The position numbers and the translations under genes are program-made. From contig CAMUZQ010000007.1 in assembly GCA_947165275.1 (NCBI GenBank), positions 1 through 56,435 of the forward strand: 56,435 nt of DNA, written 5' to 3'. This stretch comes from an uncultured Lachnospiraceae bacterium. Lineage in GTDB: Bacteria; Bacillota; Clostridia; Lachnospirales; Lachnospiraceae. How positions within the stretch are numbered: the stretch's first letter is position 1; every line of letters begins with the position of its first letter. Positions 1-56,435 of this stretch are shown here, piece by piece. Below the pieces are notes generated by a model that worked only from the letters and a program-made list of their open reading frames with translations, ran no database searches and was not told where the DNA came from.

Positions 1-38
1 TAAAGTATAGATATTTGCTGTGGTTCGGATACTGACAG

Positions 39-686
39 ATGATATATCAAAGATTTGTAAAAAGAATACTGGATATACTGATCTCGCTTACAGCGGTAAT
101 CATCCTCTCACCTCTGCTGGCCGTACTGGCTGTACTTGTCAGAGTAAAGCTGGGATCTCCCGTGCTTTTCAGACAGCAGAGACCCGGGTACCACGGCAGG
201 ATATTCGGCCTCATGAAATTCCGTACCATGACTGACAAAAGGGATGAAAAGGGTGAGCTTCTGCCGGATGAGGCAAGGCTTACCTCCTTCGGGAAAAAGC
301 TTCGTTCCACATCGCTTGACGAGCTCCCGGAGTTTTTTAATATCCTGAAGGGTGAAATGTCCTTTGTAGGTCCCAGACCTCTGCTTGTGCAATATCTGCC
401 TCTTTATAATGAGGAGCAGGCTCACAGACATGATGTGCTCCCGGGACTTACGGGATGGGCTCAGGTAAACGGCAGAAATGCAATATCCTGGGAAAAAAAG
501 TTTGAATACGATGTATGGTATACAAGAAACATATCCTTCCTTCTGGATTTGAAGATAGTCCTTATGACGGTGGGAAAGGTATTGAAGCGGGACGGGATAT
601 CATCGGAAACACATGCCACCATGGAGTTTTTTACCGGGACACCCGTGCCAGAAAAGGATAAGGATGACAGAGATGGTAAGGAATGA
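39..686 (+). CDS. PglC-type phosphoglycosyl transferase (sugar transferase)
   Basis: Bacterial sugar transferase of the short monotopic type. It moves a sugar-1-phosphate from a nucleotide sugar to undecaprenyl phosphate and so starts a repeat unit at the inner membrane face. Seen: a hydrophobic re-entrant helix at about residues 10-36, KFRTM at 60-64, the catalytic Asp-Glu dyad in SLDELPE (D94, E95), GPRP at 111-114, and [10 protein letters not shown] near 138-146. The 215-residue length fits the PglC core with no extra membrane helices. An in-frame TGA lies just before the ATG, so the start is fixed and the gene is complete. It overlaps the next gene. The transferred sugar cannot be read from sequence; a second, longer enzyme of this class lies at 35875. 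Confidence 0.9.
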
Positions 687-1671
687 CATAAATATACTCA
701 TATTATCAGCAGGAAGACGGGTTGAGCTTGTAAACTGCTTCAAAGCGGCCAGAGACAGGCTTAAGATCGAGGGTGTGATCATTGCTGCCGACGCAAGTAC
801 ACTGGCGCCGGCATTATACTTTGCGGATCAGCGGGAAACTGTGCCTTATATTTCACAGAATGACAGTTATGTAAACTCGATCATCAGGATCTGCAATAAA
901 TACGGCGTGGATCTTATCGTTCCGACCATAGATACGGAGCTGATACTCCTTGCTGAAAGAAAAGAGGAGATAGAGTCCGGGACAGGAGCGAGGGTTCTTA
1001 TCTCATCCCCTGATGTGATAGCCGTATGCAGGGATAAGACAAATACACAGAGATGGCTTGAGGAGCATGATTTTCTGGTTCCCCGGATGATATCGGATGA
1101 GGATATAGAGGGAGGGAGGGCCATATACCCTCTTTTCATCAAGCCTCTGGACGGCTCGTCCTCCATCAATGCATACAGGGTGGAGAGCAGGGATGAGCTC
1201 GATACCTACAGAAATCTCATAGGCAGGGGCCGGTACATAGTCCAGGAGTTTATGGAGGGGACGGAGTATACGGTGGACTGCTTCCTCGATATGGAGGGGA
1301 ATATCATCACCATCGTGCCCCGTATCAGGATAGCGACCAGAAGCGGCGAGATCGCAAAGGGCCGCATAGTCCGGGATGAAGGCATAATAAGGGATGTGGA
1401 ACGCCTCCTTACGGAATTGCATCCCATCGGCCATATCACGATCCAGTGTATGCGGACAGACCGCGGGATAGAATATATAGAGATAAATCCCCGATTCGGA
1501 GGCGGAGCTCCCATGTCCATAGCGGCCGGGGCAGATTCCTGCGAGAATCTGTACAGGATCCTGAGAGGGGAGAGGCTTGTGAGGAATGAAAAATTCAGAG
1601 ACAATATCACCTTTTTAAGATTCGATGCATCGATAATGCTTAATGAGGAAAATGAGCCTGAAGGACTCTGA
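664..1671 (+). CDS. ATP-grasp family ligase (carbamoyl-phosphate-synthase-like)
   Basis: ATP-grasp enzyme of about 335 residues, the fold that joins a carboxylate to an amine or thiol through an acyl phosphate. Seen: a Rossmann-like N-terminus ([11 protein letters not shown]), a central ATP-grasp lid around [14 protein letters not shown], and the metal-binding [11 protein letters not shown] near the C-terminus. The open frame extends back to 613, but the ATG at 664 is preferred because AAGGATAAGG sits directly before it. It overlaps the sugar transferase stop by 23 bases. An ATP-grasp protein next to a HAD phosphatase (1802) recurs in polysaccharide loci (from memory), so a role in attaching an amino-acid-like group to a sugar is possible but not shown. 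It carries one GTTNACATAA site (867-876, reverse). Confidence 0.75.
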
Positions 1672-1801
1672 AAATATGCCTGCAGGAGTGTCTGACAATT
1701 GCAGGATTCTATGCGGGAGTGGTTTGCATAATCGGAAATAATGCAAGATATAGTATGTTTGGTCGGAAAATAAGGGGTTTTAACACAAGCGGGTTGACAT
1801 A

Positions 1802-2617
1802 ATGCATGAGATAAAAGCGGTCATTTTTGATCTTGATGATACACTGGTATCGGAATACGGATTCATAGTAAGCGGGTATAAATATATGTCGGAAAAACTT
1901 TCCGTCAGACTGAAGCATACTCCCGGTGAGATTGAGGACAGATTATGGGAATTATCAGCACAGACATATTCCCATGCCTTCGACAGGCTTTTTGATTCCT
2001 ATGGAGAGACCTGCAGCGAAGAAGAGCTGCAGGAGCTGATCCTGCTCTACAGAAGTCATCCTGCAAAGCTTCGGTTCTATCCGGATGTATGGCCTGTATT
2101 GAAGGGGCTAAGGGAAAGAAAACTGCTGACGGGGATAATATCAGACGGAGATCCTGACAGACAGAAAAACAAGATAAGGACAGCGGTCGCCGGACTCAGG
2201 GAGATCCCTGGAGCAGAGTCTCCGGAAAATGACAGAGCTTACGGAGCAGAAAAAAACGAAAAGGGGATGGTATGGCCGGGAGAGGAAATAAAGCGCTGGT
2301 TTGATGAGATAATACTTAATGATGAATTCGGCGGACCGTCCTTCAGGAAGCCTGACCCCCATGGCTTTAAGGTGATGGCCGGACGGCTCGGCACAGATCC
2401 CTCTTCGATGATATATATAGGAGACAATCCCTCAAAGGACTTTCATATAGCGGCCGACCTTCCTGTAAGGACAGCAAGGATAATAAGAGAGAAGGGCATA
2501 TACAATAACAGAGGTTACCTCGATGATATACATGAGACCTGGCGGATCGATGCCCTGACGGATATATTATCCATCATAGATGATCAGAACGGCCATAAGG
2601 ACAGGGAAAAAGAATGA
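1802..2617 (+). CDS. HAD-superfamily hydrolase
   Basis: Predicted phosphatase of the haloacid dehalogenase fold, 271 residues. Motif I is FDLDDT with nucleophile D10 and acid D12; motif II is IISDGD; the motif III lysine lies in FRKPDP; motif IV is YIGDNPSKD. About 40 residues of charged, low-similarity sequence are inserted between motifs II and III, making it longer than most relatives. The start is set by motif I beginning only nine residues in, yet there is no clear ribosome site: the bases before the ATG are instead a GTTGACATAA site (1793-1802) whose last base is the A of the ATG. The substrate is unknown. It is co-directional with the ATP-grasp gene and overlaps the next gene by four bases. 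Confidence 0.8.
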   Translation: MHEIKAVIFDLDDTLVSEYGFIVSGYKYMSEKLSVRLKHTPGEIEDRLWELSAQTYSHAFDRLFDSYGETCSEEELQELILLYRSHPAKLRFYPDVWPVLKGLRERKLLTGIISDGDPDRQKNKIRTAVAGLREIPGAESPENDRAYGAEKNEKGMVWPGEEIKRWFDEIILNDEFGGPSFRKPDPHGFKVMAGRLGTDPSSMIYIGDNPSKDFHIAADLPVRTARIIREKGIYNNRGYLDDIHETWRIDALTDILSIIDDQNGHKDREKE

Positions 2618-4041
2618 GTCTTATATCATTTCCTTTTTTCATTTTCATGTGCTGCCTTCTGGCTGCATATTATAAAGCAGGGGAGAAGCATCAGTGGAAG
2701 ATACTGCTCATCGGCAGCGCTTTTTTCTATCTGTGTTCTAATCCGCTTTATATCATATTTATAATAATATCCATAGTCTCCACCTGGTATCTTATGAGAA
2801 ATCCGGTCAGGAAAAACTTTATGTTAACCATAGCCATAAATCTCGGTCTTCTCATAATATTCAAATACAGTGTGAATCTTGGTGTGCATGACCTGATCGC
2901 GCCTCTGGGGATATCCTTCTATACCTTCATGACTCTGGGATATGCCCATGACTGCTATGACAGGAAGATAAAGCCCAGTGATAATCTCTGGCACTACGCT
3001 CTTTTTATCTCATATTTTCCCCAGCTTACGCAGGGACCCATAGGAACCTATCAGGATATGCAGGATCAGCTTACGGCTTATCATCCCTTTGACCTGCAGA
3101 AGATAAAGACAGGCGCATATCGTATCATCATAGGTGTTTTCAAAAAGATGGTGATCGCAGGAAGGGTTGCCTTCTATATAGATACTGTGTATTCCTCTCC
3201 GAAGGGATACGGAGGACTGACACTCATAGTCGCGACCCTGTTTTATCTGGTCGAGATGTATGCTGATTTTTCGGGATATATGGATATAGTATGCGGTGTA
3301 TCCGAAATGCTTGGGATCAGGCTTAAGGAAAATTTCAGACGTCCATATTTTTCAAAAAGCATACCGGAATACTGGCGGAGATGGCATATCTCCCTTAATG
3401 AGTGGTTTAATACGCATCTGTTCATGCCCTCGGTCACGACAAAGTGGAATAAAAAGGTTGCCAATATCCTCAGCAGGTTTTTCCCAAAGGCCAAAAAGGG
3501 TACCCTGAGACTGATAGTTCCCACCATCATAGTGTGGATCATAACCGGAGTCTGGCACGGCGCCCAGGCCTCATACCTGGGATGGGGCATATATTTTGCA
3601 TTCATCATGCTCGTATCCTTCTGCACCCAGTCCGGTGTGAAGAAGTTTAATGCGAAGATACACTGGAATCCGGAAAATATATTTGTAAAGATATTTCAGG
3701 TTGTCAGAACACTTGTTTTCTTAAGCTTTGGTGAGATCATCTACAGGTCGGAGAGGTTTTCGGATACAATAGCGATATTTAAGAACATTTTCACCGACAC
3801 AAGGATAAACGGCGCGGAGATCGCAGCTGCCATGACGCCCTTCGGGAACGGAAACCAGGCGGCTGCTTCAATGATAATAATAGTCATACTTGTAACTGCG
3901 CAGTTTATCGTGGAGCTTATGAAGGAAAAGGACGAAAAGGCATTTACGGGACACAGATATATATATGCTTTTGCCATGCTTGTGGTGATAGCTCTTTTCG
4001 GAGTTGCAGGGAAGTCAAACTTTATGTATCAGGCGTTCTGA
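2614..4041 (+). CDS. MBOAT-family O-acyltransferase (DltB/AlgI-like)
   Basis: Polytopic membrane-bound O-acyltransferase of 475 residues with about ten or more hydrophobic helices. Seen: the family core with PEYWRRWHISLNEW and, further on, the invariant catalytic histidine in TGVWHGAQ. Members (DltB, AlgI, PatA) pass an acyl or aminoacyl group from a cytoplasmic donor across the membrane to a polymer. Here the next gene is an SGNH protein, followed by an acyl carrier protein; together with the AMP-ligase at 7696 this matches the four parts of a Dlt-type system. The start overlaps the HAD stop (ATGA), so the two are translationally coupled. It carries one GTTNACATAA site (2819-2828, reverse). 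Confidence 0.88.
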   Translation: MSLISFPFFIFMCCLLAAYYKAGEKHQWKILLIGSAFFYLCSNPLYIIFIIISIVSTWYLMRNPVRKNFMLTIAINLGLLIIFKYSVNLGVHDLIAPLGISFYTFMTLGYAHDCYDRKIKPSDNLWHYALFISYFPQLTQGPIGTYQDMQDQLTAYHPFDLQKIKTGAYRIIIGVFKKMVIAGRVAFYIDTVYSSPKGYGGLTLIVATLFYLVEMYADFSGYMDIVCGVSEMLGIRLKENFRRPYFSKSIPEYWRRWHISLNEWFNTHLFMPSVTTKWNKKVANILSRFFPKAKKGTLRLIVPTIIVWIITGVWHGAQASYLGWGIYFAFIMLVSFCTQSGVKKFNAKIHWNPENIFVKIFQVVRTLVFLSFGEIIYRSERFSDTIAIFKNIFTDTRINGAEIAAAMTPFGNGNQAAASMIIIVILVTAQFIVELMKEKDEKAFTGHRYIYAFAMLVVIALFGVAGKSNFMYQAF

Positions 4042-4047
4042 AAAAAC

Positions 4048-4076
4048 GGTCCGGATATTTTTTTGAAGGCCGGACC
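4048..4076 (+). other. Hairpin after the MBOAT gene
   Basis: GGTCCGG (4048-4054) pairs with CCGGACC (4070-4076) around a 15-base loop that contains a run of seven T. The T-run is inside the loop and not after the stem, so it is not a canonical intrinsic terminator. It lies against the left end of the 160-bp palindromic element. Confidence 0.4.
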
Positions 4077-4236
4077 AGTATAGCGTTCGAAAAATAACTG
4101 GACTAATGCGCAGAATGCTTGCCTGAGAGTGCGTTTTCAAAAACGCAGGCGTAGCGGGCTACGCCGAGGCTTTTGGAAATGTGCTATCAGGTGAGCAGGC
4201 AAGCATTTGGTACAGTTATTTAAGAAACGCTATACT
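4077..4236. mobile_element. 160-bp palindromic MITE-like element
   Basis: A non-coding element with nested inverted repeats fills the MBOAT-SGNH gap. The outer 24-bp arms (4077-4100 and 4213-4236) begin AGTATAGCGTT and match at 11 outer and 8 inner positions. A perfect 12-bp pair AATGCTTGCCTG/CAGGCAAGCATT lies inside (4114-4125, 4196-4207). The tip is GGCGTAG-CGGG-CTACGCC (4148-4165). The layout is that of a non-autonomous transposon or of a long structured RNA. No convincing target duplication was found and no second copy occurs in this window. Confidence 0.5.
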
Positions 4237-4265
4237 AGACACGGAGTCGTATAAGAACATAGATT

Positions 4266-5201
4266 ATGAAGAAGGTAATTATAACAGTATTAGCTGCCTT
4301 TATCGTTATAATATCGGCAGTTGCATTCAAAAATGTATATTCCTGTGAAATGCCTATAAAAAACAGAGGCATCAGGGACGCTATCAGTTCCGGGGATCTG
4401 GATGTGCTTTTCATCGGTTCGTCCACCTTCAGGGCCAATGTGGACATGCCCATGATGGACAAGGCCTATGACGGCAGAGTATATGATATATCCTACGGCG
4501 GAAATCAGCTTGTGGCCACATCCATACAGTATGATGAGCTTAAACGCAGATCGGATGACCGATACGGCCTGATTGTTTTCGAGCTCGGCCCTATGATGAT
4601 CACACAAAAGGTGGCTTTATCTGATTCGCGTGTTATCTGGGATCTTTCATGGGAAGGAAAAAAGGCTTTATGGCAGAGTATGTACGAAGCGGGAAATACT
4701 GATCTTCCGATGATGTATGAATATTTCGTGACATCGGGGATGGACGATCTCATAACCTTCCCCGTAACGGAGCCCTTCTACGGAACAAGATATTACAAGG
4801 GTGCAAAAACCGGTGAAACCGGGTCGCCGGGAAAGGAATGGCTGGAAGGAGAGGAATTTGATATTTCCGATAAGGAGCTTGTGCAGGCGCAGGCCGATGC
4901 AGTGGTTGACATAATCCGAAAGTGCAGGAATGACGGACAGAGCTTCATTTTTGTTGAAAGCCCGTGTTATTACAGACTGCAGGAGGATCCCACGTTCCGG
5001 AAATATAAGGAAGAGTTCGTCCGTATCCTTGAAGAGAACGATGCTCCGTACATTTCAGCCTCTGATGTGGATTTTGATACGCATAACGCCGATTATTTTG
5101 AGGATATGAATCATATGTCCGCCGAAGGCCGCAGGGCCTATACCGCGGAGCTGATAAGGGTTTTGGAGACACAGCCGGAGGGACAGGTGCCGGCTGATTG
5201 A
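4266..5201 (+). CDS. Membrane-anchored SGNH/DltD-like protein
   Basis: 311 residues with one N-terminal membrane helix (about 4-22) and the rest predicted outside the cell. SGNH-hydrolase blocks are visible: DVLFIGSSTF near residues 46-55 gives the nucleophile serine, and DMNHMS (D280, H283) gives the Asp-His pair of block V. Such proteins (DltD, AlgX, AlgJ, PatB types) work with an MBOAT partner in acyl transfer to a polymer or in its removal. Position after the MBOAT gene and before the carrier protein supports a transfer role. Similarity to any named member is too low to assign the acyl group. One GTTGACATAA site lies at 4905-4914. Confidence 0.7.
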   Translation: MKKVIITVLAAFIVIISAVAFKNVYSCEMPIKNRGIRDAISSGDLDVLFIGSSTFRANVDMPMMDKAYDGRVYDISYGGNQLVATSIQYDELKRRSDDRYGLIVFELGPMMITQKVALSDSRVIWDLSWEGKKALWQSMYEAGNTDLPMMYEYFVTSGMDDLITFPVTEPFYGTRYYKGAKTGETGSPGKEWLEGEEFDISDKELVQAQADAVVDIIRKCRNDGQSFIFVESPCYYRLQEDPTFRKYKEEFVRILEENDAPYISASDVDFDTHNADYFEDMNHMSAEGRRAYTAELIRVLETQPEGQVPAD

Positions 5202-5342
5202 AAATGGAACAGACGGGGTGTATCATATGATGGTGCTGCCGATACGATGGGTATGGTGGTTTAGAACCGATGAGATGCAGACAGCACTGTCATACGACGG
5301 AGTAAGGATATAAAACTACGCTTTACATTAGGAGGTAAAACA

Positions 5343-5567
5343 ATGGAAGAACTCATAGCACTGCTGAAGGATGTAAGAGATGATGTGGATTTTGAAAATG
5401 CGAAGGATCTGATCGACAGCAAGATCCTTACCTCATTTGATATCATACAGATAATAAGCACTCTTGATGACGAATATGACATATCGATCCCTGCATCTGA
5501 TATCGTACCTGAGAACTTCAACAGCGCCGAGGCTATATACGCACTGGTCCAGAAGCTTCAGGGGTAA
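5343..5567 (+). CDS. Acyl/aminoacyl carrier protein
   Basis: Acidic 74-residue four-helix carrier protein. The phosphopantetheine serine is S31 in ILTSFDII, at the place of the DSF or DSL motif; the residue before the serine is Thr where Asp is near-invariant, which is odd. A strong ribosome site AGGAGG sits 7 bases before the ATG. It would be charged by an AMP-ligase (7696-9258, opposite strand) and present the group to the MBOAT/SGNH pair, as DltC does. The methyltransferase gene follows after three bases. Confidence 0.85.
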   Translation: MEELIALLKDVRDDVDFENAKDLIDSKILTSFDIIQIISTLDDEYDISIPASDIVPENFNSAEAIYALVQKLQG

Positions 5568-5570
5568 AGG

Positions 5571-6488
5571 ATGGGATCTCCCCGGAATAAGACTATAGAT
5601 ATCGAGGTGACCGAGGGAGCAGAGTACCTTGCGCGATGCGTAAGAGACCGGGATCTGAACGGCTCGCCTTCCCCGGAGAATAAAACCATAATCGGAGACA
5701 GCTTTGAGGTCATGAAAAAGCTGCCCGGCGGATTTGCGGATCTGGTAATAGCGGATCCGCCTTATAATATGGATAAGGATTTTCACGGTGAGAAGTTTAA
5801 GAGCCTGAGTGACCGGGGGTATGCGGAATATACGGAAAGGTGGGTCTCGCTGCTTTTGCCGCTTCTGAAGGATACAGGCTCTGTCTATGTCTGCTGTGAC
5901 TGGCAGAGTTCAAATGTGGTATATGAGATACTGCAGAAGTATTTCAAGATAAGGAACAGGATCACCTGGCAGAGGGAAAAGGGACGGGGAGCCAGCCGCA
6001 ACTGGAAGAACAGCATGGAGGATATATGGTTTGCGACCGTTTCCGACAGCTATATCTTTAATCTGGATGCGGTTAAGCTCAGACGCAGGGTCATAGCTCC
6101 GTATAAGGTGGACGGAAAGCCCAAGGACTGGGAGGAGACTGATCAGGGAAATTTCAGAAATACACATCCTTCCAATTTCTGGGACGATATTTCTGTACCC
6201 TACTGGTCCATGCCGGAAAATACCGCTCACCCTACTCAGAAGCCGGAAAAGCTTCTGGCAAAGCTGATACTGGCAAGCTCGGATAAGGATGATATGGTTT
6301 TTGACCCTTTTCTGGGGTCTGGGTCGACCTCGGTCACTGCAAAGAAGCTGGGGAGACGATATCTTGGCATAGAGCAGAATGAAAGATACTGCGTCTGGGC
6401 GGAGAAAAGGCTTGAGATGGCGGAGAGGGACAGGTCGATCCAGGGCTATAAGGACGGTGTATTCTGGGAAAGGAATTCCGGAAAATGA
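5571..6488 (+). CDS. Site-specific DNA methyltransferase, beta class (N6A/N4C)
   Basis: 305-residue amino-methyltransferase with the beta-class order of motifs: catalytic motif IV DPPYNM at 62-67 comes first, and the AdoMet-binding motif I in FDPFLGSGST lies near residue 250, followed by the YLGIEQN motif. HPTQKP in between is typical of the family. No restriction endonuclase or specificity subunit is adjacent, so it appears solitary. It is wedged between an acyl carrier protein (3 bases upstream) and a glycosyltransferase (4-base overlap downstream), an unusual place for such a gene. The recognition sequence cannot be read. The many GTTNACATAA sites in the locus are a candidate target, purely as a hypothesis. 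Confidence 0.88.
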   Translation: MGSPRNKTIDIEVTEGAEYLARCVRDRDLNGSPSPENKTIIGDSFEVMKKLPGGFADLVIADPPYNMDKDFHGEKFKSLSDRGYAEYTERWVSLLLPLLKDTGSVYVCCDWQSSNVVYEILQKYFKIRNRITWQREKGRGASRNWKNSMEDIWFATVSDSYIFNLDAVKLRRRVIAPYKVDGKPKDWEETDQGNFRNTHPSNFWDDISVPYWSMPENTAHPTQKPEKLLAKLILASSDKDDMVFDPFLGSGSTSVTAKKLGRRYLGIEQNERYCVWAEKRLEMAERDRSIQGYKDGVFWERNSGK

Positions 6489-7672
6489 GGATATTGTTTT
6501 TATTTCAGATATTTGATTTCAAGAAGTCCACGATCTATCTTGATCTTGTAAGGGAATGCAGGGACAGGGGGCATGCGGTCAGTCTTATCGCAGGTACAAG
6601 CGATATGAACCTTCCTGCCGGGGTAGTAATGGAGGAGGGAATACGTACTGTCTATATGAAGCTTCCTGATCAGTTCGGTGCGGGGTCGGTGAAGAAGGCT
6701 CTGATCCAGCTGTCCATCCCCGGAAGGATGAAGCAGATACTGAAGGACGGCTTCAAGGATGATAAATTTGATGTGATTGCCTATCCCACACCTCCGATAA
6801 CCCTCGCTCCTGTTTTGAAATACTGCAAAAAGCATTATAAGTCGGCTGTCCGGTATCTGATGCTGAAGGATATATTCCCTCAGAACGCCGTGGATCTTGG
6901 GATGTTTTCGGATTCCGGTCCGGTATACAGATACTACAGGGGTATGGAGAAAAAGCTGTATGAATACTCTGACAGGATAGGCTGTATGTCAGAGGCAAAT
7001 ATAGAATATCTTAAGAAGCATGATCCCGAGATCCCTGATAAAAAGCTGGAATATTTCCCGAATACCGCAGCGGTCAAGGCTCTTGCTCCGAAACCGGAGG
7101 ATAAGAAGGACAAAAGACTAAGGATTCTTTTCGGCGGAAATATGGGACGTCCCCAGGATGTGGAGGGGCTTCTTAAGGGAATAAAGGCTCTGAATGAAAG
7201 ACCGGAGCTGGATGATGTATTTTTTTACTTTGTGGGGGACGGAACCGAGAGCGGGAAGATAGAGGATTTTGTCAAAAAATACAGTCCTGCGAATTTCTCA
7301 TACAGGCATCAGATGCCGAGGGAAGAATACGAGATGCTTGTGAATAATGCCGATGCGGGTCTTATAAGTCTTTCATCCGGTTTCACCATTCCGAATTTCC
7401 CCTCAAGGCTTCTGGCCTATATGCAGATGGCGAAGCCGGTCCTTGCAGTTGTAGACAGCGCGACCGATATAGGTACATGCATCATGGAAGAAGCCCGATG
7501 CGGGTATTCCGTGAGCTCCGGCGATCCGGAGGCCTTCATATCCGGGATAAGATGGCTGAAATCCCACAGGGATGAGCTTGATGAAATGGGTATGAGAGGA
7601 CGCAGGTATTTCGAGCGCTTTTTCAATGTGGGAGTCTCAGCCGATATACTGGAGAGAGCATACCGGGGATGA
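6485..7672 (+). CDS. Glycosyltransferase family 4 (WbuB-like)
   Basis: 395-residue GT-B enzyme. Seen: N-terminal KILFL-type strand followed by FDFKKSTIYLDL, the nucleotide-binding C-half beginning FGGNMGRPQDVEGLL near residue 217, and the donor-site region around SSGFTIPNFPSRLLAYM. It resembles WbuB-type transferases that act on N-acetyl-L-fucosamine, which would suit the capE-capF-capG genes just downstream; this is inference. Translationally coupled to the methyltransferase (ATGA). It converges with the AMP-ligase gene with 23 bases between stops and no terminator visible. Confidence 0.8.
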   Translation: MRILFLFQIFDFKKSTIYLDLVRECRDRGHAVSLIAGTSDMNLPAGVVMEEGIRTVYMKLPDQFGAGSVKKALIQLSIPGRMKQILKDGFKDDKFDVIAYPTPPITLAPVLKYCKKHYKSAVRYLMLKDIFPQNAVDLGMFSDSGPVYRYYRGMEKKLYEYSDRIGCMSEANIEYLKKHDPEIPDKKLEYFPNTAAVKALAPKPEDKKDKRLRILFGGNMGRPQDVEGLLKGIKALNERPELDDVFFYFVGDGTESGKIEDFVKKYSPANFSYRHQMPREEYEMLVNNADAGLISLSSGFTIPNFPSRLLAYMQMAKPVLAVVDSATDIGTCIMEEARCGYSVSSGDPEAFISGIRWLKSHRDELDEMGMRGRRYFERFFNVGVSADILERAYRG

Positions 7673-7695
7673 GCCTGTATCACTGAGAGAGCATA

Positions 7696-9258
7696 CTACA
7701 TTCCCGAAAGAGCGTTGCGGTCGATCTTCCCGTTCTTGTTTAAAGGCATCTCATCGAGCCGGAGTGTCCTTCCGGGGACCATGAATTGAGGAAGCTTTTC
7801 CTGAAGGGCGGAAACAAGGGCTTCCTTTTCCGTCTCTCCCGTGTAATAAAGATTTATCCTCTTTTTCTTCTGATCGTAGGTGCAGCAGGCTCTTGATACC
7901 CCGTCCACCGACATAGCAGAGACCTCTATCTCTCCGAGCTCGATCCTCTGTCCCATATGCTTTATCTGGAAGTCCTTCCGCGAGACATAGATAAGATTTC
8001 CTTCCTCATCATACCTTCCGATATCTCCGGTACGGTATATCCTTTCGTAAAAGCTGCTGTTCAGGGGATTCTGCACAAAGGCAAGGTCTGTCTTTTCCTT
8101 ATCCCTGTAATATCCCAGGGCGAGACAGCTCCCTCCTACGCAGATCTCACCCTCCTCATCGGTCCCCTCCACCGGATCGTCGTTGTCATCCAGTAAAAAT
8201 ACCTTCTCATTATCAAAGGGAATGCCTGCGGGGATGATCTCATCCTTCTTATACTCCCTGTCCAGTATAAAATAGGTGCAGTTGCATGTGATCTCGGTAG
8301 GTCCGTATAGGTTTACATAAGTTGCATCGGGCAGATACTGACGCCATTTGTTCAGATGCTTGACGGGCATCACCTCGCCGCTGAACATGATCTTATTGAG
8401 GTTTTCAGGCGTTTTATAGTCCAAACCATTCATTATTGATACGAAACACATGGCGGAAACGGCCCAAATAATAGTCGTTATTTTATTATCCGTGAGATAA
8501 TCCATCAGCCTGGTCGGATTGGAAAAGTATTCTCTGGGGATCAGCTGTACCCGCGCGCCGGTAAAAATCCCGCTGTAAATGTCCTTGACGGAGACGTCAA
8601 AATCAAATGGAGCCTGGTTCGCGATGACGTCTTCAGATGTTATGTCAAACACTTTTGTGAATTCATTTATGAAATCCACTACTGAATTCTGGCCTACTGC
8701 AACCCCCTTTGGAGTGCCGGTACTGCCACTGGTAAAGTTTACATAAAGCGGCATCAGATCAAAGGACGATTTGTCTGCATCAGTGAGCAGAGCTTCGTCC
8801 GGATCCAGTGTTTTTGCCTTATCCATAAGCTCGGATATCATTATCACAGATGGCTTCAGAGAAGGAGAGTCAGGATCAGACTTGTTTACATAATTCAAAA
8901 TACCATCCAGAGCCTCTCGGTTTTCCTCGTCGGTTATGATGATCGGCGGATCAAGGACTGATATTACACTGAAGGCTCTTTCCGCCGGCTGCCTGACATC
9001 GACGAAGCTGTAGAAACCTCCTGCCCGGATGACTCCGAACAGGGCGCAGACCGCAGGAGTGCTTTTTTCCATATAAAAGGCTGCCGGAGTACCGGTCCTG
9101 AAGGGAGTACAGACGCTGCCCCGTAAAAGCAGGGTTGCGATCCTGTCTGTCATATCCTGAAGCTTTGCGAAGGATACACTTGCAGAAGGATCTGCAAATG
9201 CTGTCCTGTCAGGATATTTCCGTGCTGTTTCTTTAAGTTTTTCGATTATTTTGTTCAT
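7696..9258 (-). CDS. Amino-acid adenylating AMP-ligase (DltA-like)
   Basis: About 520-residue stand-alone adenylation domain of the NRPS/DltA type. It activates a carboxylate with ATP and loads it on a carrier-protein thiol. Core motifs are present in order: TSGSTGTPKG (176-185), the GEVMPV stretch, NLYGPTE, YRTGD, and the C-terminal lysine motif NKNGKIDR. The frame opens at 9321, but the ATG at 9258 is chosen because GGAGG lies a short distance upstream and homology begins there. The nearest carrier is the ACP at 5343. DltA is the best general model, yet D-alanine specificity is not proven. It carries three GTTTACATAA sites (8311, 8737, 8884), each falling on a Tyr-Val-Asn codon run. Confidence 0.85.
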   Translation of the reverse strand: MNKIIEKLKETARKYPDRTAFADPSASVSFAKLQDMTDRIATLLLRGSVCTPFRTGTPAAFYMEKSTPAVCALFGVIRAGGFYSFVDVRQPAERAFSVISVLDPPIIITDEENREALDGILNYVNKSDPDSPSLKPSVIMISELMDKAKTLDPDEALLTDADKSSFDLMPLYVNFTSGSTGTPKGVAVGQNSVVDFINEFTKVFDITSEDVIANQAPFDFDVSVKDIYSGIFTGARVQLIPREYFSNPTRLMDYLTDNKITTIIWAVSAMCFVSIMNGLDYKTPENLNKIMFSGEVMPVKHLNKWRQYLPDATYVNLYGPTEITCNCTYFILDREYKKDEIIPAGIPFDNEKVFLLDDNDDPVEGTDEEGEICVGGSCLALGYYRDKEKTDLAFVQNPLNSSFYERIYRTGDIGRYDEEGNLIYVSRKDFQIKHMGQRIELGEIEVSAMSVDGVSRACCTYDQKKKRINLYYTGETEKEALVSALQEKLPQFMVPGRTLRLDEMPLNKNGKIDRNALSGM

Positions 9259-9342
9259 TATCCGGACGCCTCCTGTATCAGCATCTCTCTCATAAAGCGA
9301 AGCTGTATCTCTGACCTGCACCTATTATCAGTCTTTTGTTTA

Positions 9343-9371
9343 TGGATTGCAAGGGTAAAGGGTGGTATAAT
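9343..9371 (+). promoter_or_regulatory. Probable promoter of the capEFG operon
   Basis: An extended -10 element, TG-G-TATAAT (TATAAT at 9366-9371), lies 43 bases before the capE ATG in the divergent gap between the AMP-ligase and capE. The -35 region at 17-bp spacing (TGGATT, 9343-9348) is weak, as is common with an extended -10. Confidence 0.5.
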
Positions 9372-9414
9372 ACTGAGAAAAACCGGGAAAGACCGGGATA
9401 GAGACGGTAAAGAG

Positions 9415-10449
9415 ATGAGAGATACATTATTTGACGGAAAGACACTGCTGATCACAGGCGGCACGGGTTCATTCGGAACAGCCGTGCTGAACAGGTTTTT
9501 AAATACCGGAATAAAGGAAATACGCATATTCTCCAGAGACGAGAAGAAACAGGATGATATGCGTCATTTTTATAATGATCCCAAGATAAAATATTATATA
9601 GGAAATGTCAGGGATTACAGCTCCATAGAGGAGGCTTCCTACGGCGTGGATTATATCTTCGCGGCTGCAGCGCTTAAGCAGGTGCCTTCCTGTGAATTTT
9701 TCCCCATGGAGGCAGTCCGTACCAATGTCATAGGGACGGATAATGTGCTTTCTGCTGCCATACATAACGGAGTAAGGAAGGTGGTATGTCTTTCCACCGA
9801 CAAGGCGGCATACCCTGTCAATGCGATGGGGATATCCAAGGCAATGATGGAAAAGGTCTTTGTGGCCAAGAGCCGTACCATAGACGAGGACAGGACTCTG
9901 ATCTGCGGGACGAGATACGGAAATGTGCTCTGTTCAAGGGGGTCGGTAGTACCCCTCTTTATCGATCAGATAAGGGACGGAAAGCCTATAACCGTGACAG
10001 AGCCCAGGATGACGAGATTTGTGATGTCTCTGGAGGAGGCGGTGGAGCTGGTGGTATATGCCTTCAACAATGCCCATGCCGGGGATATTTTCGTACAGAA
10101 GGCACCTGCCTGTACCATAGAGGTGCTGGCCAGAGCCGTAAAGGAGCTTTTCCGGTCCGAGCAGGAGATCAAGGTCATAGGCATACGCCACGGCGAAAAG
10201 ATGGCCGAGACACTGCTTACCACGGAGGAGAGGATCAAGGCTGTGGACGAGGGGGATTTTTTCCGGATCCCCGCAGACAACAGGGATCTGAATTATGATA
10301 AATATTTCACGGAGGGCTCTTCAAGGGATGACTCCGTGACCACGTTTAACTCGGATAATACCGAAAGGCTTGACGTGGAAGGGGTTAAGGAAAAGCTTCT
10401 AAAGCTTCCCTATATCCATGAAAGACTCAGGGAATTTGAGCTGGAGTGA
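9415..10449 (+). CDS. capE: UDP-GlcNAc 4,6-dehydratase/5-epimerase (CapE/FnlA-like)
   Basis: 344-residue extended SDR enzyme of the FlaA1/CapE group: NAD-binding TGGTGSFG (about 14-21), then STDKAAYPVNAMGISK, where Met replaces the usual catalytic Tyr of YxxxK as in CapE/FlaA1. It converts UDP-GlcNAc to a 4-keto-6-deoxy sugar with C5 inversion, the first step to UDP-N-acetyl-L-fucosamine. The two later steps (capF, capG) follow at once in the same operon, which is what separates CapE from PseB here. The ribosome site and the extended -10 promoter upstream support the start at 9415. Confidence 0.88.
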   Translation: MRDTLFDGKTLLITGGTGSFGTAVLNRFLNTGIKEIRIFSRDEKKQDDMRHFYNDPKIKYYIGNVRDYSSIEEASYGVDYIFAAAALKQVPSCEFFPMEAVRTNVIGTDNVLSAAIHNGVRKVVCLSTDKAAYPVNAMGISKAMMEKVFVAKSRTIDEDRTLICGTRYGNVLCSRGSVVPLFIDQIRDGKPITVTEPRMTRFVMSLEEAVELVVYAFNNAHAGDIFVQKAPACTIEVLARAVKELFRSEQEIKVIGIRHGEKMAETLLTTEERIKAVDEGDFFRIPADNRDLNYDKYFTEGSSRDDSVTTFNSDNTERLDVEGVKEKLLKLPYIHERLREFELE

Positions 10450-10459
10450 TCGGAGCATC

Positions 10460-11599
10460 ATGAAGATATTAGTCACGGGAGCCAATGGCTTCATAGGAAA
10501 AAACCTTGTAAAAAAGCTTCAGAATTCAGGCTATACAGATATATTTGAATATACGAGAAAAAACACGGAGGAGGAGCTTCAAAGCTTCTGTGACCGTGCA
10601 GAGTTCGTTTTTCATCTCGCCGGGATCAACAGACCGGAAGATCCGGATGAGTTTTTCGAGGGAAACAGGGACCTGACGAGGAGGATCACAGGGTATCTCG
10701 AGAAGGCGGGAAACAAATGCCCCATGATACTGAGCTCCTCGACCCAGGCCGATCAGACGGATCCCGGCAATATATATGCTGCATCCAAAAGAGGAGCGGA
10801 GGAAGCGGTATATGAATACGGTCAGAGGACCAGAGCTTCAGTTGTGATCTACAGAATGCCCAATGTCTTCGGCAAATGGTCGAGACCGGATTATAATTCC
10901 GCAGTGGCTACCTTCTGTCATAATATAGCAAGGAAGCTTCCGATAACCGTGAAGGATCCCGGCCATACCATGCATCTGGTCTATATTGATGATGTTGTAT
11001 CGGAATTTGTCGAGGACATGGAGATAATAACCGGCGACGGCACTGTTTACGGCAGCGGTGAGGCGCATACGGCGCTGAGGTGTCCTGTTTATGATGTAAA
11101 GCTGGGGCATATGGCGGAGATCATAGAAAGCTTCCCTTTGATGAGGGAGAGCCTGGAGGTTCCAAGACTTACGGATCCGTTTGTATCAAAGCTTTATTCC
11201 ACTTATCTGAGTTTTCTTCCCGAGGACGGCTTTGCCTATAAGCTGGATATGAAAAAGGATGAGAGAGGCTCATTCACGGAGTTTATACGCACTCCTGACA
11301 GAGGACAGATGTCGGTTAACATAAGTCGACCGGGGATAATCAAGGGACAGCACTGGCATGACAGCAAAAATGAGAAGTTCCTTGTTGTAAGCGGAAAGGG
11401 GCTTATTCGCTTCAGAAGGATAGGGGAGGAGCGGATCACGGACTATCATGTGTCGGGCGACGACCTTACCGTGGTGGATATCCCCACTGGATATACCCAT
11501 TGCATAATCAACGAGGGTGAGACTGACATGGTCACTCTCATGTGGGCCTCGGAGCCCTTCGATCCTGAGAGACCTGATACATACAGGGAGGAAGTATGA
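10460..11599 (+). CDS. capF: CapF-like reductase/epimerase with C-terminal cupin
   Basis: Bifunctional 379-residue protein of the second step to UDP-L-FucNAc. The N-terminal SDR half has VTGANGFIG and a YAASKRGAEE catalytic stretch. The C-terminal half (about residues 265-379) is a WxcM/cupin domain with GQHWHDSKNEKF and GYTHCI histidines for metal. The length matches CapF. The frame opens at 10418, but the ATG at 10460 starts the Rossmann strand directly. It overlaps capG by four bases. A GTTAACATAA site is at 11315-11324. Confidence 0.88.
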   Translation: MKILVTGANGFIGKNLVKKLQNSGYTDIFEYTRKNTEEELQSFCDRAEFVFHLAGINRPEDPDEFFEGNRDLTRRITGYLEKAGNKCPMILSSSTQADQTDPGNIYAASKRGAEEAVYEYGQRTRASVVIYRMPNVFGKWSRPDYNSAVATFCHNIARKLPITVKDPGHTMHLVYIDDVVSEFVEDMEIITGDGTVYGSGEAHTALRCPVYDVKLGHMAEIIESFPLMRESLEVPRLTDPFVSKLYSTYLSFLPEDGFAYKLDMKKDERGSFTEFIRTPDRGQMSVNISRPGIIKGQHWHDSKNEKFLVVSGKGLIRFRRIGEERITDYHVSGDDLTVVDIPTGYTHCIINEGETDMVTLMWASEPFDPERPDTYREEV

Positions 11600-12720
11600 G
11601 CAGACTTAAACTGATGACGATACTCGGGACGAGACCTGAGATAATACGGCTTTCGGAAGTCATAAAATGCGCAGACAGATATTTTGATCATGTGCTGGTG
11701 CATACCGGGCAGAATTATGACTATACGCTCAATCAGGTCTTTTTTGAAAATCTGGGACTCAGAGAGCCGGATCATTATCTGGAAAGCGCGGGAGCGGATC
11801 TGGGAGAGACCATGGGGAATATAATCGCCGGATCCTATAAGCTTATGGCCGATGTCAGACCGGATGCAGTGCTCATCCTCGGAGATACAAACTCTGCCCT
11901 GTCGGCGATATCCGCCAAGAGGCTTAAGATACCGATCTTTCATATGGAAGCCGGCAACCGCTGCTGGGACTGGAATGTGTCGGAGATGATAAACCGTAAG
12001 ATAGTGGATCATATTTCGGATATAAATATGCCCTATACGGAGCATTCAAGACGTTATCTCCTGTCCGAAGGCATAGACGGGAAGACGGTTTTCGTCACGG
12101 GTTCTCCCATGAAGGAGGTCCTTATAAAGAACAGGGAAAAGATAGAGGCATCAGGGATACTTGAGGAGCTCTCGCTCAGTCCCCGGAAATATTTTCTTGT
12201 TTCCGCACACAGGGAGGAGAATATTGATATCGAGTCCAATTTTATGGATCTCATGAATTCCATCAATCATATAGCGGAGAAATATGACATGCCGGTCATT
12301 TATTCGACTCATCCCAGATCGAAGAAATTCATAGATGCGAGAGGCTTTGTGTTTGATAAAAGAGTCAGGAGCCTGAAGCCCTTCGGGTATTTTGATTATA
12401 ATAAGCTTCAGGAGAATGCCTTCTGTGTGCTCTCTGATTCGGGGACACTGTCTGAGGAATCGGCCATGATGGACTTTCCTGCGGTGCTGATCCGTACATC
12501 TACGGAGAGACCGGAGGTTCTGGACAAGGGATCTGTCGTGATAGGCGGTATAAGGCAGGAGGACGTAGAGCAGGCAGTGGAGCTTGCGACATCCATGTTC
12601 GAGGCCGGGGAGCCCTATGTGGAGGCCGGAGATTATGCTGACGGAAATGTGTCTGTCAAGGTCATAAAGCTGATCCAGAGCTATACCAAGATAGTCAATA
12701 AGACCGTATGGCTGAAGTAG
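11596..12720 (+). CDS. capG: UDP-GlcNAc/FucNAc C2-epimerase (CapG/WecB-like)
   Basis: 374-residue non-hydrolysing 2-epimerase of the WecB/CapG family, a GT-B fold enzyme. Seen: GTRPEIIRL near the start, the HTGQNYD motif, HMEAGNRCWDWNVSEMINR, and SDSGTLSEESA near residue 280. In this operon the substrate would be the C4-reduced product of CapF, giving UDP-N-acetyl-L-fucosamine. It is coupled to capF (ATGA overlap) and followed after 35 bases by a glycosyltransferase. Confidence 0.88.
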   Translation: MSRLKLMTILGTRPEIIRLSEVIKCADRYFDHVLVHTGQNYDYTLNQVFFENLGLREPDHYLESAGADLGETMGNIIAGSYKLMADVRPDAVLILGDTNSALSAISAKRLKIPIFHMEAGNRCWDWNVSEMINRKIVDHISDINMPYTEHSRRYLLSEGIDGKTVFVTGSPMKEVLIKNREKIEASGILEELSLSPRKYFLVSAHREENIDIESNFMDLMNSINHIAEKYDMPVIYSTHPRSKKFIDARGFVFDKRVRSLKPFGYFDYNKLQENAFCVLSDSGTLSEESAMMDFPAVLIRTSTERPEVLDKGSVVIGGIRQEDVEQAVELATSMFEAGEPYVEAGDYADGNVSVKVIKLIQSYTKIVNKTVWLK

Positions 12721-12755
12721 CCGGATGACGGTCGCATATACGGGGGCAGGACGGG

Positions 12756-13811
12756 ATGGCCAGGATAGTTGTTCTTGATATAGCGGCTTCGAAGACAGGA
12801 GCGCTGTCTGTGCTCAGGGATTTTTATGACTATGTTTCCAAAAGCTACCGGGAGGCGCTTAAGGACGGAGAGAGGGATCACTGGATATTTGTTACCGGCG
12901 GAAAGGACATCTTGGGTCCTTCAGACGATCCCGATATAGAGGTTATCGTACGTGAAGATATAAAGGCTTCCCGGAAAGCGAGGCTTTATTTTGAGCTCTT
13001 TGGCGGAGGGAAATGGGTCAACGGACTTGAGCCTGATATCGTATTCAGCCTTGAAAATCTCATCCCGAGAGGGATAAAAAAGAATATAAGACAGGTGGTA
13101 TATATACATCAGCCTGTCGGATTCCAGGATATCAAAAAGTTTTCCATCATAAAAAAGAATGAGAGAGAGCAGGGGATATATCAGCGCTTTTATCATCCGC
13201 TGATACTGAGCTCGGCAGTACGCTCTGATGCAGCCATAGTCCAGACGGAATGGATGAGAAGGTCGCTTACGGAACAGACGGGTATCGACCCGGGAAGAGT
13301 GTATAAGGTCAGTCCGGAGATCCCTGATTTTTCGAATTATGTAAACCCGGGGCAGTTCGACCGGAAAAGGTTCTTTTTTCCGGCCAGTGATCTTCCCTAT
13401 AAAAATCATCAGGTCATAGAAAAAGCAAAAGAGATCCTTGCGGATCTCGGATATTCTCCTGAAGTTATGTATACCAAAGACAAGGTTTATCCCAGAGAAG
13501 AGGTGCTGGCGGAATATAACAGAAGCACATTGCTTTTTCCGTCCTATATAGAAACCTACGGAATGCCGCTGGGAGAGGCGAGACAGTTTGGAAATCCCAT
13601 AATCGCGGCTGATACCGCGTTTGCCAGAGAAGTATTGACGGGCTACGCCAACAGGTATTTCTTTGATCCCTTCGACGCAGCCCGCCTGGCTTATCTCATG
13701 CGGCAGGTTATGGACGGGGATATAATCCCCGTGGAACCACAGCCTGTCGATCCGCATGAGAATTCATATGCACAAGTGGTTGACATAATCAAAAGCGTTA
13801 TTCTGAAGTGA
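12756..13811 (+). CDS. Glycosyltransferase family 4/1
   Basis: 351-residue GT-B glycosyltransferase. The acceptor half holds a VVYIHQPVGFQ stretch. The donor half holds the family signature PSYIETYGMPLGEA with the Glu pair (about residues 262-276), then ADTAFAREVL. The substrate is unknown. Last gene of the capEFG-containing run; its 3' end overlaps the convergent GH5-GT2 gene by 14 bases, with no terminator between them. It holds two motif sites (13337-13346 reverse; 13779-13788 forward). Confidence 0.8.
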   Translation: MARIVVLDIAASKTGALSVLRDFYDYVSKSYREALKDGERDHWIFVTGGKDILGPSDDPDIEVIVREDIKASRKARLYFELFGGGKWVNGLEPDIVFSLENLIPRGIKKNIRQVVYIHQPVGFQDIKKFSIIKKNEREQGIYQRFYHPLILSSAVRSDAAIVQTEWMRRSLTEQTGIDPGRVYKVSPEIPDFSNYVNPGQFDRKRFFFPASDLPYKNHQVIEKAKEILADLGYSPEVMYTKDKVYPREEVLAEYNRSTLLFPSYIETYGMPLGEARQFGNPIIAADTAFAREVLTGYANRYFFDPFDAARLAYLMRQVMDGDIIPVEPQPVDPHENSYAQVVDIIKSVILK

Positions 13812-16800
13812 GCAGCCTGTGACCAAGGTTCATCATCATATGAGGGATTATTCCCATATCACGCTGAAGTGACTGTGGCAGGGTTGGGATACGGTCATAC
13901 AGTATCTGCCAGTATACATACAGATCATCACGGGGATCTGTGATCTCCACTGTACATACACAGACGCCGCCTACACGGGGAAGCATTTTGCCTATGACGA
14001 TTCCCGTCATATCGGCAGAGTAGCTGTCCCTTTCAATATTGATCTCCACAATATCACCGATATTAAGGCCTTCCGATTCATCAAGATACAGCTTCATGCA
14101 GTGTTCATTCATATTGGTGGTAACCCCGTAGAAGGTCATGTCTCCGGATTCCGCACTGTTCTTCTTCAGTGTGATCATCTCTGCGTCACGGACATTTACA
14201 GGCTCGCTGTCGCTGTCCCTGCCGTCGATGAGGAATACGGACATCACCAGGAAATACAGATTTCTGAACAGCCAGAAAAGCAGTATGAATATACCCGGTG
14301 TACGTATCTGTGTAAGTACGTATATGGAGCGGATTATACCAAAGACCGAAAGTATGATCAGGATGATGAAGGGCCTCAGTGAACGCCAGTCCTTCTGACG
14401 CTTTCCCTGTCTTGCTGTCTTGTCGGTGACCTCGAATTTTGAATATGTTATGCCGAGGGTCTCCTTTATTACCGGAATGAGGAGCCTTGGCATGACGCTC
14501 ATCTCGTAGATGCCGCTCCATTTTATGGAAATGGCTTTTTTACTGAAAACCTTCAGGCACAGATCCTGTACTATGAACATGGGGAGCCAGAAAACTATCA
14601 GGTCGAACCAGCTGCACTTGAACACAGGGACCGCGAATACCGAGAACATGAAAGGTGATATCAGGTAGATCAGGTTTTTAATGGGTGAATACCAGTATAT
14701 CACCGAGCTCCAGTAGCTTAGCTTCTGCTCCAGTGAGAGCCCCTTGCGGCTTAAAAGCTTAAGCTGCTTGCCGGTGCTGATAACGCCTCTTCCCCAGCGG
14801 GCTCTCTGCTGTATGTGCTCCTTGTAGGTGTGAGGAGTTTTTCCGCTGGCGAGGGGCTCGGGTGTGGCAAGGCTTACAAATCCGGCGGATTCTATGAGCA
14901 TGCCTGTAGCGAAATCCTCGGTGATCGATTTTGTATAGAAGCCTCCGATGGCCTCAAGCGCTTCGCGTGAGATGATGGTGTTTGAACCGCCGTAGATAAC
15001 GCTGTTTGTAGAGGTCTTGGATACTTCTATCGTGCGGTAGAAGAAATCCTGTTCGTTAGGAGCGCTCTTCTCGGAATACAGAGCGTGCTGGAAAACGTCC
15101 GGGTCATAGAAGCACTGGGGCGTCTGAAGAAGTCCCAGCCTGATCTTATCCTTTTCGGGAAGTCCCTCGGAGCGCTTCTTTGCGTCCACGAAATAAGGTA
15201 TCGTTTTCATGAGGAAGTTGCTTCTCGGGATCATATCGGCATCGAAGGTCACCACATAGGGAGAGCTCGTCTTTGAAAGAGCATTGTTCAGATTTCCGGC
15301 CTTTGCGCCTTCGTTATTCGGGCGGTCAAAATAACCGACATTCATTTCCTCGGCAAGCTTTCTCATCGCGGGTCTTCTGTTGTCATCGCAAAGCCATATG
15401 TGAACCTTGGATTTGTCCGGATAGATCATATGGGTACAGCCGTTTACCGTCCTGCGAAGAAGGTCGGTCGGCTCGTTGTAGGTTGATATGAATATATCCA
15501 CATCCGGATATTCATCCTCGCTGATCCTGGGGAGAGGATGATCCTTCATGGTGCTCAGGTTATTGTACAGGATCAGTGACTCGATAAAGCCGAGGATCTC
15601 CACGACCAGAAGTATTATATTTCCCGTCACTGCTATCCATCCGTCGTCGAAGGGGATGGAGAAGTGTACACGCCAGTAAAGATACATCACTGTAAAGAAG
15701 ATACTGAAAAACAGAAGTACGGCTCTGCCTGCTGCTGTAAGCTTCTCTTCCTTATCCGGCGCAGCCTTATCCTTTCTGTGTATGTCATCATAGGTCTTGT
15801 ATTTTTTCCGCGTATAGGATTTGAATATCATAAGGAGCAGCCCGCATATAAGGATAGCGGCGAAGCTCTCGGCTGCCATTATGGGCCATGCCTTGCCGTT
15901 AGCCAGATCACTGAAATCCAGGGAATAGAGCCACTTATGCAGAGGACTCAGCTCCCTGGTCGAGGCTCCGTCGGGTACCGGTATGCTTATGGGAGGAACT
16001 CCCCTTATAAGCTCTCTGATCCAGGTGCCTGAAGGAGTCAGGCTCTCATCGGTTACAGGGTTGGCGGGATCGTAGGTTGGCTTGAAAAAGGCCGAGGACT
16101 CATTCTTGTTTGAAAGACTCCATACAGCAAAGCTTATATCCTCTGAATCAAGATAGGTAAACCAGTCCTCGGCAGAGTCGTAGTCGACCACACCGTTACC
16201 GGTGGATTCGGAGATGCCGCACTCGGAGATAAATACGGGAAGACCTGTATGTACAGCGGACATAAGCTCTCTGCGAAGGTCGGATTTATGTGTTCCGGCA
16301 TAGAAATGCAGGACATACATTATGTTATCAAATTCAAGAGGATCCCTGGTAACACTGACAAGATCCCTGTCGTAGTTAGGGGTTCCGACGAGAATGACTG
16401 AATCAGGACAGTATGACCTGATCAGAGGGATGATCCTGTTTGCATAGGCTGTCACATCAGACCAGGAGGTCTCTCCGTTGGGCTCGTTGCATATCTCGAA
16501 AATGATATTCGGGGTGTCTTTATATTCCTGACATATTATGGTAAAGAAATCCTCAGCCTGATCCGCATGAACATTGGGATCATGCTCCTCCAGCACATGC
16601 CAGTCGACTATGACATACATGTCGGAGGCTACAGCATAGTCGATACCCTTTCTGACAAGGTCGAGGCAGGTATCCTTCTGGCCGTTTGAGTATTCCTCGG
16701 AATAAACTGCAAGCCTTACCAGGTCGGCGTCCCAGTCTGAAGCAAGCTGCCGGAAAAGCGGCTCGTTTATAAAATCGGGAAACCAGGTAAGTCCGTGGGA

Positions 16801-17028
16801 GCTGACACCCTTGAGTGCGGCGACATTTCCTGCGCTGTCTTTCAGCTTTCTGCCTTCAACATGAAGGGCTCCGTTCACCGACGGCCTTGGCCTCGGGGCA
16901 GTCTGGCCGCCGGAGACTTCCTCCGCCCGGACGGTGAAGGTGAAAAACAGTGTCAGCAGCATTATGAATGCTGTGAACAAAGCGGCCGTTTTCGATAATT
17001 GTTTTCGTGAAATCCTAAAGAAGAGCAT
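13798..17028 (-). CDS. GH5 hydrolase fused to BcsA-like GT2 synthase, with PilZ-like tail
   Basis: One uninterrupted 1076-residue chain. Residues 10-34 form a signal-anchor. Residues about 48-345 are a glycoside hydrolase family 5 domain with acid/base E182 (in CNEP) and nucleophile E269 (in ISEC). One helix (384-402), a Lys-rich linker and two helices (434-452, 464-490) follow. Residues about 505-760 are a cellulose-synthase-like GT2 domain with CDDN (D549), DAD (596-598), TED (703-705) and QRARW (741-745). Four or so helices follow (to about 935), then a PilZ-like barrel in which RxxxR and D/NxSxxG are not visible. The predicted topology places GH5 outside and GT2 inside. It would make and trim a beta-glucan-like polymer with a single protein. 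No BcsB-like partner is adjacent. Confidence 0.85.
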   Translation of the reverse strand: MLFFRISRKQLSKTAALFTAFIMLLTLFFTFTVRAEEVSGGQTAPRPRPSVNGALHVEGRKLKDSAGNVAALKGVSSHGLTWFPDFINEPLFRQLASDWDADLVRLAVYSEEYSNGQKDTCLDLVRKGIDYAVASDMYVIVDWHVLEEHDPNVHADQAEDFFTIICQEYKDTPNIIFEICNEPNGETSWSDVTAYANRIIPLIRSYCPDSVILVGTPNYDRDLVSVTRDPLEFDNIMYVLHFYAGTHKSDLRRELMSAVHTGLPVFISECGISESTGNGVVDYDSAEDWFTYLDSEDISFAVWSLSNKNESSAFFKPTYDPANPVTDESLTPSGTWIRELIRGVPPISIPVPDGASTRELSPLHKWLYSLDFSDLANGKAWPIMAAESFAAILICGLLLMIFKSYTRKKYKTYDDIHRKDKAAPDKEEKLTAAGRAVLLFFSIFFTVMYLYWRVHFSIPFDDGWIAVTGNIILLVVEILGFIESLILYNNLSTMKDHPLPRISEDEYPDVDIFISTYNEPTDLLRRTVNGCTHMIYPDKSKVHIWLCDDNRRPAMRKLAEEMNVGYFDRPNNEGAKAGNLNNALSKTSSPYVVTFDADMIPRSNFLMKTIPYFVDAKKRSEGLPEKDKIRLGLLQTPQCFYDPDVFQHALYSEKSAPNEQDFFYRTIEVSKTSTNSVIYGGSNTIISREALEAIGGFYTKSITEDFATGMLIESAGFVSLATPEPLASGKTPHTYKEHIQQRARWGRGVISTGKQLKLLSRKGLSLEQKLSYWSSVIYWYSPIKNLIYLISPFMFSVFAVPVFKCSWFDLIVFWLPMFIVQDLCLKVFSKKAISIKWSGIYEMSVMPRLLIPVIKETLGITYSKFEVTDKTARQGKRQKDWRSLRPFIILIILSVFGIIRSIYVLTQIRTPGIFILLFWLFRNLYFLVMSVFLIDGRDSDSEPVNVRDAEMITLKKNSAESGDMTFYGVTTNMNEHCMKLYLDESEGLNIGDIVEINIERDSYSADMTGIVIGKMLPRVGGVCVCTVEITDPRDDLYVYWQILYDRIPTLPQSLQRDMGIIPHMMMNLGHRLLTSE

Positions 17029-17287
17029 CAGATCGTCCTCCTGATAAGGTTGTTGTTAACGTATGCCATTTAAACATAACCGAAACGGCAGGTATTGTCC
17101 ATATTCAGTTTACCCTGAAGCGCCTGATAAGCGCCCGCTGCGATGCGGCACGGTCCCATATCTTGTGGTCATTATCAATAAGTGATGGCTTATTTTGTGA
17201 AGGTGTGATATACTTTTCATTATCTGTGTTTGGAAGCACTGATCTGACCGGTGCTTCCCCTGAATAAAATATAGGAAGGTAGCGGAT
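17029..17287. other. Divergent intergenic region between the GH5-GT2 fusion and the SDR gene
   Basis: 259 bases separating two divergent genes, so promoters for both must lie here. TATACT near 17209 is a possible -10 for the plus-strand gene, without a good -35. The plus-strand leader contains the hairpin annotated at 17232. No reading frame with coding character was seen. Confidence 0.4.
17232..17258 (+). promoter_or_regulatory. Leader hairpin before the SDR gene
   Basis: Perfect 8-bp inverted repeat GGAAGCAC/GTGCTTCC with an 11-base loop, 30 bases before the ATG of the epimerase gene and just ahead of its ribosome site. There is no T-run after it, so it is not a terminator; it may be an operator or an RNA leader structure. 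Confidence 0.4.
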
Positions 17288-18235
17288 ATGCATTTTCTTG
17301 TAACGGGCGGAGCAGGATTTATCGGCTCCAATATGACTGACAGGCTTTTGAGTCTGGGACATAAGGTCACGGTATATGACGGCTTCATAACCGGCCACAG
17401 AGAGTATCTGGAGGAGGCGGCGAAGAATCCGGATTTCAATCTGGTGGAGGCGAGACTCGAGGATGAGGATGCGCTTGGTGAAGCCATGAAGGGAGTGGAT
17501 TTTGTATTCCACTTCGCAGCCAATGCCGATGTGAGGCGGGGACTTGAGCATCCTCTTAAGGATCTGGAACAGAATACTGTCAATACGGCAAGGGTTCTTG
17601 AGGCGATGAGAAGGAACGGGGTCAGACGCATAGGCTTTTCATCTACCGGATCCGTGTACGGAGAGGCAGAGGTCATACCTACACCCGAGGATGCTCCTTT
17701 CCCTGTGCAGACCTCACTCTATGCTGCGTCGAAGCTTGCAGGTGAGGGAATGATAGAATCCTACTGTGAAGGGTATGATTTTCAGGGATATATATTCCGT
17801 TTTGTATCAATACTGGGGGAGAGATATCCCCACGGTCATGTATATGATTTCTATAAGAAGCTTAAGGAGGATCCCACAAAGCTTTACGTATTGGGAGACG
17901 GGCATCAGAAAAAATCATATCTCTATGTGGGAGACTGCATCAATGCCATCCTCACTGTGATCGATAAATGCAAAGATAAGGTGAATATATTCAATCTCGG
18001 AACGGATGAATACTGCGAGGTGAATGACTCGATCAGGTGGATAACGGGACGTATGGGAGTGAAGCCCGAGCTTTCCTATTCCGGCGGCAATAAGGGCTGG
18101 ATAGGGGATAACCCCTTCATATATCTGGATACAAAGAAGATCAGAGCACTCGGCTGGAAGCCTGAATACAGCATAGAGCAGGCGGTCGTCAAAACGGTGG
18201 AATATATAATGGAAAATGAGTGGATCCTGGAGTGA
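17288..18235 (+). CDS. NAD-dependent epimerase/dehydratase (extended SDR)
   Basis: 315-residue sugar-nucleotide SDR: VTGGAGFIGS at residues 5-14, FHFAANADVRRG, the catalytic YAASK motif (SLYAASKLAGEG), and a YLYVGDC stretch typical of GalE/dTDP-glucose-dehydratase relatives. It opens the heptose gene run (SIS isomerase, transaldolase, nucleotidyltransferase-phosphatase), so it may act on GDP-heptose, but UDP-sugar epimerisation is as likely from sequence alone. It has its own promoter region, with a hairpin in the leader. Confidence 0.82.
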   Translation: MHFLVTGGAGFIGSNMTDRLLSLGHKVTVYDGFITGHREYLEEAAKNPDFNLVEARLEDEDALGEAMKGVDFVFHFAANADVRRGLEHPLKDLEQNTVNTARVLEAMRRNGVRRIGFSSTGSVYGEAEVIPTPEDAPFPVQTSLYAASKLAGEGMIESYCEGYDFQGYIFRFVSILGERYPHGHVYDFYKKLKEDPTKLYVLGDGHQKKSYLYVGDCINAILTVIDKCKDKVNIFNLGTDEYCEVNDSIRWITGRMGVKPELSYSGGNKGWIGDNPFIYLDTKKIRALGWKPEYSIEQAVVKTVEYIMENEWILE

Positions 18236-18261
18236 GGAATGACCGGGGATCAATGAGCTGA

Positions 18262-18271
18262 GTTTACATAA
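18262..18271 (+). promoter_or_regulatory. Intergenic GTTTACATAA site
   Basis: One of 27 exact copies of GTTNACATAA, and the only one wholly in an intergenic stretch: 25 bases before the ATG of the SIS isomerase gene. Its position excludes protein coding as the cause of the motif there. Confidence 0.5.
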
Positions 18272-18295
18272 ATCTATACAGAAAAGAGATAAAGA

Positions 18296-18856
18296 ATGGA
18301 TACCAGGGAATATATAGAAAATTATATCAAAGAGACTGTAAAGGTTGCCGAGGGTCTTCCGAAGGATCAGATAGAGAAGGCAGTGGAGATACTAAGGCAG
18401 GTCAGGGCCGAGGATGGCAGACTCTTCATACTCGGGGTAGGAGGCTCTGCGGCCAATGCTTCACATGCGGTGAATGATTTCAGGAAGATAGGCGGGATAG
18501 AGACCTATGCGCCGACGGATAATGTCTCTGAGCTGACGGCGCGCACGAATGATGAGGGCTGGGATACCACCTTTACGGAATGGCTGCGCATATCCCGTAT
18601 CAATGGAAAGGATGCGGTGATGGTGCTCTCGGTGGGAGGCGGAAACGATCATGCGAGCCCTAATATAGTGGAAGCCTTGAAGCTTGCAAAAGAAAAGGGC
18701 GCCAGGGTGCTTTCCATTGTATCCAGAGACGGAGGTTACTCTAAGAAGGTCAGTGATGCCTGTGTCCTTGTTCCCGTAGTTGATGAGAGCAGGATAACGC
18801 CCCATGCCGAGGGCTTTCAGGGTATCGTCTGGCATCTTCTGGTAAATGCATTGTAA
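18296..18856 (+). CDS. gmhA: SIS-domain sedoheptulose-7-phosphate isomerase
   Basis: 186-residue SIS-fold isomerase close to GmhA. Seen: GVGGSAANASHAVNDFRK (phosphate loop), LSVGGGNDHASPNIVEAL, and the C-terminal catalytic HAEGFQGIVWH. GmhA turns sedoheptulose 7-phosphate into D-glycero-D-manno-heptose 7-phosphate. The downstream transaldolase, fused nucleotidyltransferase-phosphatase and GHMP kinase make this assignment strong, since together they complete the GDP-heptose route. Confidence 0.87.
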   Translation: MDTREYIENYIKETVKVAEGLPKDQIEKAVEILRQVRAEDGRLFILGVGGSAANASHAVNDFRKIGGIETYAPTDNVSELTARTNDEGWDTTFTEWLRISRINGKDAVMVLSVGGGNDHASPNIVEALKLAKEKGARVLSIVSRDGGYSKKVSDACVLVPVVDESRITPHAEGFQGIVWHLLVNAL

Positions 18857-18905
18857 AAACTGTGGCTGCGCAGAGCAGCTGCAGGATTATTGATTTGGAG
18901 CGGTA

Positions 18906-19622
18906 ATGACTTACAGGGATTTAAAGATCGATATCTATGCCGATGGGGCGGATATCGCTAAGATGAAGAAACAGCATGAGGAGGGGTTCGTAAAAGGATT
19001 CACAACCAACCCAACGCTTATGAAGAAGGCGGGAGTTGAAGATTACGGGACCTTTGCAAGGGAAGCGGCGGAAGAGATCAGGGATGTGCCGCTGTCTTTT
19101 GAAGTATTTGCGGATGATTTTCCGGCCATGGAGGAGGAAGCGAAGGTTTTGTCTGCATTCGGAGATAATGTATATGTCAAGATCCCTGTGACCAATACAA
19201 AAGGTGAACACAGCACGGAGCTTATAAGGACTCTGTCAGGACAGGGTCTTAAATTAAACATTACTGCTGTATTTACCATAGAGCAGGTTAAAGAGGTGCT
19301 CGAAGCCCTCGATCCTTCTATACCCTCCATAGTTTCCATCTTTGCCGGACGCATCACAAATGCCGGAACAGATGCCGAACCTGTGATCAAAGAGACTGCA
19401 AGGCTCTGCCATGAGCACGGGAATTCAAAGGTTCTCTGGGCATCAAGCAGGGAGCTTTTTAATGTGATACAGGCAGAGAGGTCGGGAGCGGACATTATAA
19501 CCCTTACCGACGATCTGCTCCGTTCCCTTCCTACTATCGGCAAGGATCTGTATGAATATTCCCTTGATACGGTGAAGATGTTCTATAATGACGGGAAGGC
19601 GCTGGGGTACAGGATATTATGA
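18906..19622 (+). CDS. Transaldolase-family enzyme
   Basis: 238-residue transaldolase or fructose-6-phosphate-aldolase-like TIM barrel: FTTNPTLMKKAG near residue 33, YVKIPVT with the Schiff-base lysine, LNITAVFTIEQ, and SIFAGRITNAG. Sedoheptulose 7-phosphate is a transaldolase metabolite and the GmhA substrate, so placing this gene between gmhA and hddC suggests dedicated precursor supply. It is coupled to the next gene by a four-base overlap. Confidence 0.87.
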   Translation: MTYRDLKIDIYADGADIAKMKKQHEEGFVKGFTTNPTLMKKAGVEDYGTFAREAAEEIRDVPLSFEVFADDFPAMEEEAKVLSAFGDNVYVKIPVTNTKGEHSTELIRTLSGQGLKLNITAVFTIEQVKEVLEALDPSIPSIVSIFAGRITNAGTDAEPVIKETARLCHEHGNSKVLWASSRELFNVIQAERSGADIITLTDDLLRSLPTIGKDLYEYSLDTVKMFYNDGKALGYRIL

Positions 19623-20965
19623 TGCCTGCGCTCTTTGACATACAGGTAGTTGTGATGATGGGAGGCGTGGGATCGCGTCTGGGAGAGATCGTTGCATCCT
19701 GTCCGAAGCCTATGCTCCCTGTCTGGGAGAAGCCCTTTTTTGAATATGAATTAAAGCTTCTTACGGCAGCCGGTTTCAGGAAATTTCTGTTCTGTACCGG
19801 TTATCTCTCATCCGAAATAGAGGATCACTTTGGTACCGGTGAGAAGCTCGGGATCAGCATAGATTATCAGAGGGATGCCCGGGATGATATGGGAAAGACT
19901 CATCTTCTTGGGACCGGAGGCGCATTGAGACATGCATATCCGAAGCTTGAAGAGGATTTCATGCTGGTATATGCGGATTCCTTTATGGATATAGATTACA
20001 GGGAGGTGGTCTGCAGATATTTCAGTGCAAAGGAGAAGGGCGCTCTTTCTCTCATGACCCTGCTCCGCAATGACGGACTCTTTGATAAGAGCAATGTGAT
20101 ATATAAGGATGACAGGCTCGTCCTTTATGATAAGACTGACCCCGATCCTGAGATGGCTCATATTGATTACGGTGTGAATATGTTTTCACGTACCGTGCTC
20201 GAGGGATATGAGGACGGAGAGAGATTTGATCTCTCTGCCATCCAGCATGAGCTCTCCCTTGAGGGAAAGCTTGAAGGGCTTGTGGTCACCCGCAGGTTTT
20301 ATGAGATAGGAAGGCCGGAATCCTACAGGGAATTTACGGATTATGCCGCAGAGAGATTCGGACATCCGAAAAAGGCTGCTTTTCTGGACAGGGACGGGGT
20401 AATAAATGAAATAGTATATAATGAAGATACAGAGCTCCTTGATTCCCCGATGAAACCGGAGGAGCTGAAGCTTATCCCGGGAGCTGCAGATGCGGTAAGG
20501 AGGCTTAAGGAGGCAGGATTTTATGTGTTTATCATAACGAATCAGCCTGCTGCGGCTAAGGGTAAGACAGGGCTTGGCGATCTTTTTGATATAAATAAGA
20601 GGCTCAGAGAACTGATACCTGAGATAGACGAGGTCTTTGTCTGCTTCCATCATCCGAAGGGGGATGCAAGGTGCAGGGAGAGGAGCCTTATAAGGAAGTG
20701 CGGATGCCGCAAACCCGGGACAGGTCTTATAGAGGAGGCCTGCACAAGATATGCCGTAGACATGGCCGGATCCTTCATGGCAGGTGATTCTTATACCGAC
20801 ATTAAGTGCGGAAAGGCAGCGGGGCTTCGGACCGTATTCATAGGAGACTATAAATGTGATGTCTGTGCGAGACTTGAATTTGACAAGCCGGATATGACTG
20901 CGCCGGGTCTTTATGATGCAGTCTGTAAAATGGATTTGGAAAGAATACAGATCATAGATCAATGA
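19619..20965 (+). CDS. Fused HddC nucleotidyltransferase and GmhB phosphatase
   Basis: 448-residue fusion. Residues 8-240 are a sugar-phosphate nucleotidyltransferase: VVMMGGVGSRLGEI, then CPKPMLPV, and a VYADSFMDID metal site. Residues about 252-425 are a GmhB-type HAD phosphatase: FLDRDGVINE (D257, D259), ITNQ, the zinc loop with Cys-x-His-His then Cys, Cys-Gly-Cys and RKPG, and MAGDSYTDIKCG. In the D,D-heptose route GmhB removes the 7-phosphate after HddA phosphorylates C1, and HddC adds GMP; here both later steps sit in one chain. GTP use is inferred from the presence of an HddA-type kinase. Confidence 0.88.
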   Translation: MMPALFDIQVVVMMGGVGSRLGEIVASCPKPMLPVWEKPFFEYELKLLTAAGFRKFLFCTGYLSSEIEDHFGTGEKLGISIDYQRDARDDMGKTHLLGTGGALRHAYPKLEEDFMLVYADSFMDIDYREVVCRYFSAKEKGALSLMTLLRNDGLFDKSNVIYKDDRLVLYDKTDPDPEMAHIDYGVNMFSRTVLEGYEDGERFDLSAIQHELSLEGKLEGLVVTRRFYEIGRPESYREFTDYAAERFGHPKKAAFLDRDGVINEIVYNEDTELLDSPMKPEELKLIPGAADAVRRLKEAGFYVFIITNQPAAAKGKTGLGDLFDINKRLRELIPEIDEVFVCFHHPKGDARCRERSLIRKCGCRKPGTGLIEEACTRYAVDMAGSFMAGDSYTDIKCGKAAGLRTVFIGDYKCDVCARLEFDKPDMTAPGLYDAVCKMDLERIQIIDQ

Positions 20966-22269
20966 ATAGACGACTGATAAAAGATTATATTTGTCTGATA
21001 TATCCCATATTTACCCTTATTTATTTTCTTTATGTTTTTATAAGCTCCATAAGGACCGGGATAACGATGACTTTTTTTCTTGCACTGGGTATCGTAGGGA
21101 TATGCGTGCTCGGATATATTAAGGTGGATACCACGGAGGATAAGGTATTCAGCCTTTATGTGCTTTATAATCTTCTTTCGGGTATCTGGTGCGTATATTT
21201 CGGCATTCCTGTTTCGGTCTTTATAGGGGAAGTGTCCACTACATTGCTTCCCATGATGCTTTATTATGCGGGAAGGAGCTTTGATGAGGAGTACGCCGCA
21301 AAGTATTATCACGGCTTTATCCTGGCCGCTCTCCTTATGGGAGGGATAGGGGCTGTTTTCTATATATGGGCGCCTCAGTTCTATATCGATTTTTCTTATG
21401 TAAACGAGTTTATATCCAAGGCGGACGCTCCGACCATGAGGGTCAGGATGAATTCCATCATAGGCTCCGGGCCCATGGGGGCCTTCGTGGCTTATTCGAC
21501 CTGTGCTTCGGCGTATTTTCTGAGGAAAAAGGAGAAAAAGGAACGGATCATCGGAATGGTTTACATAATTTTATCCATTCTCTTTTCCTTCATGGCCAAT
21601 CAAAGATCTGCTATGTTCTGTGTGATAATGATGCTTGTATTCCTGAATCTGGTTGATTTTACGGTGGATAAGAACAAGCCTGTGAAATATCTCTGGATGG
21701 AGCTGGCCGGGATCGTGGCCTTAATGCTCGGCATATTCATCTTTGCCAGAGACGTATTTGAAAAATTCCGTATAAGACTGGCCTCTATACCGGAGGGCTT
21801 TGGCGAAAGGTCGGAGTCATGGATCGCCGCCGTCAATAATATGGTCAATTTCTGGATCGGAGACGGACTCGGAAGCCACGGTCACAGAGCAGCCGGCTAT
21901 CAGGATTATATCGTGGCTGACGGAGGGCTTGTAAAGCTGTATTCGGAAATGGGACTGATAGGGACGGCGATGATAATCTTTGTTGTCGCCTTAGTTTACA
22001 TAAAGTCTGCAAAGGAGCTGAGCCTCGCAGTTCCTGAGATTGCCATTATCACCTCGGCCATTTTGATGTCTATAGGTTCTAATGTCCTTGAGATGGAGCT
22101 CTGCGCTCCCATAGCCTATTTTGCCCTGGGAAGGGCGGTCAGGCTTCTGAATGACAGGAAGACCGCTGAGGAATATACAGGAGCCTTTTCGGATGGAGAG
22201 GATCCCAAAGAACATGAAGAGACAGGTGACGGAATGGAAGGTGTCCCTGCTGCGAAAGGGGAACTATGA
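20962..22269 (+). CDS. Wzy-like O-antigen polymerase/ligase-family membrane protein
   Basis: 435-residue polytopic protein with about 10-11 helices and a long periplasmic-type loop containing GDGLGSHGHR and RSESW, features of the Wzy/WaaL family that polymerises lipid-linked repeat units on the outer membrane face. The N-terminus is hydrophobic and the C-terminal 40 residues are acidic and cytoplasmic. Position among glycosyltransferases supports polymerase over ligase. Coupled on both sides by four-base overlaps. It carries three motif sites (21396 reverse, 21559, 21994), one being in Tyr-Val-Asn and two in Val-Tyr-Ile codons. Confidence 0.8.
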   Translation: MNRRLIKDYICLIYPIFTLIYFLYVFISSIRTGITMTFFLALGIVGICVLGYIKVDTTEDKVFSLYVLYNLLSGIWCVYFGIPVSVFIGEVSTTLLPMMLYYAGRSFDEEYAAKYYHGFILAALLMGGIGAVFYIWAPQFYIDFSYVNEFISKADAPTMRVRMNSIIGSGPMGAFVAYSTCASAYFLRKKEKKERIIGMVYIILSILFSFMANQRSAMFCVIMMLVFLNLVDFTVDKNKPVKYLWMELAGIVALMLGIFIFARDVFEKFRIRLASIPEGFGERSESWIAAVNNMVNFWIGDGLGSHGHRAAGYQDYIVADGGLVKLYSEMGLIGTAMIIFVVALVYIKSAKELSLAVPEIAIITSAILMSIGSNVLEMELCAPIAYFALGRAVRLLNDRKTAEEYTGAFSDGEDPKEHEETGDGMEGVPAAKGEL

Positions 22270-23342
22270 GACCGCTGGCGTTGTATCTTCCGCAATTCCA
22301 TGCATTTAAGGAAAATGATGAATGGTGGGGGAAGGGCTATACCGAGTGGACGGCCGTTAAAGGGGCAAAGCCTTTATTCTCCGGACATGAACAGCCCAGA
22401 GTTCCCTTCGACGGGGAATATTATGATCTGTCAGACCCCTCGGGCAAAACCTTTATCCGGCAGGCTGAGCTTGCCAGGGAATACGGAATATACGGCTTCG
22501 CCTTTTATCATTATTATTTCAGCGGGCATAAGCTCATGGAACGTCCCATGGAGATCCTGCTCGCTCATCCGGAAATAGATTTAAGATACTGTATAGCCTG
22601 GGCTAATGAGACCTGGCGCAGGGCCTGGTATGATTATAATGAAGAGATCCTGATGGAACAGACCTATGGCGGAGAGTCGGAGTGGAATGCGCATTTTGAT
22701 TATCTCCTCGGTTTTTTCAGGGATGAAAGATATATAAAGAAGGATGGAAGACCGGTCCTTTGTGTTTACCGTCCTGCAGATATCCGCGATCTGGCTGAAA
22801 TGAAGGAATGCTTTAACAGGCGGGCTGCGGAGGCGGGCTTCCCGGGTATCTTCCTGATCGGGGGGAGGACTGCCGTGGAGGAGGATACAAGAGGGATCAC
22901 CGATGCCTGTTATTATTTTGAACCGGGGTATTCGCTGAAGCACGGGCTTGGTTCTTTGAGGACTCTTGCTTATGATCTCTCCACTGGGACAGGACGGGTA
23001 ATCAATGCCGTAACTCACGGTAATAAGCTGGAACGGCGCATACCTGTAGACTGGATATATGATTCCATTCTTGGAAGGGAATATGCCGAAAACGAATTTC
23101 CGGGCATCATCGCGAGATGGGATAACACTCCGAGACGGAGGAATAAAGGACTTGTTTATACCGGAGCTTCTCCGGAGAAATTCGAAAAAACGTTATGTAA
23201 ACTAAATAAAAAGGTGTCCAAAGACTGTTTCGTTTTTATCAATGCCTGGAACGAGTGGGGTGAGGGAGCCATGCTTGAGCCGGATAAAGCTGAAGGCTAC
23301 GGATACCTTGAAGCAGTAAAAAAAGTGACGGAGGCTGTGTAA
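22266..23342 (+). CDS. WbsX-family / GH99-like protein
   Basis: 358-residue member of the WbsX family, related to glycoside hydrolase family 99. Seen: the N-terminal IAxYLPQFH-type start (LALYLPQFHAFKEND), WWGKGYTEW, YGFAFYHYYFSG, CIAWANETWRRAW and INAWNEWGEGA. The family is common in surface polysaccharide loci, where it is annotated as a glycosyltransferase or endo-acting hydrolase; which applies here is open. Confidence 0.85.
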   Translation: MRPLALYLPQFHAFKENDEWWGKGYTEWTAVKGAKPLFSGHEQPRVPFDGEYYDLSDPSGKTFIRQAELAREYGIYGFAFYHYYFSGHKLMERPMEILLAHPEIDLRYCIAWANETWRRAWYDYNEEILMEQTYGGESEWNAHFDYLLGFFRDERYIKKDGRPVLCVYRPADIRDLAEMKECFNRRAAEAGFPGIFLIGGRTAVEEDTRGITDACYYFEPGYSLKHGLGSLRTLAYDLSTGTGRVINAVTHGNKLERRIPVDWIYDSILGREYAENEFPGIIARWDNTPRRRNKGLVYTGASPEKFEKTLCKLNKKVSKDCFVFINAWNEWGEGAMLEPDKAEGYGYLEAVKKVTEAV

Positions 23343-23344
23343 AT

Positions 23345-24322
23345 ATGATAATAGTAAGAAGTCCCCTGAGGATATCACTGGGCGGAGGAGGGACAGATCT
23401 TCCTTCATATTATGAGGAGAATGAAGGCTTTCTGATCACAGCCGCCATGAATAAGTTCGTTTACATAACTATGCACGAGAATTTCAATGATGAAATACTC
23501 GTGAAATATTCAAAAAACGAGAACGTCCGGAATGCTGAGGAAATAAAGCATCCCATATTCAGGGAATGCATCAGGATGCTGGATCTCGGAAGGGAAAGCT
23601 TTGAGATACAGTCCATGGCGGATATTCCCGCGGGAACGGGACTTGGATCCTCGAGCAGCTTCACGACGGCCCTGCTGAAATGCCTGCATGAATATAAGGG
23701 TGAGCTTGTGACAGCAGAGGAGCTTGCAAGAGAGGCCTGCGAGATAGAGATGGTCAGGCTTAAGGAGCCTATAGGTAAGCAGGATCAGTATATAGCAGCC
23801 TATGGCGGGATCAGAGCCATGTGGTTCCGTAAGGACGGTACCGTGGATGTCGAGAACGTGAATATGTCGAGGGACACTCTGTATAATCTTGAAGATAATC
23901 TGATTCTTTATTTCACCGGCTTTGAAAGATCTGCTTCCCAGATCCTCAAGGAGCAGGATGACAAGACCAGGGCAGCCGATACGGATATGAAGTCAAATCT
24001 CGATATGGTCAAGCAGATGGGTCTTGACAGCAGGAAGGCTTTTGAAACGGGGGACCTCAGGAGGTTTGCCGAGATCATGAAGCATCACTGGGAGGTCAAG
24101 AAGAAGCGCTCTGGGAAGATGTCAAATCCAAGGATAGACGAATGGTACGATCATGCAATGGCAAACGGCGCACTGGGAGGCAAGCTCATCGGAGCCGGGG
24201 GAGGAGGTTTTTTGATGTTTTATTCCGAGGATAAGGTACACCTCCGCGAAGCAATGCAAAAGACCGGTCTGAAGGAGGTCCGTTTTCATTTCGAAAACCA
24301 GGGGACGAGACTTATATATTAG
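23345..24322 (+). CDS. hddA: GHMP kinase, D-glycero-D-manno-heptose 7-phosphate kinase (HddA-like)
   Basis: 325-residue GHMP-superfamily kinase: PLRISLGGGGTDLPSYY at the N-terminus, the ATP loop IPAGTGLGSSSSFTTALL near residue 95, and GAGGGGFLMFY near the C-terminus. HddA makes heptose 1,7-bisphosphate in the GDP-D,D-heptose pathway. It is separated from gmhA and the hddC-gmhB fusion by the polymerase and WbsX genes but is in the same run. GGAGG precedes the ATG. A strong hairpin terminator follows. Motif site at 23459-23468. Confidence 0.87.
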   Translation: MIIVRSPLRISLGGGGTDLPSYYEENEGFLITAAMNKFVYITMHENFNDEILVKYSKNENVRNAEEIKHPIFRECIRMLDLGRESFEIQSMADIPAGTGLGSSSSFTTALLKCLHEYKGELVTAEELAREACEIEMVRLKEPIGKQDQYIAAYGGIRAMWFRKDGTVDVENVNMSRDTLYNLEDNLILYFTGFERSASQILKEQDDKTRAADTDMKSNLDMVKQMGLDSRKAFETGDLRRFAEIMKHHWEVKKKRSGKMSNPRIDEWYDHAMANGALGGKLIGAGGGGFLMFYSEDKVHLREAMQKTGLKEVRFHFENQGTRLIY

Positions 24323-24334
24323 TATATATTGTAA

Positions 24335-24359
24335 ACCCGCCTGTGAAAGGCGGGCTTTT
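24335..24359 (+). terminator. Terminator of the heptose operon
   Basis: CCCGCC (24336-24341) pairs with GGCGGG (24349-24354), 7-base loop, followed by CTTTTA. It sits between the convergent hddA and GT2 genes and touches the GT2 stop codon; the reverse strand also has a short T-rich end (GTTTAC), so it may stop both transcripts. Confidence 0.75.
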
Positions 24360-25371
24360 ACTGGAATTTTTTGTTTTCGGCTATCTGCTCCACATGCTTC
24401 CTTGTGATATATGCAAGCAGTCCGGGAGCGTAAAGGGCAAGGAGCCTCTTTATCCGGAGAGACCTGCCGATCTCGGGATTTGAGGATATGCTTTTTCCTA
24501 TGGAGCGGATATATTCCATATGCTCCTTATACCTCTTTCTCATCCGTTCATTATCGGATTCCTGACCCTTGAAATATAGAAGATAATTCTGTATGCAGGT
24601 AAGGTGGTCATACAGCAGGAAGGAATCAGCGAGATTTCTGAGCTCCGGCGCTGTCTTGCAGGCGAAATCACAGAATTCCGTATCTGCGTCCGTATTATAT
24701 TCCGCCATATCCCTGACTCTTGAAAGACTGTTTCCTCTTACCCTGTAATGGTAGAGGGGAGTGGTATCATATACTATCCTTCCGGCCTTTGCCAGAGCCT
24801 TGTCTATTACATATCTGTCCTCCAGATATCTGTCGTCCGGAAAACGCAGTCCTTCGAATATTGAAGCTTCAAAGAGCTTGTCCCAGCAATGGAAGAAGAA
24901 GCCGGTGCCTTTAAGTATCATTTCGAAGGAAGCACCGGGATCCATGTCCCTGACAGGAGAAGCAGGATCCGGTTCCGAGTGGTCTTCATATTCGCAGTAT
25001 TTGCCGCAGACCGAGATGCGGGCATTATGCTCAATCAAGTTTACATAAAGTTTCTCGAACATATCCGGTTCAGCCCAGTCATCGCCGTCGACAAAACCGA
25101 TATAGTCTCCCGTTACTGCATCTAATCCCTGGTTTCTGGCGTCCCCGGTTCCTTTTGCGGGGGTGACGACCAGTTTTATCCTGGGATCCTTTGCGGCATA
25201 TTCCTTACATATGTCAAGATCTCCGCTGTTCTTCCCCTCCCTGATCCCGACTACAAGTATGATCTCAAGGTTTACATAAGTTTGAGCCAGCATACTCTCA
25301 ACAGCCTTGGGAAGAAATTCCTCTACATTAAATATAATGGAAATAATTGAAATCTTCGGCTTTTCATTCAT
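24358..25371 (-). CDS. Glycosyltransferase family 2
   Basis: 337-residue GT-A enzyme: ISIISIIFNVEEFLPKAVESMLAQT at the start, then the metal-binding FVDGDDWAEPD (about residues 92-102) and LEDRYVIDKAL. The C-terminus is basic, perhaps membrane-associated. It is the only glycosyltransferase transcribed against the rest in this part of the locus. On its strand TATAATGGAGCC directly precedes the ATG, so a promoter here would give an almost leaderless message. Two GTTTACATAA sites (25039, 25270), both on Tyr-Val-Asn codons. Confidence 0.82.
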   Translation of the reverse strand: MNEKPKISIISIIFNVEEFLPKAVESMLAQTYVNLEIILVVGIREGKNSGDLDICKEYAAKDPRIKLVVTPAKGTGDARNQGLDAVTGDYIGFVDGDDWAEPDMFEKLYVNLIEHNARISVCGKYCEYEDHSEPDPASPVRDMDPGASFEMILKGTGFFFHCWDKLFEASIFEGLRFPDDRYLEDRYVIDKALAKAGRIVYDTTPLYHYRVRGNSLSRVRDMAEYNTDADTEFCDFACKTAPELRNLADSFLLYDHLTCIQNYLLYFKGQESDNERMRKRYKEHMEYIRSIGKSISSNPEIGRSLRIKRLLALYAPGLLAYITRKHVEQIAENKKFQ

Positions 25372-25454
25372 GGCTCCATTATATCACAGATTATTGATTT
25401 TTTGCGGACGAAAGCGGGTCGGTGGTTGAATAATAATAACAAACAGGTTACTGA

Positions 25455-25483
25455 TTGTATGGGCGGATTATCTTTGCTATAAT
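25455..25483 (+). promoter_or_regulatory. Sigma-A-type promoter for the ABC transporter operon
   Basis: TTGTAT (25455-25460) and TATAAT (25478-25483) with a 17-base spacer. It lies about 210 bases upstream of the substrate-binding protein, giving a long leader that includes the remnant coding tail. Confidence 0.65.
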
Positions 25484-25513
25484 ATCGCTGTCAGATTTGG
25501 CTTTTTTTATTAA

Positions 25514-25606
25514 TTATTCGCTGATACGGATCTGAACCCTGACACGGTAACAGCAAAACTCTCCAACATGGACGGCTACGCCTTCAATCTGATCTACAAG
25601 GACTGA
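25514..25606 (+). pseudogene. Remnant C-terminal coding tail
   Basis: Reads as about 30 residues of protein-like sequence (containing TAKLSNMDGYAFNLIYKD) ending at a TGA (25604-25606), with an in-frame stop directly before it and no start codon. It looks like the 3' end of a gene whose body is gone, consistent with a deletion or insertion boundary. The parent gene was not recognised. Confidence 0.4.
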
Positions 25607-25694
25607 AGGATCTGATCGTAAAAGGACGGTGCAGGGACAAGAACGCAATAAGTTGTACTGATCAAATATTCTTGGTTTTAAGAAAGGAGTAAAA

Positions 25695-26888
25695 ATGAAA
25701 AAATCAATATCCATGTTGTTAATGCTGGCATTGATTGTCGGCTCTTTTGCAGGTTGCGGTCAGGCGGAGCAGACAGCGCCTGCCGCACAGGCGGACGCTG
25801 CCGCGGAAACAGCCCCTTCGGAGGAAACAGCTGCCGGAGCCCGGACAGAGGAAACTACACAGGCAGAGGAAAATGACCGGGCAGAAGAAGCTGCCCAGGC
25901 GGCTTCTAGCGCATCTGAAACCACAGACAACGCCGAAGTTGTAGAGATAAAGACGGGCGTTCTTTCCTATCTGAATCAGTCTGAGGAGGATTACGCCTCG
26001 GGTGAGACCCCTAAAAGTGCTGCCATAGCTTATCTTGTCAGCAATGGCTATGTGAATAATGCTGCAGAGAAACCTGAGGGAAATGATGGAAAGCCACTGA
26101 TAAAGATCACGTACTATGACACTCTGGACTCCATGGTGATGGCTCTGCAGAGCGGTGATGAGAAGATGATCCAGCTGCCGGAAAGCACAGCGGACTATCT
26201 CTGTGCCAATAATGATGATCTGGTTAAAAACCTGAGTCTCAGCGAAAAGTCTGCGGATGGCTTTGGAAAGGCGCTGATCAACCGACTGAGCTCCGCCTAC
26301 TCCTTCATGATGACTGAGGATCATGCAGATCTGTGCGAGGAGTTCAACAGCGCAATCAAGGACATGGCGCAGGATAAAACCCTTGATAATCTGACTCAGA
26401 AATATATTTACGATGTGATCAACGGTGGAGAGATCGAGACCATTGAATTTGAAAAGAACGACGGCGATACGATCCGCGTAGCGGTCACCGGATGCCTTCC
26501 CCCGCTGGACTATGTGGCAGCGGACGGCACTTTCGCCGGTTTTAACACAGCGTTTCTTGCGGAGCTGGGTAAAAGGCTGCATAAGAACATTGAACTGGTT
26601 CAGGTGGACAGCATAGGCCGTGCGGCGGCACTGGCCTCCGGCGCGGTGGACGTTGTATTCTGGGCTCGCAGCTATACCGGTCCGATAGCAGGCATGAGCC
26701 AGGAGGAGTTCGAACAGTTCCGGAAGAAGCAGAGGGCGGGATTTACCGATGAGGAGATCGCTTTGATGGATTCCCTGCATGGTAATAAACAATTCAGCGA
26801 GAATGCAAGGCGGGACATCCCTGAGGGCATGATCTGCACCATACCTTACTTTACGGATTTTACGACTGTTGTCACCCTCAAAGAGTGA
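25695..26888 (+). CDS. Amino-acid ABC transporter substrate-binding lipoprotein, rearranged
   Basis: 397-residue lipoprotein. The signal peptide ends in a lipobox with the cysteine in FAGCG (about residue 21). An Ala/Glu-rich linker runs to about residue 75. Two SBP-family-3-like parts follow: residues about 77-240 resemble the C-terminal lobe (ending DNLTQKYIYD), and residues about 253-395 begin IRVAVTGCLPPLDY like the N-terminal lobe. The usual order is N-lobe first, so this is either a permuted or a doubled and truncated binding protein. Typical members are near 270 residues. The ligand is unknown; the permease and ATPase are of the polar amino acid type. Confidence 0.75.
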   Translation: MKKSISMLLMLALIVGSFAGCGQAEQTAPAAQADAAAETAPSEETAAGARTEETTQAEENDRAEEAAQAASSASETTDNAEVVEIKTGVLSYLNQSEEDYASGETPKSAAIAYLVSNGYVNNAAEKPEGNDGKPLIKITYYDTLDSMVMALQSGDEKMIQLPESTADYLCANNDDLVKNLSLSEKSADGFGKALINRLSSAYSFMMTEDHADLCEEFNSAIKDMAQDKTLDNLTQKYIYDVINGGEIETIEFEKNDGDTIRVAVTGCLPPLDYVAADGTFAGFNTAFLAELGKRLHKNIELVQVDSIGRAAALASGAVDVVFWARSYTGPIAGMSQEEFEQFRKKQRAGFTDEEIALMDSLHGNKQFSENARRDIPEGMICTIPYFTDFTTVVTLKE

Positions 26889-26905
26889 CCGGATAGAAAA
26901 AATCT

Positions 26906-27586
26906 GTGACACTTGCTGACAAGTTATATAAAATACTGATTCAGGGCGGTTCCTGGAAGACAATACTGACCGGACTTAAGACTACGATATTGATCTCTGT
27001 TGCCGCCCTGATTCTGGGTACGCTGCTGGGGGCGTTTGTCTGTCTTCTGCACACCCGCAAAAATCCGATCTTACGGGGTATTGCCTCGGTTTACATTGCT
27101 GTATTGCGGGGAACTCCGGTGCTGATGCTTCTTCTTTTGCTTTATTACGTTGTGCTGGCTCGAACCGGGATAGGACCCCTGACTGTGGCAGTGTTCGCCT
27201 TTGCAATGAACGTATCCGCCCATGTGGCGGAGCTTTTGCGTTCGTCCCTGGATGCCGCCGACAAAGGCCAGAATGATGCTGCGCGGACGCTGGGCTTCTC
27301 GGCGTGGGATGCTTTCCGCCTGGTTACGCTGCCTCAGGTGCTGCACATTGCAAAACCGGTCTATCAGTCCACCATCGTCAATCTGATCCAATGGACCAGT
27401 GTGGTGGGCTATGTAACCATTACGGATCTGACCCGGGTCATCAATAATACCGCCGCAAGAACGATGCAGCCGTTTCTGACGATCAGCATCGGGATGTTGC
27501 TCTATCTCTCCTTAAGCTATCTGGTCTATGGCATTTTTGCGCTCACTGACCGAAAAAAAGAGGTGCGGAGCAATGAGTTTGATTGA
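26906..27586 (+). CDS. Amino-acid ABC transporter permease
   Basis: 226-residue inner-membrane permease of the HisM/GlnP type with about five helices. Seen: the N-terminal ILIQGGSWKTILTGLKTTI, RGTPVLMLLLLLYYV, and the EAA-loop region DAARTLGFSAWDAFRLVTLPQ which contacts the ATPase. The start is GTG at 26906, 17 bases after the SBP stop, since no ATG gives the full family N-terminus. It overlaps the ATPase gene by 14 bases. Confidence 0.87.
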   Translation: MTLADKLYKILIQGGSWKTILTGLKTTILISVAALILGTLLGAFVCLLHTRKNPILRGIASVYIAVLRGTPVLMLLLLLYYVVLARTGIGPLTVAVFAFAMNVSAHVAELLRSSLDAADKGQNDAARTLGFSAWDAFRLVTLPQVLHIAKPVYQSTIVNLIQWTSVVGYVTITDLTRVINNTAARTMQPFLTISIGMLLYLSLSYLVYGIFALTDRKKEVRSNEFD

Positions 27587-28667
27587 GGTGAAGGACCTTT
27601 GCAAGTCCTTTGGTTCGCTGAAGGTCCTGCAAAATGTGAATCTGGAGGTTGAGGAAGGGGAACGCATTGTCATCATCGGCGGCTCCGGCTGCGGCAAGAG
27701 CGTGTTCCTTCGTCTGCTTACGTTTCTGGAACAGCCGGACTCGGGGAGCATTAAGATCGGCGGACAGGAGATCACCGCACGGGGCGCGGATGTGGATGGC
27801 ATTCGGCGCAGCATGGGTATGGTCTTCCAGAAATTTCATCTTTTCTCCGAGATGGACGTGATGGATAATCTCTGTCTCGCACCGGTGCGGCTTAAGGGGA
27901 TGTCCCGGCAGGAGGCGGAGAGCAGGGCACTGGAGCTGCTTGGTCAGGTTGGGCTGGCATCCCGAGCTCATGCATGGCCCTCTGTGCTGTCCGGCGGACA
28001 GCAGCAGCGCATCGCCATCTGCCGCTGTTTGATGATGGAGCCGAAGGTTCTGCTCTTTGATGAGCCCACCAGTTCGCTTGACCCCACCATGGTGGGAGAG
28101 GTTCTGGCCGTGATACGGATGCTGGCAAAGCGGAATATGACCATGCTGATCGTGACACACGAGATGAATTTTGCCAGGGAAGTTGCGAGCCGTATGCTGT
28201 TTATTGCCGAAAATGGCATTTATGAGCAGGGAACCCCTGCGGAGATTTTTGACAGTCCGAAGCGGGAAAAAACCGTGGCCTTCATCCAGAAGATCAAATA
28301 TTTCAGTTATGAGATCAGCAGCCACAGATTTGACCTGATGCAGCTGCAGGGCGGCATACGGACCTTTGGTGAAAAATACGGACTCGATGCAACGAGGAAT
28401 TTCAGGCTGCAGCTGTGCTGTGAGGAACTGATCTATGAGCTGCTCTCGAATTGTTATCCTACGGAAAAGGATGTGGACATGAAGCTTGATATTTCCTACG
28501 CCGAAACCGTTCAGGCGGTACGTATCCATCTTTCCTGCGGCGGAGCCGACTATAATCCCTTTGCGCAGCGGGAGGACGGACTTGGTGTCACGATCCTTAA
28601 GCACATGGCAGCTGAGCTTGATTACAGCCGGGAGAACGGCCGCAACGTCATTCGCATTCTGCTCTGA
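27573..28667 (+). CDS. Amino-acid ABC ATPase fused to a HATPase domain
   Basis: 364 residues. The N-terminal 240 are a polar-amino-acid ABC ATPase: Walker A GGSGCGKS (36-43), signature LSGGQQQR, Walker B LLFDEPTS and the switch histidine in IVTHE. The last 120 residues do not belong to the ABC fold and resemble a GHKL/HATPase domain of the RsbW anti-sigma type: CCEELIYELLSN fits the N-box and EDGLGVTILKHMAAELDY the G-box region. The ATG at 27573 (after GAGGTG) starts the ABC domain directly. The fusion could couple transport to a phospho-switch or regulate the pump; its role is not known to me. Confidence 0.82.
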   Translation: MSLIEVKDLCKSFGSLKVLQNVNLEVEEGERIVIIGGSGCGKSVFLRLLTFLEQPDSGSIKIGGQEITARGADVDGIRRSMGMVFQKFHLFSEMDVMDNLCLAPVRLKGMSRQEAESRALELLGQVGLASRAHAWPSVLSGGQQQRIAICRCLMMEPKVLLFDEPTSSLDPTMVGEVLAVIRMLAKRNMTMLIVTHEMNFAREVASRMLFIAENGIYEQGTPAEIFDSPKREKTVAFIQKIKYFSYEISSHRFDLMQLQGGIRTFGEKYGLDATRNFRLQLCCEELIYELLSNCYPTEKDVDMKLDISYAETVQAVRIHLSCGGADYNPFAQREDGLGVTILKHMAAELDYSRENGRNVIRILL

Positions 28668-28728
28668 TTTTTTGGTACATGTGAACCCTCCCTTTGTCTG
28701 GGGTTATGTTATGTGTTAAAATACAGGA

Positions 28729-30357
28729 ATGATCAAAAATTTCGATAAAGATAAATATCCTGAACTGTACGGTAAAAGGATTCTGTTTGTATGCAGAGAG
28801 ACTTATTCAAAGCCGCTCTGGTTCCTTGCGAGAGATCTGAAGGCCACAAACGAGGTCGCAGCATTCTATATTATGTCCTCGGAATGTACATATAATAAAT
28901 GCTATTACAACGAGCATACCATATTCGAATGGCGTGAAAAGCTGCCGGATGTGAAATTATATGATGTTGCCGGCATCTGCGATGAATTCGTAGAGGGCTT
29001 CAAAAGGAGCAGGGATCCGTCCGATGCGGAATATCTTGATATGCTGGAGAGGGAATATACGCATTTCAAGCCCCTCGGACTTCAGCTGATGGCAAGTCAG
29101 GAGAATACAAGACATTATCATTACAGAAAATACTGGCCGGTGACTTCGGATGAGGAGAATAAATACTGGCTCGAGCTTAATTATAAGAACATAATAAGGA
29201 TACTCGACGAATACAGACCCGATATCATACTGGATACCGATAATGCAGAGCTTCAGCGGACGATACTTGCGGAAGTGGCTTATAAAAGGGGGATCCCCTG
29301 TGAGACCATAGAATACAGCAAGTATGGTTATTATAAATATCCGAGCTTCCAGAATTCCTATTCCATAGATCCATATTTCAGACAGCTTTATGAGGACAGC
29401 CTGAAGCTTTCCGCGGATTCTCTTTCGGAGGAATATGCCTATATACGTGATTTTCGTGAGAAATCCTCCATAATGAACAGTGAATTTGCCGGATCGGTAA
29501 CAAGCCAGTATGAAAGGACTCCCCTGATTCAGTCCATGAAGATAATGCTGGGAAAGTGGAATTATTTCTGGAATCAGGATCATACGGCGCATAATGCTGC
29601 AAGGAAGAAGCTGAACGGCATGCTTTATGCTCCCACGAAGCCTTACCTTAAATATTATCTTGATGTGGAGAGGATAAAACGTAAGCTTCTGGTAAAAAAC
29701 GATTATTTTGAAGATCCCGTTGAGGGTGAAAAATATGTATACATGCCGCTCCATCTGATACCGGAATCGTCGGTTTTTGTAAAAGCATCCTTCTATGTGG
29801 ATGAGATGAACCTTATGGAGCAGGTGTCGAAGTCGCTTCCTGTGGGCTGGAAGCTCTATGTCAAGGAGCATCAGGCCATGCTTGGAGAAAGAGATGTTTC
29901 CTTCTATAAAAAGGCGGCAGAGCTTGCAAATGTAAGGGTGGTACAGTTAAACTATTATAAGGATCCGAAACCGTGGATAACAAAATCACAGGGAGTGGTC
30001 ACGATCACCGGCACAGCTGCATATGAGGCTGCTCTTATGGGCAAGCGCAGCATAGTCTTCGGAGATGTGCCCTTTTCGATGATAGACGGGATAACAAGGA
30101 TCCGTTCATTTGAAGACCTTCCCGAGGCGGTCAGATCCTTCGGGGAGACAGATAATATACACTCCGCGGCTGCCTATATCCATGCGGTCAAGGCTGCGGG
30201 AAACGAGGTGAAAATCTTCTATCTCATGGATGAGGCGGAGGAAATCTTTGCCGGAAGGCATGAGGAATCAGAGGAATTTGACTCGGAGCTTGGGGTATTG
30301 CTTGATTTTTACGAGAAAGGACTGGAAAATTACAACAAATGGAAAGCACGATCATAG
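28729..30357 (+). CDS. Capsule-synthesis-like protein (possible glycosyltransferase)
   Basis: 542 residues, soluble, no signal peptide. It resembles capsule polysaccharide biosynthesis proteins of the KpsS/KpsC style in its second half: YMPLHLIPESS, then LYVKEHQAML and WITKSQGVVTITGTAAYEAALMGKRSIVFGD, the pattern for a GT-B donor site of transferases that build linker residues with CMP-Kdo or related sugars. The N-terminal half is GT-like without motifs I can name. Directly followed, with a 19-base overlap, by neuB, so transfer of a nonulosonic acid or similar acid sugar is plausible. Confidence 0.62.
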   Translation: MIKNFDKDKYPELYGKRILFVCRETYSKPLWFLARDLKATNEVAAFYIMSSECTYNKCYYNEHTIFEWREKLPDVKLYDVAGICDEFVEGFKRSRDPSDAEYLDMLEREYTHFKPLGLQLMASQENTRHYHYRKYWPVTSDEENKYWLELNYKNIIRILDEYRPDIILDTDNAELQRTILAEVAYKRGIPCETIEYSKYGYYKYPSFQNSYSIDPYFRQLYEDSLKLSADSLSEEYAYIRDFREKSSIMNSEFAGSVTSQYERTPLIQSMKIMLGKWNYFWNQDHTAHNAARKKLNGMLYAPTKPYLKYYLDVERIKRKLLVKNDYFEDPVEGEKYVYMPLHLIPESSVFVKASFYVDEMNLMEQVSKSLPVGWKLYVKEHQAMLGERDVSFYKKAAELANVRVVQLNYYKDPKPWITKSQGVVTITGTAAYEAALMGKRSIVFGDVPFSMIDGITRIRSFEDLPEAVRSFGETDNIHSAAAYIHAVKAAGNEVKIFYLMDEAEEIFAGRHEESEEFDSELGVLLDFYEKGLENYNKWKARS

Positions 30358-31454
30358 AAAGACTCAAGTCAGGAAAGTTTGTACTTATAGCCGAGATCGG
30401 TGTTAATTACTATGATATAGCTGATCAGAGGGGGATAACCCCTGTCGAGGCGGCAAAGATCATGATAAAGGAAGCAAAGGAGGCCGGGATACACGCGGTG
30501 AAATTCCAGACCTATAAGGCAGGGACTCTTGCTTCCAAGGATTCTCCCTCATACTGGGACCGGACAGAGGAGCCCACGGCCTCGCAGTATGAGCTTTTCA
30601 AGAAATTTGATTCCTTCGGAGAGGCCGAGTACAGGACCTTGAAGGAATATTCGGATGAGGTGGGCATAGAGTTTCTGTCCACTGCCTTTGACTTCGAAAG
30701 CGCTGATTACCTGTATGATCTGATGAATGTATACAAGGTATCATCTTCTGATCTATCCAATATACCCTTCATAGAATACCAGGCAAAGAAGGGAAAACCG
30801 GTGCTCCTTTCTGTCGGAGCCTCCAATCTGTCGGAGATCGAGCTCGCCGTGGATACGATACGCTCCGTAAACGACAAGGGGCTCGCGCTGCTCCATTGTG
30901 TGCTGGAATATCCGACCCCGCTTGAGCATGCCAATCTCAGGAAGATAAAAACTCTTAAGCAGCAGTTCCCGGACTGCTATATAGGCTATTCCGATCATAC
31001 GAAGCCCACTGCAGACTGCGATGTCGCCAAGGTAGCTTATAATATGGGCGCGCAGCTTATAGAAAAGCATTTTACACTGGATAAGACACTCAGCGGAAAC
31101 GATCATTATCACGCTATGGATCCCGATGATGCCAGAGCCATACTTGCGGCTATAGACAGGATGGATATGCTTTGCGGCAGCGGTGAGCTGGTCGCTCTTG
31201 ACAGCGAGTCGCCTGCCCGTGAAAATGCCCGCAGATCCATCGTTGCGGCATGCCGGATAGATGAAGGCGATCTGATATCAAGAAATATGCTTACCTTCAA
31301 GAGACCGGGGACAGGGATCTCTCCCAGCGAGATAGGCCGTGTCGTAGGGCGGACCGCGGCCTGTGATATAGCTGAAGATACCATATTGCAGGAGGATATG
31401 CTCAAGGCCGTATCCAGTAAGGATCCGGATGAGCAGGAGATCGCGAATGAGTGA
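30339..31454 (+). CDS. neuB: NeuB-family nonulosonate synthase
   Basis: 371-residue NeuB/PseI/LegI-type enzyme that condenses phosphoenolpyruvate with an N-acetyl-mannosamine-like sugar. The barrel shows LIAEIGVNY, AVKFQTYKAGTLAS, YKVSSSDLSNIPFIEY, CVLEYPTP, IGYSDHT and IEKHFTLDKTLSGNDHYHAMDP. The C-terminal 60 residues are the antifreeze-like SAF domain with RSIVAACRI and FKRPGTGISP. Which nonulosonic acid is made cannot be told; only the cytidylyltransferase and a PseG-like hydrolase (33035) are found in the window. Confidence 0.9.
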   Translation: MESTIIERLKSGKFVLIAEIGVNYYDIADQRGITPVEAAKIMIKEAKEAGIHAVKFQTYKAGTLASKDSPSYWDRTEEPTASQYELFKKFDSFGEAEYRTLKEYSDEVGIEFLSTAFDFESADYLYDLMNVYKVSSSDLSNIPFIEYQAKKGKPVLLSVGASNLSEIELAVDTIRSVNDKGLALLHCVLEYPTPLEHANLRKIKTLKQQFPDCYIGYSDHTKPTADCDVAKVAYNMGAQLIEKHFTLDKTLSGNDHYHAMDPDDARAILAAIDRMDMLCGSGELVALDSESPARENARRSIVAACRIDEGDLISRNMLTFKRPGTGISPSEIGRVVGRTAACDIAEDTILQEDMLKAVSSKDPDEQEIANE

Positions 31455-32940
31455 TATGGCAGAGCGCAGGCCTGCTGATAATGCCGGTAAAGCTGCAAGA
31501 TCCGGTATCTGGTACGTAATATCGAATGTTATGATAAGGGCGGTGGGGATAATCACCGCCCCTATATATACCCGTCTGCTTACGACGGCAGAGACCGGCT
31601 ATGCCAATAACTTCAATAATTATGTTTCGATCTTTTATGTGATCACGGGCCTGTGCCTCATATACAGTGTAGGCAGGGCAAAGCTTGATTTCTCAGGAGG
31701 ATCAGAGCCTGCTTCAGGGGAGGACAATGCCTTGAAGGGAGGCATGCGCGCGGGCGGCAGCGAATTTGACGCATATATGTCCGCGATCCAGGGTCTGTCC
31801 AGTCTGTTCGGAGTCCTGATCCTGATCCTTGTGATGCTTTTTGCTCCTGCAAACGGAATGCTGGGATTTGAAAAGCCTGTGGTCATCCTTCTTTTCGCCT
31901 ATCTTACCCTTTTTCCTTCTATAGATTATATGCAGTACAGACTCAGGTTTGAATACAGATATAAGGAAAACATAGCCGTCTCGGTTTTTATTACAGTCGC
32001 CACTGTGCTCCTTTCGGTAGGGCTCATCCTGCTGATGCCGGAGGATAAGGGCTTTGCAAAGATACTCGGAACGGTGATACCCTCAGCCTTCGTGGCTGTA
32101 GTATGTTATATAGCGCTGATGTACCGCGGCAGATGTATGGTTAACATAAAGTATTGGAGATATGCCCTGATCATAGGTCTTCCGATGATCCCTCACGGAC
32201 TGGCTATGATCCTTCTGGCCCGTATAGATGTATCGATGATCCAGAAGCTCTGTGATTATTCCGCAGTAGGATTGTACACCTCCGGTTATACCATAGGGTC
32301 TCTCCTCATGTTCATAACGAATGCCGTAGGCAATGCGTGGATACCCTTGTTCAATGAGAGACTTGCTGCGGGAGATACAGCCTCGATCAGAAGGGATAAC
32401 AGGATACTTATGGAGGCAGGATGCTTCATGACTCTCTGCTTTATCGCTGTTGCTCCGGAAATGATAAGGCTGCTTTATGCGAAGCCCTATTGGGAATCAA
32501 TGTGGGTTGTGGCTCCGGTCGCTCTTGGTACACTGTGCCAGTACTTCTATACTAACTATGTGAATGCGGAGCTTTTTTACAAAAAAACGGCTTATATCGC
32601 GGTTAATTCATGCATTGCCGCTGTCATAAACGTGATCCTGAATTATATCTTTATCAGAAGCTTCGGATATATAGCGGCGGCCTATACGACGCTTGCAGGA
32701 TATTTCATCCTTATGCTCCTGCATTATTTTACAACCGTTCATATACTGAAAAAGAGGATCTATGATGACGGACTGTATTTTCTCATGCTGATCCTTACCA
32801 TAGCCGCGGGGACAATGCTTGGGATGCTTTATTCCGGGATTGCTTTAAGGTACGCAGCTGCAGTGGCGGTGGCAGCCCTGCTGACACTGGTCTGGAGAAA
32901 GGATATGGCGGCTTTTTTTAAGATGCTGAAAAGAAGATAA
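31447..32940 (+). CDS. Wzx-type polysaccharide flippase (first)
   Basis: About 498-residue MATE-like (MVF/PST family) flippase with 12-14 helices, moving undecaprenyl-linked units across the membrane. N-terminal AARSGIWYVISNVMIRAVGIITAPIYTRLL is a typical first-helix region. ATG at 31447 is chosen because GCAGGAG precedes it; it overlaps the neuB stop by eight bases. A second flippase lies at 40238, which fits two polymer pathways in one locus. A GTTAACATAA site is at 32140. Confidence 0.85.
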   Translation: MSDMAERRPADNAGKAARSGIWYVISNVMIRAVGIITAPIYTRLLTTAETGYANNFNNYVSIFYVITGLCLIYSVGRAKLDFSGGSEPASGEDNALKGGMRAGGSEFDAYMSAIQGLSSLFGVLILILVMLFAPANGMLGFEKPVVILLFAYLTLFPSIDYMQYRLRFEYRYKENIAVSVFITVATVLLSVGLILLMPEDKGFAKILGTVIPSAFVAVVCYIALMYRGRCMVNIKYWRYALIIGLPMIPHGLAMILLARIDVSMIQKLCDYSAVGLYTSGYTIGSLLMFITNAVGNAWIPLFNERLAAGDTASIRRDNRILMEAGCFMTLCFIAVAPEMIRLLYAKPYWESMWVVAPVALGTLCQYFYTNYVNAELFYKKTAYIAVNSCIAAVINVILNYIFIRSFGYIAAAYTTLAGYFILMLLHYFTTVHILKKRIYDDGLYFLMLILTIAAGTMLGMLYSGIALRYAAAVAVAALLTLVWRKDMAAFFKMLKRR

Positions 32941-33034
32941 AAGAGGTGGCAAAATACCCTCGCTAAGAGCTTTTTAATATGTTAAAATATGATGTTAAAG
33001 AAATTTTGATTCTAAGCAAAGGACAGAATATTCT

Positions 33035-34669
33035 ATGAAAATCCTCATAGTGATACCTGCACGGGGCGGGTCTAAGCGTATACCGAGAAAAAATGTCAGA
33101 CTGATGAACGGAAAGCCTCTTATATTATATTCGATAGATAATGCTTTAAGACTCACTAGAAGCTTCGGCGCGGACATATGCGTGTCTACTGATGATGAAG
33201 AGCTGGGAGGTATTGCCGAGAGTCGAAATATCGAGATAATCTGGAGAGATCAGAGTCTGGCGGCTGATAATATAACACTTGATCCGGTGATCTATGACGC
33301 TGTAAAGAAGATGGAGAACCGCAAGTGTGAGAATTATGATATTATCATAACGATGCAGGCCACATCCCCTACCCTGAGGGCGCAGACTCTTGTCAATGCG
33401 CTGGAGGCCTTTATCGAATCGGAACATGATACCATGATCTCCTGTGTGAACAGACCTCATCTTTCATGGCGCAGGGAAAACGGCAGGATAGTCAAGAATT
33501 ACGAGAAAAGGCTTAATTCCCAGGAACTGCCTCATAATTACCTTGAGACAGGAGCCTTCCTTATAACCAGGAGAGGCTGTGTTACCGAGAATTCCCGTAT
33601 CGGCGAGGATATAACAGTATATGAGACTGACCAGCGGGAGGCTATTGACATTGATTCGGAGGAGGACTGGATCTCGGCGGAGTCTATCTTAAGACGAAGG
33701 CGTATTGTATTAAGATGTGTCGGAAGACAGGAGCTTGGTATGGGGCATATCTACAGATGCCTGTCTCTTGCCAATAAGCTCATAGGACATGATATCCTTT
33801 TTGTGACCGATGACAGGAGCAGGATAGGGATAGCAAAGCTTGAGGAGTCTTATTTCCCATATAAGATCATATCCGATGATAATGACTATGAGAAGATACT
33901 CAAGAATTATATGCCGGATATCGTAGTCAATGACATACTGGATACTGATGAGAGTCTTATAAAGCTCGAGCGCAAATATACAAAGCGTATAGTGAATTTC
34001 GAGGATATGGGCCCCGGGGCCTTCTTTGCCGATGCGGTAATAAATGCGCTTTATGAGAATAATCCCAATAAACCCTATAATGTATACGAGGGATCTGATT
34101 ACTATTTTATCAGGGATGAGTTCCTTATCGAAACACCGAAGGAGTTTTCGGCGGAATGCCGGAATATCATGATAATGTTCGGAGGAGCCGACCCGTCAAA
34201 TCTTACAGGAAAGCTGTATGAGATCTGTCAGGTGCTCCATGCGAAAATGCCTCAGGTGGAGTTCCATTTCCTGACGGGCTTTGCTTATTCCCATAAGGAT
34301 GATATCAAGCCGAGACCTGAGCTTAATATATTTGTACATCATGATGCCAAGAGAGTATCCGGCTTTATGAAGAAGGCGGATATGTGCATCACCAGCCAGG
34401 GACGGACCATATTTGAGCTTGCATCCATGGGAGTGCCTGCCATAGTTCTCGCGCAGAATGAAAGAGAAGCGGAGCATGTATTTGCCGGTATGGGAAACGG
34501 CTTCATAAATCTCGGGATAGGAGAGAGAACAGATACTCTTACCATAATAAAAACCATAATGTGGCTTGCCGATATGCCGCATGTAAGGGCGGAGATGAGG
34601 GATCTGCAGCTTTCAAAAAAGTTTGAAAAGGGACAGCAGAGAGTCATGAAGCTCGTATTGGGAGCATGA
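33035..34669 (+). CDS. Fused CMP-nonulosonate cytidylyltransferase and PseG/SpsG-like domain
   Basis: 544-residue fusion. Residues 1-225 are a NeuA/PseF/LegF-type cytidylyltransferase: IPARGGSKRIPRKN (7-20), then MQATSPTLR and an ETGAFLI segment. From about residue 228 a GT-B fold of the PseG/SpsG kind follows: GMGHIYRCLSLA near 235-246, MFGGADPSN and the QGRTIFELASMGVPAIVLAQN donor stretch near 450. PseG removes UDP from a 2,4-diacetamido sugar in pseudaminic acid synthesis. No PseB, PseC or PseH gene was identified nearby (CapE at 9415 is tied to FucNAc), so the pathway is incomplete in this window. Confidence 0.83.
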   Translation: MKILIVIPARGGSKRIPRKNVRLMNGKPLILYSIDNALRLTRSFGADICVSTDDEELGGIAESRNIEIIWRDQSLAADNITLDPVIYDAVKKMENRKCENYDIIITMQATSPTLRAQTLVNALEAFIESEHDTMISCVNRPHLSWRRENGRIVKNYEKRLNSQELPHNYLETGAFLITRRGCVTENSRIGEDITVYETDQREAIDIDSEEDWISAESILRRRRIVLRCVGRQELGMGHIYRCLSLANKLIGHDILFVTDDRSRIGIAKLEESYFPYKIISDDNDYEKILKNYMPDIVVNDILDTDESLIKLERKYTKRIVNFEDMGPGAFFADAVINALYENNPNKPYNVYEGSDYYFIRDEFLIETPKEFSAECRNIMIMFGGADPSNLTGKLYEICQVLHAKMPQVEFHFLTGFAYSHKDDIKPRPELNIFVHHDAKRVSGFMKKADMCITSQGRTIFELASMGVPAIVLAQNEREAEHVFAGMGNGFINLGIGERTDTLTIIKTIMWLADMPHVRAEMRDLQLSKKFEKGQQRVMKLVLGA

Positions 34670-34670
34670 A

Positions 34671-35897
34671 ATGAAGGTCGCCATCATAAACACTGTCATA
34701 GGTACGGGAAGCGTGGGCAGGATCGCCTGCGGTACCGCTGACGAGATAATGAAAAACGGCGGCGAGGTCCTTCTCTGCAGGGGCAGGGGCGAGGAAATCG
34801 AAGGTTATGTAAACTACCGTGTGGGCTCTGATCCGGATATGTTTCTTCACGGGATTTTGACGCGGATAACTGACAAACATGGATTATACAGTAAAGGAGC
34901 CACGCATCATCTGATAAAAAAGCTGGTGGAATTTAATCCGGATGTGATACAGCTGCATAATATCCATGGGTATTATGTCAACTATCCGATCCTTTTCGAC
35001 TGGCTGAAAAGATACAACAGGCCCGTGGTGTGGACGCTGCATGACTGCTGGAGCTTCACCGGACACTGTGTTCATTATGAATACTGCGGGTGTGACAAAT
35101 GGGAGAAGGGAGAATGCTTTGACTGTCCGGAAAAGAGCGAATATCCTGCCTCCTATATCAAGGATGCTTCAAAGAGCAATATGGCTCTGAAAAAGAAATA
35201 TTTTACCTCAGTGCCGGGGCTGCATCTGGTAACGCCGTCAGAATGGCTTAAGGAAGCGGTATCACGATCCATACTTAAGGATTATCCGGTACAGGTCATC
35301 AATACGGGCATAGATCCTGAGATATTCAGACCCATGGATTCAGGGATAAGGGAAAAATACGGCATCGGAGATAAAACCCTGCTTTTGGGGGTTGCAAATC
35401 CCTGGAGAGAAAGAAAAGGACTGTATGATTTCGGGATACTGTACAAGATGCTTGAGGAGCGCTTCCCCGGTCAGTATGCTATGGCAATGATCGGGCTTAA
35501 GCCCTCACATATGGAAGAGCTTCCCGAAGGCATAATAAAGATAATACATACGGAAAGTGTGGAGGAGCTGGCCTGCTGGTACAGCGCTGCTGAAATTTAT
35601 GTAAACCTTACCTACGGAGATACCTTTCCCACCACGAATCTGGAAGCTCTTGCATGCGGAACGCCTGTTATCACATATGCTTCCGGGGGGAGCGGTGAAG
35701 CCGTCACCAGGGAAACAGGCAGAGTCATCGTAAAGGGTGATCTGGAGGGTGTGATCAGGGCGGCAGAGGATTTCCGGGCATCATATAGTAACAATGGTAC
35801 GGAAAGCCTGAGGGCAGGGTGTACGGCGCATGCCCGCGCCCGTTACAAAAAGCAGGATAAATACAGAGAGTATTATGAGCTTTATCAAAAGATTTAA
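34671..35897 (+). CDS. Glycosyltransferase family 4
   Basis: 408-residue GT-B enzyme. The N-terminal half has VVWTLHDCWSFTGHC followed by a cluster of cysteines (about residues 128-155) typical of a GT4 subgroup. The C-terminal half has GVANPWRERKGL and the donor motif NLTYGDTFPTTNLEALACGTP with its conserved Glu. Separated by one base from the upstream fusion gene. It overlaps the next gene by 23 bases. It holds three motif sites within 0.8 kb (34805, 34973 and 35597, all reverse), all in Tyr-Val-Asn codons. Confidence 0.85.
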   Translation: MKVAIINTVIGTGSVGRIACGTADEIMKNGGEVLLCRGRGEEIEGYVNYRVGSDPDMFLHGILTRITDKHGLYSKGATHHLIKKLVEFNPDVIQLHNIHGYYVNYPILFDWLKRYNRPVVWTLHDCWSFTGHCVHYEYCGCDKWEKGECFDCPEKSEYPASYIKDASKSNMALKKKYFTSVPGLHLVTPSEWLKEAVSRSILKDYPVQVINTGIDPEIFRPMDSGIREKYGIGDKTLLLGVANPWRERKGLYDFGILYKMLEERFPGQYAMAMIGLKPSHMEELPEGIIKIIHTESVEELACWYSAAEIYVNLTYGDTFPTTNLEALACGTPVITYASGGSGEAVTRETGRVIVKGDLEGVIRAAEDFRASYSNNGTESLRAGCTAHARARYKKQDKYREYYELYQKI

Positions 35898-37215
35898 GAA
35901 CTCCATCATATGGCTATTGGCGCTTCTTATGTACGCAGGCTGCATGGCGGCGCTTTTTTTGCTTTTAGGTATAGAAAACTGGCAGATCCTGGATGTATCG
36001 CGTACATCCATAATGATGGCTTTCACCTTTGTGATCATGGGCTTTCTTCTTGTGCGCGCCTACGGCGGCTATAATGTGGGGGTGAGGAAGTCACGGCCCA
36101 TTGCGGTCTCTCTGTCCATAGCCCTGATACTTGATGATATCCTGACCTATATCGTCCTTGTGATAATGAATACAAATGACGAAAACGGCAGAAGAGTTGA
36201 ATTTTTTGCATCATTTGGGTTCCTGCTGATGGCAATGGCTGTCCAGGTGCTGATAATCACCTTGTTTACCTATATCGGTAATGCCTTTTATTTTGCCGTG
36301 AATCCGGCTGAGAGGACTCTTGTCGTTACCGGTGGGAAGGAGGAGCAGCCTAAGCTGAAGGCAGCCATAGAGATCTTTCACAGGAGATATACGATAGAAA
36401 GGATGATGACCTCGTCTGAGGAAGGACTTGAGGATGCCATAAGGGAGGCTGACAGCGTATTCTTCTATGATGTGCCTAAGAAAAGGCTGGAGGAGCTTAC
36501 GGGTATCTGTTATGGATACAAGAAGTCGGTTTACATAAATCCGGATATTTCTGACATCCTCCTTCATTCGGGCAGAGAACAGTTCTTTTCTGATCTGCCC
36601 TTTTATCATGCTGCCGCTCATCACATGACCTTTGAGCAGAGGGTTGTGAAGAGACTGGGCGATATTCTGATCTCGGCCCTCGGCCTGATCCTTGTCTCGC
36701 CTTTGTTTCTTGCTGCTGCCATAGCCATCAGGAGGGAGGATGGCGGGAGTGTATTCTTCCGTCAGGAAAGGGCTACTGTCGGAGGCAGGGTATTTGAGAT
36801 AATAAAATTCCGTACAATGAAGGAAAATGCTGCCATAGCCTCGGTTAAAAAAAGCGACGACCGCATCACAAAGACCGGACGGTGGCTCAGAAGATACAGA
36901 ATAGACGAGCTTCCCCAGCTTATAAACATATTACGGGGGGATATGAGTCTCGTAGGCCCCAGACCGGAGATGCTGAAGAATGTGGAGGAATATACCGCCG
37001 ATCTTCCGGAATTCAGATACAGGCTCAGGATGAAGGCGGGACTTACGGGATATGCCCAGGTGATGGGAAAATATAATACCTCCAGCAGGGATAAGCTGAT
37101 CCTTGATCTTATGTATATAGAGAATTTCAGCATTGTAAATGATATAAGGATAATCCTTCAGACGGCTACCGTTCTCTTTTCCGCGGAGGAATCGACGGAG
37201 GCATTCGATGACTGA
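35875..37215 (+). CDS. WcaJ-type polyprenyl-phosphate glycosyl-1-phosphate transferase
   Basis: 446-residue long-form phosphoglycosyl transferase: four N-terminal helices (about 12-140), a nucleotide-binding-like middle domain, and the catalytic C-terminal third with a membrane re-entrant helix (265-285), KFRTMKEN, the Asp-Glu dyad in YRIDELPQ (D344, E345), GPRPEM and LTGYAQVMGKYNT. Middle and N-terminal parts place it with WcaJ/CpsE, unlike the short PglC-like enzyme at 39, so the locus has two chain-initiating enzymes. The ATG at 35875 lies inside the previous gene. Motif site at 36539. Confidence 0.87.
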   Translation: MSFIKRFKNSIIWLLALLMYAGCMAALFLLLGIENWQILDVSRTSIMMAFTFVIMGFLLVRAYGGYNVGVRKSRPIAVSLSIALILDDILTYIVLVIMNTNDENGRRVEFFASFGFLLMAMAVQVLIITLFTYIGNAFYFAVNPAERTLVVTGGKEEQPKLKAAIEIFHRRYTIERMMTSSEEGLEDAIREADSVFFYDVPKKRLEELTGICYGYKKSVYINPDISDILLHSGREQFFSDLPFYHAAAHHMTFEQRVVKRLGDILISALGLILVSPLFLAAAIAIRREDGGSVFFRQERATVGGRVFEIIKFRTMKENAAIASVKKSDDRITKTGRWLRRYRIDELPQLINILRGDMSLVGPRPEMLKNVEEYTADLPEFRYRLRMKAGLTGYAQVMGKYNTSSRDKLILDLMYIENFSIVNDIRIILQTATVLFSAEESTEAFDD

Positions 37216-37966
37216 CGGTGTGAAGGTATCGGTAATAACAGTCTGTATGAATGCTGAAGCCACTATCGCAAGGACTTTGCAGTCGATACTGGATCAGAGC
37301 TATAAGGGACCTCTGGAGTATATAATAAAGGATGGCGGCTCCGGGGATGATACGCTGAGCATAGCGTATTCATTCGAGGACAGATTTTATGACAGAGGCA
37401 TAGATTACCGCATCATCAGCTCGCCTGACAGTGGGATATATGATGCTATGAATCAGGGGATAGATCTGACAGAAGGGGAGCTTGTGGGCATACTGAATGC
37501 CGATGATATATATGAGCCTGCATGTATCGAAAGGGTGGTGGAAAGATATATACAGACCGGCTTTGATCTCTGCTATGGTGATATCAGGATGATACTTCCT
37601 TCGGGAAATACCTTTGTGAAAAAGGCCAGGTTAAGGAGATATACAACATCCCGTGACTGGAATCACCCTACCCAGTTTGTCAAAAGGGAGATCTATGACA
37701 GATTCCGCTACAGATGTCTTAATATATCGGACGATATGGATCTGTTTTTTGCAGTGAAAAAGAGCGGGGCAAGGATAGAGGTGATAAATGAGGTGCTGGC
37801 AGACTTCACCATGGGAGGCGTGTCCTCCAGTATACCGATAAAGGAAGTGCCGGAGAGGATAGCCAGACGGTACGGTGTATATCGTCATAATGGCTACAGC
37901 AGGGCGTATATATTTGAATGTGTTGCATTTGAGATTGTAAAATACCTGGGAGCCAGGTTCGGATAG
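37208..37966 (+). CDS. Glycosyltransferase family 2
   Basis: 252-residue GT-A glycosyltransferase of the WcaA/PssE-like short type: VSVITVCMNAEATIARTL, IIKDGGSGDDTL, SSPDSGIYDAMNQGID and LNADDIYEP (the DxD equivalent, near residue 98). Overlaps the preceding gene by eight bases and is separated from the next by three. The substrate is unknown. Confidence 0.87.
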   Translation: MTDGVKVSVITVCMNAEATIARTLQSILDQSYKGPLEYIIKDGGSGDDTLSIAYSFEDRFYDRGIDYRIISSPDSGIYDAMNQGIDLTEGELVGILNADDIYEPACIERVVERYIQTGFDLCYGDIRMILPSGNTFVKKARLRRYTTSRDWNHPTQFVKREIYDRFRYRCLNISDDMDLFFAVKKSGARIEVINEVLADFTMGGVSSSIPIKEVPERIARRYGVYRHNGYSRAYIFECVAFEIVKYLGARFG

Positions 37967-37969
37967 GTT

Positions 37970-39145
37970 ATGATAAAAACACTTGCTTTCTTTTCGAATT
38001 ATTTCAATCATCATCAGAAGGCTCTTTGCGATGAGCTGTACAAAAGGCTGGGAGAGGGGTTTCATTTTATAGAGACCGAGCCTATGGAAAAATTCAGATC
38101 CAATATGGGCTGGGGCAAAGAGGATATACCTTCCTACGTGATCAGGTGTTACGAATCCGGGCAGAGTGAAAATACTGCCGTACGTCTGGCTGAGGAGTCG
38201 GATGTCGTGGTAATGGGGACGGCGCCTGAGAGATATATAAAGAAAAGACTGGAAAAAAACAGTCTTATTTTCAGGTATACGGAGCGTCCTTTGAAGGAGG
38301 GAAGGTGGAAGATCTTCGTGCCATATCTGGCGAAGAAATTTTATGTCAACCATATTTCGAACCGCGGCAGATCTATATATTGTCTCTGCGCGGGAGCTTT
38401 TGTTTCTTCGGATTTTAAATTCCTCCTGAATTCGTATAAGGACAAATGCTATAAATTCGGCTATTTCCCGTTCCCTGAGGAGAAAACATGGGAAGAGTTA
38501 TCTGCACACAGGATGCAAAATGACCGCATCAGGATATTGTGGTGCGGCCGTTTCCTGAAGCTGAAGCGGGCTGATCTTCTGATCAGAGCCTGTGAAAGAG
38601 CAAAAGCCATGGGATATGATTTTGAGCTTGAGCTTGTTGGAAACGGGGAAGAGGAGCAGCATCTGAAAAAACTTGTCGGGGAAGCCGGCTTAAATGAGAT
38701 AACACGCTTTATGGGATATATGTCTCCTGAAGAGACCAGGGCTGAAATGGAAAAGGCTGATATCTATATCTGTACCTCAAACAAGCTTGAGGGCTGGGGA
38801 GCGGTGATATATGAAGGACTTTCGGCAGGATGTGCTGTCATAGCCCCTTCCATGGCAGGAGCCACTCCCTTCCTTGTGAAGGACGGTGAAACGGGCTTTG
38901 TATTCAGATCGGGTGATGCCGGAAGCCTGTCGGATAAGCTTATTGCCCTGCTTAAGGATAAGGACGGCGCCGTAAGGATGGGCAGGAGGGCATATGATCA
39001 GATGCATGAGAAGTGGAATCCCGATACAGCCGCGGAGCGGCTGCTGACTGTATCAGACCATCTGATACAGGGAGAAAGGTATTTTTATGAGGACGGCCCA
39101 ATGAGCGAGGCCCCCATAGTTTACGAGGACTGGTACAGGGAATGA
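37970..39145 (+). CDS. Glycosyltransferase family 4
   Basis: 391-residue GT-B enzyme: acceptor half with FFSNYFNHHQ at the N-terminus, donor half beginning ILWCGRFLKLKRADLLIRAC (near residue 182) and the signature EGWGAVIYEGLSAGCAVIAPS. The HHQ start and overall shape match transferases described as WcaL/RfaG-like. The gene is in a tightly overlapping run (four bases into the next). One reverse motif site (38341-38350). Confidence 0.85.
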   Translation: MIKTLAFFSNYFNHHQKALCDELYKRLGEGFHFIETEPMEKFRSNMGWGKEDIPSYVIRCYESGQSENTAVRLAEESDVVVMGTAPERYIKKRLEKNSLIFRYTERPLKEGRWKIFVPYLAKKFYVNHISNRGRSIYCLCAGAFVSSDFKFLLNSYKDKCYKFGYFPFPEEKTWEELSAHRMQNDRIRILWCGRFLKLKRADLLIRACERAKAMGYDFELELVGNGEEEQHLKKLVGEAGLNEITRFMGYMSPEETRAEMEKADIYICTSNKLEGWGAVIYEGLSAGCAVIAPSMAGATPFLVKDGETGFVFRSGDAGSLSDKLIALLKDKDGAVRMGRRAYDQMHEKWNPDTAAERLLTVSDHLIQGERYFYEDGPMSEAPIVYEDWYRE

Positions 39146-40272
39146 AGAGGATAGTCTATTTAATGGAATATCCCATAGACCTTCCCGGGGGAGTGCAGAT
39201 GTCCACGCTTTCGGTGTGTGAAGGACTCGTAAACCACCCGGAATACGGCTATGAGCCCGTAGTCATCTGTCCGGCGCTGCTTGATCATTTACCCGGGGAT
39301 TATCCTTTTTCGATAAGGGAGTATCCGATGGGAGAGAGCAGGGTAAAAAACCTGCTCATGCGTATAAAGGCTTTCAGGAGGTTCATCCGTGAGGAGAAAC
39401 CGGATCTTATCCATATACAGATGGCGGAATCACTGATAACCTACGGCTTTATTAGAAAGAGCTTTTCGGGTATACCTTATATATATACGGACAGGGGACT
39501 TTTTTTCGGATATAGGAAACGAAGCAGGCTTTTTATGGATCCGCCGCTGAGAGATTCCGTAATGCTCGTCACCACAACCGAATTCAACAGGAAGCTCTGG
39601 TGTGAGGGGTCGGATATAAGACCTGTATGCTCAATACCGAATACCATTTCCGGAAGGTATTTCGGAGAATATGATCCTGAAAAGAGGAGAGATCATGCAA
39701 GATGCGTAATAGGACTGGCAGGAAGGATATGCGTGGAAAAGGACTGGCCCTTCGCCTGTGACTTTATAGAAGCTCTGGCGGCTTCAGGACTGGATTTTGA
39801 GGTGGATATCGTGCTCTCGACGTTTGAAAAGGGCGATGACGAGCAGGTTGACATAATTCTAAAAAGACTGAAAAGCTCTCTGGGAGAAGACAGAGTTCGC
39901 TCCCATCTTAATTATTCACAGCAGGAGATGTCGGATTTTTACTACGGAGTTGATATATTTCTTATGACCAGCCGGTTTGAATCCTTCGGCAAGGCGGCGG
40001 TGGAAGCGATGAGCAGGAAATGCGCCGTGGTCTCCACCTCTGTGGGAGGACTGCCCGAGGTGATAGGACTTGAGGAAAACCTTTACAGCAAAGAAAACAT
40101 CAGTAATGGTATAAACATCATCAGAAAACTGGCCGGAGACAGGGATAAGCTTAAGGAACAAAGGGAGTACTTTTACCGGAGATATCTGGATAATTATACG
40201 GAAGATAAATATATTGAAAGGCATGTAAAGCTTTACGATGAGTACGCGGGGAAAAGGAAGCGACACCTTTAA
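39142..40272 (+). CDS. Glycosyltransferase family 4
   Basis: 376-residue GT-B enzyme: LPGGVQMSTLSVCEGL near the N-terminus, then YTDRGLFFGYR, GLAGRICVEKDWPFA in the donor half and SRFESFGKAAVEAMSRKCAVVSTSVGG with the two conserved Glu residues. It overlaps both neighbours (4 and 35 bases). The substrate is unknown. A GTTGACATAA site at 39847 falls on Val-Asp-Ile codons. Confidence 0.86.
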   Translation: MKRIVYLMEYPIDLPGGVQMSTLSVCEGLVNHPEYGYEPVVICPALLDHLPGDYPFSIREYPMGESRVKNLLMRIKAFRRFIREEKPDLIHIQMAESLITYGFIRKSFSGIPYIYTDRGLFFGYRKRSRLFMDPPLRDSVMLVTTTEFNRKLWCEGSDIRPVCSIPNTISGRYFGEYDPEKRRDHARCVIGLAGRICVEKDWPFACDFIEALAASGLDFEVDIVLSTFEKGDDEQVDIILKRLKSSLGEDRVRSHLNYSQQEMSDFYYGVDIFLMTSRFESFGKAAVEAMSRKCAVVSTSVGGLPEVIGLEENLYSKENISNGINIIRKLAGDRDKLKEQREYFYRRYLDNYTEDKYIERHVKLYDEYAGKRKRHL

Positions 40273-41689
40273 GGACTTCCTTTCGTATTTCTACGGAAAT
40301 TTCATAGTGCTGCTTCTGGGATTCATACAGACGCCCCTTCTCACGCGTATACTCTCGACTGATGAATACGGCAGGACGGGGATGTTTGAGACCGCGGTAA
40401 CGGTCATATACATCTTTGCGATACTGGGACTCGACCAGTCCTATATCAGATATTATTATGAGCCGGATATTGACAGGGGGGCACTTCTTCGCAGATGTCT
40501 CACACCGGCTGTTATCATCGTCAGTATACTATCTGTTATTTATATTCTTTTCTCTGAACCTGCGAATATGTTTCTTTTCGGAGAAGACGGAAATGATGTG
40601 GTAGCACTTGTTATCATATACACCTTCATATCCGTTTTTGAGCGCTTCTTTTTTCTTGATGTAAGAATGCAGCAGAACGGCAGGCTTTATTCAAATATAA
40701 ATGTGGCCGAAAAGGTGCTCTCGATCCTTACGATAATAGCTGCTTTTTATATCATAGGGAATGATTTCAGGATAGGCCTGTATGCTCTGGCCGTACCCTG
40801 GGGGATAACTACTTCCTTTCTTATAATAAGATATTTTTCCTTAAAGGCTTCGGGAAGACTTGCGGAAACCGGAAATTCCGTCCCTTCCTTCAAGGAGCTG
40901 ATGAGCTACGGGATGCCCTTCATCACTGTGCTCCTGATGGAGTGGGCGCTGTCCTCCTGTGACCGTATCGCGCTCAGGAGCTTCTCGAGCTTTGATGAGC
41001 TTGGGGTCTATACCTCGGCCATGAAGATCATCGTATTGCTCGTAACGTTCAAGAATACCTTTATAGCATACTGGTCTCCGGTGGCGATGGAGAGATTCGA
41101 GAAGGGGATAAACGAAGAGAATATCTCTTTTTTCCGTCAGGCATATGAAATGGTCGTATTTCTGTGCATTACCGGCGCTGCCTGTCTTATACTTTTCAGA
41201 AAGGTGATAGTCCTGCTTTTGGGGCCCTCCTATCGCGCTGCAGAGAGTGTGATACCCTTTCTCACGCTCATGCCCATATTTGCGATGATGTTTGAGATAA
41301 CGAACCAGAGCATCAAATTCGGAAAGAAGGGAAAATATCTGAATATAGCAAGCCTGGCGGCTATCATAGTCAATATAGGAGGAAATATGCTGCTGGTGCC
41401 GTATCTTGGAGGGACAGGAGCGGCTGTGACCACAGGGGTATCTTATATCGTCTATTTTGCCATAGGATCATATTATGCTGAGAAATGTATAAAGGTGGGA
41501 TATAATTATAAGAAGACAGCGGCGTATGCCCTGCTGATCGCAGTATACTGCGCGGAGGCTTCATTTATAAATAACGCTGTCTGCGATACGATATGCGGTA
41601 TACTCCTGCTGGCTGTCTTATGCGGCGCCGAGAGGAAACAGCTTATAAGGATATCTGAGTATGTCAAAGGCTTTATTAAAAAGAAATAA
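40238..41689 (+). CDS. Wzx-type polysaccharide flippase (second)
   Basis: 483-residue membrane protein of the oligosaccharide flippase family with 12-14 helices; N-terminal FKDFLSYFYGNFIVLLLGFIQTPLLTRILS-type start (described in parts: a DFLSYFYGNF helix, then TPLLTRILSTDEYG). Together with the WcaJ-type enzyme and the glycosyltransferases before it, it forms a compact Wzx/Wzy-style module. The start lies 35 bases inside the previous gene and lacks a clear ribosome site, so coupled translation is likely. Confidence 0.82.
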   Translation: MSTRGKGSDTFKDFLSYFYGNFIVLLLGFIQTPLLTRILSTDEYGRTGMFETAVTVIYIFAILGLDQSYIRYYYEPDIDRGALLRRCLTPAVIIVSILSVIYILFSEPANMFLFGEDGNDVVALVIIYTFISVFERFFFLDVRMQQNGRLYSNINVAEKVLSILTIIAAFYIIGNDFRIGLYALAVPWGITTSFLIIRYFSLKASGRLAETGNSVPSFKELMSYGMPFITVLLMEWALSSCDRIALRSFSSFDELGVYTSAMKIIVLLVTFKNTFIAYWSPVAMERFEKGINEENISFFRQAYEMVVFLCITGAACLILFRKVIVLLLGPSYRAAESVIPFLTLMPIFAMMFEITNQSIKFGKKGKYLNIASLAAIIVNIGGNMLLVPYLGGTGAAVTTGVSYIVYFAIGSYYAEKCIKVGYNYKKTAAYALLIAVYCAEASFINNAVCDTICGILLLAVLCGAERKQLIRISEYVKGFIKKK

Positions 41690-42359
41690 GACACTGATCT
41701 ATACGGCAGGCTGCATCCTGCTTGCGATCCTTAATATATATGCATATTACGCGCATTTTGAGGATCATCTGAAGCTCAGAGAGTACAGCGCCTCCGAACA
41801 GCTCCTTTACAATCCGGCTTTCCTGGAGGAGGGCTATGCGGCTGATGCGCTGATCAGAGAGACTGTAAGAGGACGGGAGGTTATAGTGCCCCGGGAGCTA
41901 AAGCCCTACAGGCTCTATCCGTCATACGGTCATATGCATGAAACGGGAAATCCTTTTTCCATGGATTATTTCTGGGATAATAATTATATCAAATACTTTT
42001 CCGAATATGCGTCCCGGATCACGGTGGACACGTCCCTGCCGGATCTTTATGAGCTTGAGCAGGATCCGCTTCCGGAGGATACGGTTTCTGATTTTGTCCT
42101 TCTGGGCCCCGGAAATGATATGATGAGATATGCTCATATGGGTGATCATACAGAGGAGGAGACCTCAAATCAGTTCTTTTATACCTATTTCTATACATTT
42201 GAACCTATTCATCCTGACGGTGAGGAGCTTCAGATAAGGATGTGCACGGAAGGGATGGATGAAGACAAAAGTCTTGTGGCTTTATGGGATACACGGGAGA
42301 ATCTGTATCTTATGAGCAGATCCTATTACAATGACAAGGTTGCCGGAGGATATAAATGA
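41661..42359 (+). CDS. Membrane-anchored protein of unknown function
   Basis: 232 residues with one N-terminal helix (about 12-28) and an acidic, aromatic-rich domain predicted outside the cell. I do not recognise the family. It overlaps the flippase (29 bases) and the following membrane protein (4 bases), so it is expressed with them. A role as an extracytoplasmic partner of the polytopic protein at 42356 is a guess from position. Confidence 0.6.
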   Translation: MSKALLKRNKTLIYTAGCILLAILNIYAYYAHFEDHLKLREYSASEQLLYNPAFLEEGYAADALIRETVRGREVIVPRELKPYRLYPSYGHMHETGNPFSMDYFWDNNYIKYFSEYASRITVDTSLPDLYELEQDPLPEDTVSDFVLLGPGNDMMRYAHMGDHTEEETSNQFFYTYFYTFEPIHPDGEELQIRMCTEGMDEDKSLVALWDTRENLYLMSRSYYNDKVAGGYK

Positions 42360-43984
42360 TAACGGTTTCGCAGCTGACAGAGATCCTTTCGGAAGGTTAT
42401 ATGGCGGCGCAGGCCGGTGTTATCGTATTTTTATTCATAACGGGGCATATTTTTGCCCGGGCATCCTTTGGCGGGATGAAGGACAGAGAGGCTCTGACCC
42501 TGCTGTTTGCCTATCCTTCGGGGCTTGCTCTTTTTTCGGTTTCAGGATATCTCATGCTCTGCCTGGGGATACCTTTTAATACATGGACTGTTTCGGGCTG
42601 TATCATACTGATCTCTGTCTCTGGAATATGTGAGATCATGAGGCGGGAAAGGCAGGTTAACATAACGCATGTTGACCCGGAGCGGGCGGGATCCGTTATA
42701 GGAGAGGGAAATGACAGTGCGGTCGACATAAAAATGTATCGGAAGGAGATAGCTGCGTTTTTATCTGCTGTTGCGGTGGTTCTGATTGTCTCAATTATGT
42801 TAACCTCAAACCCTTTCAGAGTTGCTGTGGACAATGACAGCTTTTACTATTTCTCTGCTTATCCAAATGCCATAGTAAGTGAGGGTCGGTATATAAAATA
42901 TTTTGATGTTTTCCTTACCGATGCGGCTCCCATAGGAAGCATAGTACAGACTCTTCCTTATCTTTTCGGTTTTTCGGAAACCTTCGGGATCCAGTATTTC
43001 CTTGATCTGAATTTCGTACTTATATTCCTGTATGCGCTCTTTTGCGAGCTTTCGGAGTCAATGAAACGACGGGATGCATTGATATGCAGCCTGGCAGCGG
43101 CTTTATTCCTTGTTACCTCCACGGCTTATCTGACCACGGCAAAATGGGTGATGGCAGGGGTGTATTTTATGTCCTATTACTTCATGACAGCATATCTTTG
43201 CTATTCTGTTTCGAAAAGGAGGGATGAAGGAAGGCCGTATGCAATGATGGCGGTAATGATCGTCATGACGTCAATGCTCAGGCACGAGGGTGTAATGCTG
43301 TCTGTTGTGCTGCTTATGCTGCTGTCAGCCCTAAGAGGCTACCGGGGACGCGAGCTTGCTCTTAGCTGCGCTATGCCCATGCTTGCAGCAGCGCTTATGT
43401 ATTACATCAAGGTGTTCATCATCCTTGACGTACATCCGCTGTATGCTTTCCTGACGCCTGCAAAAGCAGCATTTATGGCATTTGTGATGCTTTCCGCCCT
43501 TTTGTATCTGCTGATCTTAAGAGACAGGCTGCCTGAGAAGCTGACCGGAGGCATATATGTACTGATGCCTGTGCTGGTGATATCGGCCAATCTGGCTATA
43601 CTCCTGCTCAGAGGAGGCAGATATCTGGGAAATCTTTATATGTTTTATCTTAATGTCAGGATAGGAGCAGGGTGGGGGTATTTCGGCTATATCGCAGTAT
43701 TTATCGTCCTGCTTCTCATCTTTAAGGCTGTATCCGGGAGAGAGGCATATGTGCTGTTTTTTGATTCCCTCATGGTCTCATATGTTTTTTCGGTGTTTCT
43801 GGTGTCCTTCGGCAGAGGGGATCCTCTCCGGAAGGGAGTGGGGGATTCGGGAAACAGGGTGATGCTTACAGCGGTGCCGCTCATCGTTTTTGCCTTAACT
43901 CTGAGAATGCTTACAAAGCCCGGAAATACGGCATTTCCGGCCAAAAACGACTGCACAGAGGTGCATAATGATCAACAAAAATGA
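42356..43984 (+). CDS. Polytopic membrane protein, possible GT-C glycosyltransferase
   Basis: 542 residues with about 12-14 helices. After two or three helices a loop carries VDNDSFYYFSAYPNAI, with an acidic pair in the first large outer loop where GT-C enzymes keep their catalytic Asp. This suggests a polyprenyl-phosphate-sugar-dependent transferase or a polymerase, but no family motif is certain. It is the last gene with GTTNACATAA sites (42656 and 42795, plus the one-mismatch GTCGACATAA at 42722). Confidence 0.62.
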   Translation: MITVSQLTEILSEGYMAAQAGVIVFLFITGHIFARASFGGMKDREALTLLFAYPSGLALFSVSGYLMLCLGIPFNTWTVSGCIILISVSGICEIMRRERQVNITHVDPERAGSVIGEGNDSAVDIKMYRKEIAAFLSAVAVVLIVSIMLTSNPFRVAVDNDSFYYFSAYPNAIVSEGRYIKYFDVFLTDAAPIGSIVQTLPYLFGFSETFGIQYFLDLNFVLIFLYALFCELSESMKRRDALICSLAAALFLVTSTAYLTTAKWVMAGVYFMSYYFMTAYLCYSVSKRRDEGRPYAMMAVMIVMTSMLRHEGVMLSVVLLMLLSALRGYRGRELALSCAMPMLAAALMYYIKVFIILDVHPLYAFLTPAKAAFMAFVMLSALLYLLILRDRLPEKLTGGIYVLMPVLVISANLAILLLRGGRYLGNLYMFYLNVRIGAGWGYFGYIAVFIVLLLIFKAVSGREAYVLFFDSLMVSYVFSVFLVSFGRGDPLRKGVGDSGNRVMLTAVPLIVFALTLRMLTKPGNTAFPAKNDCTEVHNDQQK

Positions 43985-44062
43985 TCATATGCATGGGTGC
44001 ATCCCATTATGCCACACTGCTTCGCAGTGGGCGATAATAAGGAAAACTGGAAGGAGTGTCTC

Positions 44063-45850
44063 ATGATACAGACTGTAGAAAAAAAGCTTTTGAGGGAGAG
44101 GACAGCCTTTATCGTCTTTGGCACAGTTGCGGTTTTGCTGCTGGTCAGGGCCTTCTATGGCTTCTGTCAGTCTGATGAGAGCTTCTATATTTCCACTGCA
44201 GGCCGTTTCGCAGCCGGAGATCTGGTTTTTGCGGATGAATGGCATCCTACCCAGCTTGCATCCATAATAACCATGCCCTTTTATAAGCTTTACACCCTTA
44301 TAGCCGGCGGCACATATGGCATCATACTGTTTTTTCGCATATTTTATGTCTTATTGACTCTTTTGGAGGCATGTCTGGTATTCAGGCTCATATCAAAGGC
44401 CTGCAGTCCGGTCCCGGCGTTTCTTGTATCGCTTTTTCTGATGCTGTACTGCCATCTGGGGATACCGACGCTTTCGTATTACACCATGTCGTTTCATTTT
44501 TATATCCTGGCCTTCCTGACCTTATATGGGGCTGTATGCCGATATGAGGATCAGAATACGGATGAGGGTGCATTAAGGGCCGCAAAAGAGCGTAGAGCGG
44601 ACCTGAGGGATTATATCATGGGAGGAGTTTTCTTCTCGCTCTCTGTACTTTGTCTTCCGACCCTCGCGGTGGCATATATTGTAGTGATGGCTGTCCTTAT
44701 AATATGCTGTATAAGGATAAGATTCCTGAGACAGCCTTTGCTGTATTTTAATCTCGGCATAGGGGTCTGTCTTGCTTTTTTTGTCATTTTTTTGTATTCC
44801 AGCGGAAATTCGATTGCAGGATTGCTTGCAAACCTGCCTTACATAATGTCAGATGCCGAACATGACAGAGGATATGTCGAATCCTTCAAAGTCTTTTTCA
44901 GAGCCGTTTCTGACGTGTTTGGGAGATTTTATTACCTCAGCATTCTGATGGTTTTTCCTGCAATGCTTACTTATGTTAATAAAGGGCTGATCCGGCGGAT
45001 CAGACCATATATATTGTTGTCTGATGTGGTTTTATTCGTATATTATGTGGTGATCGCATGTACTCATACGGGATTTATGAATACTGCCCTGGCATTATTT
45101 GCCCTTCCTCTTTTCTTTCTTACTGAAAAGAAGGACTGGTATATCTTCCTTACACTTTTTGCCGGCGGACTGATCTTTTCGATGACCTATTCCTTTTCCA
45201 GCTTCTGTGACCTCTATGTGCTGTCGATAGGACATGGGATAGCTGCGGCGGGATCGATCATCCTGATATGGGAATATGTACGTGAAAACGGAGATAAGGC
45301 TCTTACGGAAAGATGCTTTTCGGCAGCGGCCTGCAGCTTCATGGTCTTATTTGTCGTTGTAAGCGCTGTTTTGAGATTTTCATATGTTTACAGGGATGAC
45401 AGGCTTGCAAGGCTTGATACACGTATCACAAAAGGACCTGCTGCAGGTCTTATCACTTCGGCAGAGCATGAGAAGATATACAGCTCTCTGCTTTCTGCCA
45501 TAGAGAAGTACTCAGAAAGCAGCGGAGATACGGAAAATAATATTAAAAAGATATTATTTTCTAAAATTTTGCCATGGGGATATACTGCATCCGGACTCAG
45601 AGCGGCAGCTCCTGATACCTGGCGGAATGAGATCTCGAGTGAGCGGCTGACGGAGTATTATACCGGCCACGAAATGCCGGATCTGGTTTTTGTGCTCAAT
45701 GCATATGCTGCCTCCTATGAAAGCTCGGGAGATGTGGAAGCTGATCCTGCTCCCAATGAAAATGATCTTTCCGGCGGCTTCGCCGATACGCTCGCGTCAG
45801 AGTATGAAAAAAAAGAGGAAAGGGACTGCACGGTTTATATCAGGAAATGA
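44063..45850 (+). CDS. Polytopic membrane protein, GT-C/PMT-like
   Basis: About 595 residues with 11-13 helices and a C-terminal outer domain. Early outer loop contains CQSDESFYISTAGRFA and ADEWHPTQ, resembling the acidic catalytic loop of GT39/ArnT-like enzymes that use polyprenyl-phosphate sugars. The frame extends to 43997, but the ATG at 44063 is preferred because AAGGAG sits before it and the upstream part falls in a hairpin-rich spacer (43985-44050). It may modify the polymer outside the cell. No GTTNACATAA sites. Confidence 0.65.
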   Translation: MIQTVEKKLLRERTAFIVFGTVAVLLLVRAFYGFCQSDESFYISTAGRFAAGDLVFADEWHPTQLASIITMPFYKLYTLIAGGTYGIILFFRIFYVLLTLLEACLVFRLISKACSPVPAFLVSLFLMLYCHLGIPTLSYYTMSFHFYILAFLTLYGAVCRYEDQNTDEGALRAAKERRADLRDYIMGGVFFSLSVLCLPTLAVAYIVVMAVLIICCIRIRFLRQPLLYFNLGIGVCLAFFVIFLYSSGNSIAGLLANLPYIMSDAEHDRGYVESFKVFFRAVSDVFGRFYYLSILMVFPAMLTYVNKGLIRRIRPYILLSDVVLFVYYVVIACTHTGFMNTALALFALPLFFLTEKKDWYIFLTLFAGGLIFSMTYSFSSFCDLYVLSIGHGIAAAGSIILIWEYVRENGDKALTERCFSAAACSFMVLFVVVSAVLRFSYVYRDDRLARLDTRITKGPAAGLITSAEHEKIYSSLLSAIEKYSESSGDTENNIKKILFSKILPWGYTASGLRAAAPDTWRNEISSERLTEYYTGHEMPDLVFVLNAYAASYESSGDVEADPAPNENDLSGGFADTLASEYEKKEERDCTVYIRK

Positions 45851-45928
45851 CAGGTCCCTTCAGACGATATCCGGCCCGGTTCCCGGTCAGGCATTCCTTA
45901 TCCCGGGGATGAAGGAAAATCTGTCTGA

Positions 45929-45974
45929 AAAAGAGCTCACCCTCCGGAAAATTATCCGGAGGGCGAGCTCTTTT
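45929..45974. terminator. Bidirectional terminator
   Basis: Long hairpin: AAAAGAGCTC (45929-45938) and CCCTCCGGA pair with TCCGGAGGG and GAGCTCTTTT across a 6-base loop, with one mismatch pair in the stem. A and T runs at the two ends allow it to stop both the membrane-protein transcript and the convergent amidase transcript. It marks the end of the polysaccharide locus. Confidence 0.88.
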
Positions 45975-45990
45975 GATCATGCCTGTATCA

Positions 45991-46992
45991 TCATTTTCCT
46001 ATCATGGCATTCAGATCGCCGACAGGCACCTGTCTTATATAATACTCCGGGTTTCCTGTATATGCCCAGTTCCCGAGAAGTCTGTTCCATTCATCCTGTG
46101 TAAATGTGCCTGTAGTACCGTTCTTGTCGGTAAATATGATATTGCCCGAAGCGTCCTTGGGGAAGCCTGAGGAAGCGGCGGGAGCAGATGAAGCTGTGGA
46201 AGCAGCGGCTCCGGTATTCGCCTTGATGGTGGGAGGAGCTGCGACTCCGGCGGTGTTTCCGTTTGAGGTTGCTCCGGCCTCAAGAGCGATGGGATTTGAT
46301 TTTTCAATGGTGGAGCCGGCGCCGCCGACGGAATTGACATAGTTGATGATTCCTGTGGCATCGGCATGGGCAAGAGCGGAGACTCCCTTTGAATCAAGTA
46401 TGGCACGGTCGATCGCATTATCCATAAAGCAGTGCTCCACTATTATCGTAGGGATCCCGAGACCGACGCCGTATCTTATTATACCGTAGTAATCACCGGA
46501 GTTTCCGAGCTTTGTCTTCACTCCCTTGCTCATGAAGCCGAGACCGGTAAGCTGCTGCATTATATTGCTGCCCACTGCATATCCGGTAGTATAATAGGTG
46601 CCGTACAGAGAGGTCCATATTTCGCTTCCGTTCAGATTGTGTCCTCCGGAGGAATTGAAATGTATACTTATAAGAAGATCGGCATTTACGGATTTTGCGT
46701 ATGCAGCCCTTTGGTCAAGGGTGAGACTGGCGTCGCCGGATCTGGTCAGATAGGTTGTTATGCCTGCGCCCTCAAGCTCTGATTTAACCTGTGAAGCTAT
46801 GGCCATGTTCAGGGCTTTTTCCATGTAGGGAGGATATATGGCTCCGGCTCCGCTGGTACCGATCCCTCCGTGTCCGGGGTCGAGAACGATGGTCATTGCC
46901 TGCGCCTTTACTCCAAAAACAAGTGTTATAAAGAAACAAACAACGGCCGTTTTGATAATATCAGTCAAAATCTTCCTATTATATAGTGTCAT
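45991..46992 (-). CDS. Secreted N-acetylmuramoyl-L-alanine amidase (amidase_3)
   Basis: About 333 residues. A signal peptide (to about residue 32, ending in AQA) precedes a zinc amidase_3 domain: VLDPGHGGIGTSG with the first His, MEKALNMAIA with Glu, LISIHFNSS with His, and TIIVEHCFMDN near the end with the catalytic Glu. It cuts the bond between MurNAc and the stem peptide. An Ala/Thr-rich linker follows, then a 60-residue C-terminal domain with TFTQDEWNRLLGNW, probably for wall binding. ATG at 46992 is preferred over 47010 because GGAGG lies upstream of it only. Likely stopped by the shared hairpin terminator. Confidence 0.88.
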   Translation of the reverse strand: MTLYNRKILTDIIKTAVVCFFITLVFGVKAQAMTIVLDPGHGGIGTSGAGAIYPPYMEKALNMAIASQVKSELEGAGITTYLTRSGDASLTLDQRAAYAKSVNADLLISIHFNSSGGHNLNGSEIWTSLYGTYYTTGYAVGSNIMQQLTGLGFMSKGVKTKLGNSGDYYGIIRYGVGLGIPTIIVEHCFMDNAIDRAILDSKGVSALAHADATGIINYVNSVGGAGSTIEKSNPIALEAGATSNGNTAGVAAPPTIKANTGAAASTASSAPAASSGFPKDASGNIIFTDKNGTTGTFTQDEWNRLLGNWAYTGNPEYYIRQVPVGDLNAMIGK

Positions 46993-47467
46993 ATTTTCCG
47001 TTTCCTCCATAGAAATGAGCTTACGCTGCGGTTAGGAGCTGTACAAAAATAAAGCTGCTATATTGCGCTATCGGCAAGCAATATGTAAGTTTATTTTCGT
47101 ACAGATCCTTAGTCTGTGATAAACATTGCAATGTTAACATATCCGTAACAATACAGTCAATCGGAATTGTTGCCTGAGCACAATATATTTCCCCGTAAAG
47201 CTCTCCTCAGATTCCTGAAACGGATGCCTGCCTGTCCGCCTGGTAACACGCTTAGGAAAGCCGGCACGCCGTCTATCGGCGAAGCCGGTTTTGCAGGGCG
47301 GCGTACACGTTACGATCAGGTACATTGGGGATGCGCTGAATTGTAACAATATCGGCCGAGTATAAAATACGGATATTGAAAAAATGACGATAATAGCGTA
47401 TTATAATCTTTATGTGAGATCTGAATGCAATAAGTGGAAATACATATAGAAAGGTAGGTTTATTAAA
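46993..47467. other. Divergent intergenic region, amidase / CNB protein
   Basis: 475 bases. It holds a 76-bp palindrome (47034-47109), a GC-rich hairpin (47263-47288) and TATAAT at 47402-47407 as a likely -10 for the CNB gene (no good -35 at 16-18 bases). The central part 47150-47340 is GC-richer and could form structured RNA; I compared it by eye with c-di-GMP and c-di-AMP riboswitch consensus and saw no match. No coding potential was seen. Confidence 0.4.
47034..47109. repeat. 76-bp palindromic hairpin
   Basis: Arms AGGA-n-CTGTAC-n-AAAATAAA and its complement (47034-47053 and 47090-47109) with two mismatches, and an inner 7-bp stem ATATTGC/GCAATAT. It could be a small non-autonomous element or an amidase leader structure on the minus strand. 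Confidence 0.5.
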
Positions 47468-48445
47468 ATGACAGAAAGGCAGTTCAGTAAAGGCGATGTG
47501 ATCGTTCGTGAGGGGGATCAGGGAGAAAGCTTCTTTCAGATTGAGAGCGGCGTTGTCGGCATCTATGGAAACTATGGCGGAGAGGATGAGAATCTTCTGA
47601 CAGAGCTTAAGTCCGGACAGTATATCGGAGAGATGGCCGTTATCGATGTATACCCCAGAAGTGCTACAGCTGTTGCACTTGAAGAAGTCAAGGTTATTGA
47701 GATTGCCTCAGGTGAGATCGATGAATATTTCAGATCACAGCCTGATAAGATATTGGACATCATGAAGAACCTGAGCGGCAGACTTAAGAGCCTTACCGAG
47801 GATTATACCGATGTCAGCGAAGCTATCAGACAGCTTAATCCCGGCAAGAAGGAGGGGCGCAACGAGAACCTTGTTGCAAAGATCAAGAAGTTTGCCAGGG
47901 TATATAAGAACAGCAAAAAGTCTGCTGATATCATCAGTGCCGAGACTCTTCGCAAATTAGAGACCAAAGAGCATGCTGTAGGCTTCTCAAAGAATGTCGA
48001 GAGCCATAACAAGGGAACCATCATCTTTAAGGAAGGCGAGATCGGAAACTGCATGTATGATGTTCATTCCGGCAAGGTTGCGATCTATAAGGATTACGGC
48101 AAGAGTGACGAGACACTCCTTACCCAGCTCATGGCTAATGAGTTCTTCGGTGAGATGGGCATGGTAAGAGATGACAAGAGAACCGCAACTGCAGTGGTAA
48201 TGGAGAATGATACCACGATAGAGATCATCTATCCTGAGGATCTTAATGAGCTTTTCAATGAGAATCCTGCAAAGGTGAATATGATCCTTTCCCATCTCTC
48301 ATCACGTTTGAGGAAGCTTACAAAAGAATATCTTGAAGCATGTAAGCTTATCTATGAGATCAGTGATAAGGAAGAAAAGGGAGAGGCTATCAGTGATGAG
48401 CTGAAGCACAAGGCAGAAACATTCTCTCCCAAGTATTATGACTGA
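47468..48445 (+). CDS. Tandem cyclic-nucleotide-binding domain protein without DNA-binding domain
   Basis: 325 residues with two CNB (Crp-type sensor) domains at about 5-115 and 180-305, joined by a basic linker. Both keep the phosphate-binding cassette with Glu and Arg: GEMAVIDVYPRSATA in the first and GEMGMVRDDKRTATA in the second, so both may bind cAMP or cGMP. There is no helix-turn-helix, kinase or membrane part, so it must act by protein contact. It overlaps the next gene by eight bases and a nucleotide cyclase is two genes on: maker and reader in one operon. Confidence 0.85.
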   Translation: MTERQFSKGDVIVREGDQGESFFQIESGVVGIYGNYGGEDENLLTELKSGQYIGEMAVIDVYPRSATAVALEEVKVIEIASGEIDEYFRSQPDKILDIMKNLSGRLKSLTEDYTDVSEAIRQLNPGKKEGRNENLVAKIKKFARVYKNSKKSADIISAETLRKLETKEHAVGFSKNVESHNKGTIIFKEGEIGNCMYDVHSGKVAIYKDYGKSDETLLTQLMANEFFGEMGMVRDDKRTATAVVMENDTTIEIIYPEDLNELFNENPAKVNMILSHLSSRLRKLTKEYLEACKLIYEISDKEEKGEAISDELKHKAETFSPKYYD

Positions 48446-49238
48446 TACATCAAAATATAAAAACATCAGACACCTCCAGATTCAGCCGAAGTATACATTC
48501 CGTGAAGAGTGGACTGTTTTTGCTGAAAGCGAGGATCTGAGTTATGAGGTTTTGGAATTATCAGCTCCACCCGCTCTCAATGAGAGCGGGTTCTTTAAAA
48601 CATGCAGGGATTGGTATCTGGAAACAGGAAGGGTGACATCCGTGCACGGTAATTTTATAGATATCAATCCGGCCAGCGGCGATCTTGCCTTCCGAACATT
48701 TTCGCAGAAAAAATGCCGTGAAAGCTGTGAGATAGCTGAATATCTGGGGGCAAAGAATGTTGTTTTTCACGGTTCCTGCTTTCCGTTTCTCAGAGAGAGA
48801 TACCTGGAGGCCTGGGCGGGGGTCTGTGCGGAGTTCTATGAAAGACTCGCAGAGGAATATCAGATGAATATCTTCGTGGAAAACAGCTTTGATATAGATA
48901 CTGTGCCCTTAAAGGAGCTGATGCATCGTGTATATGATAAAAGAGTAGGTGTCTGCCTTGATCTGGGGCATGCAAATTATTCCAATGATCCTATCGAAAA
49001 ATGGTTTGGGGATCTTGGCGATAAGATCGGTTATATCCATATCTCCGACAATATGGGACAATATGACGATCATGTAAATGTAGGTGAGGGTACCGTTGAC
49101 TGGGAGAAGGCTGACAGACTCTGGAGAGAGCTGGACAGAGATATGCCGGTGACCCTGGAGGTTGAAATGATAGACGATATCAGGATATCGATTGATTATC
49201 TCAGGAGTAACGGTTTTTTCTTGAAAGGAAATGAGTGA
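48438..49238 (+). CDS. Sugar-phosphate isomerase/epimerase-like TIM barrel
   Basis: 266-residue AP-endonuclease-2/xylose-isomerase-type barrel. Metal ligands are visible in order: NIFVENSFD (Glu), VCLDLGHANYS (Asp, His), YIHISDNMG (His), NVGEGTVDW, and LEVEM near the C-terminus (Glu). The substrate is unknown. Its position between the CNB protein and the cyclase, with overlaps at both ends, suggests co-regulation with cyclic nucleotide signalling, but gives no direct function. Confidence 0.8.
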   Translation: MTDTSKYKNIRHLQIQPKYTFREEWTVFAESEDLSYEVLELSAPPALNESGFFKTCRDWYLETGRVTSVHGNFIDINPASGDLAFRTFSQKKCRESCEIAEYLGAKNVVFHGSCFPFLRERYLEAWAGVCAEFYERLAEEYQMNIFVENSFDIDTVPLKELMHRVYDKRVGVCLDLGHANYSNDPIEKWFGDLGDKIGYIHISDNMGQYDDHVNVGEGTVDWEKADRLWRELDRDMPVTLEVEMIDDIRISIDYLRSNGFFLKGNE

Positions 49239-50725
49239 CTGTGAAAGATGATAATATTAAAACAATACCGAATATGAAAGACAATCCTGCCGCGGCGACT
49301 GAAATGGATGAGATTCGGGATGGTTTTGAATTCTTTCGTGACAGTATTATTGAAAATATGTTTGAAGGAGTCATGATCGTCAGCTTCGATGGAAAAATAA
49401 CCTATATGAATCCTGCTGCCCTTGGAGTTCTGGGTTTGGATAAGGACCAGGTTGTCGGGAAAGCATTTGCTGCTGTGTTTTTGGAAGAGCCGGAAAATGA
49501 TGAGTTTGTCCAGCTTGTTCTGGATACTGTTTATGAAAAGCCGGATGTTAAGGACAAGATCGTACCTTTTTATTCTCATGGGAAGAAGAATCTTTTGAGG
49601 ATGATCGCCTCGATATACAGGAGGAATGGCAAAAACCTGGGAATGGTGATAGTCATAAGCGATCTGAGTGACCTTATGGATTTCAGGGATGCTGTGAAAT
49701 CACTGCAGATAATACAGGATCTTAATAATAAGCTTGAGATACGAAATAAGCTCCTGGATGAGACCTTCGGACGTTTCCTTTCCGATGAGATAGTAAGGCA
49801 GCTTTTAGATACACCGGACGGACTGGCTCTTGGCGGAAAAAAACGTGAGCTTACCATAATGATGAGCGATCTGAGAGGCTTTACGGCTCTCAGTGAAAGA
49901 ATGCCGGCGGAAGATCTTATTACAATGCTGAATCACTATCTTGGAGAAATGACAGATGTTATTCAGGGACACGGGGGAACCATAATCGAATTCATAGGAG
50001 ACGGGATAATGGCTATTTTCGGCGCTCCGGCTCCGTCCGAGACACATGCTGCCGATGCGATCGCAGCTGCTTTGGCCATGGAAGACAGGATGGATTCGAT
50101 AAACAACTGGAATCTTGAGAGAGATTATCCTGCTCTTGAGATGGGGATCGGCCTCAATACCGGCGAGGTGATCGTGGGAAATATCGGCTCGGAAAAAAGA
50201 ACAAAATATGGTGTCGTCGGAAGCAATGTCAATCTGTGCGGCAGGATAGAAAGCTATACTGTAGGAGGCCAGGTCCTGATCGCTCCCTATACCAGAGAGG
50301 CTGCAGAGAAATCCGGGATAGATCTTGAGATCGCCAATGAAATGACTGTATATCCTAAGGGAGCAAAGGGAAAACTGATATTATCCCATGTTACCGGTAT
50401 AGGCGCACCATATAATATATATGTAAATACCGGACATAATGAACCGGAAGCGATCGACAAGATAATCCCGGTATGCTTCCATAAGATAGAAGGCAAACAC
50501 GGACTGGCAAAGACTCTGTACGGAGGCATAAAGGCATTGGCAAACGACAGGGCTGTTTTTGAAACCGATTCGGAGCTGGCAGTCTTTGATAATTTACAGC
50601 TGGATGCAGGCGGGAAGCTTTTCTGTAAGGTGATGGAGGAAAAGGAAGGGGCATATCTTCTTCAATATACATCTGTGCCGGCAGGATATGAAAGATGGAT
50701 CAAGGAACAGATGGATGCTAAATAA
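49235..50725 (+). CDS. PAS domain class III nucleotide cyclase
   Basis: 496-residue soluble cyclase. PAS sensor at about 28-150, coiled coil 150-185, class III cyclase domain about 200-385, and a C-terminal 100-residue beta-rich domain of unknown family. Metal aspartates are D212 (SDLRGF) and D256 (IGDG); transition-state N333 and R337 are present. The purine-site position normally Lys in adenylyl cyclases is E252 (in IEFIGD), and the Asp/Thr position is Gly326 by eye alignment; Glu with a small residue is the guanylyl-type pattern, so cGMP is possible. Start is GTG at 49235 after AAAGGAA. A terminator follows. Confidence 0.83.
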   Translation: MTVKDDNIKTIPNMKDNPAAATEMDEIRDGFEFFRDSIIENMFEGVMIVSFDGKITYMNPAALGVLGLDKDQVVGKAFAAVFLEEPENDEFVQLVLDTVYEKPDVKDKIVPFYSHGKKNLLRMIASIYRRNGKNLGMVIVISDLSDLMDFRDAVKSLQIIQDLNNKLEIRNKLLDETFGRFLSDEIVRQLLDTPDGLALGGKKRELTIMMSDLRGFTALSERMPAEDLITMLNHYLGEMTDVIQGHGGTIIEFIGDGIMAIFGAPAPSETHAADAIAAALAMEDRMDSINNWNLERDYPALEMGIGLNTGEVIVGNIGSEKRTKYGVVGSNVNLCGRIESYTVGGQVLIAPYTREAAEKSGIDLEIANEMTVYPKGAKGKLILSHVTGIGAPYNIYVNTGHNEPEAIDKIIPVCFHKIEGKHGLAKTLYGGIKALANDRAVFETDSELAVFDNLQLDAGGKLFCKVMEEKEGAYLLQYTSVPAGYERWIKEQMDAK

Positions 50726-50768
50726 TAATCTGATATTTGATCCGTACAAACAATGATAACAATCTGGA

Positions 50769-50801
50769 ACATGCCGATCGTAAATCCGGTCGGCATGTTT
50801 T
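50769..50801 (+). terminator. Terminator of the cyclase operon
   Basis: ACATGCCGA (50769-50777) pairs with TCGGCATGT (50790-50798), followed by TTT. It lies 44 bases after the cyclase stop and before the secreted peptidase gene. Confidence 0.75.
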
Positions 50802-50856
50802 GAACATATATTAAAACAATATACAATTAATATATCTGAATGAAATGAGGTGATGA

Positions 50857-53814
50857 ATGAAGATAAGGATTAAAAAAATATTTGCAGCCGCTATTGCATT
50901 CTTTCTGGCAAGTAATATCAGTATGGTAAATATATATGCGGGCGGGAATCCAGCCTGCGGGACGAGGACTGCGGCGACTCTCGCAGAGGCTTCGAGTGGT
51001 GATAAGGGAAGCAGGGAGCCTGAGTCTGCAGGCAATGAGCTTACTGATCTTGAGCTTACGGGACTTTCAGAACCTGCTGCAGGCCGGATGCTTGAAACCA
51101 TGGCAACTGTAAGATCAGCAGAGGGAGTGAGCTGGGAGGTGCCTGTCGTATGGGTCAATGATAGAGGGGAGAGCATAACCAGAGCAAGTGACGGGAATAA
51201 ATATTTTCCCAATATTATATTTTATGTTCCGTCCGGTTATCGTGTGCGGACGGCAGCTGACGGAAGCCTTTCGATCAGACTTCCACGCTTCCTTGAGAAA
51301 ATGTACGGCAGGAAGAACCTTGTCTGTATTATGGATCCGGCAACAGGAATTTCCTATCTTTCATTTGCCACGGCAGTGATAGATCAGGGTATATCAGTTG
51401 CTGTAGGAGGTAATACGACAGGTGCTGTTTCAGACGATACTAAATTATCCGATAAATATACAGATAATAATCTAGCGAAAGATTCTGTTATCGATCCAAA
51501 AGACGGTAATATCAGACCAAAAGGAGATGGTCTCAATCCTGCAGGCAGTAATGTCGATCCGAAGAATGGTAATATCGTTCCTTCAGGCCCTGATAATGGA
51601 AAGGTGAATGACGGCCCTGTGGGTGATAATAATATTAATAATAATAATGACGATGACGATGATGATGACGATGATGACTCAGGTAAAGCGGAGATTCCAG
51701 AACAGGTAAGGCTTTACTGTTCCCAGGGAGCTATAGATGAGCTTGGGCCTGACATTATGAGCTATTTTGTTAATTTCGTGAAGAATACACTGGAGCCGCA
51801 GGCAGTAGAGCTTTTAAGGAAAGGAATCCCTGCTTTTTCCAAAGCAGATCCGGATTATGAATTAAGTACACAGATGGGGCTCTTTATTTATTATAACGAG
51901 GGAGAAATAGAAGGCATAAAGAGTACTCCGGGTTCTCTTGGGGCTATATCGAGTTATACGGTTTTGAATAAAGACGGTGGTTTTGATTTTAAATATGCAA
52001 TGTATCTGGATGTCAGGCAGCTTGTTACAAAAAATGTGGAAACAGGAATATATACTGTCAACGATGATACTATGGAGGTTTTTTCATCTACAATAGTACA
52101 TGAGTTGATGCATGCATTCATGGATGATTATACCAGAGCAGGCATGTTCAATGAGGAGGATTTATGTTTTCCCAGATGGTTTTTTGAGGGGATCGCAGTT
52201 GCTGTAGAAGGAGGATATCGTGGCAGATGTTTTGGTATTCAGGAGCTGGGAAATGTAAGTCCTGAATACAAAGACGAGAAGGCCGGGAGATATCAGGAGA
52301 TAGTTGAATACAGCAGAGAAAGCATAATGAAATATTATACTGATAACCCGGAGCACAGGATCAATAATAATGAATATGATCTGGGATATCTGGCAAATCT
52401 GTATCTTGGATACATGGCTGCATTAAAAGACCCGGAGCAATGCGGGGCTCCTTTTGACGAATCAGGAAATATTGATTTCACTTCCATAGGAAAGGGACTC
52501 AGCAATATTCTCGAAGCCCTTCATGGAGGATGGAGCCTTGACACCGAGATCTCATATATAGCAGATGACAAATATGATTCTACTGATGATTTTGCGAGAC
52601 GTTTTATCTGGGGACTTAATGGTGAGGGAGATGACGCCTCTTTGAATTTTCTTGTTAAGACTTTGAATTATCTGGAGAGTATAAGCGATACATCGGTAAT
52701 GGACAGCAGCCATCTTGCCACAGGCAGCGTTCTGGTGAAGGATCAGAATACCAGTCTTATCACCGATCTGGAGGGGACATATACGAGTAAACTGTATAAA
52801 TTCCCCGATGTATCCGGCTATGCGGCCTCTACGGCTGATTATGAAAGGACTATGAATACAGGTACCAAGACTGATAAAAAGACCGGCGGAAATGATTCGC
52901 AGATACAGACTGCTGCATGCATGCCTGCCGGGATGACCATGTATGGAGAAAAGAAGGAAACAGGTATTCAGGATGGTATCATGACTAAGAAGGAAGCAGA
53001 GCCCGAGGAGATCCCGGCTTCGAATGAGACAGCGGAGCTGAAGGAGAATGCTGCGCCGGAGGGGATTACAGCTGCTGAGACAGATGCAGCTGAAACGGGT
53101 GAGGCAAAAGAGAATGCTGATGCAGCCGATCAGGCTGATCCGGAGGGAGCAGATAGTGCAGAATTCCCGGAAGGCTCAGAAGCTTCAGCCGCAGCAGACA
53201 GCTCAGCCGCAGCATATGTTCCAGAAGCAGCAGATGGTTCAGAAGCAGCAGACAGCTCAGCCGCAGCATATGTTCCAGCTGCAGCAGATGGTTCAGCCGC
53301 AGCAGATGGTTCAGAAGCAGCAGACAGCTCAGTCGCAGCAGATGGTTCAGAAGCAGCAGACAGCTTAGCCGCAACAGATGCTTCAGCCGCAGCAGACAGC
53401 TCAGCCGCAGCATATGTTCCAGAAGCAGCAGATGGTTCAGAAGCAGCAGACAGCTCAGCCGCAGCAGATGGTTCAGCTGCAGCAGATGGTTCAGAAGCAG
53501 CAGACAGCTCAGCTGCAACAGATGCTTCAGCCGTAGCAGATGGTTCAGAAGCAGCAGACAGCTCAGCCGCAGCAGATGGTTCAGCCGCAGCAGATGGTTC
53601 AGAAGCAGCAGACAGCTCAGAAGCGACTGACGGCTCCGAAGCTTCAGGTGACTCCGAAGCTTCAGATGACTCCGAAGCTTCAGGTGGCTCCGAAGCTTCA
53701 GGTGATACAGAATCTTCAGACGATACAGAATCTTCAGACGACACAGATGCTTCAGATGATTCGGACGATTCAGAAGATTCAGAAGATTCAGATGATTCGG
53801 ATGAAGAAGGATGA
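50857..53814 (+). CDS. Secreted zinc-metallopeptidase-like protein with hexapeptide-repeat tail
   Basis: 985 residues. A signal peptide (about 1-29) precedes an N-terminal region. A run of Asn then ten Asp (about 262-276) follows, where calcium binding is possible. The peptidase-like domain (about 280-640) has HELMH (415-419) and, 25 residues on, WFFEGIA with E444 as likely third zinc ligand, a gluzincin pattern. The tail from about residue 770 is built of Ala-Ala-Asp-Gly-Ser-Glu/Ala-Ala-Asp-Ser-Ser-Ala hexads passing into Ser-Asp/Glu acidic repeats. There is no LPxTG, SLH domain or C-terminal helix, so anchoring is unclear. Catalytic activity is inferred from motif only. Confidence 0.75.
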   Translation: MKIRIKKIFAAAIAFFLASNISMVNIYAGGNPACGTRTAATLAEASSGDKGSREPESAGNELTDLELTGLSEPAAGRMLETMATVRSAEGVSWEVPVVWVNDRGESITRASDGNKYFPNIIFYVPSGYRVRTAADGSLSIRLPRFLEKMYGRKNLVCIMDPATGISYLSFATAVIDQGISVAVGGNTTGAVSDDTKLSDKYTDNNLAKDSVIDPKDGNIRPKGDGLNPAGSNVDPKNGNIVPSGPDNGKVNDGPVGDNNINNNNDDDDDDDDDDSGKAEIPEQVRLYCSQGAIDELGPDIMSYFVNFVKNTLEPQAVELLRKGIPAFSKADPDYELSTQMGLFIYYNEGEIEGIKSTPGSLGAISSYTVLNKDGGFDFKYAMYLDVRQLVTKNVETGIYTVNDDTMEVFSSTIVHELMHAFMDDYTRAGMFNEEDLCFPRWFFEGIAVAVEGGYRGRCFGIQELGNVSPEYKDEKAGRYQEIVEYSRESIMKYYTDNPEHRINNNEYDLGYLANLYLGYMAALKDPEQCGAPFDESGNIDFTSIGKGLSNILEALHGGWSLDTEISYIADDKYDSTDDFARRFIWGLNGEGDDASLNFLVKTLNYLESISDTSVMDSSHLATGSVLVKDQNTSLITDLEGTYTSKLYKFPDVSGYAASTADYERTMNTGTKTDKKTGGNDSQIQTAACMPAGMTMYGEKKETGIQDGIMTKKEAEPEEIPASNETAELKENAAPEGITAAETDAAETGEAKENADAADQADPEGADSAEFPEGSEASAAADSSAAAYVPEAADGSEAADSSAAAYVPAAADGSAAADGSEAADSSVAADGSEAADSLAATDASAAADSSAAAYVPEAADGSEAADSSAAADGSAAADGSEAADSSAATDASAVADGSEAADSSAAADGSAAADGSEAADSSEATDGSEASGDSEASDDSEASGGSEASGDTESSDDTESSDDTDASDDSDDSEDSEDSDDSDEEG
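53179..53812 (+). repeat. 18-bp coding tandem repeat
   Basis: Imperfect 18-bp units such as GCAGCAGATGGTTCAGAA encode hexapeptides in the secreted peptidase-like protein. Near-identical neighbours (for example 53229-53276 and 53418-53465) imply recent slippage or unequal exchange. The unit drifts to GACTCCGAAGCTTCAGGT-type and then to acidic units at the 3' end. Confidence 0.85.
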
Positions 53815-53840
53815 GCTTCCGGAAACGGGAAGGGATGAAA

Positions 53841-53872
53841 AAAGGGATTCATAATATTATGAATCCCTTTTT
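53841..53872. terminator. Bidirectional terminator
   Basis: Perfect 30-bp palindrome AAAGGGATTCATAAT/ATTATGAATCCCTTT followed by TT, preceded by AAAA. It separates the convergent peptidase gene (+) and the 70-residue protein gene (-) and can serve both. Confidence 0.9.
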
Positions 53873-53906
53873 GATTATCTGATCAAAACAAAATGTGAAT
53901 AAGATC

Positions 53907-54119
53907 TCAGGTCATGGCTGCGAAGAGAGCGTCTATTTCTGCCTGTGAGAGGACTCGGTTTTCATTCCCTCCGGCAGATGGGACCGCTGCTGCAGCTGCT
54001 GCAGGGGCTGCCGCAGCAGGAGTTGCGGCCGCGAATGTAGGATTCAGAGCCTTTGCCTGTGAAGAATTACCCATTATGCTTGCAAACAGAGCCTGCTGCT
54101 CTGCACTTAATGTATCCAT
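53907..54119 (-). CDS. Small protein ending in a FliM-type CheY-binding motif
   Basis: 70 residues: an N-terminal helix (1-20), an Ala/Pro-rich spacer (29-47), and C-terminal RVLSQAEIDALFAAMT. The stretch LSQAEIDALF (57-66) matches the peptide at the N-terminus of FliM and FliY (LSQxEIDALL) that docks phosphorylated CheY. Here it stands at a C-terminus with no switch domain attached. AAGGAA lies 8 bases upstream of the ATG. Same strand and order as the PfkB-like and MotA/FliG-like genes, 248 bases after the former. A chance match is possible in an Ala-rich protein, but ten ordered residues argue against it. Confidence 0.72.
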   Translation of the reverse strand: MDTLSAEQQALFASIMGNSSQAKALNPTFAAATPAAAAPAAAAAAVPSAGGNENRVLSQAEIDALFAAMT

Positions 54120-54367
54120 AGTCTTTTCCTTCCGATATACCGATCCTGATATATCTAAATATTATTGTTTCGGATCATATAGAATTTGAAACACATCAAG
54201 TGTTTCAAATTCGTACCTGGCAGGTTTCTTTAGAAACCTGTCCGGTGAAGCCGGATTATGAAACATGCTTCCTTTGCATGTTTCATAACCTGTATTTTTT
54301 ATGCTCCTTAACTCTTTAGAAATCATAGCACAAATGGAGCAGGCAGGTCAAAGTATTATGTCTACCA
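54120..54367. other. Hairpin-rich intergenic region
   Basis: 248 bases between the PfkB-like stop and the small gene's start on the minus strand. Apart from the ribosome site it contains three strong hairpins in a row (54182-54288), annotated separately, and an AT-rich stretch 54290-54360 without features. Confidence 0.6.
54182..54288. repeat. Three tandem hairpins with shared GAAAC/GTTTC arms
   Basis: Hairpin 1: perfect 13-bp arms GAATTTGAAACAC (54182-54194, 54200-54212) with a 5-base loop. Hairpin 2: CAGGTTTC/GAAACCTG (54221-54240), 4-base loop. A small CCGG pair (54242-54254) follows. Hairpin 3: perfect 13-bp arms TTATGAAACATGC (54256-54268, 54276-54288), 7-base loop. All arms contain GAAAC or GTTTC, so alternative pairing between hairpins is possible. 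Neither strand has a T-run right after a stem except weakly, so simple termination does not explain them. Confidence 0.8.
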
Positions 54368-55300
54368 TCAGTCGATCTTTACCTGTGATTGCTCTCCCCA
54401 GATCAGCCTGCGCCATTGTTCAAGCTGCTCTACAGTCATGAAGCCGTTTGAAGTACCCATATAGCCGATCTTATATGAAGCGAAGAGCATTGCATTTTTT
54501 ATGGCTGTAGTCGAGTCACCGCTTTCAAGGTAGGAGTGAAGGAAGCAGGCCATCAGGGCGTTTCCGGCTCCGGCGGTATTCACTACCTCATTGGTTTTTA
54601 CTATATTATAATGAACCCTGATATCTCTTGTCCTGTCATAGAGTATGAGTCCCTCTGAACCCTGGCCGAGAATTATGATCTCGGTGCCGTAGGTATTGGC
54701 GATGCTGTCAATGAATTCATACGGATCCTCTGTCAGGGTATCATCACTGAAATACAGTATGGATGCGGACCCCAGGAAATCGGTATTGTATTTCTCCTTT
54801 TCCCTGAAGAAGCTGTGTATATTGACTGCGATTTTCTTATTGTATTCCCTGGCGATGGGGATGAAGGGACGGCAGAAATTCGCATTTGACAGGACGACCA
54901 TATCGCAGTCGGCTATCATGGGCTTGACCATCGACATCCTGTATTCTGCTTCCCTAAGATCCTTGATATCCTCAAAGATCTGCTCCTCCCTGTTTTTATC
55001 GTAAAGGATGACCTGGGTGGGTGTAGACTTGAGAAGGGGAAGGATATATTCTGTTGAAATGGTGACCTCCCTGTCGTTGGGGTTGAATATACTCAGATCC
55101 TGATTCCTGCCTACCACTGAAAGGAAATCCACCTGATTCCCCAGCCATTTCAGGGCAAGAGATTCGTTATAAGCGTCTCCTCCCGGAGCTGTGAATATTG
55201 AATCCGGCGCACTGGTGAGAGGCTGGAATTCTACCGGAATATGATCAACCTTGACTATTGTTTCGATTTGGGTGATACCTGCAACTACGAATTTTCCCAT
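54368..55300 (-). CDS. PfkB/ribokinase-family protein lacking the catalytic Asp
   Basis: 310 residues with the ribokinase fold: APGGDAYNESLALKWLG near 38-54 fits the sugar-binding Gly-Gly motif. The C-terminal signature, normally DTTGAGD, reads NTAGAGN (241-247): the first Asp and the catalytic-base Asp are both Asn. The codon for residue 247 is AAC on the coding strand, so this is in the sequence as given. It is therefore probably a sugar- or nucleotide-binding pseudokinase. AAGGAG precedes the ATG. It lies 57 bases after the MotA/FliG-like gene, in the same direction. Confidence 0.82.
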   Translation of the reverse strand: MGKFVVAGITQIETIVKVDHIPVEFQPLTSAPDSIFTAPGGDAYNESLALKWLGNQVDFLSVVGRNQDLSIFNPNDREVTISTEYILPLLKSTPTQVILYDKNREEQIFEDIKDLREAEYRMSMVKPMIADCDMVVLSNANFCRPFIPIAREYNKKIAVNIHSFFREKEKYNTDFLGSASILYFSDDTLTEDPYEFIDSIANTYGTEIIILGQGSEGLILYDRTRDIRVHYNIVKTNEVVNTAGAGNALMACFLHSYLESGDSTTAIKNAMLFASYKIGYMGTSNGFMTVEQLEQWRRLIWGEQSQVKID

Positions 55301-55357
55301 GTTCTTCTCCTTTGATATATATTTCTGATATCGATGATTACAGCGTAGCCTATAGTA

Positions 55358-56230
55358 TCAATCGTCCTCTTCAGGGTCGGGACCGAGTACTACCTCAAGC
55401 AGGGTAGGGTCGGCTTTTATTACGCCCTCCTCCATAAGCCGGTGGGCTTCGGAGAATAACTCGTATGCAGACTCTGTGACATGTTTTTTTAACAGGGGAC
55501 CAAGATATTCTATATCTCCGGCTGTGGTTATGGCAGCATCCTCAGGCATGTTGTTGAAAAACTTCTGCCTTGTTCTGCTGTCAAAGCCTCTGAAGGCGGT
55601 GGCGAGGGTTTTCCTTTCGATTCTTTCCAGGATGCATCTTATAGCTTCATCGTCAAGAATATCATTGAATATATAAGAGGAGATCTGCATAAGGAGATAG
55701 CCTTCGGTACCGCGTTCGGGGAGTACGACCTCGTCCACCAGACGGTTTACCGTATCCATATCGACCTCGCCGGCGTAAGGCAGCATGGCTTTGCTCTGTG
55801 CATCTGCATAGATCTCATCAAAGCTGTCCGCAAGATCCGGAGGGAGCATGGCTTTGACCCGCTCGCTTATCACCAAAGGGTTCTCTCCCTCCTGCATGGA
55901 GAGGATACCCTTAAGCCAGAGCATGTAGATCAGGGCGTCATAGCCCTTAAGTCCTGAGGCGAAATATTTCGACCAGCATATATCCTCCAGTGTTTCATTG
56001 CTGGTACCGTCGATAGCATACATTATCATAGCAGCTATACTCTTATCCTCGATCTTATGGGTGAAGGCTTCCAATACAGGCAGTCCCTCACGTCTTACGA
56101 CAAAGGCAATATCGATTATCTGCCTGTAGGTATCAAGCAATGCCTTGTTTCCGGCTGTTTTTGCCTTGCCCTTGAGAGAAGCGATATCCCTGCTTGCCGT
56201 CTTTAATTCATTATAGAATACATCGCCCAT
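55358..56230 (-). CDS. Soluble MotA-loop / FliG-C hybrid protein
   Basis: 290 residues, no membrane helix or signal. Residues about 36-135 resemble the cytoplasmic parts of the stator protein MotA: FVVRREGLPVLE, YAIDGTSNETLEDI, then KGILSMQEGENPLV with VKAMLPPDL as in the MotA C-terminal tail, the transmembrane segments between them being absent. Residues about 183-272 follow FliG-C: IFNDILDDEAIRCILERI, FFNNMPEDAA, DIEYLGPLLKKHV, AHRLMEEGVI. Torque-helix charges are changed: the RAA Arg is Asp231, the first of the Asp pair is Gly238, and the GPVR Arg is Leu. It joins domains that normally touch each other in the motor. First gene of the minus-strand group; TATAAT (56265-56270, minus) is a possible -10. 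Confidence 0.68.
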   Translation of the reverse strand: MGDVFYNELKTASRDIASLKGKAKTAGNKALLDTYRQIIDIAFVVRREGLPVLEAFTHKIEDKSIAAMIMYAIDGTSNETLEDICWSKYFASGLKGYDALIYMLWLKGILSMQEGENPLVISERVKAMLPPDLADSFDEIYADAQSKAMLPYAGEVDMDTVNRLVDEVVLPERGTEGYLLMQISSYIFNDILDDEAIRCILERIERKTLATAFRGFDSRTRQKFFNNMPEDAAITTAGDIEYLGPLLKKHVTESAYELFSEAHRLMEEGVIKADPTLLEVVLGPDPEEDD

Positions 56231-56264
56231 TTTCCGGCCCCTTTATCAGCTGATTTATCTTACG

Positions 56265-56270
56265 ATTATA
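56265..56270 (-). promoter_or_regulatory. Possible -10 element for the MotA/FliG-like gene
   Basis: TATAAT on the minus strand, 35 bases before the ATG. The -35 region at 17 bases is poor (TTTATT), so this is a weak call. Confidence 0.4.
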
Positions 56271-56347
56271 CAATAATCCGTAAGGAAAATAAAATATAAG
56301 CGTCCCGCAGTATGGAATAAAATACAAGGCTATTTTAGTTTTCATGG

Positions 56348-56376
56348 TTGACAAGCGAACATTTGTTCGATATAAT
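56348..56376 (+). promoter_or_regulatory. Consensus sigma-A promoter
   Basis: TTGACA (56348-56353) and TATAAT (56371-56376) with an exact 17-base spacer. The spacer is filled by a LexA box, so repression by occlusion is expected. Confidence 0.92.
56356..56369. promoter_or_regulatory. LexA (SOS) operator 1
   Basis: CGAACATTTGTTCG fits the Gram-positive SOS box CGAAC-n4-GTTCG perfectly. It fills the promoter spacer. Confidence 0.9.
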
Positions 56377-56384
56377 TAGAATAT

Positions 56385-56398
56385 CGAACAAATGTTTG
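56385..56398. promoter_or_regulatory. LexA (SOS) operator 2
   Basis: CGAACAAATGTTTG fits the same box with one change (GTTTG). It lies just downstream of the -10, near the expected transcript start. Confidence 0.85.
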
Positions 56399-56414
56399 CA
56401 TCGAGGTCATGCAT

Positions 56415-56435
56415 ATGACAGAGTTAAAGGATGTT
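56415..56435 (+). CDS. Start of an SOS-regulated gene (partial)
   Basis: ATG at 56415 preceded by GAGGT at 56403-56407; only MTELKDV is visible before the window ends. Two LexA boxes and a consensus promoter control it. Autoregulated lexA is a common holder of such a pair, but dinB, recA or others are equally compatible with seven residues. Confidence 0.7.

Follow-up and report, generated by a model that had tools for sequence, protein, structure and literature searches.

The window, by which we mean the whole 56,435-nt stretch of DNA analyzed here, contains a polysaccharide locus in which a 10-letter word, GTTNACATAA, recurs about once per 1.6 kb. A search of both strands detected 27 exact copies, 17 on the plus strand and 10 on the minus strand, and the N position is occupied by T in 16 copies, G in 6, A in 5 and C in none. 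The host is probably a rumen Lachnospiraceae. The first-pass annotation had given the same count, strand split and base composition, and its start positions hold except for 36539, which is really 36529. Positions in the window's own genome (G000) were compared with those in a second species (G002) and, for some sites, with L009 and L017.

The most frequent form, GTTTACATAA, lies in an ATP-grasp gene (867..876, minus strand; same position in G002) and, on the plus strand, in AMP-binding coding sequence at 8311..8320 and 8737..8746 (both conserved in G002 and L009) and at 8884..8893 (not conserved in G002). It is also found in a glycosyltransferase gene (13337..13346, minus; conserved in neither G002 nor L009), between genes (18262..18271, plus; aligned to an L009 site, with gaps beside it), and three times in one gene without a Pfam match (21396..21405, minus, and 21994..22003, plus, neither conserved in G002; 21559..21568, plus, conserved). 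Further copies of this form occur in a WbsX-family gene (23193..23202, minus), a GHMP kinase gene (23459..23468, plus) and a sugar transferase gene (36529..36538, plus), all conserved in G002, and in glycosyltransferase genes at 25039..25048 (plus) and 35597..35606 (minus), which are conserved there, and at 25270..25279 (plus) and 34805..34814 (minus), which are not. The form GTTGACATAA overlaps the start codon (at 1802) of a HAD gene (1793..1802, plus) and occurs in a gene without a Pfam match (4905..4914, plus; not conserved in G002), near the end of a glycosyltransferase gene (13779..13788, plus; a site also occurs at this gene position, 1024, in the G002 ortholog, where the aligner did not align it), and in glycosyltransferase genes at 34973..34982 and 38341..38350 (both minus and conserved in G002) and 39847..39856 (plus; not conserved in G002). 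The form GTTAACATAA is located in an MBOAT gene (2819..2828, minus; not conserved in G002), an epimerase gene (11315..11324, plus; conserved in G002 and L009 and not in L017), a flippase-like gene (32140..32149, plus; conserved in G002), and twice in a gene without a Pfam match (42656..42665, plus, and 42795..42804, minus; both conserved in G002).

The number of copies exceeds what base composition or codon usage supplies. Dinucleotide shuffles of the window contained a mean of 0.34 copies and a maximum of 2 (100 shuffles), close to the approximately 0.4 expected earlier. When the protein and the codon pool of every window gene were held fixed, 500 synonymous-codon shuffles gave a mean of 2.2 and a maximum of 8 in-gene copies, versus 25 observed. 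This applies to the window genes the kind of codon-preserving control that the first-pass annotation had proposed for a genome-wide count, and its view that coding bias adds to the count is borne out to the extent of about 2 of the 25 in-gene sites; codon bias is thus rejected as the cause. A protein motif is rejected as well, because the sites show five reading modes and occupy different coding frames, with copies on either strand, one of them intergenic (18262) and one across a start codon (1793), as expected of the DNA-level signal that had been suspected. One-mismatch variants of GTTNACATAA are at background level in the window (0 to 2 per variant), and recognition therefore looks all-or-none. 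The region past 42.8 kb has no site, versus 8.6 expected at the left-hand density (Poisson, P = 0.0002), which agrees with the site-free regions reported previously; the ABC insert, also reported as site-free, does not depart significantly from expectation (0 versus 2.1 expected, P = 0.13). By eye, we noticed a spacing of neighboring sites near 125 to 147 bp, which is non-independent between species and is therefore not claimed.

The sites are also conserved between species. Among reciprocal-best ortholog pairs of G000 and G002, 34 of 56 sites are identical in place, versus 8,435 of 122,809 (6.9%) other 10-mers, although this count is biased in that many G002 pieces were fetched because they had sites; in the window genes alone, 15 of 25 sites are kept. 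The conservation spans species at approximately 74% protein identity. In rsmB, sites are present in 20 of 30 fetched orthologs, mostly in shared columns, and the arms in places accompany changed amino acids: in one column, 18 rows read KVDIKYR (15 of them with the exact word) and the other 12 read KNDL, KNEL or KNDI.

The word is not specific to the polysaccharide locus, as had been supposed, but is also carried by rsmB, NAD synthase, yggS-like, M29 peptidase and cobalamin genes. A genome-wide count, another check proposed at first pass and run here with the reversed word as the control instead of shuffles, found 127 sites in G000 versus 15 for the control. Of the 48 genus genomes compared, 38 have an at least twofold motif excess, and many members of the genus have about 100 copies per genome.

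On the other strand, GTTNACATAA reads TTATGTNAAC, which over 10 bases is the XerD-side arm of the published dif sites of Syntrophus, Myxococcus and B. subtilis (ACTTCCTAGAATATATATTATGTAAACT); the word thus has the match to the XerD arm that is seen in XerD sites for SMC unloading. Canonical dif is 28 bp long, has two unlike arms and is taken as unique per chromosome, whereas the copies in the window are single arms: none has a second inverted arm beside it, and the best partner has 2 mismatches. Elsewhere in the genus, inverted pairs of two like arms do occur (29 in 21 of the 48 genomes; reversed control, 0), with a 5-bp spacer between the 10-mers in 26 and a 6-bp spacer in 3, and none with 4 or 7 bp. 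Such pairs are absent from 27 of the 48 genomes, G000 and G002 included, and the arm-rich species next to these two mostly have no perfect pair. In six genomes the 5-bp form occurs two or three times or the pair is otherwise non-unique, unlike dif. We rejected a dif whose XerC arm resembles that of B. subtilis, as the TAGAA pattern was matched 6 times, in 6 of the 48 genomes, versus 11 times for the reversed control, the level of chance.

In five genomes (G003, G020, G021, G037 and G046), no more than 565 bp separates a pair from a gene for a XerS-like tyrosine recombinase; three of the five are close relatives, and their recombinases are 94 to 95% identical. In 14 other genomes with both a pair and a XerS-like gene the two are not immediately adjacent, and among the 19 genomes having both, they lie within 55 kb on one contig in 11. 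The recombinase is about 350 residues long, with XerS as its first-ranked NCBIfam model at scores under the curated cut-off of 267 bits (222 to 228 for four copies and 202 for that of G002). The G000 copy has the catalytic-motif patterns, as do 26 of the 30 XerS-like loci fetched; of the other four loci, two are partial. G024 also encodes a XerD that scores over its curated cut-off.

In the near-complete genome G024, the sole 5-bp pair (1.0906 Mb) and the GC-skew switch are about 10 kb apart. Two pairs flank a plus-to-minus skew change in G001 and G004, although one of the four G001 skew pieces (300 kb) has the sign opposite to that of a simple switch, and plus values are small (0.05 to 0.06). 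In G024, the solitary arms do not gather at the terminus. Twenty pieces of the G024 terminus (0.81 to 1.26 Mb) contain one pair and one yggS site, with one more in an adjoining piece, and only 4 of 105 site-bearing genes of G000 and G002 find a match of ≥45% identity in this region, versus 14 of 281 control genes. The skew map and the terminus pieces of G024, itself an arm-poor genome, thus leave a terminus-array model for solitary arms unsupported.

Arms gather at oriC in seven arm-poor genomes, in or beside gyrB, recF, dnaA and a mnmE-like gene, which is odd for an SMC unloader; the G024 origin piece has 8 arms versus 4 for the reversed control. An origin array was rejected as a general rule because G002, G017 and G025 have 0 to 2 arms in the origin piece; in G000, no dnaA match passed the cut-off. 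Of the 19 genomes with a fetched dnaA neighborhood, 16 have exact parS there, and among 276 loci scanned exact parS is confined to origin pieces. The usual ParB/SMC loading system is therefore likely to be present in the genus. The 10-mer itself is not parS, whose exact words occur separately beside dnaA.

We propose, with slightly better than even confidence, that GTTNACATAA is a Xer/dif arm and that the solitary arms are bound by Xer and work in cis, most probably in chromosome organization. Two inverted arms would make up a full dimer-resolution site, and the 27 copies in the window would be solitary arms, each holding one Xer protomer. From the identity of the arm, a Xer protein is the likely binder; it may be canonical XerD, the XerS-like recombinase or both. 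That a bound arm would act in cis is suggested by the fact that arms of both orientations lie within genes, often keep their codon positions from one species to another and accompany changed amino acids. The cis work may most likely consist in organizing the chromosome, for example by stopping or unloading SMC/condensin, by analogy with XerD of Bacillus subtilis. A more specific version, in which Xer has a second role without recombination, forming on about 100 solitary arms in the coding sequence of particular genes a sequence-encoded chromatin layer by which surface-polysaccharide, cobalamin and some core genes would be shaped or insulated, with selection on the DNA word prevailing over the encoded protein, is offered tentatively, and we hold it to be more doubtful than probable. 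A recombination signal for the exchange of polysaccharide modules, a first-pass candidate, pointed to the right protein class, but module exchange is unsupported, since the same sites occur in genes such as rsmB, recombination would need a second arm, which is missing at solitary sites, and many positions are kept across species.

Karaboja et al. 2021 reportedly found that XerD unloads SMC at the B. subtilis terminus, using sites outside dif. In the matS/MatP and parS/ParB systems, a region of the chromosome is marked by multiple short words to which a protein binds; the parS word is palindromic and lies near the origin. Like them, GTTNACATAA is a set of multiple short words, but the 10-mer is a signal separate from the exact parS found beside dnaA. 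PMC12322038 and PMC8242196 cite XerD as a sequence-specific SMC unloader in Bacillus subtilis. The genus resembles that system in being a Firmicute with arm-like words, putatively bound by Xer, at which there is apparently no recombination. Unlike it, many members of the genus have their arms in the bodies of particular genes; these arms are often kept across species and, in G024, the only genome tested, are not gathered at the terminus. XerS/difSL and XerH/difH are described in PMC5357621 as single-recombinase modules, with difSL of 31 bp having an 11-bp center and arm sequences other than the genus arms. The recombinase gene beside its putative site in five genomes resembles the XerS/difSL arrangement, as does the XerS ranking, whereas the scores under the XerS cut-off and the XerD retained by G024 do not. 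In a limited literature collection, we found nothing on XerS in Lachnospiraceae or under "XerD binding sites" with SMC, and among the matches listed there no title announced an account of dispersed Xer half-sites; of the listed papers containing a T-form of the word on either strand, likewise, none contained the N-form or had a title on this subject.

The arms could instead be gene-body silencers or roadblocks, on which Xer or an unrelated protein damps or times the expression of surface polysaccharide, cobalamin, NAD synthase and rsmB genes. The sites are gene specific, polysaccharide and cobalamin loci recur among the site-bearing genes, and rsmB is the sole carrier of the four sites in a 20-kb stretch; in G003, the rsmB sites lie in columns differing from those of most orthologs, as if the gene needs sites somewhere. 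Regulation is normally served by one or two operators, however, and the 15 of 25 window sites that are kept are more than operators need. Regulators seldom recognize their sites so exactly, with one-off forms close to background, and the pairs beside the recombinase gene and near the terminus would be left unexplained. We consider silencing unlikely.

The pairs themselves might be ordinary operators or terminator hairpins that resemble dif arms by chance, as some lie just upstream of genes, several have symmetric outer bases, and the G024 terminus pair is followed by a T run. The Xer-type recombinase gene next to a pair in five genomes, of which three are closely related, the identity of the arm to published dif arms over 10 bases and the pair near a skew switch make this quite improbable.

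We give very little credence to an uptake or transfer tag of the DUS/USS kind, also a first-pass candidate, by which tagged DNA moving between rumen Lachnospiraceae would be taken up and recombined more often. Both orientations, the exactness and the density in the locus would suit such a tag, the sites accompany changed residues, many in variable loci, and the motif is scattered across genera of the family. Known uptake sequences spread through the core genome, but no site is found in G000 contigs C1, C3, C4 and C8, four of the eight largest (331 kb; site list in contig order to C42), and few in G002 control pieces, some of which were picked from contig stretches without listed sites. Inverted pairs beside xer genes would be unexpected as well. 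A donor genome with thousands of copies was sought and rejected: no genome has more than 192 copies in the genus, 197 among 299 genomes of the family or 155 (control, 131) among 391 of the class.

Finally, it is hardly credible that the word, for which a methylation site was also suggested at first pass, is a target or epigenetic mark of the window's orphan DNA methylase (gene at 5571-6488): the gene lies within the site-dense locus in the window genome, G002 and L009, and its nearest solved relatives are DNA methyltransferases, but in a comparison covering the window's methylase only, the enzyme does not track motif excess (≥60% identity match in 37 of 48 genus genomes, including G005, G024 and G030, which have no excess; no match at 1e-20 in motif-rich G022 and G026, 92 and 93% complete), and nine fixed bases without a dyad are long for a methylase target.

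If solitary arms are indeed Xer-bound and work in cis, dimer-resolution enzymes would mark gene bodies across much of a gut-bacterial genus, by a signal that is readable from sequence alone and constrains protein evolution. The Bacillus finding of XerD acting on SMC at one terminus would then be extended to sites that are dispersed and linked to genes, and the genus would provide a ready system for asking why the housekeeping gene rsmB carries sites.

The ten-letter word occurs in 27 exact copies in the window, against 0.34 copies expected after dinucleotide shuffling, and its single-base variants are all near background (0 to 2 copies each). The count and description given in the first-pass annotation hold, apart from one start, which lies at 36529 rather than 36539. 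Codon bias, raised there as a possible source of copies, was evaluated with a per-gene shuffle that preserves the protein and the codon pool, and this yields a mean of 2.2 copies vs. 25 in genes. The window's own genome (G000; 2.88 Mb in 153 contigs) carries 127 sites, 27 of them inside the window, compared to 15 for the reversed word, our control. Across both strands the sites encode Val-x-Ile, Tyr-Val-Asn, Leu-Cys-Lys and Met-Leu-Thr, and also Gly-Leu-His in rsmB. As the annotation had argued, a protein motif cannot explain sites with several coding modes on both strands; selection therefore works at the DNA level.

Reverse-complemented, the word reads TTATGTNAAC and equals the right, XerD-side arm of dif, the chromosome-dimer-resolution site; this is the arm to which XerD binds. 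In a logo built from 197 sites of G000 and a second species, G002, the word gains one base, an R preceding GTT, and becomes TTATGTNAACY, which has the length of a Xer arm. Weak preferences toward the centre side are clearer in G002 than in G000. According to passages in the literature, the Syntrophus dif arm is TTGTCCTATAAGATATATTATGTAAACC and that of Myxococcus is AGGTCCGATAACATGCGTTATGTAAACT (PMC2731167); the B. subtilis arm is ACTTCCTAGAATATATATTATGTAAACT (PMC3025954). The word is probably a Xer/dif arm.

Inverted arms that face each other across a short spacer (gaps of 4 to 7 bp were searched) form 29 pairs in 21 of the 48 genus genomes, vs. none for the reversed control; the gap is 5 bp in 26 pairs and 6 bp in three. 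In five genomes (G003, G037, G046, G020, and G021), the gene that adjoins the pair, at 28 to 565 bp, encodes a tyrosine recombinase some 350 residues long. Because the recombinases of G003, G037, and G046 are 94 to 95% identical, the five cases are not all independent. In G020, six arms lie within 180 bp 3′ of the recombinase gene. Other pairs adjoin unrelated genes. The five adjacent cases resemble the single-recombinase systems XerS and XerH, of which a gene beside its site is a hallmark, according to passages in PMC5357621 and PMC9765430. XerS is also the top NCBIfam model for the recombinase, at 222 to 228 bits and below the cut-off of 267, and a match at 1e−60 is found in 41 of the 48 genomes. 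Pair and gene share a contig in 12 of the 19 genomes that have both, and are at most 55 kb apart in 11 of the 19. The G000 copy (contig C36, 348 residues) has an open frame in which the usual catalytic motifs are present; the 6 kb around it contain no pair with fewer than four mismatches, and the flanks of the G002 gene contain none either. The paired sites of loci L316 (~1497-1535), L311, L321, and L322 are longer palindromes whose outer bases differ per genome, and in genome G024 a T run comes directly after such a pair, as in a terminator.

To what extent sites are kept between species was assessed on 115 reciprocal best pairs of G000 and G002 ORFs from fetched stretches, which share at least 45% identity and 74% on average. 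The G000 members of these pairs hold 56 sites, of which 34 recur unchanged at the aligned position in G002, vs. 8,435 of 122,809 other 10-mers (6.9%), a comparison biased toward conserved sites by the many stretches that were fetched for holding sites. Window genes alone keep 15 of 25; of the ten misses, that at 13779 stems from a gap in the alignment, as G002 also has a site at the same gene position. The closest named loci to a window gene belong to Lachnospiraceae MAGs and isolates, several from the rumen, with L009 at the top (92%). In the L009 stretch (73 to 80% identical), four of eight aligned window sites are kept (8311, 8737, 11315, and 18262) and four are not (2819, 4905, 13337, and 23459); site 11315 is absent from another relative's locus, L017.

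Among the 30 best-scoring rsmB orthologs, which were those fetched, 20 have sites. Alignment column 1194 reads KVDIKYR in 18 rows, 15 of which have the exact word, and KNDL, KNEL, or KNDI in the other 12; column 1236 reads LC[KE]L in 13 rows (nine exact), with mostly LA or LQ elsewhere; and column 1372 reads GLHK in 11 rows (four exact). The word may have driven these residue changes in rsmB. Near-miss words at the rsmB columns (GTCGACATAA, GGTTACATAA, and TTATGTAAAT) show turnover of sites, and G003 and G032 have their rsmB sites at different columns.

Sites number at least twice the control in 38 of the 48 genus genomes, the MAGs being incomplete; the other ten are G001, G004, G005, G023, G024, G027, G030, G031, G040, and G041. 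Among 299 family and 391 class genomes, the excess appears in scattered genera, with at most 197 sites per genome. A MAG titled Oscillospiraceae (SIG472), by its title outside Lachnospiraceae, has five arms in 6 kb (L046 2038-8060). In G107, from another genus, 20 of 23 arms (L240-L243) have TTATGTNAAC on the G-rich strand, and G000 and G002 lean the opposite way.

Site places in G000 and G002 cover the first 100 of 127 and 100 of 120 sites, and genes come from the fetched part of these. Among the matches listed, those beyond the window include glycosyltransferase and flippase genes, rsmB (four sites), recJ, dapF, cobalamin genes (cbiJ, cbiG, cbiC, cbiD, and a cobQ-like gene), and genes for an NAD synthase, an M29 peptidase, and a yggS-like protein (Ala_racemase_N), so the word is not a signal of polysaccharide genes in particular. 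Names are those of Pfam matches, which several site-bearing genes lack. G000 contigs C1, C3, C4, and C8 (331 kb together) have no site among the matches listed.

The window has other features of its own. A DNA methylase gene of the N6_N4 family (5571-6488, plus strand) lies in the polysaccharide locus here, in G002, and in L009; it has one match of at least 60% identity in 37 of the 48 genomes, and its closest solved relatives are the methyltransferases 8urk and 9c3u. Amino-acid ABC transporter genes within the locus, at 25695-28667, have a higher G+C content (0.527 at 26-28 kb), and only the ATPase was matched in the fetched G002 pieces (51% and 37%), at other places. A single 1076-residue protein (13798-17028, minus strand) combines GH5 cellulase-like and family 2 glycosyltransferase domains.

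Chromosome position was examined in G024, which has one 4.09-Mb contig whose GC skew turns negative near 1.1 Mb, the terminus, and positive again near 3.3 to 3.5 Mb, where dnaA is located. Its sole 5-bp pair, at 1.0906 Mb, is a good candidate for dif, and a 6-bp pair lies in a yfhO-like gene near the origin. XerD of G024 scores slightly over the curated cut-off (333.5 vs. 329.6). A second XerS-like gene (41% identity; G024:C2 46302-47342) lies on a separate contig of this near-complete genome, perhaps a second replicon. In G001 and G004, skew is weakly plus ahead of one pair and minus past the other, and one farther G001 piece has a sign contrary to this change. Site-bearing genes of G000 and G002 are not concentrated near the terminus of G024, whose pieces match 4 of 105 of them with at least 45% identity, vs. 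14 of 281 control genes; both rsmB copies, at 43 to 44%, just miss this threshold.

Solitary arms of G024 are densest at oriC, with 8 of the 12 sites in 20 spread pieces (reversed control, 4 there). Arms recur at the origin in seven genomes (G001, G004, G005, G024, G030, G031, and G040), and other origins have 0 to 2; the 24 origin and neighbouring pieces hold 53 sites vs. 12 for the control. No dnaA match was found in the G000 assembly at the cut-off used. The genes gyrB, recF, and dnaA bear arms in G005, G024, and G030; in G040, where the piece is short, recF and dnaA do so; and a gene called mnmE-like from size and place only has an arm at one codon position in 6 of 17 copies. Between recF and dnaN, beside oriC, G001, G004, and G031 have two or three tandem arms in exact 18-bp steps, similar in this to iterons (L229 1836-1881 on G001 contig C40; also L268 and L276). 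The word is not parS: 16 of 19 genomes have exact parS words in their origin pieces, and all other scanned loci lack them. The usual SMC loading system is therefore likely to be present.

The main rival explanation is that the arms act as roadblocks or silencers in gene bodies, because the sites are so strongly gene-specific. The data show that the word is exact at the level of double-stranded DNA, often kept, and equal to a dif arm, and that its paired forms are linked to a Xer gene. A Xer protein would occupy the solitary arms. In B. subtilis, XerD is reported to unload SMC in a sequence-specific manner at the terminus (Karaboja et al. 2021, as cited in passages of PMC12322038 and PMC8242196), which is a precedent for the non-recombining Xer job proposed here. 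By this analogy, solitary arms might serve an SMC-related role, a suggestion that we make tentatively. We lean slightly toward the broader reading that, in this genus, the word is a Xer arm and also helps to organise the chromosome in a wider sense.
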